Source of the DNA: Baffinella frigidus
Taxonomy: Eukaryota; Cryptophyceae; Cryptomonadales; Baffinellaceae
Assembly (NCBI GenBank): GCA_026770585.1
Contig: MU646997.1
Span: 85,536 to 125,255, forward strand
DNA: 39,720 bases
Reading direction: 5' to 3'
Program-made: the position numbers and the translations under genes
Notes under the pieces: model-generated
Seen by the model: the letters and a program-made list of their open reading frames with translations, nothing else
The model's database searches: none
Told to the model about the DNA's origin: nothing
In this document: positions 1-39,720 of the stretch, piece after piece
Position numbering within the stretch: the stretch's first letter is position 1
Layout of the letters: every line of letters begins with the position of its first letter

Positions 1-1200
1 GAAAATCTGAAGGCTGGATCGACTGGCAGGAGTGCAGGGGCACCGCTGCTCAGGGGGTTGGTGGGCACGGGGTGCTCACCATGGACCCTGACCATGGGGC
101 TGGGGTGCTGGTTGGGGCAGGGGGGGCGCGGGGAGGGCGGCGCGGGTCCTCGCCCATCATTTTGGGCCCTTCGCCAAAAAAGTTGAAGGGAAAAATCCTC
201 CACTTTTGAAATCCGGTTGGACCCCGAATGTCGTCTACCGTGCCCTTCGAAGGGGTCGTCAAAAGTCAATTCCCCTTTTAAAGGCAGTGGTTTTACCACG
301 CCAGTCTTCGAAGGGGTCGTTGAAGACCCCTTCGAAGGGGTCGTCAAAAGTCAATTCCCCTTCAAGACAGTGGTTTTCAAAAGTCGAAACCGTGTCCTGA
401 CACGGTTTAAAAAAAATACCCCCTCCTCCACTCTGGCGTGGTAAGGAGCGAGTTAAGGAAATAGCCGGTTCTGCCGCGATCCTCTGTACGGGGGCTTGAT
501 GTGATCCGTGATCCGAAAGGAAGCATGGCCTCTCTACAGAACAGGGTAGGGGGGTGCTTTCTTAGGAGCGAGGTACCCCTGTAGCTCTGCCTGAGTTAAT
601 CTGGTCTCCTCCGAATGAGGAGACCGGAATCTGATTCCCCGGGTGTGTGGTACAAATCCATCAACGTTTGGAGTAACACCACATCAGTTAACCCAACTCA
701 GGCAGAGCTAGACTGCCTCCCGGGAGCAAGTCCCTGATTCTCACGACTCCTTCTTTCCCAGAAAGGGGGGCTTCCGCCAGCCCGGCACCCTGATTTGTAC
801 TGAAGGGGGGCGGACTCCTGATTCTCTCTCGAAGACGTTCCCTACGGGGGTTCAGTCCGACTCCTCATTTCCACCGGCCCAGTCCCTTGATTTGTACTAA
901 AGTGGGTCGAATTCCGCCCCTCTCCAGTACAAATCCAGGTTATTGGAAAAGACGATTAGGGTTCGTATTTCGGGCATCCCGATTTTGATAAACTGCCTCA
1001 AAACGGAGTTTTTGGCGCCGAAATTTGACCGTCAGCCTTCAAGCATCGGCTAGGCGTGGACTGAAATCCGCACTAGGTCGACCGAGACATGGCAGCAGGG
1101 CCTTCCTGCAGCATAAGTTCCAGGGTCCGCCTATGGTGGGAGTTAAAATAACCCAAAGGGCATCAAGGACATGGAGTGAGGAGGCCAGGTCCATCGGCAC
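1..1200. other. Left edge, no secure gene
   Basis: Contains CTTCGAAGGGGTCGTCAAAAG direct repeats (241-262 and 331-352), a block shared with 10510-10590 (460-545) and a single foldback arm near 570. No splice-linked coding frame found. Confidence 0.6.
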
Positions 1201-1621
1201 TACAGGGGCACCTCGCTCACAAGAAACCGCCCGCCCCCTAGCTAGGACCACCATAGGGCCCTATGCATAGTCCTACTGTAGGGTCCTAGGGGGGTGCGGT
1301 TTCTTATGAGCGAGGTATCCCTTTAGGTCCATCGGCACTTGGAGGCGAGGAGGCGTCGATGACTATAGGCGTGTACTGAAATACGCAACAGGCCCGTCGA
1401 GAAATGGATCTGGGGATACGACCCCGTGTAGGACGACCGGAGTGACTTTACACGGGGGTGTATCCCCAGAATGGAAGCTAGCAGGCTGGGTCGATCGGCA
1501 GATGGAGGCTACAGGGGTACCTCGCTCATAAGAAAGCGTCACCCTGTAGGACCCTACAGTAGGCCTATGCCTAGGGCCCATGGTAGGGGGGGGGGTTCTT
1601 ATGAGCGAGGTACCCCTGTAG
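1201..1621. mobile_element. Two foldback elements with GAGCGAGGTACCCCTGTAG arms
   Basis: Inverted arms at 1201-1230 and 1296-1325 (copy 1) and at 1509-1535 and 1593-1621 (copy 2) both read CTACAGGGG-TACCTCGCTCA-TAAGAAA inward. Single arms recur at 565-586 and 11450-11474. AGGTCCATCGGCAC lies on both sides of copy 1 (1187-1200 and 1325-1338), although related sequence also recurs nearby. Confidence 0.7.
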
Positions 1622-1864
1622 ACGTTTGGTTTGGATCACGCATCCCTAGGCCTGAGAGTAAGAAAAAACAAACGGAGGGAAGCGATGAGGCTAGGTCCGT
1701 CGGCGCATGGAAGGGCGGAGGCGGATTCTTAAGTTGCGCGGGCTAAGTTGCGCGGGCTAAGTTGCGCGGGCTAAGTTGCGCGGGCTAAATTGCGCGGGCG
1801 CCTTAAGTTGAGGAGCGAGAAGGCGAGCGGGGCCTTCACTGGAAGTCCTTCCTGCAGAGGGCGC

Positions 1865-2118
1865 TTAGGGTTTAGGGTTTAGGTTTTAGGGTTCAGGGTT
1901 TAGGGTGTAGAGTGTAGGGTTTAGGGTTAGGGTTTAGGGTTTAGGGTTTAGGGTTTAGGGTTTAGGGTTTAGGGTTTAGGGTTAGGTTTAGTTTCTAGGG
2001 TTTAGGGTGTAGGGTGTAGGGTTTAGGGTGTAGGGTTGAGGGTTGAGGGTTGAGGGTTGAGGGTTTAGGGTTTAGGGTTTAGGGTTTAGGGTTTAGGGTT
2101 TAGGGTTTAGGGTTTAGC
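1865..2118 (+). repeat. TTTAGGG array
   Basis: About 35 heptamers, mostly TTTAGGG with TGTAGGG and TTGAGGG variants. It reads C-rich in the sense of folB. A 15-base tandem repeat (AAGTTGCGCGGGCT) lies just left at 1731-1800. Confidence 0.9.
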
Positions 2119-2521
2119 GAGTGAGGTTTGACCGGCAGGTGTGATGGCCATCATGCCAGTCAATCGAAACAGGCGATTTCGTGAAGTGGACAGTGTCCAC
2201 TTAACGCGACCACCGTTGCAGATCGTCAGCGAACTTAGGGTCAAGGTTTCACAGACAGGGGTAAGGTATAGAGTGGTAGGCTCACCCCAAAGGTTACCCC
2301 CTGGGGGTAAAAGGCCGCTTCCGCCACTAGAGGACTTTAGGGTTCGGGCGTTCAGCGCACCCCCCCCCGGATTTCAGGGGGATGGAGGGTCCCGGGAGTT
2401 GACGAACCCCAAAGCCCTCTACGGATTCACCCGCAAAAAAAACGCCCTAGAGGGTTGGGAGGTTGGTTCAGGGGGGGGGGTACAGGGAATGGACGAAACG
2501 TCAGGTCTTTAATGGGGGGTT

Positions 2522-3650
2522 GCTTGCCTGGAGCGGATGATTTAGCAGAGTAACGAATCTCCCTGCATCAGTCGCTGTACAGTAGAGGGGGGGGGGCGGG
2601 TGCCTGGAGCGGATGATTTGGACGGCAGCTGCCCGGACACCCTGTTTCCTGAGCGCATCCTGCAACCCGGGAGAGAAAGATACATGATTACAGTCCGTTG
2701 TTTTGCTGTTATGCTACGACTGTAGGCTGAACCGGACAGGGTGTGAACCAGAACGGTGACCAATCCGGGCAGGCTTCGTAACGGTGCAAGACTCAATTCC
2801 GGTTGTTATATATATTGTTATATTGAGTAATTCCGGTCGCCCGGACCCCCTGTGTCCTCAGCGCATCCTGCCAATCGGGAGAGCCACGTTTATTGGATAC
2901 CCATTAGTTACCGAGTTTTAGAGTGTATTGGATTCCCATTGATTATCGAGTTTTAGAGTCGATTGGATACCCATTCGTTATCGTCCAGGTACAAAACCCG
3001 GACTCCCTGTTTCCTGAGCGTATCCTGCCAATCGGGAGAGAAGGACAATTGAGTATTCAAGTTTCTGCTAACAGTATGTATTGTTTTTTTGTTATTGATG
3101 GTTCGTTTTTGGTTTCACAGCTGAGACGGCAGCGGCCGTCCAAATCATCCGCAGAACACCCTGTCTCCGCAGCGCGTCCTGCACACGGTGTAGGGTTTAG
3201 GTTAGGGTTTAGAGTTTAGGACGCACACCGGACGGGCGAAGCAGGCGAGAGCATATTTCCCCTTGCCAGAGCCTCGTATTTGGCAGAGTTTCGGTTTCGG
3301 GTTTAGGGAAACGGGTTAGTTTGGTCGGTTTAGGGATGCGGTTTAGGAGGCCTCGAAGGCTTCGAGAACCTCGAAGGCCTTGAAGGCTGTTCATGTATCC
3401 TTCTCTCCCGGGGACCCCCGGTTTCATCAGCAAAGTCCTGCAAACTGACAGAGAGGGATGCATAAATAGTCAAGGTTCTTTTACCATTGTTTGTTTTTGT
3501 TTTTGTTTTGTTTTTGTTTTTGTTTTCATTTTGTTTCGTTCACAGGGATAAATCTCAATTAGGAAAGCACCCGTCTCGTGTTCAACGTTTGACATGGTCT
3601 AGATTAGAATTGGGACGGCGGCTGCGCGGGCCCCCTGACTCCTCCTTGCA
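2522..3650 (-). repeat. Echo cluster of folB exon 9
   Basis: One donor-side fragment (2522-2545) lies downstream of the exon. Five acceptor-side fragments lie upstream (2833-2872, 2996-3032, 3126-3177, 3410-3446, 3613-3650). They share CCTGTTTCCTGAGCG-like sequence on the plus strand and a Gly-Arg-rich flank (cgggagag). Confidence 0.75.
2604..2659 (-). CDS. folB: folB exon 9 with a GC donor
   Basis: 18 codons plus two bases, acceptor ttgcag. It encodes DALRKQGVRAAAVQIIRS, the last strand of the FolB fold. The donor appears to be GC (CCAG then gcaccc). The downstream donor-side echo at 2522-2545 also shows CCAG then gcaagc, close to the GC-AG donor consensus. Acceptor-side echoes lie upstream near 2833, 2996, 3126, 3410 and 3613. 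The next exon was not found. Confidence 0.6.
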
Positions 3651-6600
3651 AACCGAGAGACAAGGTTATTGGATACCAATAGAGTCGCAAGAGCTCTTGA
3701 GTGTTACAGAGCGGAATCCAGCCGAGCACCCAATCTCGTCCTAGCACCAAATAAAATTCATTTCAGGAATGTCCTTCTAAACGAAGATTTATACCAAGAA
3801 CTTTTAGAATTTTAATTTTTTGTACTTTTAGGGTTTTAAAATATCTGGATTTGTACCAAGAATCGTTTAGAAGGACAGTTCCGAGATTAATTATATTATG
3901 GATCGCGATGAAATCGGTGGACAACGAAGGCCTCGGGACCTCAGATTCTGGGGGAACCGTGACCAAATTTGTACCACATAACGAGGCATCGTGCGAGCCA
4001 CTAGGCAAAGAGAAAGATGTTTTGTATCACTCAACTCAAGGCTCAAGGGCCTATCTAGGACCTGTTTCGAGAGTAATAAAGAAGAAGAAGAAGAAGAAGA
4101 AGAAGAAGCAGAACAAGAAGAAGAAGGATGCTTGGTTACGGTTCGGTGATGTTTTATCATCCGACGAGCGAGAAGGATGTTTGATGATGTTTCGGTGTTT
4201 TTTTGTTATGCTACGACTGCAGACTGAACCAGGCACGTTTTGTACGGCGACGATGACTAATCCGGGTAGCAAGCTTCGAACCGGGAAAACCTCAAGTTGG
4301 TCAACATTCGAGGGAGTCTCATCGGTAGGAATTTGAAAGCCCTAGCGTAACAGACTGGCGCAAGTTCAATCCATCACCATCAATAAGGGGCTTTTCGTGT
4401 CGGCCCTTCCCGCGCTGGACCCCCCGAAAAGAGGGGGCGCGTGCCAACTTGTCGATGAGGATACACAACCTTTTAAAACCCGTGAAGCTGTACAAGTGAG
4501 GTAGATGTAGTGTGTTTCATATATTTGGTCACGTGTCCACCCGCTTTTCGGGCAGACACGTGACCAACCCCGTGCAAAACGCCTACAATCGACATTTTAA
4601 ATAGGGTGCTTGGGTAGCCTCGTGTGGCTCGTACCGGCTTGTCGATGAGGACAGACACTTTTGCCACGCCGCATTTCTCCACCACCTGCCCCCCCGCACA
4701 ACTTAAGGCGCCCGCTCGAGTGCCAGACTGGTCTCACCGTGCCCAACAACTTTCCCTTTTCCGGGGTTTGAGATTCCAATTCAGTCAACTGCCGGGCTTT
4801 GGGAGTTGACTAAATGGCTGAACGGAAGGAAACGTGACTAGCAGTGAGAAACTGCTACCATCAGCTGTCTGCGGGGTTCAGTAAAAGAAAAAGAAAAAAG
4901 AAGAGGTGGGTTTAGGGTTTGGGGTTTAGGGTTTAGGATTCAGGATTCAGGGTTTAGGGTTTAGGGTTTAGGGTTCAGGGTTTAGTGTTTAGGGTTTAGG
5001 GTTAAGGGTTTAGGTATGACCTCTCGCGCGATGGCCTCAGCGAGGGCCTCGATCGTGAACCACTTGCCCTCCGTGCACACTTTCCTGCTCAACCTCACAA
5101 TGTTAACCCCACAAAATGCAATTTAATCCCGAAAATTACCATTTAGAACTCCCAACAATTTTGGATTTGAATAATCCGCCACTAAAGTATGTCCAAAAGA
5201 TGATGTGGTTTACTCGACTGAACCAGTTTATGTTTTGCTCCATGATTCCTTGGGAACGAAACCATCTATTGAGGAATGTGAGGAGTACCCACTTAGCAGC
5301 CACTGATGCCTTTTGGAAATCGGCCCACCTAAAATATTCCGTACAAATCGCAACCCCTTTCGGATTAAGGTGGAATCTTCCCTGGATTTACGGGGAAATC
5401 CGGTGGATTTACGGGGAAATCCGGGGGAAATTGGCGTTGGTCACTTTTAAGTGGAGATATTCACGCATGATAAATAGATCCAACTATTAAGACATGATGA
5501 AACCCTGCTCAAATAAGGAAACAACAATAAGTTGACTGACGCCGGCATGAGGTCGCCCACCCTTACCGGGAGATGTTAGCCAGGGTCGCGAAGTTGGTCG
5601 TAGGTACTCCACACCGGGAGATCTTTGCCAGGAACTATTCACGCACGATAAATAGAGTCAACTATGTACTTATGATGAAAGCCTATTCAGATATGAAACA
5701 TCTCTAATTTGGCTGACCCCGGAATGAAGTCAAGTCACCCCTTACCGAGAGATCTTGGCGAGGGTCGCCAAGTTGGTCGTGGGCTTACAATTGCACTTTT
5801 ACAGAAATCTTCCCGGGCATGGAGAACATTCCTGGTACAAACCGGACGTGCCTGCTACAAATCGGACCTACAATATACTTTTACCCGTTTTTTCTCTCAG
5901 TCCGGGCGCGGTACATACCGGGAGATCTTGGCCACGGGCACACCCTATTTACATGGAACTTGCGGAGTCTCGTCCCGTTCCTGGTACAAACCTGTACAAC
6001 CCCACATGTAAATAGTGTGCCCGCGTTCTCGAGTGGTACCGGGAGATCTTGGCGAGGGTCGCGAAGTTGGTCGTGGCTGTCAGCTCCTGCGCGGCCATTT
6101 CCGCCTGCGCGTTGGCTTACGATCGTCAACTTAAAGATGTTGACTTGAGAGTGTCGACTTGGGGGCGTTGAGTTAAGAATATCGACTTAAGGATGTCAAC
6201 TTTCACGAGGCGGTATGCGTCAGGGATCCGTGGAGCAGGACACCAAATCATTTGCGGCACTAGATTTTTGTGTATGGCAAAAAGCACCAGTATCCCCAAA
6301 TCTGGGGTGGGGGTATAGCGCTATTGTACCAAGAGTCGCGTGAAGGTTGTCCAAACTTCGGCTGCTCTTCTGTATACAGAGGAGCATCCGTTTTCTGGTA
6401 CGTTTTTTTCCTACTCTAAGTTATCGGGAAATGTTCGCTAAGTTGTCGGAAACTATTTTAGTTTACTACTCTATGTTATCACGAGTCTTGAGCCAGACAA
6501 ATTCTCGATTTTCAGTGAAAATTACTACACACTGTTTCACCCGTGTGGAATGTCGTCCTGGTTGATTCCGGCCTTCAGTCAATCTATTCGAAAAATTAGT

Positions 6601-8920
6601 AACACGAAATTGAGTTAACTAACCCGATTCAAAGTTCGGGCTCAGATAGCTATGATAAATTACCCAGTCTTGTCGGTCCGCGCGCTTGATCTGCGCCTCG
6701 AGGGCGCCTGGACCGAGAACGCTACGGATAAACGTAGATTGTAGGGCACGTCCGGTTTGTACCAGGAAAACGCCTTACAATTGCACTTTTACCGACTCGA
6801 AAACCGGACATGGAGAACATTCATGGTACAAACCGGACGTTCCTGGTACAACCCGGACTTACAATGTACTTTTAGCCGTGGTATTTTTAGTCCGGGCGCG
6901 GTTGGATCACCCAGTCCTGTCGGTCCGCGCGCTCGATCTGCGCCTCGAGGCGGTTGAAATCCGGCACCCCGCACGCCTGCATTACGGTTCAGGGTTTAGG
7001 GTTTGGGGTTTAGGGTTTAGGGTTTAGGATTTAGGGTTTACGATTTAGGGTGTAGGGTTTAGGGTTTAGGGTTTGGGGTTTAGGGTTTAGGGGTTAGGGG
7101 TTAAGGTTTACGGGTTAGGGTACAGGGTGCATGGTTTAGTGTTAGGGTTTAGCGGGCAGCGTTCAGGATTTAGGGTATAGGGTTCAGGGGTTGGTCACCT
7201 CAAGCGAAGCGCGGAGGTCTGTCCACACGCCAACCTGCCGGTTCGGATTGATGGTCAAAAACTGCTGCCTCCACGCCAGACCACAAGAGGGAATTCGTCT
7301 AAAGTTTGTTCTAGGGGCTGGCGGTTAAGGGTTTAGAGTTTGGGGTTTAGGTTTCAGAGTTTGGGGTTTAGGGTTGAGGTTCTAGGGTTTAGGGTTTAGG
7401 GTTGAGGGTGTTAGAGTGTACCGAGACTATGTGCGGCTGCGGGCTCAGGGTTCATGGTGTGGGGGTTGGTGTTCGGGGTGCGAGGTTAAGGGTTTAGGGT
7501 TTGGGGTTTAGGGTGTACCGAGACGATGAGCGGCTGCGGGCGGACTCGCTCGTCTTCGTTGCATCCGATCACACACAGCACCTCCTGCTTCAGGGTTCAG
7601 GGTTTAGAGTCCTGGTGAGGTGATGGAAATACCAGCTGGCTCAGTTTCTCACTGGCTGCTTCAAGGGTGTTTTGGTGCAAGTGTCTGGTGTATATGTATA
7701 ACCCCCTTTTAATGGAGCCACACTCTCGATTTCCCCTTGTCCTGCCTGCGGAGGCTCCCTTGTTAACCAAACAGAGATTTTTCCCGGTACACAGCCTGCC
7801 CGAATTAGTTGGCCTAAACCATCAGCCCTAAACCCTAAACCCTAAACCCTCAGCCCTAAACCCTAGATCCTCAACCCTTGGCCTGGGTCAAGCGGCAAAA
7901 GACTCCCCCACCCCCACCGAAGTTCCACGAGCACCCAATTTCTGAAACTATGTGAGACTCCCACGGCTGTTGACTGAACCGGGCAGGTTTTGTACCACGG
8001 ATTAACTAATCAGAGCAAGATTTGTACCAGGGCAAGCTCCAACCACTTGGTGGTCTTCGAATCATTCACGACCCCCAGGTTCTGGAGGCCCTGTGATCAA
8101 TTTTTCACCAATAATGGCCCTAAAGTCAATTTCTCTGGGCAAGTTGACTTGTTAAAAGAGGCGTGTTAGTCCACCGAGTGGTTTAGTCAACAGTCGCGGG
8201 ATTGTCGATCAAGGCCGGCTCATTAATGAAGAATCACATGCGGTCCGTAGAGTTTAGATTTTAGATTTTAGAGTTAAGAGTTCAGGGTTTAGGGTTGAGG
8301 GTGTAGGGTTTAGGGTTTACGGTACATCAAAACCTGCTCTTTCCAGGATTTAAGGGTTTAGGGTTTAGGGTTTAGGGTTTAGGGTGTAGGATGCATGCAA
8401 ACCTGCTCCTTCATCCACACGCGGTCCATCTCCTGCTCCCCGAGCCACGCAGCGAGCGCCTCCTCCACCCCCGCCCTCCCAACCACCCCAGACCTGAAGC
8501 CCCGCGCGCCCGCCCCGCCCTCGCTCCCTCCCCCGACCCCCACTCCCCCCATCCCCCGCGCGCCCCCCATGCCCAGCGCTTGCCTACCCCCCTCGCGCCC
8601 CAGGGCGAGCGCCCGCCCGCCCAACAGGGAGGAGAGCGGGAAGAAGGACGCAGCGGAAGGAAGGGGGCCGGGTGTCGGTGCGCCGTAGGGGGGCCTGGGA
8701 TGCAGGGAGCGATCAGACAAGAGCTTTGAGCGGTGGGAGAGCAGTGTGGCGGACTGGCACCTGCGTGTGATCCGCGCCCCACTACAAGTTTCGGCGGGGT
8801 GGGCAGGGGGGGGTACCCCCGGGAGAGCGGCACGACCACCCGGGCGAGGACGCGACCGCGGGTGCTGGCCGTGGTGAGGAGGAAAGATGGTGCGGCCAGG
8901 CGGGCCATCGGTCTTGCCAT
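2604..8920 (-). CDS. folB: Dihydroneopterin aldolase gene, nine exons recognised
   Basis: Nine minus-strand exons join in one frame of 209 codons: 8817-8920, 8403-8493, 7519-7584, 7199-7264, 6911-6976, 6040-6104, 5021-5084, 4635-4685 and 2604-2659. Residues 57-87 (MDRVWMKEQ, then VIGCNEDER and QPLIV) match the N-terminal strand and loop of FolB. Residues 141-209 match its C-terminal half: TTNFATL, FTIEALAEAIA and VSVLIDKPDALR. The family converts 7,8-dihydroneopterin to 6-hydroxymethyl-7,8-dihydropterin and glycolaldehyde in folate synthesis. Glu165 fits the pterin-anchoring Glu and Lys190 the catalytic Lys. The usual catalytic Tyr is Phe145. Residues 88-131 (exons 4 and 5) are longer than the usual linker. 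Residues 1-34 are rich in Arg, Ala, Ser and Thr with no acidic residue, like an organelle-targeting peptide. The 3' end is not found, so a fused HPPK-DHPS part cannot be excluded. Every phase matches at each junction. Confidence 0.75.
3769..3876. mobile_element. Foldback element
   Basis: Arms starting GTCCTTCTAAACGA at 3769 and ending with its complement at 3870 enclose AT-rich sequence. No coding capacity. Confidence 0.6.
4524..4567. repeat. Long hairpin
   Basis: GGTCACGTGTCCACCCGC and its near-perfect inverse flank CTTTTCG, in the folB intron after exon 8. Confidence 0.65.
4635..4685 (-). CDS. folB: folB exon 8, catalytic Lys
   Basis: 17 codons, phase 0 at both ends, acceptor gggcag and donor gtacga. 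It encodes VVEKCGVAKVSVLIDKP. Lys190 before Pro matches the catalytic Lys-Pro of FolB. A donor-side echo lies downstream at 4441-4464. Confidence 0.75.
4909..5015 (+). repeat. TTTAGGG array after folB exon 7
   Basis: Degenerate TTTAGGG units reach within six bases of the exon 7 donor. Confidence 0.85.
5021..5084 (-). CDS. folB: folB exon 7, pterin-anchor Glu
   Basis: 64 bases, acceptor gagcag and donor gtcata. It encodes KVCTEGKWFTIEALAEAIA. Glu165 in TIEALAE aligns with the conserved Glu that binds the pterin ring. A TTTAGGG array follows the donor. Confidence 0.75.
5561..6704 (-). repeat. Echoes of folB exons 5 and 6 with repeated intron blocks
   Basis: Four donor-side copies of exon 6 lie at 5561, 5611, 5741 and 5915, and one of exon 5 at 6661-6704. 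Intron sequence with GATAAATAGA near 5467 and 5648 is duplicated with them, giving units of about 180 bases. Confidence 0.8.
6040..6104 (-). CDS. folB: folB exon 6, active-site segment with Phe for Tyr
   Basis: 21 codons plus two bases, acceptor gcgcag and donor gtacc. It encodes TATTNFATLAKIS, matching the family motif in which Asn-Tyr-Ala is usual. The phase-2 end completes Arg153 with the first base of exon 7. Four donor-side echoes lie downstream at 5915-5938, 5741-5782, 5611-5633 and 5561-5603. Confidence 0.7.
6911..6976 (-). CDS. folB: folB exon 5
   Basis: 22 codons, phase 0 at both ends, acceptor tgcag and donor gtgatc. The product ACGVPDFNRLEAQIERADRQ is helix-like. A donor-side copy lies downstream at 6661-6704. 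Confidence 0.6.
7199..7264 (-). CDS. folB: folB exon 4, longer linker
   Basis: 22 codons, phase 0 at both ends, acceptor aggcag and donor gtgacc. It encodes QFLTINPNRQVGVWTDL and further residues. The start could lie slightly upstream, since the frame remains open. Because exons 4 and 5 are multiples of three in phase 0, they could be skipped without changing frame. No echo copies were seen. Confidence 0.6.
7519..7584 (-). CDS. folB: folB exon 3, FolB signature loop
   Basis: 22 codons, phase 0 at both ends, acceptor agcag and donor gtacac. It encodes EVLCVIGCNEDERV and then QPLIV, the most recognisable N-terminal FolB segment (Ile-Gly, acidic loop, Glu-Arg, Gln-Pro-Leu). A donor-side fragment lies downstream at 7416-7444. 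Confidence 0.75.
8403..8493 (-). CDS. folB: folB exon 2, start of the aldolase domain
   Basis: Acceptor ttcag and donor gtttgc flank 91 bases (one plus 30 codons). The product ends MDRVWMKEQ, which fits the first strand of FolB proteins. A donor-side fragment of this exon is repeated downstream at 8329-8347. Confidence 0.65.
8817..8920 (-). CDS. folB: folB exon 1, targeting-peptide-like N-terminus
   Basis: ATG at 8920 opens 34 codons plus two bases, then a GT donor (gtaccc). GC at third codon positions is near 95% in this frame only. The product starts MARPMARLAAPSFLL and has many Arg and Ala residues but no Asp or Glu, as in mitochondrial or plastid presequences. The phase-2 end joins exactly to the next exon. 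A splice acceptor just before GGATCCGCG would also join it in frame to the candidate exon at 9069-9126, so the true start could lie further upstream. Confidence 0.55.
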
Positions 8921-9068
8921 CGCGGATCCCTCAGCACTCTGCTAGGATCCTACGGATGTGTTTTAGCTTGTTTCGCGCTGGGGCTTCGACAGCGCGTGAG
9001 ACTTATCGGTGTGGGATTGGGTCTGGGTCCGAGGGCGCGGGGGCCCTGGGACTGTTTTGGCTTGTAAC

Positions 9069-9126
9069 GCGCTGGAACTGCGACAGCGCGGGGACGGGCC
9101 CGATGGAGAGGATGGCGGCGGCGGGG
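9069..9126 (-). CDS. Candidate exon upstream of folB
   Basis: Acceptor cctcag and donor gttaca flank one base plus 19 codons with GC at all third positions. The product is PAAAILSIGPVPALSQFQR. It can join folB exon 1 in phase 0 if that exon starts at GGATCCGCG. A degenerate donor-side copy lies downstream at 8972-9000, the same pattern as accepted exons. No family recognised; it may belong to folB or to an unseen gene. Confidence 0.35.
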
Positions 9127-9224
9127 CTGAGGATCCCCGCGTGAAAGGTGGTCCTTAAAATGCGACCCTCACGTGACCTCGGAGTTGATGGTCAAAGGAA
9201 ACAAATAGTTGGATTTGACCATAT

Positions 9225-9545
9225 CCACCACCGCGGAGAGCTCAACGCGATCCGAAAGCAAAAATGCTTTCTCTGCAGATCCCTTCGACAGAAGGGCGTG
9301 TCGTTGGCATATGTTGGGAGAAATTAAAACCTAAAGGACCTAAAGGACTGTGCCTTTTTGGTCTAACTCAAACACCCCACAAAGAACTCACTTTTTATCC
9401 CCTCTTCACGAGCCTCTGCACTGGAGAATCGGAGAGCTAAATGCGATCCGAAAGCAAAAATGCTTTCTCTGCAGTCCTTCCTACGGAAGGGCGTGTCGTT
9501 GGGCTATGTTGGGCGAAATTAAAACCTCAAGGACCTAAAGGACGA
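9225..9545. repeat. Direct repeat pair with inverted core
   Basis: Two copies (9230-9345 and 9430-9545) share GCGATCCGAAAGC, AAAATGCTTTCTCTGCAG and AAGGGCGTGTCGTTGG. AAAGCAAAAATGCTTT is itself palindromic. A related block with GATCCGAAAGGAAGC occurs at 460-545 and 10510-10590. Confidence 0.6.
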
Positions 9546-9829
9546 TCCAGCGGATGTGGAAACGTGCGTGCTGCCGTACAACGTTCATTAAAGCTCCATA
9601 AGCTCCTCAAAGGCTAAGGGGATATTGGGCCGTGTTTCTCCAGGGTGAGTCCAGGGATGCCTACTATCCCTCAACATCTTTGGGGAGCGGCCCCTTGAGC
9701 TGCAGTGGGCAGAGTCCTCTGCTCATCGTTGAGTGAGTCAGATCTGATCCTGGCTTGGCGACGGCACGGGCTGACACCGACGATCCTCTTTGATAAATCG
9801 GGGGAAACGGACATAACGAAAAATGACCT

Positions 9830-10490
9830 AAAGGACCTGTTGGAAGGACCAAAAAGACCTAAGGCCGTTTCTTGCGCTGGAATCGAGAAAGGAACAATAA
9901 GAGATTGTAAAGCACAAAACCTCCTTTTCGGAGGATTGTCGTTGCTTACGGATCGAGAAAGGAAGAAAAAAGAAACAGCTCATTCCTCCTTCCTCAAAAT
10001 CGGTCTCGGAACGGCCGCGGAGAGGCCTCTATTTCCCCGATTTTCTGGATTGGGATTCCTAGCAAACCCCTAACCTGTGGACTCGAAGGGCAAAATCGGC
10101 AAAAAGGAAAGCAAAATCGGCAAAAAGGAAAGCAAAATCGGCAAAACGGACAGCAAAAACGGCAAAGAGGTTGGTGGCACGGGGGAAAACGGGCTTCTCT
10201 TTTTGCCAAAAGCCGATTCGGTCCATCTATTTTCCATGTTTCCCTACCGATCTGTTCTCTTTCCCCCCTTCGAGTCAATAACCTTTCAGGTATATTTCCT
10301 CAGGCTTATTCTTTTTTTTGCTCGAGTTCAGCGTAAGAAACGCAAAAATCGCTTTTCGTGAGATTAAGAAGTCAAGTGGTAGACTATCAATTTGTAATGG
10401 TGCTTTGGGTCAGAAGTCAACCACAATTTCTTATTCTTCCTTTCTCGATTGCAGCGTAAGAAACGAACTAAAGGACCGGCTAAAGGGGAT
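9830..10490. mobile_element. Inverted-repeat element of about 650 bases
   Basis: The arms at 9864-9916 and 10418-10472 are inverted copies containing TCGAGAAAGGAA. The interior holds a four-unit tandem repeat at 10090-10170 (GGCAAAAAGGAAAGCAAAATC). No transposase seen. Non-autonomous element by inference. Confidence 0.5.
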
Positions 10491-10864
10491 GGAGCGATTG
10501 GAATTGCTCCGTACCCTTTAGCCGGTTCTGCCGCGATCCTCTGTACAGGGGGGCTTGATGAGATTCGAAAGGAAGCATGGCCTTTCTACAGAACTAGTTC
10601 CGGTGTCCGCCTTTGTTGGGAGCTCGAAGAACCCAAAGGACCTAAAGGGCTCCAAATAGCTCGAATAGCTCGAATAGCTCCAATAGTTCCAATTGCTCCA
10701 TTCGGAGAGCGCAATGATGGCCGATCTCGCGACGGCTGGACACGTGGACCTTCCACCAACCCTCCCGGTTGGACCAAATCATCGATTTGAGATGTGAGAT
10801 TGACCATTGCAGAGACCCCAGATCCGGGGTCTATGGAAAGGTTAATCTACAATCTAAAATCGAC

Positions 10865-10938
10865 GATGTGGTCGAATCGTGAGGGCTGGTGGTTCCTCGC
10901 ACTGCGGGAAGCAGCGCGCGAGACCTCGTACTGCGGAG
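10865..10938 (-). CDS. Candidate isolated exon
   Basis: Acceptor ctcag and donor gtcgat enclose two bases plus 24 codons of GC-rich coding-like sequence, PQYEVSRAASRSARNHQPSR and four more. It could be a late exon of the PDZ gene, but the phases do not connect directly to exon 20. No family recognised. Confidence 0.25.
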
Positions 10939-11219
10939 CTGAGTGTGGAATACACAGCGTGGAATGCACACAAGAAATAACTGGAAAGAGGTGCTCAAAT
11001 GGGAGGGGCGCATGGAGGAGATGATGAAACACAAGGCAGATGCCGCCTGCAGTGCCTTCCTTCCAATCTTGGTTGGAGCGCACGCGTTGGGAGTGAATGA
11101 AATTCTCTTTCTCTCGTTAAAATTGAGCGCCCTCGCGAGACTTTCGCGACGAGGAGGGGGTGGAGCTGCTGCGAAACGCGCTTTAGGGTAAGAGGTAAGG
11201 GGTTAGGGTAACCTTTTAC

Positions 11220-11227
11220 CTCCTACC

Positions 11228-11273
<46 letters not shown>

Positions 11274-11425
11274 ACCCTGAGCCCTGAACCCTGAGACCTA
11301 AACCCTGAACCCTAACCCCTACACCCTAAACCCTACACCCTAAACCCTACACTAAACATACACCCTAAACCCTACACCCTAACCCCTGCACCCTAAATCC
11401 TACACCCTAAACCCTAAACCAGGCG
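11220..11425 (-). repeat. CCCTCAA and CCCTAAA/CCCTACA array
   Basis: The plus strand reads C-rich. It starts with CCCTCAA units and changes to CCCTACA. It lies in the region without a secure gene. Confidence 0.85.
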
Positions 11426-11789
11426 GCCGCGGCAGCCGCGTGGGGGCGGCTCCTTATGAGCGAGGTACCCCTGTACCAGGTTTTCAGCGGGCAGCGCACC
11501 TGCAGGACCTTTTAGGATTGATGCAATCCCGCCATAGCCGGACACCTGGCCGTTCCGTAGAAGGGCTCAGGCAGAAACCGTGTAGGAGGTGGTGTAAAGG
11601 TATGCGAGGTGGACCAGGAGCGGCCTCTCCTGCGAGCCTCGGTCGGACAGGTGACGAGCCTCGGTCGGACAGGTGGCGAGCCTCGGTGCCTCCCAAGCGG
11701 GGTCTCACCTCCTCTGGGACGGAGTCTGCCCGACTCACCTCCTCTGGGACGGAGTCTGCCCGACGCGGGGCCGCCCCCGGGGGCCTCTC

Positions 11790-11836
11790 TCTCTCTCTTT
11801 TTTTCTCTCTCTCTCTCGCTTTCTCTCTCTCTCTTG

Positions 11837-11876
<40 letters not shown>

Positions 11877-11990
11877 CGCTCTCGCTCACTTTCGCTCTCG
11901 CTGTCTCTCTTTCTTGCTGTCTCTCTCTCACACACACACTCTCTCTCACTCTCACAAACACACACTCTCTCTCTCTCACACACACACACC
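11790..11990 (+). repeat. CT-rich and CA-rich microsatellite
   Basis: Mainly (CT)n with (CA)n near 11930-11985. The long ORFs across it are low-complexity. Tandem 30-base repeats (CACCTCCTCTGGGACGGAGT) lie just left at 11707-11765. Confidence 0.9.
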
Positions 11991-12208
11991 GCCCGACGCG
12001 GAGTGTTCCTTTCCCAGAGGCGAGGTCGTTCGCGCGCCATTCTCCTTTCGAACTTTCATACTGACGCTCCCTAAACTTAATCTTTAAGAACGAGTTACTT
12101 CAAGTAACTCGTTCTTGGTACAAATTGTAAAACGAGACTTCGTTTAAAAATGAAGGGTTTAGAGTTTAGGGTTTAGAGTTTAGGGTTTAGGGTTTAGGGT
12201 TTCGGGTT

Positions 12209-13275
12209 TACATCCATTCTCCCTGTCAAATTCACTCAATTTGCTAAAGCCTTCAGGCCTGATATTTGTGTAGTAAAACCATATATCTACCATTTCGATG
12301 TGTCGAGCCGGTGTTGAGCCGGTTTTACTACCCATTTTGGCAAACACTTTCACCTTATCCAGTCCATCTATCATCAATCTATCATCTTTGACGGACTTGG
12401 TTTACTACCCCAAAAGGTAGTGTATTTATCTGTGTGTGCGCTCGAACAAAAGTCGTTGTGCAACTTTTCTCCGTCAACCTTCGAGCACACACATAGCACA
12501 CATAGTGCGCCACACACCGCGTGTGTGGCGCCCTGTTGACTGCTCCGCCATGAGCCCCAGTGCATCGCTCGCTGCCTCAACGCGTGGATTCGGTTCGTTC
12601 CTGATTCAAATTCTCATCTGCTCGCGGGCCCACCACGACCAGGGTTCTGCGTGCCGCGGCGTAGAGTGCAGCACGGTTCCGACGCAATCCCCGCGAGCAT
12701 TCTTTGACTTGCTTGACCCTGGTTGGGACTGCGGGGGCGGGGGGGAATGCATGTGCGATGCGCGGGAGGGCGGCGTCGTGGTGCCCCCGGCGGTCGACGC
12801 TGCTGCGTTTCGCAGGCGGGGCGGCCCCGCGGCGGTGTAGCGGCGGCCCCGCATTTTCACGCGCTCGAGGTCTTTTCACCACCTCGAGAGACCCATTTCC
12901 TCGGGCGAAGATGCCTGATTTCTCGCTTTCCAAAGCAAATTGCTGATCGTCAAAAGACCGTTTCCATTCTGTGGAATGTCGCGTCCGATTTGTACCACTG
13001 ATAGAATGACGGAGCAGTACACAAGTTAACCAAAGTTAAATTTAACAAGGAGATGGAAACACACAATGTGCTCGTGTTTTTGGAGCCGTTGTCGGTTTCC
13101 CGATATAAAACATAATAAACCCTTGAACAGGCACGGTTTCGAGGAGAGCAAATTTTAGCAAATTGCTTCATTTGCTCTTTCGGTCAGTCTAAACGACTTT
13201 TTTTGGCAGTTTTTCAGCAAGTGTATTTATAAGGCTTTAGCAAATTGAGCAAAATTGACAGGGAGAATGGATGTT
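12209..13275. mobile_element. TIR element of 1.07 kb set in heptamer repeats
   Basis: Terminal inverted repeats of about 42 bases (ACATCCATTCTCCCTGTCAA inward, then CTCAATTTGCTAAAGCC) end at 12209 and 13275. TTTAGGG-type repeats flank both ends, so it probably inserted in such an array. The interior is AT-rich at the ends and GC-rich at 12600-12880. No transposase recognised. Confidence 0.7.
12718..12871 (-). CDS. Candidate exon inside a TIR element
   Basis: A frame with almost only G or C at third positions runs from an aag acceptor to a gtcaag donor. It encodes LERVKMRGRRYTAAGPPRL followed by a Pro/Ser/Thr-rich stretch. It lies within the 1.07-kb element at 12209-13275. It may be a captured gene fragment or chance GC-rich sequence. 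Confidence 0.25.
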
Positions 13276-14143
13276 CTAAAGGGTTTAGGGTTTACGAAGC
13301 TTCGTAGGGCCATCGTACGAGCTCGTACATCTTCTCCCAGCTTCGGTGTCCCTGCCTCGGCTCCTCGCCTCTGCGCCTACAGTGCTGCGCCCTCCGTCTT
13401 CGGGTGAGCAGGCCTGTCTTCTCTCTGGCTTTGTTGACAGAGTGGGGACTCCCCTGCCTTTTTTTCTACCCGCTTCCCCGGCTACGGCCTCTATTACATG
13501 TAGCATAGGTCGGGGGTGTGACCCATGTTGTCAGCAGGGTTGAACCAAAGGTGGGATGACCTGAGGAGGTGCGTGTTTACCACGTTTTCGGTTGTTACCC
13601 TTGCGTGATAAAGATCACCAAGTATTTCACACGCGCTTGTGATCCGTCGTGTCACGTTCCGCGCCGGAGGCGGACGACTATCAGGATACGAGTCACAACT
13701 ACGGTCCATCTAAGAGCCTTTGATTAAAATCATTGTAAAAAGAGGCCAGAACGATCACATTCCAAGGTCGATGAATACACTTCAGATTCGATAAATACAC
13801 TTCAAAGGGTGCGTTTCCCCCAAAATAGACATTTCCGTCAGCAAAAGGTCGTTTTGTCTACACTTTAAAAAAAAATCACGACGTGATATGTACGATTTTT
13901 TTTTTGGTGCGCAGTCCCTATCAGTAGTAAACCCTCGTAACCCAGTCAGGGCAAGGGGTATTTTCGGGCAATGGACAGCTCGGGACCGTTTACTACACAG
14001 TTTGGAGCGAAGGGGAACCTTTTGAAATGTCAGCAGATGTCGCCCATGGAGACAATTGGACACACTGTCAAGGCTCTCTTCGCATTTTACAATGATCCAC
14101 ACACTCATCCCGCACTTTCTGCTGACGGACCTGGTCATAATCC

Positions 14144-14300
14144 CTGGTCATAATTCCATCTGGAATGTTCTTTACAACTGGTCACCTGGTCATAATTCCA
14201 TCTGGAATGTTCTTTACAACTGGTCACCTGGTCATAATTCCTTCCGGTTTACACCAGTCTCCTGGTCATAATTCCTTCTGGAATGTTCATGATCCCTGGA
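14144..14300 (+). repeat. Tandem repeat of about 40 bases
   Basis: Four partial units with CTGGTCATAATTCC and CTGGAATGTTC. The third and fourth units are shorter or divergent. No gene here. Confidence 0.75.
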
Positions 14301-14461
14301 TGCGTCTCTTCGGAGCTCCGAGGGGGTTGCGTGTCGAGATCACGACAGCGGAGCTACCGACACGAACACCCCATCGAGAACTTGAAGAGACGCCCCGCCA
14401 ATTAAGGGACGCCCCGTGAATTAAGGTGCTACCTACACCACTGTGGCCCATCCAAAATAGA

Positions 14462-14560
14462 AAAAACATGACGCGGAGCGTCATGTTTTTTCCATCCCCC
14501 TCACGTGGCGCGAAGCGCCACGTGTTGGCGCGAAGCGCCGTTGAGCGCGAAGCGCCACGT
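14462..14560. repeat. Cluster of perfect hairpins
   Basis: AACATGACGC and GCGTCATGTT around GGA, followed by three GGCGCGAAGCGCC-like hairpins at 14508-14556. A further hairpin with CGGACATTTCGGGAA lies at 14630-14664. Confidence 0.7.
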
Positions 14561-15077
14561 GTTGAGTCACATAAATCTCAACACGTCCGAACACATGCCT
14601 TATTCACGGACGTGTTATCTGTAGTAAAGTCCGGACATTTCGGGAACTTTCCCGAAATGTCCGAAAACAGGCCATTTGTTCCCCAGCTATGAAGTATCCA
14701 TCCCACCCAAGATAAGATCAGACGTATCCATCATATCCATCCCACCCAAGATAAGATCAGACGAAAAGCAATTGCAAAAGTCAATTTCCCGGATTTCAGG
14801 GGGAATACACGCCAAAAGTGGATCGAAAGTCCCTGACAGGGACTCTACTAGAGCCATTGTTTTTTACAATTGCTCCGCGTAAAATCTAGGGTGGACCCGG
14901 TATTTTCCCCTAAAAATACCCCTTGGTCAGGTGTTAATTGATATGCTGACCAAACGTGTTCTAAACGAGGTGTATTATTTGCGACTTGTGACCCATTGTG
15001 GGGGATTTTTTTTCTCAGGATAAGCTCCACAAGGTTGGATCCATCTTCATCCCCTTCCCCATTCACCACCTGCCACG

Positions 15078-15704
15078 ATGCGCAACGGTCGCGTGTCGCG
15101 CAACAGCAGCGCAACTGCGGCATCGTCTGAGCGGGCGGCCCTCTTTGAAGAGGGCCTCCTTCACTACATGTCCGAGCAGGAGGCCCTCTTTCCAATCCAG
15201 TTGGTCTCGCGCCGCCTCCGTACGGGCGCCACCCGCGAGGCCATTCTAGGGCCAGCGAGCCGACTTCCTTCGGACGAGCTCTTCGGCCGTACCACTTCCT
15301 CGCCGAACCAGACTCTCCGCTTCCCCGTCCAGTGTCTCGCGCACCCGGACAACAAGTGCGAATGTATCAAGACCCGTTCGATGGCCCAAAGCCAGGCCTT
15401 CCCGTGGTGCGAGCTCGCGAGCAGATTCAACATCGTGCAGCGCACCATCTTGGCACCTCTCGAGCGCACTGTGATCGCCCGTCGCAAGAAATCGCTCGCA
15501 GCTCCAGCTACGCTTGCAGGCGCAGCTGGAGCACCTCGCCGTTCCTCCGTGCAAACTGCTCCTGCTGCGCTTGCAGGCACTCACCAACGTGCCCCCCGCC
15601 GGACCCCTCTCGCGCGGGAGAGCTCCGGGGTCGCCAGGGTTCCCCGTGAGGAACGGCGCCTCGCCGGTGCCTCCGGTTTGTCACCGGCGCAGCGTTGAGT
15701 AGAG
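15078..15704 (+). CDS. GC-rich ORF, unknown protein, possible frameshift
   Basis: ATG at 15078 (context ccacgATGc) opens 206 codons in one frame, with about 80% G or C at third positions up to about 15490. The product includes ALFEEGLLHYMSEQEALFP, FPVQCLAHPDNKCEC and CELASRFNIVQRTIL. I recognise no domain. From about 15500 codon bias is better in another plus frame, which gives a Leu/Gln-rich helix (SQLQLRLQAQLEHLA) and stops at TAG 15702-15704. A one-base change near the AAGAAA run at 15487 would join the two. Both minus frames are partly open but show weaker bias. It may be a small gene or a remnant of one. Confidence 0.4.
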
Positions 15705-16310
15705 AGAGAGAGAGAGAGAGAGAGCGCGCGCGCGACAGAGAGAGAAGACGCCGCGGGAAGCGCGAGACGAGGCGTCGTGCGGCGGTCTCGAACGGAGAGG
15801 AGGGAGGTTGGACCTTTAGGACCTTGAGGCTTGATTCAAATCCGGTCAGAGCCGGTCACCTGAACCTTCCGTGGAAAGTCGCGGTGTCCCGTGTTCCTCC
15901 ACAAGGGAGGGCGCGCGCGTTGAACTGAATGTAGGAGCCTCGCAATGGGCGAGTGAATTCGGCACAATTAAGACAGTCCAGGTCGAAAAACGACCTTGGC
16001 TTTCAGGTCAAAGGGCTTTCAACGTTTTAAGTTGTTCCCTCCTCGCTCGACAGCAGCTGCCGGATGTAAAGTAGTAAATACACCGACCTAAAATGTGTGC
16101 AGTGTTCAAGGCAGATGAACTGCAGGGGCACCGGTCATCTTGGGACAGTGGGACCCGCCTGGACACGAGGATTTGCCCATGCCTGTGGGAGCAGGGCGTT
16201 GGGCGAGCGGGGCAGGGATGGGAGGAGGGGTGAGTGGTGTGTGCAGAGCTGAGAGGCGGCTTGCTCGCTCGGGTCTCGGCGCAGTTCCTTTGTTGATGCT
16301 CCTTTGTCGT
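15705..16310. other. Between the plus-strand ORF and the PDZ gene
   Basis: A short (GA)n at 15701-15724 follows the ORF stop. No further feature that I can support. Confidence 0.5.
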
Positions 16311-16397
16311 AACCGCACAGGTAACTGTGCGGTTACGAAGAGGGTCTTGGAGTGGAGCGATTCAGAACCTCATGGGGAGGCATCGAGGGTTTGGGTA

Positions 16398-16436
<39 letters not shown>

Positions 16437-16510
16437 GAGTGGGGAGGCGTGGAGCCCCCCACCTTCCACGCCCTCGATGCGAGAACTCCAAGGACGCTCT
16501 TCTCACAGTA
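16311..16510. repeat. G tract of about 36 bases between inverted arms
   Basis: An uninterrupted G run lies at about 16400-16435. On both sides are related inverted sequences: AAGAGGGTCTTGGAG with GGCATCGAGGG on the left, and its complement at 16463-16503. A perfect small hairpin (AACCGCACAG and complement) lies at 16313-16336. No gene. Confidence 0.65.
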
Positions 16511-16672
16511 AATACGCGTTTAACGGATCGCACCCACCACACCCACCACGCACCCCCCCCCCCCCGAGGCGGCCTTGTTTGACCAGTATATTTGACCTGT
16601 AGTTTGACCTACTGGAGTATGTTTGACCAATATGGTCAAACAATCTCGACGGCAAAACACACTTCTTCAGAC

Positions 16673-16701
16673 CTCCAAGTTGTTCGAGCCAGAGGCAGAG
16701 C
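16673..16701 (-). CDS. PDZ gene exon 20, last recognised
   Basis: Two bases plus nine codons, acceptor accag and donor gtctga. It encodes SASGSNNLE after a split Gly. The small size lowers confidence; the fit of phase and splice sites supports it. No later exon could be joined. Confidence 0.45.
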
Positions 16702-19133
16702 CTGGTTTAGGGTCTAGGGTTTAGGGTTTGGGGTTTGGGGTTTGGGGTTTGGGGTTTGGGGTTTCGGGTTTAGACTTTTGGGGTTAGGGTTTAGGGTTTA
16801 GGGTTTAGGGTTTGGGGTTTTGGGGTTAGGGGTTAGGGTTTAGGGTTTAGGGTTTGGGGTTTTGGGGTTAGAGTTTAGGGTTTAGGGTTTAGGGTTTAGG
16901 GTTTAGGGTTTAGGGTTTAGGGTTAGGGTTTAAGGTTGACCTCCGGTCGCGAGGGCGGTTCTCAGCCTGTCGTTCTCCGCTTGCAGCCTGCGATTTAGGG
17001 TTTAGGGTTTAGGGTTTGGGGTTTGGGGTTTGGGGTTTAGGGTTTAGGGTTTAGGGTAGAGTTTAGAGTTCCGGGTTCCGAGTTCCGGGTTCCGGGTTCC
17101 GGGTTCAGAGTTCCGGATTTCGGGTTCCAGGTTCCGGATCCCGGATCCCGGATTCCGGATTCCGGCTTGAGGGTTGAGGGTTCAGGGGCGACCGTGGCAT
17201 GTTGTCCCGCGCCTCGGCGTCTCGCGTGGCATCCGCCGTGGGACGGACAGAGTCAAACTAGACCCTAGACCCTAGACCCTAGACCCTAGACCCTAGACCC
17301 TAGACCCACCCTAGACCCTGGACCCTAGACCAGGGACCCTAGACCCTACCCCAGAACCCTTGTGGGTTCAGGGTGCAGGGGCCACCGTGCCATGTTGGTG
17401 TGCGCCTCCGCAAGCTCGCCCCCGTCCCCCCCCCCGCCCCCCTGTCCTGCCAGCGCCGCCTGCAGGGGGGGGGTGCAGAGGGTTACTAGAGCGCCTCGAA
17501 AATGACAACACGCACCACGCCAGTTTTAGGATGGCCCAGCGGCACGTGCAAGGGGGGTATTCCTCAAGTGGAGAGGGGGGTCAAATAGACCCCCTGAGGT
17601 CCTAGGCAGGTCCTAGGGCCCTACGGTACGGCGCATGCGCCTGCTCGCCACTTGAGGGATAGGGGGTTACTGGGGTGCCTTGAATATGTTCGCGCCGCCC
17701 ATACCACTCGAGGCTGACCGATCACCCTTCTGAAAAGTCCAAAAATTGACAGTGTGTAGTAATTTTCATTGGATTGTCATATCCCCTTCGGATGAAACGA
17801 AGGGGACATGACCATTTGAATGATCATAATTAACTTGTAAACGCTCTGAATTTTATTAGATTGGGTGATCGATCAGCCTTGTGTGGCACCACTCGAGGCT
17901 TGAAAGGGCCTATGCTTAAAACCACGTTTCATATATATTGAACTGTGGCCGGTAGGAGGTGGAGTTAGAATCCATCCGGAAAATGCTCTTATGAGCGGCC
18001 GACACGGGGTACAGTAAGTGGCACAATGCGTAGCATGTGCGGTGCTGACGCTGGTTGTTTGGCAAATAAATAATCAATCTCTCTTGAACTGTGGCTCTTT
18101 CGTGGTATTCACAAAGGCGTCGCTCTCCCATCAACCCTCACAGTCTGGGCAAATCGAAAAAAATGGCTCCAAAAATCCCCTTGAAGGCCGTCGGATTCCG
18201 ACGGCCTCCAAGGGGATTTGATGTTTTTGACTTTTTCGATTTGCCCAAGTTGTGAGGGTTGGTGGTCACCTGGACCTGCGCGAGTGAGAGTTGGGGCGGG
18301 CCGCGCAGCAGCTTGATCAGTGGGGGGCGGCATACGTGTTGGTATCGATAAACGTCTCTCTCAGTACACCGGCACCCTCTCCTCTAGTAGAACAGTCGCG
18401 CTCTTTGAGGGTATTCCATAACGAAACATCCCTCGCTCTCTGATGGTAAAGATGTCTCTCTCACCTCAGGTAAATTGCAGAAGGGCATACCTTGATCTGG
18501 GCGAGGGAGAGTTTGGGCGGGCCGCGCATGAGCTTGATCAGCCCGATCACCTCGTCGCTCCTGGATCGGGAAATTAATCGGGTTAGGGTTTCGGGTTTCG
18601 GGTTTCTGGATTCGGGTTTCGGGTTTCGGGTTTCCGGATTCGGGTGTAGGGTTGCACCGCACGAGCGGGGTTCTAGTTCAGGGTTTTCGGGATTCGGGTC
18701 TCGTGGTTTCGGGTTTCGGGTTTAGGTTTCACCACACTAGCCGGATTTCGGGTTCCGAATTTTCAGGATCCGGGCTTTCAGGTTGTCGGGTTTTCCGGTT
18801 TTCGGGATCCGTTTGGGGGGGGATTCGGGTTTCGGGGTTCGGGTCTCACCGCACGAGCGGCTGGGCCGCGAGGCAGTCGAGCAGCTCCTCCAGGTCCCGC
18901 GCAACCTTGTTTGTGGTTTGTGGTTTGTGGTTTGTGGTTTGTGGTTTTTTTTTGTGGTTTGTGGTTTGCGGTTTGTGGTTTGTGGTTTGTGGTTTGTGGT
19001 TTGTGGTTTGTGGTTTGTGGTTTGTAGTTTGTGGTAAGGGGTTTGGGGTTTGGGGTTTGGGGTTCGGGGTTGAATTTTAGGGGGAAGAGTTTGGGGTTCA
19101 GGGTTGCGCGCCACCTGGGTTAGGGTTTGGGGT

Positions 19134-19200
<67 letters not shown>

Positions 19201-22200
19201 GGTTTGGGAGTTAGCGGGAAGGGTTTAGGGTACAGGGTTGCGCGCCTCCCGGGCGGAGAGAGAAACTTCCTCTGATTTTTGGTACTCAGCGCGCGATGTT
19301 TTGTACTCCGCGCGCGCGAGGACTCGAACCCAGAACCTCCGGGCGGGGTGGGGTGGGGGGTACGTTTTTTTTTTGGGGGGGGGGGTGAGGTACCATGTGG
19401 GCCGCGACGAGGCGCCAGACGAGGTTCTGGGGGAGCGGCTCCTTGTCGTACATCAGGTCGCCCCCGATCTGCGCCCGCGAGATTTTGTTTTCAGGTTATG
19501 GATGCTCATAACCTAAAATTATGGGAATTTCAAGGGCGTTCCTGCAGTTTGAACACCAGACCCCCCCCGATCTGCTCCCGGGGGCGAGATTTTGTTTAGA
19601 TTATGGATACTCGTACGAGCGAGATTTGTATAGGTTATGGATGCTCATGTCCTGCATGAATGAGAGTTTCACTGAATACTGCGATGTTGCGGGTGTCGAG
19701 AATACCTCGCCCCCCCGATCTGAGCAGACGCGAGCGCACGGCGGCCCTCAGACAAAACCGGTCACCACGAGACAAATGTGCGAGCCATACACTCGAGTTT
19801 TGTGCCTGGGAGGCACCTATTTGCCTCTCAGACAATGTTCGAACAGGGTTCGGGAAAGGGAGGCACCTCGTTCGTTGAGTTTTCGTATAGGGAGGGGGGG
19901 GGGTGCACCCCGACGGAAGAATCACCGATGGACGTGATGGAGGTGTTGCGGCGGGAGGCCGCCATCGCGCGTACCTCCACCACCCTCGGGAATCTCTCCC
20001 TAACTCGGTTCCATTCCCCGGTACAACATGAAGAAAAATCTCCAGTTCCCGGTGGAGCAAGAAGGAAAGGCTCCAATTCCCGTACAAAACCCCCGGACCT
20101 CTACGGAGGAATCGCCGATGGACGCGATGGAGGTGTTGCGGCGGGAGGTCGGCATGCGCACCCCCGAGACCTCCCATCACCCTCGGGAACCTCCTTAACT
20201 CACTTCCACACGAGGCTAGACCATAAGCCCTTGAAATTGAACCTTCTGTGTTGTAAAATGGGCCTCATTTCGTCGGTTTGGTGCCTTATCCCACCCTGTC
20301 CTCGGGTCAGATAGAAAAGACTTTTCGAGGGGGGTCCACACGGGCGGCACGGGCCCCTACTGCCCGGTATAATTTGAAGGAGCGGCTCCAATTCCCGTAC
20401 AAAAACAACGGACGGACCTCGACGGAAGAATCGCCGATGGAGGTCATCGAGGTGTTGCGGCGGTGTTGTTTAGGGTCCAGGGTCCAGGGTCCAGGGTTCA
20501 GGGCCCAGGGTTCAGGGTTCAGGGTCCAGGGTTTAGGGACACCTCGACGGAGGAGTCGCCGATGGACGTAGTGGAGGTGTTGCGGCGGGAGGTCGGCATG
20601 CGGAGCGGGGAACCCATTTGGCAGCGCAGCTGCTCCTTGAGCACCCGAACCTGCACGGCCGTGTCGGTATTAATAGGACGCTATTGATAGGACAGTCGGT
20701 ATTATTAGGACCGTATTAATAGGATATGACAGTCGGTATTAACAAAGGTGTCTCAATACAGTCAGTATTAACAAAGGTGTCTTAATACAGTCGGTATTAA
20801 CACAGTCGGTATGAACACGAGCACCCGCACCTGAACGACAGTCCCATGTCAGCGTGGGGGCGTGAGGATTTAGTCCTGGTCGAGCCCGCCTCGGGCCGTT
20901 AGATCGACTGTAATCGGGGTGAGCTCTAGAGAGATTGATAATTTATTGCCAAACAACCAGCGTCAGCGCCGCACATGCTCGACGCATTGTGCCACTTACT
21001 GTACCCCGTGTCGGCCGCTCATACGAGCATTTCCCAGATGGATTCCAACTCCACCTCCTACCGGGGTGCGCTCTACCACACGAGCCCGTTTGCCTTGGAG
21101 CACCCGAACCTGGAAGGGTTTAGGGGTTGGAGCTCATTGAGTGCGCTCTACCACTCGATGGAGGTGTTGCGGCGGGAGGTCGGCATGCGGAGCGGGGAGC
21201 CCATTTGGCGGCGCTGCTGCTCCTTCAGCACCCGAACCTGCACGGGTTCAGGGGTTGGAGCTCATTCGAATCGTCACAGTTTCTCGATTGGTTGTCCACG
21301 GTACTCAATCCCGTATCCTACCAGACACCAGCAAGGCCAGCACAGCCTCATCCACTCGAGCCTGGAAGTGGGACTATGTTAAATGTGGGTTTTTTAAATT
21401 TAGTCCCAGTCACGGGCATGCTTGGTCACGTATTTCAAGTTATAACTTGAGATACGTGACCAAATGTCCCTATTTGTGTGAAAATTACTACACAATTCTT
21501 TTCCCCCCTTCACTTGTAAAAGAATGACTGTTTTGAAATAGTCACATTTCCAGCCTCGAGTGGATAACCCGAACGATCCGGCCTCATAACCTGAACCTTG
21601 CCTTGGCCGTGCCGGTATTAATACAGGTGTTTCTCTCTGCAGGGCGCCGCGTGTTAGCACAGGGTGTTGTCTCGGTACGGTAGGTCATCGAGAACCCACA
21701 CTTGCCTGCGCAGTGCAGCTCCACGCCAGAATGATCGAGAGAAACCGATGCCTTATCCCCGACAGATCTGTTGCGGTTGACTTAAGAATTCAAGGGCTTT
21801 CCCTTGAAAGATGTACCAAGTGGATGTTTCGAGCCATCTGGCGTGGCTAGAACCCACACTTGCCCGGATCGCGACACCACCTCAACCATAATCCTCAAGA
21901 CACCCTGCATCCGGAACCCCACACCCGTAATCCCTTAGACAACCTGGAACGTTAAACCCACTCCCTAGGTCGGCCAATAGCAACCTCGTCGAGAAGCATA
22001 TCGCGGTTGTCCTGGGCCTCGGCCCGCTGCCTCCTACCTCTGCCTCAAGATGACGCATTTGTACTGCAAACCCAGACTGTCAACCTGAGAATAGCCCCTC
22101 AACCCCACTGAGACAGAGCTAGGAAAAGTCGTGCGGGGAACTCCTCGGGGGGCTCGTAACCTCGTCGAGAAGCATATCGAGGTTGTCCTGGGCCTCGCCC

Positions 22201-25200
22201 CGCTGGAATGATTGCGTCCACCCTTATTGTAACTGACGCTGAAATCGAACAGGCGCCACCGTAAACCCTAAACCCGCGGTTGCCCTGGGCCTCGGCCCGC
22301 TGCCTCCCACCTCTGCCTCAGTCTATTCGGGCTCGCCGAGCATCTCAAGTTATAACTTGAGACAACCCCGTAAGACACCCTAACCCGAAACGCATTAGTG
22401 ACCTCGTCGAGGAGCATATCGCGGTTGTCCTGGGCCTCGGTGCGCTGTTTGCGTGTGGTGTCGAGTGTCCCCTCCAGCTCCTCGATCTTCAGCCGCAAGG
22501 TCACGAGCAGCATCTTGGACGGCTCCGCTTGCTGGAAGAGGATAAATCAATTAGAATGTGTCAATAGTATGAAAAAACTATTAAAATACGTTAAAACTAT
22601 TAGAATACGTTATAGCTATTTGAAAATTCTTTTTAGAATATGTTATATGTTGTATGATATGTTATATTTTATTGCAAATCTATTTGCATGTGCTATTAAA
22701 ATATGGTATAGCCTTGGTCCTCTGCTTCCGCGTGGCGTCGAGTGTCCCCTCCAGTTCCTCGATCTTCAGCCGAAGCGTCACCACCAGCATCTTCGAGGCT
22801 TCCGCTTGCTGGAGGTTTAGGGTGTCGGGTTTAGGATACGGTGTTGAGGACAGCTTCGGGAGGGCCTGCCGTACTCAATACCACATGCCAAATCAGATGC
22901 GCGGAGACAGAGCCATCAAGGATGCGACACACGCGCGGGAACCCAAAGGGGGACAGTGCACTGTCCCCTGCACCCTGCACCCTACACCCAACACCCTACA
23001 CCCTGTACCCTGCACCCTACACCCAACACCCTACACCCTGAACCCCGCACCCTACACCCAACACCCTGCACCCTGCACCCTGCACCCTGCACCCATGCAC
23101 CCTAAACTCTGAGGGGGACTGCGAGTACAGAGTTGGTCCCGGCGAGGGACAGGTCATCGCGTCGTTAGTAGACCTTGGTCCGCTTCAGGAGCTGCTTCCA
23201 AGGTCTAACACCCTCAACCCGGCACCCTAACAACCCCTCCTCCGCACCGAGTTGGTGCAGTTGAGGGACTCCACTACACCTTACACCCTACACCCTGCAC
23301 CCTGCACCCTGCACCCTACACCCTACACCCTACACTTTGCACCCTACACCCTACACCCTGCACCCTAGACCCTAGACCCTAGACCCTAGACCCTTAACCC
23401 CTAGACCCTTAACCCCTGGACCCTTAACCCTGAGGCTGAACACTACACCCTCCTCTACGTACCGAGTTGGTGCCGGAGAGGAAATGTACTACACCCGGGT
23501 GTAGTACCGTAAACCCTAAACCCTAAGCCCCGAACCCTAAGGGGGGCTGAATAGTGCGTACCGAGTTGGTTCCAGAGAGGGACTGGTCGTCGCGCTGTTC
23601 GTAGACCTTGGTGCGCTTCAGGAGCTGTGCCACCGACATTGACTTGTTCGACCTGCACACATTGGAGTTTAGGGTTGGGGGGGTGGGGTTGAGAGTTTCT
23701 GGTTTCGGGTTTCGGGTGTCGGGTTTCTGGTTTCAGGTTTTGGCTTTGGGGGTCTGGGTTTAGGTTTTGGGGCATAGGATTTAGGACTTGGGGTTCAGGG
23801 TTGCGATTTGAGGGTTTAGGGCTAGGGTTCAAGGTTCAGTGTTCAGGGCATATGGTTGAGGGGTTGGGAAAGGGTTGAGGGGTTTAGGGATTGACCCGAC
23901 GGATGTGGCGGACATGGCCCCAGATCTCATGTGGAAACTCTTTGAATTTAAAAAACTTGAGAAATGAAATTTACTACACAGAACGATCTTTACATGTAAT
24001 ATTAAAGCAAACGAGTGGTAACTTTCATTGAAATCCAGTTTTTAAATTAAAGGTGTTTCCACATTAGACCCGAGGCGGTTCCGGCCCTTGCAGTCCGTAG
24101 GGTTTAGGGATAGGTTTAAGGTAGTTCAGGGAATAGGGCTTCAGGTATAGGGATTGGAGTTTAGAGTTGGGTTTAGGGTTGGAAAGGGACGCACCTGACG
24201 GGGGTGGTAGACATCGCTGCAGATCCGAGGCGGTTGACGCCATTGAAGTCCGTAGAGTTTAGGGATCGTGCTCAAGGTTCAGTGTCCAGGGTATATGGTT
24301 GAGCGGTTGTGAAAGGGTTGAGGGGTTAAGGGTTTCACCCGCCAGAGGTGGTAGACATGGCTGCGGAATCGAGGCGGTTCCAGTCGCCTGCCCGCAAGTC
24401 CGCGGGTGGGGACACCCCGTTGAGGACTGGGTTGGGGTTTGGGGTTTAGGGTCTAGGGTTTAGGGTTGAGTATTTAGGGATGAGTATTTGAAGTTCGGAA
24501 GCCGGGGAGATGCCGTTACCTAGGACTGGGTTGGGGGATAGGGTTGAGGGTTTTTTTCAGGTTTAGGGTTGTGCGACAGAGACGAAAAAAGTTGTGGTGG
24601 CTATTGCCGAAACCCCGGTCGAAATGCCGGTTAATAACATGTCCTTGTACCAGCTATCCACCAATTAGTACCACGAAAGTAAATGGACCGTTCTGCGAAG
24701 CCCGCTGTGTGGAGAGTGGGAAATCACACTGCATAAACGAGAATTATTCAGAGCTTCTGGAAGTAAGTTTACTCCTCGACCAGATTCCTGGTCGAAATCC
24801 CACTGGGTGGGAGGGAAGTCACCGCTGCGGAGGTGCGTTACATCACTCATATCCAGGCTTGAGTGTAATAACGAAGAGAATACAAAGTTGTGTTGGAGTG
24901 GAAAATCACTGACGCTTCAGCCTCATCAACTTCCAAAAGGAAGAAGTTTTGGCGTCGTTCAAGCTTCTCTCGCCTCCTGTTGACCAACGCCCTATCTCTC
25001 GTGCACCATGTACCCTAAACCCTAAACCCGGTGGGAAATCTCCGCTGGCTAGAATAAGAATTTGCGTTGGAGTGGGAAGTCTCACTTTCAGCGCTTTGGC
25101 TTCACTTAAGGAGGAGCGGGAAACCACTCCCCACCCCAACGCAACAGAACGGTCCATTTACCGTCGTGGTACTAATTAACCGGTCCATTTACGTTCTGAG

Positions 25201-27872
25201 TACTAACTGAACGGCCCATTTACTTTCGTGGTACTAATTGCGAAGCCCGTGGGGAGCGGGAAGTCACCGCTGGCCGCCCGTGGAACCATCTCGCCACACT
25301 CATAGACGAACGTCCTGAAAACCGGGTAGTTAAGCCTAAGGTATTACCTACGGTAGGCCGCAGGGACCTAGGGGGGGTCCTACGAAACATTAGGTCCTAG
25401 GAGCCCTACGGCCTACCGTAGGCGATACCGTAGGCCTGACTACCCGGTTTTCAGGACGTTACCCTATTAACACTGCGGGCTTGGCAGAACGGTCCATTTA
25501 CTTTCCTGGTACTAATTGTTGGAGTGCTGGTAGTAATTGTTGGATTGCTGGTAGAAGGACATTTTACTATGCGGAGAGTGGGGAGTCACCGCTGGCCACC
25601 CGCGGAACCAGCTCGCCAACCTGATCGGCACACTTGTCGTTCAGCATAGGGTTTCGGGTTTCGGGTTTCGGGTTTCGGGTTTAAGGTTTAGGGTTTAAGG
25701 TTTAGGGTTTAGGGTTTGGGGTTTGGGATTTGGGGTTTGGGGTTTGGGGTTTAGGGTTTAAACGCCCACAAACAGCCCGCATGGGGAGAGACCCACGACT
25801 GTTGACTCAACCAGGCAGGGTCTGTACTTTGCAGAAACTCACTGATTTTTCTGGTAGTCCCGAGGCGGGCCGGTTCCTAAACCCGAGGCGGGCCAGGGCC
25901 GGTTCCTAGACCCGAGGCGGGCCCGTGAATAGTCTGGAGGCGGGCCCGTCCCTATTCTCGAGGCAGCCCTAAACCCGAGGCGGGCCCGTGAGAATTGACA
26001 GGAGGGTGGGGTATGTGACCGTGTCCTCGGCGGCGGCGGGGAAGAGGTCGAGTTTGTCGCAGATTGTTGAGCCGCGCAGCATCGCGTCCAGGTGGTTGTA
26101 CAGCGTCCTGCGAAAGGATGCCGTATTACTGAATAGTGTGTAGGATGTCCTAGTGGATAGTGTGTGGGACGTCCTCAATACCGTGTTACTGAATAGTGTG
26201 TAGGACGTCATAATGAACGTATTGCTGAATAGTGTGTAGGATGGCCTAAAGAGGTCGAGTTTGTCGCAGAGTGTTGAGCCGCGCAGCATCGCGCCCAGGT
26301 GGTTGTACAGCGTCCTGCGAAACCGTACCGAACCGTTACCGATCACGTATCACTGAAGAGTGTGTACGATGTCCTACTGGATAGTGTGTAGGACGTCCCA
26401 ATCACCGTTTTGCTGAATAGTGTGTAGGACCTGCCACCCACGCCAGGTCACAAACGGGAATTTGTCTGAGGTTGATTTTGGAGCTTCGTACCAGATTTGT
26501 ACCAAAAACACGCCAAAAGTCACTAGCCCGCCACCGCATGAATGCAGAACGTGTACCACGAAAACCTCTGAAAGCGAAAGATCGCGTTCTGAAATTCCCA
26601 CGTGTGGTCTGGCGTGGCACGCGGTGCGTTACTGAAAGGCGAGTGCTCAAGGAGCTCATAGGTCCCTACGGTAGGCAATACCGTAGGAACATAGGGGGGG
26701 CCCGACATAGGGGGGTTCCCCGTAAGTATGGTTTCTAGCCATGCCAGAGGGATTGAAACATCCACTTTTGACATCTTTCAAGGGAAATCCCTTGAATTCT
26801 TAAGTCAACCGGGACAGATCTGTCGCGGATAAGGCGTCGGTTTCCCTGGATCATTCTGGCGTGGCACCGTACCACGCATTACTGGATAGTGTATAGGGTT
26901 TCGGGTGTACGATTCAGCCTCGACGTTCTTCTGTTCCATCGCCAGCAGCTCCGCTACCAGCTTGTCAACCTGCAGTGTGGGGTACCTTTGGGTTATTTTT
27001 ATTTTTTATTTTTTATGGTTTGTTTATTTTTGTGGTTTATGGTTTATGGTTTATGGTTTATGGTTTATGGTTTATGGTTTATGGTTTATGGTTTATGGTT
27101 TATGGTTTATGGTTTATGGTTTATAGTTTAGGGGGAAGGGTTTGAGGTTTGGGGTTGAGGGTTTGGTGTTTGGTGTTTGGTGTTTGGTGTTTGGTGTTTG
27201 GTGTTTGGTGTTTGGAGTTTGGGGTTTAGGATGTAGGGAATCCGAGGAAGGGATTGCCTCGAACACAAGTTGGTCGGCGTAGAAAGTATGTGTATGCGTT
27301 CATGGTCCACTGTCTATTTTATCTGGTTTCAGTGTTTGAAAAGAGAAGAAGGAGAGACTCTGGCCTCTGCTGAGACGGACGGGTCGCTGCTCGCCTGGGC
27401 CACCTTCTTGTACATAATTTCGGATCACGCATTTCTAGGCTCGAAAATAATCATGAAGATAAGAAGGACCACTCACTCGTTCCAGGCTTGAAAGCAATAA
27501 AGAAGAAGCGGAAGACGGAGGAGAAGAAGACGAACACGAAGAAGAAGAAGAAGGGGGAAGGGGAGAACAAGAGCAATAAACAAAAGGACGAGGAGGAGCG
27601 ACTCTGACCTCTGCTGAGACCGAGGGGTCGCTGCTCGCCTGGGCCACCTTCTTGTACAGGTCGTCGCACCTCTGCCGACGCGAGAAAGATACAGTTACGT
27701 TAGTAAGGGAGTACAGCAGAGCGGGGCTGCAGAAACCCCCAAACCTGTAGCCCGTACACACTACTCACCAGGCCTTCTTGTACAGGGCGTCGCACCTCTA
27801 TCATACGGGTTTATTCGTGAGCAACTGATGAGCGTATCGGCACATGACGAGTGCCACAAGTCGCACCTCTGC

Positions 27873-27912
<40 letters not shown>

Positions 27913-28768
27913 GGAAGGACAGCTGAGCGGGACTGCAGAGCCCCCCAAAAATGTAGCCCGTACAGACTACTCAAACAGAAACCTAAAGCCCGTGCGGACT
28001 ACACCATTCTTGAGCAGGGTGTCGCACATCTTCCGAAGAAGTGTGTTTGACAACAACGGATGCACCTACCCCAACACGCTCCCCTCGGCCCTGCGAGGTC
28101 AGTGCACCGTCACCCAGTTCCCACACAGAAAAGCTTTTCTGCTGACACACACACACCTCTAGGGCCTCCTTGTGCAGGTTGTCGCACCTCTGCCAGCGAG
28201 AGACATCAATGAATACCAACACGGCCGCCATGTATGCACCCCCACGGAGGCTATGTCTGGGCAGAACCCGTGATAACGGATTAGCAAGGACACATGCCCA
28301 CCAAACCTCACGGCTTGGGCAAATCGACGATTTTCGATTCGGGATTTCAAGGGGGTTGAAGTCGGAATCCGACTTCAACGGCTCCAATTCCCCTTGAACT
28401 CGGGAACTCGAAAATCGTCGATTTTTCTAAGCCGTAAGGGTTGGTGGTAAGGACACATGCGGATGCGTTGCCGCACCTCTGCCGAAGAGGTGTGTGTGTG
28501 TCAGAGCGAATCCGGAAAAGGTCGTCCATTCTCGGGTTTCGAGGTTCCGAGGTTTCGAGGTTATCTGTGCCCGGAAATCAATTGGCAGAGGGTGGCAATT
28601 TTTACATGCATGGGCCCCGCGCGGTGGCCTAAACCCCAACCCCTGCATTCTAAACCATAGCTCTAGACCCTGAAGAGTACCTGCATGACATGTCGAACTC
28701 GGAGAGGCGCGAGGCGAACCAACGCTGTACCGGGACCCGCTTCCTCTCTCTCCTTGCTTCACACTTGA

Positions 28769-28801
<33 letters not shown>

Positions 28802-29590
28802 AGCGCGCTCTCTCTCTCTCTCTCTCTGCACCGGCACGCGCGTCCTCTCTCTCCGGGCGTTACACTAAACCATTTAGTTCGCTTTACAGTAAACCCCTCT
28901 CAGTAAAGCAAACAGTGCATCCCTCGCGCTGTCCCACCCTCTCCCGAGAGGTGAGTGAAGAGTGTGACGAGTACCTGCATGACGTTATCGAATTCGGAGA
29001 GGCGCGAGGCGGACGAGCGCTGCACCGGGACGCGTTTCGTCTCGCCGTTGGACTCGATTGTGAGGAGGCACCGCGACCTGGAGAGTGAGCGAGAGAGTGT
29101 CAGAGGGATTTGGCAAATGACCTGGAGGGAGGGAGAGAGAGAGAGAGACAGAGAGAGTGTGTGGGTGGGTGGGTGAGAGAAAGAGAGTGTGTGAGAGAGG
29201 GTAAGAGAGAGAGAGAGTGAGAGTGTGTGAGGGTGAGAGAGAGTGAGTGTGTGTGAGGGTGAGAGAGAGAGTGTGTGAGGGTGAGAGAGAGTGTGTGTGT
29301 GTGAGGGAGAGAGAGAGAGTGTGTGTGTGGGTGTGGGTGAGAGTGTGTGTGAGGGTGAGAGAGAGTGTGTGTGTGTGNNNNNNNNNNNNNNNNNNNNNNN
29401 NNNNNNNNNNNNNNNNNNNNNNNNNNNNNNNNNNNNNNNNNNNNNNNNNNNNNNNNNNNNNNNNNNNNNNNNNNNNNNNNNNNNNNNNNNNNNNNNNNNN
29501 NNNNNNNNNNNNNNNNNNNNNNGAGAGAGAGAGAGTGTGTGTGTGAGAGAGAGTGAGAGTGAGAGAGAGAGTGAGAGTGAGAGTGAGAGA

Positions 29591-29629
<39 letters not shown>

Positions 29630-32600
29630 TGAGACGAGCGCTTCAGAGTTTAGGGTTTAAGGTATAGGAGGCAGGCCGGACCCGATCCTGTCTCCCTTCA
29701 CGCGTGTTTCGGGTTTTTGCTTCGGGTTTCGTGTGCATAGCTGCCGCCTCACCATTTAGGGTTTAGTAATGTTGGGGGGGGGGGCGATTACCCGATCATA
29801 TTATCGCCCTTGACGTGAAAAAGGATGTTGTGCTCGTTCACCGCCTCTCCGTCCACCGGTGGGGGTGGGGGGAGGGGACCCCACACCCTACACCCTACAC
29901 CCTAGACCCTAGACCCTAGACCCCACACCCTACGCCCTACGCCCTAGAGGGAGGGGCAATTTCGGGCTCTCTCCCGGTACAAACCCGCCAGGTTCCATCC
30001 ATCAATAACCTTCCAATCCGGAGGGCTCCTAGCGGTTTCGAGTTTCGGGTTTCGGGCTTCGTTTCCGGGAGTAGGGTGTAGTGTTGGGGATTGGCGCTTA
30101 CCCGATCATATTATCGCCCTTGACGCGAGAAAGGATGTTCTGGTCGGTGACCGCCTCCCCGTCCACCGCCACGATCTCATCCCCCTCCTTGATCAACCCC
30201 TGCTTCACGTTTCGGAGTTAACGCTGGCTTACGGTTTGTTACTGCGGAAACGGATAAAAATATGAGTTGCTCGCAACGAAAATTACTACACACGTGGTTC
30301 ATACTAGTAAATGGTAGAGCGTTTGTGTAGTAAATTTCGTTGGCCAGAAACTGATATTCTTATTCGTTGACGCAAGAAAGGATGTTCTGCTCGGTGACCG
30401 CCTCCCCGTCCACCGCCACGATCTCACCCCCCTCCTCGACCAACCCCTGAAACCGCCAACGCTGCGTTAGCGCACTTGCCCGCCGACATGCTTCAAGACT
30501 GGACAACGTTCAAGTGTCCACCGCCACGATTCCGCCCCCCTCCCTGATGAACCCCTGCTTTAGGGTTTCGCGTTGGCGTTGAAGGTTTCCGGTGAGGAGT
30601 TTAGGTGCCCGCCTCCCCGTCCACCGCCACGATCTCATCGCCCTCTTCGATCAACCCCTGACACCTTCTCGCATGCCAACGCGGTGGCATGCGAGAAGGT
30701 GGCCGCCCACATGATTCAGAGATGGTGGGGTGGGAGATAGAACCGTTTCGAGCGCCAAGCGTCTCAAGGAGTTGCCTCCCTACCTGTCCCACCCTGTCCC
30801 TAGGCGGCCCCATCTATCCCGAGGCAGGCCTATCTGTCCCGAGGTGGGCCTATCTGTCCCCAGGCGGGCCTATTCGCCCCGAGACGGACCTATCCGTGAC
30901 TCGAGAGGCGGGGTAGGACTAGCTCTGCCTCTCTTGGGTTGACCGACTATTCTCAAGTTGACAAGGGTGTGCGGTACAATTTCGTCCACTTTGGATGGGG
31001 AAAGAGCCCCGGACTCGCCAAACTTGTGAGCCCAAATAGACTGAAACAGACCACACAGCGGGCTACGAAGGGATTTCGTGGATAACCCACAAGTGGATAA
31101 CCCATAAGACCTTACGGTAGGCAATCCGTAGGGACATAGGGTCATTCCTACGGACATCCTAACCGATTCTTGGTGGCAGAGCCACCAAGAATCCCTTCGC
31201 AGCCCGCTGTGTGGAAAGCGCTCATGAGCTTGGGCAAATCAGCTCATGCCTTTGGGCAAAAGAGCTTTGGAATGGAGCAGAAAGCGCTGTTTGTCGAAAG
31301 TAGCCACCCTGGAGGCGACTTATGGGCAAATCGATGGTTTCTTAAGCCAACTCTCATGCATATGCGCCCGGAATCCGGGCGCATCTGTGGGAGATTCACT
31401 TAAGATTTGCCCCTGGGTTCCCTCCAGGGTGGGAGGACCTGGGCGAACGCGTGGCTCCCGGGGACCACCGACGTGACGGCGCAGGGCTTCGCCTGCTTTG
31501 AATTTGCTTGAGTTTGTTTGGGTTTGTTTGAGTTTGTTTGGGTTTGGGGTGTGGGGTGTGGGGTGTGGGGTGTGGGGCTTGGGGTTTGGGGTCTGGGGTT
31601 TAGGGTTTAGGTTTTAGGGTTCAGGGTTGAGGTTTTAGGGTTCAGGGTTTAGGTCTAGGGTAGTCCACGCTCACGCAGGGTTTAAGATTTACGGACTTGG
31701 TACTAGTGTTTAGGATTTAGGGATCAGGGTTTACGTTTGGGGCACTTTCAGGGAGTCCACGCTCACGTAGGGTTCAGCATATAAGGACTTGGTACTAGGG
31801 TTTAGGTTTAGGGTTTAGGTTTAGGGTACCTTGCGGTCTTCGGAGTTGAGACCGATGCGCAGCCCGAGCGTGCCTGCAGGGGTTAAGGGTTTCGGGTTAA
31901 GGGTTTATGGTTTAGGGTGCAGGGTGTAGGGTTTAAGGTTAAGGGTTAAGGGCTTAGGGTTCGGGCACACTCGGCCCTAACCACTCAGCCGTGAGTGCTT
32001 GCAGCAGTCCGATCTGAAACCGGCCGAGCGTGCCTGCAGTAAAATCTTTGGAGAATATTGAAGCATTTAGAAGAAATGGAAGCAGTCGAAGAGATACCTA
32101 CATAAACACCTATCAAAATAAAGAAGGCACGGAGCAGTCAACCCCGAACCGAAGTCAATTATTTCAGTTCCGTCAGAAACCTATTCGACTATTTCAGGGA
32201 CGTTTCGAGACGCGGCGCTGTGCATCGGCCTTGACGATCTCATAGGGAAACGGTTTTAATTTAAAACCATTGGATGCAATGAAAATTAATACACGAATGC
32301 TTTAATATTACTAGTAAAAATCATTGTGTGTAGTAAATTTCATTGCTAGAAAGTATTACATTAAAATCGTTTTCCTATTGTACATTTCGGTACCGCGCGA
32401 TTTTTTTTGAGATCAGGTCGGGGGATCGGGGAACGAAAAAACGTGAAAAAGATTCGTTGTGTGTCATCATATGGGTGGGGGTCGCGATCTTGTCATCAAA
32501 TCCATGCGTAAGATATCATAAAACTTTAGATGGACGTTAAAATCTCCGCGATTTTTCCATTTTTTTAGATCCCCCGACCCCAAGTGAAATCCGCGCGGTC

Positions 32601-35406
32601 CCGAAATCTACAATATGAGATCGAGCGTGCGGTCCAATCAGAACCAGATTCGATCACTTCAGTCCAATGAGAAACCTCTTCGATTTCAGAAACGTTTCGA
32701 GACGCGGTGTTAACTGAAACTGTTGTGTGTAAAGTTGACTATCGACGTGGGAAAAGTTGACTGACGATGTGGGGAAAGTTGATCAACGCGGTTAGAGAGA
32801 CATAACCCCTAAGCGATCAGCCCTAAGCCCCCGTGGACACCCGTGTCGTCGATGGCTTGGCACTGGATCAGCTCCAATCAAAGTCAAGTCAAAGAGGCAT
32901 GCCCCCTAACCGCCTAACCCCCCCACATAGTGGGCTTTGTAGGACCATGTATGTTCGTGGAACTAATTAAGAATGGCTCGGTACAAAGACCTACTAACTG
33001 ACGTTTAGATCAGATTTCTGGTCGAAATTTCCTCCGACCACTCGAGGCTAGAAGTGTGACTATTTTTAAAGTTTTAACTTTACAAGTCCTTTACAAGTGG
33101 ACCGCTGTGTAGTAATTTTCACACACATAGGGTCGTTTGGTCACGTATCTTGGGTTATAACCCCAGATACGTGACCACGCCTGCCCGTGACTGGTACTAA
33201 ATGTAACAACCCCACATTTAAAATGGTCCCACTTGCAGCTTCGAGTGGGAAGCCCACTGTGTGGTTCGGGTTTCGGGTTTCGGGTTTCGGTGGTGCTCTC
33301 TTTCTCGCTCTCTCCCCCTCCCTCTCTCGCTCTCTCCGGAGAATAACACGTGTGTGGGTGGGTGCCTTTGTCGTCGATGGCGCGGCACTGGAGGAGCTCC
33401 TGCAGCTCCTTGACGTGTTCGCGCACCTGCTCCTCCACCAGCCGCACCTGCCACACAGGTTAGGGCTTAGTCACAAGCCGCACCTGGTTTATAGGGTTTG
33501 GGGTTTGGGGTTATAGGGTTTGGGCTTTGGGCTTTATAGGGTTTGGGGTTTGGGCTTTAGGGGTTTGGGGTTATAGGGTTTGAGGTTTGGGCTGCAGGCG
33601 TTATATAGGTTTCCCCATACACAACAGGTAATGGTAACACACAGGTTAGGGTCTGGGGGTTAGTTGCTTGGGACATAGGTTTAGGGTTGAGGCTTTAGGA
33701 CTCCTTGACGTGTTCGCGCAACTGCTCCCACCAGCCCTGGGAGGTGGCTCAAATTGCGGTCTGGAGTTGGAGCCATTTTACCTTGTAGACACCCCAGATC
33801 TGGGGAGTCTGCAACTCAAGAAGTCGCAATCTTGGTACAAAATCAACATTTGGCATTTTTGTTCCAGACCACAATTTGAGCCACCTCCAAGGGCTAGTCG
33901 TCTGTCACCAGCCGCACCTGCCGACGAGATCAGGTTATGGTCACACGTAGGGTACAGCAGGTTATGGTTACACACAGGTTAGGGTTGAGTCTCTAGGATT
34001 AGTCTTTAGGGTACAGCAGATTATGGTTACACACAGGTTAGGGTTGAGTCTTTAGGGTTACACGCAGGTTAGGGTTTAGGGTTTAGGGTCTGGGTAATTT
34101 GAAGTTCAGAGTGTAGGGGTTGGGTCTCCTTGACGAGTTCGCGCACCTGCCTTGTGTTGTGTGTAGTAGTTTTTGTTGTCAAACTTTTAAAAGAAAAATA
34201 CTTGTTCCCAGATTAACCTGCTCCGTCCCAGCCGCGCCTGGTACGTAGAGATCAGGTTATGGTTACACATGACCTAACAGGTTATCGTTACACACAGGTT
34301 CGGGTTTAGGGCTTATGGGGGTTTGGACACAGGTTTAGGGATTTAATCCCGCTAGGCATTTATTTTCAATGCGTCGGAGATCTCAGCATGGACGAAAATT
34401 ACTACACATCTGAATCTTCTGGTCACGTCCCACTGCAAATGTGTGATTTTCGTGCATGTGGGGACCTCCGATGCATTTAAAATAAATGCCTGGCGGGATG
34501 AGATCAGGGGTTTGGGACGCAGTTTTAGGGTCTGGGGTGTAGGGCTCCTTGACGTTCTCACGCAATTGCTCTATCACACGCCGCACCTGGTTTATAGGGT
34601 TCAGCTCCTCACCCCGTGTTTGCTGCCCCAAAAGTTCAAACCCCGTTGCTCGCCGCAGACTCACCCCCCGCGAACAGCGCCCGAAATTATCCCGTAGAAA
34701 ATCCATACAAGAATCTCACTTCAGTTCCCGCGTCCTCTCTTGGGGAAAGCTTTCGCTCACCTGCGGACTGCAAGGATATACATTTGGCTTGCTCCCACCC
34801 GCCATTCGAAAACAAAGGCAGTTTAATGGTTGCACGTCTGGCGGATTTGTACCAGGGGGCGTCGATTTCCGACGCCCCCCTGGCACATATCGGGGCAAGC
34901 GGGGACTGGTCAAACGATCAAAAATCTTGGCTTGGGAGGCGGGCGGGACCTGTTCTTCGTCGTCCCGGTCAAGGAAGGCCTGCGCGGGCGGCGGGGGGAC
35001 ATGGCGGCGGATGCGGAGGACGACGAGCATGCCCGAGTTGGCGGAGAGGAAGGTCATCTCGACGGCCGAGTTGCGCTCGCCGACCACCATCTTCTCCACG
35101 ATAGCAGTCTGGTGCGTGGTGACGTTGAACCCGTCTATTTCCATGAGCCTATCTCCGGTGCGCACCAGGCTCGTCACGTCGTTGCCGTCCACGTCCAGCA
35201 TATCCATCGCGGAGTACACAATGTGTGCCCCAAGCGGGTGGCCCTGTTGCCACGTCAGCCCGACTCCCTGCAGGCTCCTGTCCCCTTCCTGTTGGAACAC
35301 GGCGGGTCCGGTGAGGTGCTTCGCCTTGTTGGAGCCCAGCGGCTGTCCGAGGTCGCTGCCCGGCCAACCGCCGTTGATGTTTCCGTACATCTTGCCACCC
35401 GCTGTG
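16673..35406 (-). CDS. Two-PDZ coiled-coil protein gene, 20 exons recognised
   Basis: Twenty minus-strand exons join without a stop into 614 codons from ATG at 35390: 34950-35406, 33366-33447, 31830-31873, 31439-31492, 30102-30199, 28975-29077, 27609-27671, 26911-26969, 26020-26107, 25590-25632, 24339-24426, 23562-23652, 22403-22531, 20543-20650, 19394-19468, 18850-18905, 18491-18560, 17386-17459, 16941-16987 and 16673-16701. Every splice phase agrees. Residues 42-129 form PDZ 1 (RTGDRLMEIDGFNV). Residues 148-174 are a charged helix. Residues 175-250 form PDZ 2 (TLGLRIG, IKEGDEIVAVDGEAV, LLTIESNG). The rest has coiled-coil stretches (419-461 and 590-604) and Ser/Thr-rich parts. PDZ domains bind C-terminal peptides, so a scaffold role is an inference. 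An in-frame TAA lies upstream of the ATG. The 3' end is not found. I do not recognise the protein. Confidence 0.7.
16705..17062 (+). repeat. TTTAGGG/TTTGGGG arrays around PDZ exon 19
   Basis: Blocks 16705-16935 and 16994-17062, interrupted only by exon 19. Confidence 0.9.
16941..16987 (-). CDS. PDZ gene exon 19, coiled coil
   Basis: One base, 15 codons and one base, acceptor tcgcag and donor gtcaac. It encodes LQAENDRLRTALATG, a classical heptad segment. A TTTAGGG array flanks each side. Confidence 0.6.
17253..17345 (-). repeat. CCCTAGA array
   Basis: The plus strand reads CCCTAGA about ten times. It is opposite in sense to most arrays of this gene. Confidence 0.85.
17386..17459 (-). CDS. 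PDZ gene exon 18, Gly-rich
   Basis: 24 codons plus two bases, acceptor ctgcag and donor gtggcc. It encodes AALAGQGGGGGDGGELAEAH and TNMA. A related sequence at 17191-17230 shares the donor end. I take that as an echo because the copy here has a good acceptor and fits both phases, but the downstream copy could be an alternative exon. Confidence 0.5.
18128..18265. mobile_element. Foldback element, CCACCAACCCTCAC family, copy 1
   Basis: Arms CCATCAACCCTCAC..TGGGCAAATCGA and complement enclose a second inverted repeat (CCCCTTGAAGGCCGTCGG). The same family as 28298-28448. Confidence 0.75.
18267..18322 (-). repeat. Donor-side echo of PDZ exon 17
   Basis: The copy reads LIKLLRGPPQLSLAQVQV and keeps the donor side. 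It directly abuts a foldback element (18128-18265). Confidence 0.75.
18491..18560 (-). CDS. PDZ gene exon 17
   Basis: One base plus 23 codons, acceptor tccag and donor gtatgc. It encodes SDEVIGLIKLMRGPPKLSLA and QIK. A donor-side echo lies downstream at 18267-18322. Confidence 0.65.
18850..18905 (-). CDS. PDZ gene exon 16
   Basis: 18 codons plus two bases, acceptor acaag and donor gtgaga. It encodes VARDLEELLDCLAAQPLV. The intron just upstream is a TTTGTGG array. Donor-side remnants lie downstream at 18728-18741 and 18651-18666. Confidence 0.65.
18908..19205 (+). repeat. TTTGTGG then TTGAGGG arrays
   Basis: 18908-19034 is nearly pure TTTGTGG. 19128-19203 is pure TTGAGGG. They lie between PDZ exons 15 and 16. 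Confidence 0.9.
19394..19468 (-). CDS. PDZ gene exon 15
   Basis: 25 codons, phase 0 at both ends, acceptor gcgcag and donor gtacct. It encodes IGGDLMYDKEPLPQNLVWRL and VAAHM. Acceptor-side echoes lie upstream at 19564-19585 and 19712-19725. Confidence 0.65.
19908..21247 (-). repeat. Echo cluster of PDZ exon 14
   Basis: Donor-side copies at 19908-19960, 20097-20157 and 20416-20462 lie downstream. The intact exon is 20543-20650. Acceptor-side copies at 20819-20836, 21098-21116 and 21154-21247 lie upstream. Segments around 20690-20830 are short tandem repeats with CGGTATTAA. Confidence 0.85.
20543..20650 (-). CDS. PDZ gene exon 14, Ser/Thr-rich
   Basis: 36 codons, phase 0 at both ends, acceptor tgcag and donor gtgtcc. 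It encodes VRVLKEQLRCQMGSPLRMPT and SRRNTSTTSIGDSSVE, the latter a likely phosphorylated linker (inference). It has three donor-side echoes downstream (20416, 20097, 19908) and three acceptor-side echoes upstream (20819, 21098, 21154). Confidence 0.7.
21351..21564. mobile_element. Foldback element, CCACTCGAGG family, copy 1
   Basis: Arms TCCACTCGAGCCTGGAAGTG and complement. The centre has a palindrome with GGTCACGTAT and GAAAATTACTACACA. Confidence 0.8.
21985..22814 (-). repeat. Echo cluster of PDZ exon 13
   Basis: Three donor-side copies (21985-22042, 22147-22204, 22274-22310), the intact exon (22403-22531) and a long acceptor-side copy (22714-22814) that lacks the last 40 or so bases. The long copy still encodes KMLVVTLRLKIEELEGTLD. 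Confidence 0.85.
22403..22531 (-). CDS. PDZ gene exon 13, coiled coil
   Basis: 43 codons, phase 0 at both ends, acceptor ttccag and donor gtcact. It includes KMLLVTLRLKIEELEGTLD and RKQRTEAQDNRDMLLDE, with heptad-spaced Leu/Ile. Donor-side echoes lie downstream at 22274, 22147 and 21985. A long acceptor-side echo lies upstream at 22714-22814. Confidence 0.7.
22970..23430 (-). repeat. CCCTACA/CCCTGCA/CCCTAGA arrays
   Basis: Blocks 22970-23107 and 23277-23430 surround exon 12 echoes. They are G-rich in the sense strand. Confidence 0.85.
23562..23652 (-). CDS. PDZ gene exon 12
   Basis: One base plus 30 codons, acceptor gtgcag and donor gtacgc. It encodes SNKSMSVAQLLKRTKVYEQR and a Ser-rich end. 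Three donor-side echoes lie downstream at 23458-23482, 23243-23266 and 23122-23205. The longest has an in-frame TAA. Confidence 0.65.
23940..24063. mobile_element. Foldback element inside an exon 11 echo
   Basis: Arms TGTGGAAAC with TTTAATTTAAAA-like sequence. It separates the donor part of an echo (gacatggccccagatct) from the rest (cgaggcggttcc), which are adjacent in other copies. Confidence 0.75.
24339..24426 (-). CDS. PDZ gene exon 11
   Basis: Acceptor cccag and donor gtgaaa. It encodes LNGVSPPADLRAGDWNRLDS and AAMSTTSG. Donor-side echoes lie downstream at 24192-24236 and at 23892-24085; the latter is split by a foldback element. An acceptor-side echo lies upstream at 24504-24535. Confidence 0.6.
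24655..25235. repeat. Dispersed GGTCCATTTAC..TGGTACTAATT repeats
   Basis: GAACGGTCCATTTAC plus TCGTGGTACTAATTA occurs near 25150, 25180 (degenerate), 25208 and 25487, and inverted at 24660-24693. Together with exon 10 donor remnants they fill this intron. Confidence 0.65.
25309..25460. mobile_element. Foldback element with long arms
   Basis: Arms AACGTCCTGAAAACCGGGTA plus CCTACGGTAGGCCG and complement. Related CCTACGGTAGGCAAT pieces occur near 26661, 31113 and 38400. It follows an exon 10 echo. Confidence 0.85.
25590..25632 (-). CDS. PDZ gene exon 10
   Basis: 14 codons plus one base, donor gtgact. It encodes CADQVGELVPRVAS. The acceptor (acaag) was chosen because it keeps the phase; the frame is open further upstream, so the 5' edge is uncertain. 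A donor-side echo lies downstream at 25258-25298, with shorter donor remnants near 25028, 24814 and 24717. Confidence 0.5.
25645..25762 (+). repeat. TTTCGGG/TTTAGGG/TTTGGGG array
   Basis: Three unit types in successive blocks, next to PDZ exon 10. Confidence 0.85.
26020..26107 (-). CDS. PDZ gene exon 9
   Basis: One base plus 29 codons, acceptor tcgcag and donor gtcaca. It encodes TLYNHLDAMLRGSTICDKLD and an Ala-rich end. An acceptor-side echo lies upstream at 26247-26318; it lacks the last 30 or so bases. Confidence 0.65.
26247..26318 (-). repeat. Acceptor-side echo of PDZ exon 9
   Basis: It is almost identical to the first 60 bases of exon 9 and encodes TLYNHLGAMLRGSTLCDKLD. The last part of the exon and the donor are missing. 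Repeats of GAATAGTGTGTAGGA lie around it (26125-26430). Confidence 0.85.
26911..26969 (-). CDS. PDZ gene exon 8, coiled coil
   Basis: 19 codons plus two bases, acceptor ctgcag and donor gtacac. It encodes VDKLVAELLAMEQKNVEAE. The phase-2 end gives Ser with the next exon. No echoes seen. Confidence 0.6.
27034..27232 (+). repeat. TTTATGG then TGTTTGG arrays
   Basis: 27034-27125 is TTTATGG; 27163-27215 is TGTTTGG. Each block is homogeneous. Confidence 0.9.
27609..27671 (-). CDS. PDZ gene exon 7
   Basis: 21 codons, phase 0 at both ends, acceptor cggcag and donor gtcaga. It encodes RCDDLYKKVAQASSDPS and a short tail. Five acceptor-side echoes of its RCD start lie upstream (27776, 27858, 28012, 28166, 28468), and one donor-side echo lies downstream at 27358-27412. 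Confidence 0.65.
28298..28448. mobile_element. Foldback element, CCACCAACCCTCAC family, copy 2
   Basis: Arms CCACCAAACCTCACGGCTTG and complement. It is flanked by AAGGACACATGC at 28286-28297 and 28449-28460, a 12-base direct repeat that looks like a target duplication. Confidence 0.8.
28674..28732 (-). repeat. Donor-side echo of PDZ exon 6
   Basis: It retains the donor and about 50 exon bases, then runs into a CT/GA microsatellite. Confidence 0.8.
28975..29077 (-). CDS. PDZ gene exon 6, last PDZ 2 strand and linker
   Basis: One base plus 34 codons, acceptor ctccag and donor gtactc. It starts SRCLLTIESNGETKRV, closing PDZ 2, and continues with a Ser-rich linker. A donor-side echo lies downstream at 28674-28732. 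Confidence 0.7.
29095..29640 (+). repeat. GA/GT microsatellite with assembly gap
   Basis: (GA)n and (GTGA)n on both sides of 145 N at 29378-29522. It lies in the intron upstream of PDZ exon 6. Confidence 0.95.
30102..30199 (-). CDS. PDZ gene exon 5, PDZ 2 core
   Basis: 32 codons plus two bases, acceptor agcag and donor gtaagc. It encodes GLIKEGDEIVAVDGEAV and then TDQNILSRVKGDNMI. The I-x-x-GDEI-x-x-V-x-G segment is the clearest PDZ motif in the window. It is the only complete copy in a cluster of five: a donor-side echo lies downstream at 29792-29862, and acceptor-side echoes lie upstream at 30366-30452, 30513-30562 and 30604-30664. Confidence 0.75.
30249..30369. mobile_element. Foldback element inside a PDZ exon 5 echo
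   Basis: Inverted arms with GCAACGAAAATTACTACACA and complement. It sits where the echo at 30366-30452 loses its donor end. Confidence 0.65.
30662..30699. repeat. Perfect hairpin
   Basis: ACCTTCTCGCATGCCA and its exact complement surround six bases. It abuts the acceptor-side end of a PDZ exon 5 echo. Confidence 0.8.
31439..31492 (-). CDS. PDZ gene exon 4
   Basis: 18 codons, phase 0 at both ends, acceptor aagcag and donor gtcctc. It encodes AKPCAVTSVVPGSHAFAQ. The V-x-x-V-x-P-G-S-x-A pattern is the usual PDZ strand and turn before the G-hydrophobic-GD motif in the next exon. Confidence 0.65.
31500..31980 (+). repeat. Heptamer arrays around PDZ exon 3
   Basis: GGGTTTG, GGGTGTG and TTTAGGG blocks. 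One touches the donor of exon 3. Confidence 0.85.
31830..31873 (-). CDS. PDZ gene exon 3, PDZ 2 binding loop
   Basis: Two bases plus 14 codons, acceptor ctgcag and donor gtaccc. It encodes TLGLRIGLNSEDRK, where LGLRI fits the carboxylate-binding loop of PDZ domains. An acceptor-side echo lies upstream at 32023-32040. Confidence 0.65.
32242..32378. mobile_element. Foldback element, TTTAATTTAAAA type
   Basis: Arms ATAGGGAAACGGTTTTAAT and complement; GTGTGTAGTAAATTTCATTG inside. Confidence 0.7.
33037..33248. mobile_element. Foldback element, CCACTCGAGG family, copy 2
   Basis: The same family in reverse orientation, with GTGTAGTAATTTTCACACA and the GGTCACGTATC palindrome inside. It lies in the intron downstream of PDZ exon 2. 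Confidence 0.8.
33366..33447 (-). CDS. PDZ gene exon 2, coiled-coil helix
   Basis: 27 codons plus one base, acceptor ggcag. It encodes VRLVEEQVREHVKELQELLQ and ends CRAIDDK. The donor reads GC (AAAG then gcaccc), whereas its downstream echo at 32839-32873 has GT. Acceptor-side echoes lie upstream near 33472, 33701, 33905, 34126, 34222 and 34545. Confidence 0.65.
34346..34499. mobile_element. Foldback element near PDZ exon 1
   Basis: Arms ATCCCGCTAGGCATTTATTT and complement, about 90% alike, with GAAAATTACTACACATC inside. Confidence 0.8.
34950..35406 (-). CDS. PDZ gene exon 1, PDZ domain 1
   Basis: Largest exon of the gene. ATG at 35390 has A at -3, and an in-frame TAA lies about 50 bases upstream in unspliced DNA. 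A possible acceptor (ctgcag) just before 35406 leaves open an earlier exon. The PDZ fold is seen from GVGLTWQQG through TSLVRTGDRLMEIDGFNVTT to VEMTFLSANSG. It ends LDRDDEEQ at a GT donor and continues into the helix of exon 2. The plus strand is also open here but has no recognisable domain. Confidence 0.7.
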
Positions 35407-35679
35407 CTGCAGAAAACTGCCCTTCCTGACCTCCCTTCTTACCAAGGGAGCCCTGCTTCTGAAGGTCACCCCCCCTCGAAACCTCTGGACCAGAAAACGA
35501 CATCAGGCTGTAAATTCAACGTCAATTTTTGGCGTTGAAAGTTGACCCCTTGGAGCCGTTGGATCCAATGGCTCCAACGAGTCAGCTGAGCTCTGGGCGG
35601 GCGGGGGGCAAACCATCCCTTGCTCTTGCTCTCCCTGCAGGCCACTTGGCGCGCCGGCTGATCAGCGAACAGGAGGAGG
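35407..35679. promoter_or_regulatory. Divergent promoter region of PDZ gene and KIN17
   Basis: The start codons of the minus-strand PDZ gene (35390) and plus-strand KIN17 (35680) are 289 bases apart. No TATA box is seen. A hairpin lies at about 35552-35575 (GGAGCC, centre GGATCC, GGCTCC). GC-rich stretches occur near 35596-35610. A bidirectional promoter is inferred from the arrangement only. Confidence 0.5.
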
Positions 35680-35774
35680 ATGGGGGGAAAGAGCGACTCG
35701 AAGGCCGGCGGCTTCCTCGCGCCGAAGGCCATCGCCAACCGCATCAAGGCCAAGGGCCTGACCAAGCTGCGATG
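35680..35774 (+). CDS. KIN17: KIN17 exon 1
   Basis: ATG at 35680 with purines before it; 31 codons plus two bases, then donor gtgcgc. It encodes MGGKSDSKAGGFLAPKAIAN and RIKAKGLTKLR, the near-invariant start of the family, with a small Ser/Lys/Ala/Gly insertion. Confidence 0.92.
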
Positions 35775-38700
35775 GTGCGCAGCCGCCGCCATCCACACTC
35801 CTGGGAGAAGCACAGAGGGGGTTCCTGCGCGGCGCCCCTAAGCTTCATGTGCGTGCAGACGTCCAGGAGCCTGCGGCCCAGCTGTAGGGGAGAAAGAACA
35901 CACATGAGGCGCATCTTTTCCACTGTTGCTCAACCGGCGATGTTATGTTTCTCCGCAGGTATTGCCAGCTGTGCGAGAAGGCGTGCCGCGACGAGAACGG
36001 ATACAAGTGCCACACCATGTCCGAGTCGCATCTCCGACAGGTGCTCACACACCTTCACAGCTCGCCCCCCACGCGCTCTGCAGCAATCCTCGAATCAAAC
36101 TACGACATACTCCAGACTGCTCTCACGCCTCCCGGGTGCGGCGCTGCGTGTGTTCAGAAGGACGCCAGACACGCTGGTTCCTCCACCACCAGCAGGGTCC
36201 CCATGCGCGTCGCTGGAGCAGCCGCACCATCACGCGCGGCTCCTCCTCGCGTTTTTCCAAGACTGAACGCGCAGCCACACCTTGCCGTGCGTCGTGGGCA
36301 ACCTAACCCTGAACCCTAACCTCGAAACCCTAATCCCTGAGCCGTATATCCGCCTGACCATGGTCGCGTCGCAGCGACCATTGCGCGCCATTGCGCGCCG
36401 CCCACAGCCGTTCGACGACCCCCTTAAACCCTAAACCCTAAACCCCAATCCCAGAACCCTACACCCTAAAACATAAAACATAAACCCTAGCCACCAAACC
36501 CTAAACCCTAAACCCTAAAAAGGTGCGGGTTTTCGTGGACAACCCTGCGGAGTTCGTGGATTTGTACTCCAAGAAGTTCCAAACCCTCGACCTTACAACC
36601 TAAACCCTAGCCACCAAACCCCAACACCTAAACCATAAACCATAAACCATAAACCATAAACCACAAAATCTCAACCCTAAAACCTAACCCCCAAAACGTA
36701 GGCGCGGGTGTTTGCGGACAACCGTGCGGAGCTTATTGACCCGGTACTCCAAGGAGTTCCATGACGCCTAATCTTCAACCCTAGAGCCTGAACCTAAACC
36801 CAAACCATCAACGTTAAACCCTAAACCCTGAAAAAAGGTGCGGGTGTTTGCGGACAACCCTGCTGAGTTCGTGGATTCGTACTCCAAGGAGTTCCACGAC
36901 GCCTACCTTGACGTCCTCAAGCGCAAGGGTCGCTACACCCGAAACCCGAAACCCGAAACCCGAAACTCGAAACTCGAAACCTGAAACCCGAAACCCGAAA
37001 CCCCCGTCGCTCATCCGTTCATGCGTTCACTCTTGTATTAATTAAAAAAATATTTTCGAAACATGAGAGAAGGAATGAAGGAAATATTTCATTAGTTTCC
37101 CCCAGAGCGAAGTAATGCATGAATAAATCAATGTAAGAACGAACGAGTGGATGAACGCATGCCTGCATGAATGATTGCATGTATTTACGATTGAATTAAT
37201 GCATTTATTTACGATTGAATGAATGGCCGACCACCTGAATGCGTGATTGACCGATTTCATGCCGAAACACTTTTAATTTAAAAAATTGAGCAAGGAAATT
37301 TACTACACATAATATTTTTTACTAGTATTATTAAAGCATTCGTGTAGTAATTTTGATTCATTCCAAATATTTTAAATTAAAAGTGTTTGCATATGAGATT
37401 GAACGCATGGGTGAATGGATGGACGAACGAATCAAGGAAGGAAGGAGACACGGAACGCGTTCCGAATTGATGAAAGCAAGAACGGATGCATTCATGAATG
37501 CATGAATAAATGCGAACGCGTTTTCGACCGAATGGACGCATGGGTGAATGGATGGGTGAATGGATGAATGCATGTGTTTTCGACCGAATGGATGAACGAA
37601 ATAATGAACGAATGGATGGATGGGTGCAGGCGAGCACGTGCGATCGCAAGCCCGCGCGCTCTACCATGAGGTCTGCCCCACTCTCATCTCAAAAGATAAC
37701 TGAATCACTTCCTTTTCAATAGGAGGTTGAATAGGAGAACTTAGTTAGGACATAGTGAATTTAATTAGGCATCCTAGTCAAATGAAAACGCTAATTAGGG
37801 AACTGATTCAGTTATCTTTCGAGATGAACTCCCTAGCTCTTTCTCAGTCTATTTGGGCCTACCACTTTGGTGAGCCCGGGCCTTTTTTCGCTCCAAAGTT
37901 GACGGAGTTGTACCGCAACCCCAGCATGTCAACTTGAGAGTCGTCAGTCAAGCCGAGTGATGCAGAGCTACCACTCGAGGCTAGAAATGGGACTTTTTTA
38001 AATGTGGGGTTGTTAAATTTAGTACCAGTCATGGGCAGGCCTGGTCACGTGACGGGCGGAATTCGACCAAACGACCCCATTTGTGTGAGATTTACTACAC
38101 ACCTCTTTCCCCCCCTTCACTTGTAAACGTATCCCTGTTTTAAAATAGTCACATTTCTAGCCTCGAGTGGTAGCCTCCCTCCCCCGCGCGGCCGCCGACA
38201 GTTGAAAAATGAGGAAGTTGACGTGTGCATCGACTTTTGCCATTTTGAAATGTTCTGCTGCATATGTTTGTTATTTGAACTGATCTCTATACAAAAATTG
38301 ATTGCAGTCAAGTTGCGGCCAGCCTGATCCGAGAGCTCGAACATGTTATTGCGGACCGGCACCACATGAATAACCCATAAGTGAAGAATCCATAAGACCC
38401 TACGGTAGGCAATACCGTAGGACATAGGGTTGTTCCTACGGATATCTTAACCGACGATTCTGGGTCAGAAGCCAGTGCAAAGTCTCTTGGTGGCCCGCTG
38501 CGTGGAGTGCTCACCCCGGACACGAACAGATTATTGCGGACCGGCTCGTCTTAAGGTTGGATCACTCGTATACAGGCTTGAGAGTAATAAAGCAGAAGAG
38601 GGGGCGAGACAGTGGCCATGCTCACCCTCGAGAATCTCGAACAGGTTATATTATGCGGGGGCCTCCATACAGCCCCCCCCACCAAGGAGGCTAAACCCCA

Positions 38701-38817
38701 ACCCCCAAACCCTAACAACAGGTTATCGCGGACCGGCACCACATCCATATGAACTCGACCAAGTGGCTGACGCTCACGGAGTACGTGCTGTACCTCGGCC
38801 GCGACGGCATCGCTGAG
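35680..38817 (+). CDS. KIN17: KIN17 gene, five 5' exons (partial)
   Basis: Exons 35680-35774, 35959-36040, 36838-36928, 37630-37670 and 38722-38817 join into exactly 135 codons. KIN17 is a conserved nuclear DNA- and RNA-binding protein linked to replication, repair and splicing. The N-terminus (FLAPKAIANRIKAKGLTKLR) is the family hallmark. Residues 34-56 form the zinc finger with Cys34, Cys37, His50 and His56. Exons 3-5 give the winged-helix domain, including IADRHHIHMNSTKW and LYLGRDGIAE. The spacing between LDVLKRK and HIHMN equals that of animal KIN17. The protein is about 390 residues in animals, so roughly two thirds lie beyond the window. Exons 3 and 5 have truncated duplicates in adjacent introns; exons 1, 2 and 4 do not. 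Confidence 0.92.
35959..36040 (+). CDS. KIN17: KIN17 exon 2, C2H2 zinc finger
   Basis: Acceptor ccgcag and donor gtgctc. It encodes YCQLCEKACRDENGYKCHTM and SESHLRQ. The two Cys and two His ligands are all present. The phase-2 junction completes Trp32. Confidence 0.95.
36421..36835 (-). repeat. CCCTAAA arrays of KIN17 intron 2
   Basis: Degenerate CCCTAAA and CATAAAC units lie between the two exon 3 echoes and the exon. The plus strand is C-rich, as is the KIN17 sense strand. Confidence 0.85.
36523..36770 (+). pseudogene. Two truncated KIN17 exon 3 copies
   Basis: The copy at 36523-36580 has an ag acceptor and reads VRVFVDNPAEFVDLYSKKF in frame, then ends without a donor. The copy at 36702-36770 follows gtag and is frameshifted near 36745. 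CCCTAAA-type repeats separate them. Both precede the intact exon. Confidence 0.85.
36838..36928 (+). CDS. KIN17: KIN17 exon 3, winged helix
   Basis: Acceptor aaaag and donor gtcgct, 30 codons plus one base. It encodes VRVFADNPAEFVDSYSKEFH and DAYLDVLKRK. It is the last and only complete of three copies; the two upstream ones (36523-36580 and 36702-36770) keep the acceptor end and lose the donor end. Confidence 0.85.
37060..37640 (+). repeat. GAAT/GGAT tetranucleotide-rich stretch
   Basis: Degenerate GAATGAATG and GGATGAATG repeats on both sides of a foldback element in KIN17 intron 3. Confidence 0.8.
37265..37388. mobile_element. Foldback element, TTTAATTTAAAA type
   Basis: Arms AAACACTTTTAATTTAAAA and complement; both GAAATTTACTACACA and its inverse lie inside. 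KIN17 intron 3. Confidence 0.8.
37630..37670 (+). CDS. KIN17: KIN17 exon 4 (micro-exon)
   Basis: Acceptor gtgcag and donor gtctgc around 41 bases. It encodes EHVRSQARALYHE, which fills precisely the gap expected between exons 3 and 5 and ends in a Tyr-x-Glu like the Tyr-Asn-Glu of relatives. Found by phase and length. Confidence 0.75.
37970..38171. mobile_element. Foldback element, CCACTCGAGG family, copy 3
   Basis: Arms ACCACTCGAGGCTAGAAATG and complement; GAGATTTACTACACACC inside. It lies in KIN17 intron 4. Confidence 0.85.
38343..38548 (+). pseudogene. Acceptor-side echoes of KIN17 exon 5
   Basis: Two fragments (38343-38370 and 38524-38548) share the exon's first bases, including GTTATTGCGGACCGGC-like sequence, and then diverge into unrelated repeats. 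Both lie upstream of the intact exon. Confidence 0.7.
38722..38817 (+). CDS. KIN17: KIN17 exon 5, winged helix
   Basis: 32 codons, phase 0 at both ends, acceptor aacag and donor gtcccg. It encodes VIADRHHIHMNSTKWLTLTE and YVLYLGRDGIAE, strongly like KIN17. Acceptor-side echoes lie upstream at 38343-38370 and 38524-38548 and perhaps 38640. A donor-side echo lies downstream at 39250-39350. The next exon, expected to encode the Lys-Gly-Trp segment, is not in the window. Confidence 0.9.
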
Positions 38818-39249
38818 GTCCCGCCCCGCCTTCCCCTATAGCCAAATAGCGAAATATAGCTAAATAACTAACAAGGAACCCTTCATGCTGAACCCGGGTT
38901 CGGTATTAAGGGTTTCTTGTTAGGGGCTCCTAGTCCGGGGACATGTTTAATTGCAAGAAAATGAATCCCTGTTTGTTCATAGGAGTTGGCCGAAGGTTAA
39001 TTAGGGCCCTAAGTAAATATAAGTAGGGCCATAATCCGGTTCGGTAGGCCATTTCCTTGTACATGAACATGTTCCCGGATGAGCCCCGCCTGATCCAGCG
39101 TCCTTACGCTTTCCCTCACGCTCCGTACGCGTCCCTACGTTTTCCTTACGCGTCGTTAGGCTTCGTTGTAAGGGGTTCGTGTTCCATAAGAATGTTTCCT
39201 TGGGGGGGGGGGGTCGTACTTAGCGATTGGGGAGCGACACGTCCGCGTG

Positions 39250-39350
39250 AAATCAACCAAGTGGCTCACGCTCACCCTACGCTCAAAACCCTACACCCTA
39301 CACCCTACACCCTACTACGTGCTGTACCGTACAGGCCGGGATGGTATCGC
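39250..39350 (+). pseudogene. KIN17 exon 5 copy split by a heptamer array
   Basis: Sequence for STKWLTLT is followed by about 40 bases (39276-39315) of CCCTACA repeats and then YVLY and GRDGIAE with the donor. ACGCTCA occurs on both sides of the left junction. The reading frame stays open through the insert, but the copy lacks the exon's first third and the acceptor. Confidence 0.8.
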
Positions 39351-39599
39351 TGAGGTCCTGCACCGCCCCCAATCCCTAGCTCTCTCAGTCGATTTGGGCG
39401 AAGCGATTTGGCAAGCCGGGCACGTTGGAGCGGAAACGTTGACGCGTTTGTATCGCGTACCCAGCGTGTCGACTTGGGAATAGTCGGTCAACCCGAGGGT
39501 GGGGCATCGCTGCACTCCAAAGTTGACGGAGGTGTACCGCGAATCCACAACGTCAACGTTCGAATAGTCCGGCATCCCGACTGAGGCAGAGTTTCTGGG

Positions 39600-39720
39600 A
39601 ACCCTACAAGCCCTAAACCCTAAACCCTAAACCCTAAACCCTAAACCCTAAACCCTAAACCCTATCAACCATAAATCCTAACCCCTAAACCCTAAACCCT
39701 AAACCCTAAACCCTACACCC
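39600..39720 (-). repeat. CCCTAAA array at the right edge
   Basis: Near-perfect CCCTAAA units up to the end of the window. It is probably still in a KIN17 intron, not a chromosome end, because later exons are missing. Confidence 0.85.

Follow-up and report, generated by a model that had tools for sequence, protein, structure and literature searches.

Many exons in the 39,720-nt stretch of DNA analysed here (the window) are accompanied by cut-off copies of themselves, hereafter echoes, which keep the front (acceptor) edge when they lie before the exon and the back (donor) edge when they lie after it. The echoes are local and in sense orientation, homology is on average lost at the splice junction, and unrelated sequence lies between the copies. 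This pattern points to an unusual form of local DNA duplication where exons meet introns. The genome matches the cryptophyte alga Baffinella frigidus, with identities of 92% and 100% to named proteins across 70% and 30% of the query. The echoes are probably products of recurrent local exon-border duplication, commonly with filler between the copies (probability about 0.55), and we infer that break repair generates them.

Exon borders were taken from intron-free sequences for the PDZ, KIN17 and ATP-synthase-like genes and from deposited models for folB and TOP6B. Each exon alone was used as a blastn query (E < 1e-3) against a subject reaching 4.5 kb to either side, with same-strand exons of the set masked, and an exon end was scored as kept when at most 6 nt were missing, by alignment and not by eye. 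Copies were found for 17 of 29 window exons, comprising 37 same-strand matches and one antisense match. Among the 37, 31 keep the predicted end, none the wrong end, five neither and one both (binomial p = 9e-10); counted by exon side, copies of one exon not being independent, 21 of 21 are concordant. An earlier count by eye had reported about 60 copies for about 24 of 34 exons; alignment gives fewer at the required E < 1e-3, and a few shorter copies can be made out by eye. The exons and copies of the PDZ gene are:

34950..35390 (-), exon 1, copy-free in the exon scoring
33366..33447 (-), exon 2 intact, GC donor (protein P0001)
34544..34586 (-), exon 2 upstream echo, acceptor end, 77% identity
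34126..34150 (-), exon 2 upstream partial copy, neither end, 96% identity
33701..33736 (-), exon 2 upstream echo, acceptor end, 92% identity
32844..32875 (-), exon 2 downstream echo, donor end, 88% identity
30102..30199 (-), exon 5 intact
30604..30657 (-), exon 5 upstream echo, acceptor end, 93% identity
30516..30554 (-), exon 5 upstream echo, acceptor end, 85% identity
30367..30446 (-), exon 5 upstream echo, acceptor end, 94% identity, included in deposited model P0002
30243..30374 (no strand), foldback element in the interval from exon 5 to echo
29792..29858 (-), exon 5 downstream echo, donor end, 90% identity
28975..29077 (-), exon 6 intact
28681..28748 (-), exon 6 downstream echo, donor end, 84% identity
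27609..27671 (-), exon 7 intact
28165..28189 (-), exon 7 upstream echo, acceptor end, 88% identity
27773..27797 (-), exon 7 upstream echo, acceptor end, 96% identity
27365..27414 (-), exon 7 downstream echo, donor end, 96% identity
26020..26107 (-), exon 9 intact
26249..26314 (-), exon 9 upstream echo with co-duplicated intron (ordinary tandem duplication), 97% identity
25590..25620 (-), exon 10 intact
25268..25296 (-), exon 10 downstream copy, both ends within 6 nt, 90% identity
24339..24426 (-), exon 11 intact
24203..24235 (-), exon 11 downstream partial copy, 8 nt missing at donor end, 88% identity
23562..23652 (-), exon 12 intact
23130..23194 (-), exon 12 downstream echo, donor end, 86% identity
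22403..22531 (-), exon 13 intact
22711..22808 (-), exon 13 upstream echo, acceptor end, 83% identity
22275..22302 (-), exon 13 downstream partial copy, neither end, 89% identity
22161..22205 (-), exon 13 downstream echo, donor end, 89% identity
21985..22029 (-), exon 13 downstream echo, donor end, 93% identity
20543..20650 (-), exon 14 intact
21159..21237 (-), exon 14 upstream echo, acceptor end, 95% identity, part of deposited model P0005
20418..20463 (-), exon 14 downstream echo, donor end, 87% identity
20464..20542 (no strand), telomere-like filler sequence in the interval from exon 14 to echo
20099..20158 (-), exon 14 downstream echo, donor end, 92% identity
19911..19965 (-), exon 14 downstream echo, donor end, 87% identity
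18491..18560 (-), exon 17 intact
18270..18320 (-), exon 17 downstream echo, donor end, 86% identity

Those of folB and KIN17 are:

7519..7584 (-), folB exon 2 intact
7422..7444 (-), folB exon 2 downstream echo, donor end, 91% identity
6911..6976 (-), folB exon 4 intact
6704..6902 (no strand), dispersed foldback element of about 200 bp separating folB exon 4 from its echo, flanked by a 45-nt direct repeat (93%)
6664..6703 (-), folB exon 4 downstream echo, donor end, 95% identity
6040..6104 (-), folB exon 5 intact
5746..5782 (-), folB exon 5 downstream echo, donor end, 95% identity, adjoining a dispersed element (5784-5912)
5567..5601 (-), folB exon 5 downstream echo, donor end, 91% identity
2604..2659 (-), folB exon 8 intact, GC donor
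3609..3643 (-), folB exon 8 upstream partial copy, neither end, 80% identity
2997..3024 (-), folB exon 8 upstream echo, acceptor end, 93% identity
2839..2867 (-), folB exon 8 upstream echo, acceptor end, 90% identity
2528..2543 (-), folB exon 8 downstream echo, donor end, 100% over 16 nt
36838..36928 (+), KIN17 exon 3 intact
36523..36581 (+), KIN17 exon 3 upstream echo, acceptor end, 90% identity
36704..36770 (+), KIN17 exon 3 upstream echo, acceptor end, 85% identity
37630..37670 (+), KIN17 exon 4, copy-free (the thirtieth window exon, scored with the further exons)
38722..38817 (+), KIN17 exon 5 intact
38345..38367 (+), KIN17 exon 5 upstream echo, acceptor end, 96% identity
39248..39354 (+), KIN17 exon 5 downstream echo in two pieces with telomere-like sequence amid
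39248-39275 (+), its piece 1, neither end, the row in the window scoring
39316-39354 (+), its piece 2, donor end, from separate alignments outside the 37-copy count

Another 26 exons yielded 36 concordant and no discordant copies, with six keeping neither end and one both. Pooled over the five genes scored on the window contig (PDZ, folB, KIN17, ATP-synthase-like and TOP6B), all 67 classifiable copies are concordant, the 13 of 80 matches that keep both ends or neither being excluded. PDZ exons 18 and 19 (both excluded from the window scoring), ATP-synthase-like exon 1 and TOP6B exons 1, 4, 5 and 15 (own numbering) lay outside the scoring, and runs of N cover several exons of KIN17 as well as exon 4 of the ATP-synthase-like gene. 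The last KIN17 exon ends at the stop codon, and its one downstream echo is for that reason not donor-bounded. On ten other contigs, 87 of 89 raw rows are concordant; both discordant rows fall in locus L046, and dropping the repeat-rich loci L046 and L047 (62 rows, 60 concordant) leaves 27 of 27. These two loci supplied 62 of the 69 rows in one other-contig set, from cores with simple or telomere-like repeats or extending into intron; no copy was found for 5 of 11 exon cores in another such set, and locus L029 stood outside the sample.

Strict polarity, as stated in the original prediction, therefore holds, wrong-end copies numbering zero on the window contig and two among the raw rows elsewhere. 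The examples named there for PDZ exons 5, 7, 13 and 14 and KIN17 exons 3 and 5 all have echoes with the predicted ends; folB exon 6 (own numbering) has no match, although folB exons 2, 4, 5 and 8 do, and the earlier numbering may differ. The view that random insertion or retroposition would not give such an order agrees with polarity in genes on 11 contigs, which speaks against random dispersal and fits a tandem-type duplication leaving one exon whole, and the proposal of a genome-wide process is supported as far as this sampling reaches. Moreover, matches on the window contig are 80 sense to 2 antisense, and copies lie near their exons, on the same strand and in left-left/right-right order, as in local direct duplication. 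A copy was present within 1.5 kb for 61 of 88 exon-edge 60-mers versus 72 of 300 intron 60-mers outside repeats and echoes (p = 2e-14). The copies have a median spacer of 230 nt, exon part of 50 nt and identity of 91%, and from this spacer length intron growth by such events is plausible.

Stopping at the splice junction is common among the copies and not universal. In the window, the intron part of junction-crossing copies has a median length of 5 nt at acceptors and 7.5 nt at donors, beside exon parts of 41 and 42 nt, and donor copies outside the window are similar (4 and 54 nt). Acceptor copies outside the window do not have short intron parts (median 20.5 nt versus 27.5 nt of exon), and 10 of the 27 crossing copies there carry 16-162 nt of intron; an initial view that echoes generally end at the splice site was therefore dropped.

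In the commoner event, represented by the 43 of 67 copies without detected flank homology, an exon edge of about 20-100 nt together with its splice dinucleotide would be duplicated directly, and the duplicates would be parted by new filler consisting of CCCTAAA tracts, foldback elements or sequence without assigned identity. About one third of events would be ordinary tandem duplications also carrying intron. The copy still attached to the remaining exon would stay exon, and the other would be cut on its far side. Because only the exon-joined copy stays exon, upstream copies would keep the acceptor and downstream copies the donor, so that polarity would follow from far-side cutting without an extra rule. 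The events may represent repair of staggered-end breaks by fill-in and end joining with captured filler. If break positions were random, however, intron parts should be as long as exon parts, and their short medians count against this account; duplication with filler leaves the frequent intron-side ends at the splice junction unaccounted for. Changes that occur in a single echo number 71 non-synonymous and 51 synonymous, versus 2.95 to 1 expected; this is too synonymous for plain neutral decay and also counts against duplication with filler.

The original prediction had taken the duplicated unit to be intron plus exon edge. Intron-flank homology was indeed detected (p < 0.05) in 24 of 67 copies, long co-duplication is visible at PDZ exon 9, and a plain tandem duplication without filler, its intron part since decayed, would yield the polarity and the long intron parts of the crossing copies outside the window. 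As a general account it is not supported and rather doubtful: echo divergence predicts a flank identity of about 0.89 for co-duplicated intron, but the mean profile from the junction is 0.92 and then 0.53 (intron positions 3-6), 0.43 (7-12) and 0.36 (13-20), and it is about as low (0.60, 0.44, 0.34) in the 12 echoes of at least 95% identity. The spacers bear on another candidate, insertion of foldback (MITE-like) or other mobile elements near exon borders with unusually long, variable target duplications, which we consider rather unlikely. At folB exon 4 the gaps between the 45-nt direct repeat and the two ends of the dispersed foldback element are 0 and 3 nt, an element end adjoins a folB exon 5 echo, and repeats of 15 nt (1200-1326), 23 nt (34340-34505) and, by eye, about 12 nt (28298-28447) adjoin other palindromes. 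Nevertheless, no long direct repeat adjoins six of the eight copies in the best-studied foldback family, and only 2 of 17 palindromes pass a 15-nt test, so that long target duplications were rejected as a general trait of these elements. Numerous spacers either resemble telomeric sequence or lack inverted ends, which also speaks against mobile elements. Inverted ends occur in 12 of 91 spacers (p < 0.05), a subset only, so that terminal inverted repeats spanning every spacer were also dropped. Of the 91, 63 are not telomere-like; this count, the scarcity of inverted ends and the six foldback copies lacking a repeat weigh against duplication with filler as well. A CCCTAAA-like tract lies within 25 nt of 21 of 52 window junctions, versus 15.2 expected from random intron positions (p = 0.011). 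The fillers examined are diverse and sit inside introns between exon copies; a direct repeat flanking unrelated filler is clear at folB exon 4 and is elsewhere suggested by absent flank homology.

In exon-limited recombination, a break in the exon would be repaired by copying from a diverged homologue with introns too different to align; copying would run on into the foreign intron, annealing of the second end would fail, and end joining would leave the former exon edge behind as an echo. This would predict both the polarity and homology ending at the splice junction, as well as synonymous-biased differences, including echo-unique ones. It is nonetheless improbable, since no second haplotype was found (one 1,501-base region fully matched only itself among the best genome candidates scored) and the same bias could arise if the echoes recorded a slowly changing exon at different times. 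Equally improbable is its corollary that intron turnover is so fast that exons are the sole homologous islands between haplotypes, that each repair of a break in or next to an exon leaves a cut-off exon edge ending at the splice site, and that introns grow as scars of such recombination; CCCTAAA filler would then be tolerated because that strand contains neither AG nor GT. Selection on echoes as used or regulated exons is very unlikely. Exon-echo differences by codon position (70, 71 and 198) show a third-position bias and splice dinucleotides are kept, but an echo lacks one exon end with its splice site, the transcript-derived proteins P0001, P0009 and P0011 take intact exons wherever mappable, and the echo-unique bias, which might suggest purifying selection, can also come from an exon changing between events. 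RNA-templated or retroposed exon copies are hardly credible: stops are frequent near exon ends, as such copies could show, but 61 of 67 carry the GT or AG, polarity is strict, orientation is sense, and no copy joining two exons was noticed on incidental inspection.

Exon-border duplication with filler resembles several known systems. A known case of intron gain likewise involves tandem duplication across an intron-exon boundary, but as a single event that makes a new intron, whereas echoes reflect repeated events in existing introns, mostly without a detectable intron part. Plant patch-mediated break repair, reportedly described by Vaughn and Bennetzen in 2014 and by Schiml and colleagues in 2016, is said to give tandem duplication with filler, and thus, like echoes, direct duplication flanking inserted filler; this repair is not known to be tied to the borders of exons or to a loss of homology at splice sites. 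The CST complex is linked to telomeres. In human and mouse cells, small tandem duplications arise where CST-guided Pol alpha-primase fills in the 3' overhangs of breaks; they resemble echoes as short direct duplications at breaks and differ in host and in that the abstract mentions neither exon preference nor filler (PMC8355091). Introners are, like some of the echo fillers, mobile elements shaping introns, some with inverted repeats, and the families described have 3-9 bp target duplications (PMC9860276); echo fillers instead sit within existing introns amid exon copies, and the duplication at folB exon 4, the only clear example, measures 45 nt and is not of the introner type. Direct repeats of 4-30 bp near exon-intron borders have been compared between both borders of one intron (PMC11782384), whereas in echoes one exon edge is copied into the intron, with polarity. 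Edges of all local contig repeats were also searched for motifs independently of annotation (CAGG at left edges 23 versus 4 inside, of 244; CCTG at right edges 22 versus 11), but these were not used, as mobile families are mixed in and other motifs disagree.

Intron growth by such events would be frequent and directional, and as the products can be put in order gene by gene, the expansion of introns becomes open to testing from sequence. The echoes also bring to light a link, so far unexplained, that ties splice junctions to telomere-like repeats and to the breakpoints of DNA duplication. As had been anticipated, the duplications leave decoy splice sites behind: AG precedes 21 of 26 upstream echoes and GT/GC follows 40 of 41 downstream ones. 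Echoes mislead gene annotation: echo peptides occur in two of the models deposited for PDZ (P0002 and P0005) and in the one deposited for TOP6B (P0010), a warning that false exons and doubled peptides can enter the gene models of such genomes. The echoes of ATP-synthase exon 8 ("RVGKL") were considered as a possible spliced junction, but this was rejected, since a GTAAG donor explains them. As judged by eye, the G-rich run of PDZ exon 18 includes about 31 nt that are absent from the transcript-derived protein.

Each exon was searched against its own ±4.5 kb, with the exons of the set masked. The 29 window exons gave 37 same-strand matches and one antisense match, with copies in 17 of the 29; of the same-strand copies, 31 retained the predicted end, none the opposite end, five neither and one both. 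A further set of 26 exons (11 from the ATP-synthase-like gene, four from KIN17 and 11 from TOP6B; KIN17 exon 4 falls inside the window) gave 43 same-strand matches and one antisense match, with copies in 18 exons, and here 36 same-strand copies retained the predicted end, none the opposite end, six neither and one both. The strict polarity of the original prediction, with truncated copies (echoes) keeping the acceptor end upstream of the intact exon and the donor end downstream, was thus upheld by exon-by-exon alignment in both sets. Because copies of one exon are non-independent, they were also tallied by exon side, and 21/21 (window) and 23/23 (further set) obeyed the polarity.

On other contigs, exons were marked by protein-domain matches and copies were scored by sign irrespective of strand, a concordant left copy lacking more on its right. 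Concordance was 4/4 copies at chaperonin loci (nine loci examined) and 16/16 at kinase loci, where six of 11 cores had matches. In a second kinase set (fourteen cores), 67 of 69 raw rows were concordant, 62 rows coming from two loci, L046 and L047, whose cores run into intron or contain repeats of simple or telomere-like type. L046 accounts for both discordant rows; the remaining 7/7 were concordant, and with the 62 rows dropped all 27 copies scored on these contigs obeyed the polarity.

Exact exon borders come from one contig (C667, within an assembly of 382 Mb and 1,364 contigs), and the ten other contigs were covered by domain match only. PDZ exons 1-9 are in frame when spliced together, and the joined PDZ protein matched P0001 (582 aa, from a JGI contig of 1,998 bp) with 100% identity over 100% of the query. 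Since a protein of this length on a contig below 2 kb leaves no room for the PDZ introns, we infer that P0001 represents RNA evidence; its sequence can be mapped to PDZ exons 1-17. Two proteins named Baffinella frigidus (cryptophyte) also matched: P0002 (92% over 70%), whose model contains an extra echo, and P0005 (100% over 30%). KIN17 exons follow P0011 and ATP-synthase-alpha-like exons follow P0009, both labelled MMETSP transcripts by their source; both matched C667 in exact exon blocks, and portions of each lie in N-reading stretches of the contig. The folB exons were taken from a deposited model (P0006, PF02152), not RNA, and the TOP6B exons from the deposited model P0010 plus homology. 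Two donors carry GC instead of GT (PDZ exon 2, window 33366; folB exon 8, 2604), a 145-base N run occupies window 29378-29522 in the intron following PDZ exon 5, and in the PDZ exon 18 region (window 17384-17470) about 31 nt of a genomic G-rich run are, by eye, absent from P0001, which shifts the C-terminal frame.

If a local direct duplication has one breakpoint inside an exon and one exon stays whole, the other copy is truncated on its side towards the whole exon: upstream of it only an acceptor edge can survive, and downstream only a donor edge. Polarity of this kind therefore marks tandem-type duplication and counts against dispersed insertion and retroposition, as had originally been argued from this order. 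Polarity alone is silent on what else was duplicated. Across the 67 polar copies of the two main sets, mean identity to the intact exon was 0.92 over the six exon positions next to the junction (1-6) and 0.88 over positions 7-20. On the intron side it was 0.91 (positions 1-2), 0.53 (3-6), 0.43 (7-12), 0.36 (13-20) and 0.29 (21-40), versus 0.87, 0.32, 0.29, 0.28 and 0.25 for pairs from different exons; the 12 copies at least 95% identical gave 0.83, 0.60, 0.44, 0.34 and 0.30. Exons and echoes diverge by 0.058 at the first two codon positions, and on that basis co-duplicated intron copies are expected to be about 0.89 identical; even the third-position rate (0.164) is too low to bring this expectation near 0.4. 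As the observed identity falls far below 0.89, the intron in most copies was duplicated for no more than a few bases, or its flank was replaced. Intron-flank homology nevertheless reached p<0.05 in 24/67 copies, in a test that can return no p below about 0.024 for downstream and 0.038 for upstream copies, so the proposal that the duplicated unit is an intron plus an exon edge retains support in these copies but is not supported as a general description. The intron part of junction-crossing copies was 3-21 nt (acceptor, n=12) or 2-46 nt (donor, n=14) in the window, and 16-162 nt in 10 of the 27 found in the further set, whose ten acceptor copies account for six of these 10. Stopping at the splice junction is therefore seen on average: it is common and clearest at donors, not universal.

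Exon-echo mismatches numbered 70, 71 and 198 at codon positions 1, 2 and 3, a third-position excess in the direction expected if exons are constrained. Changes unique to an echo (exon and another echo agreeing) numbered 29, 33 and 60, with 71 non-synonymous versus 51 synonymous, whereas free decay predicts 2.95 to 1. This synonymous bias weighs most heavily against simple neutral decay of the echoes, and it is the main support for the rival explanation of exon-limited recombination with a diverged homologue. Either the exon's former synonymous states survive in older echoes, or the template of the copies had already diverged.

Our preferred explanation is repair that leaves filler between two copies of the target, a type of repair known from plants. 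Spacers had a median of 230 nt; of 91 between adjacent copies, 20 were at least one-quarter CCCTAAA-like on the sense strand, eight TTTAGGG-like and 63 neither, and 12 had inverted ends at p<0.05. The clearest filler case is folB exon 4, with a dispersed element, about 200 bp long, that has relatives on other contigs. Its flanking repeats, 0 and 3 nt away and 93% identical, consist of the exon end plus GTRAT, and an element of the same family adjoins an echo of folB exon 5.

Foldback elements in the window and their flanking direct repeats
6704-6902: foldback element (folB exon 4), 45 nt on each side
34340-34505: foldback element, 23 nt
28298-28447: foldback element, about 12 nt (by eye)
1200-1326: foldback element, 15 nt

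An adjacent long repeat is missing at six of the eight examined copies of the folB exon 4 element family, so the long duplications are not merely a habit of this element. Tandem duplications at breaks with overhangs, as described in PMC8355091, are a known precedent for the favoured repair, and in potato a duplication across an intron-exon border has been described (PMC4974935). The chlorarachniophyte Amorphochlora also has an intron-rich genome (three quarters introns), and sections 3.1 and 3.4 of PMC12730881 report no echoes. Among the open-licence PMC papers listed by the searches, no title or abstract opening described polar exon-edge copies in introns or the introns of Baffinella. Separately, window 17949-18090 and 20922-21064 hold two copies (92% identical) of one element, perhaps a SINE; by eye, the former has an apparent 11-nt direct repeat (ttgaactgtgg) on both sides and the latter a tRNA A-box-like stretch close by.

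Telomere-like tracts show a strong strand bias: on the sense strand, CCCTAAA versus TTTAGGG made up 13.8% versus 4.3% of intron bases in PDZ, 13.1% versus 1.2% in folB, 9.5% versus 0.6% in KIN17, 16.5% versus 2.1% in the ATP-synthase-like gene and 29.0% versus 1.9% in TOP6B. A CCCTAAA-like tract lies within 25 nt of 21 of 52 window junctions (15.2 expected, p 0.011), and TTTAGGG within that distance of two. Splicing could select the strand of these tracts, because CCCTAAA contains neither AG nor GT and TTTAGGG repeats contain both.

AG is retained in 21/26 upstream echoes and GT or GC in 40/41 downstream echoes, bearing out the expectation that echoes leave decoy splice sites. Some echoes are counted as exons in deposited gene models, and the intact exons are used by P0001, P0009 and P0011 wherever mappable.

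Deposited models containing echoes
Window 30367-30446: upstream echo of PDZ exon 5, included in P0002
Window 21159-21237: upstream echo of PDZ exon 14, in which P0005 terminates
Contig C667 138060-148652: doubled segments in P0010, with several TOP6B peptides repeated

A local copy was found for 61/88 exon edges versus 72/300 intron 60-mers, a contrast that is an upper bound on targeting because intron pairs decay on both sides and the 60-mers were taken outside repeats. The window also holds a 36-base G run (16400-16435) and, by eye, a long open frame on the + strand (15077-15697) starting MRNGRVSRNSS and unlinked to PDZ, folB or KIN17.
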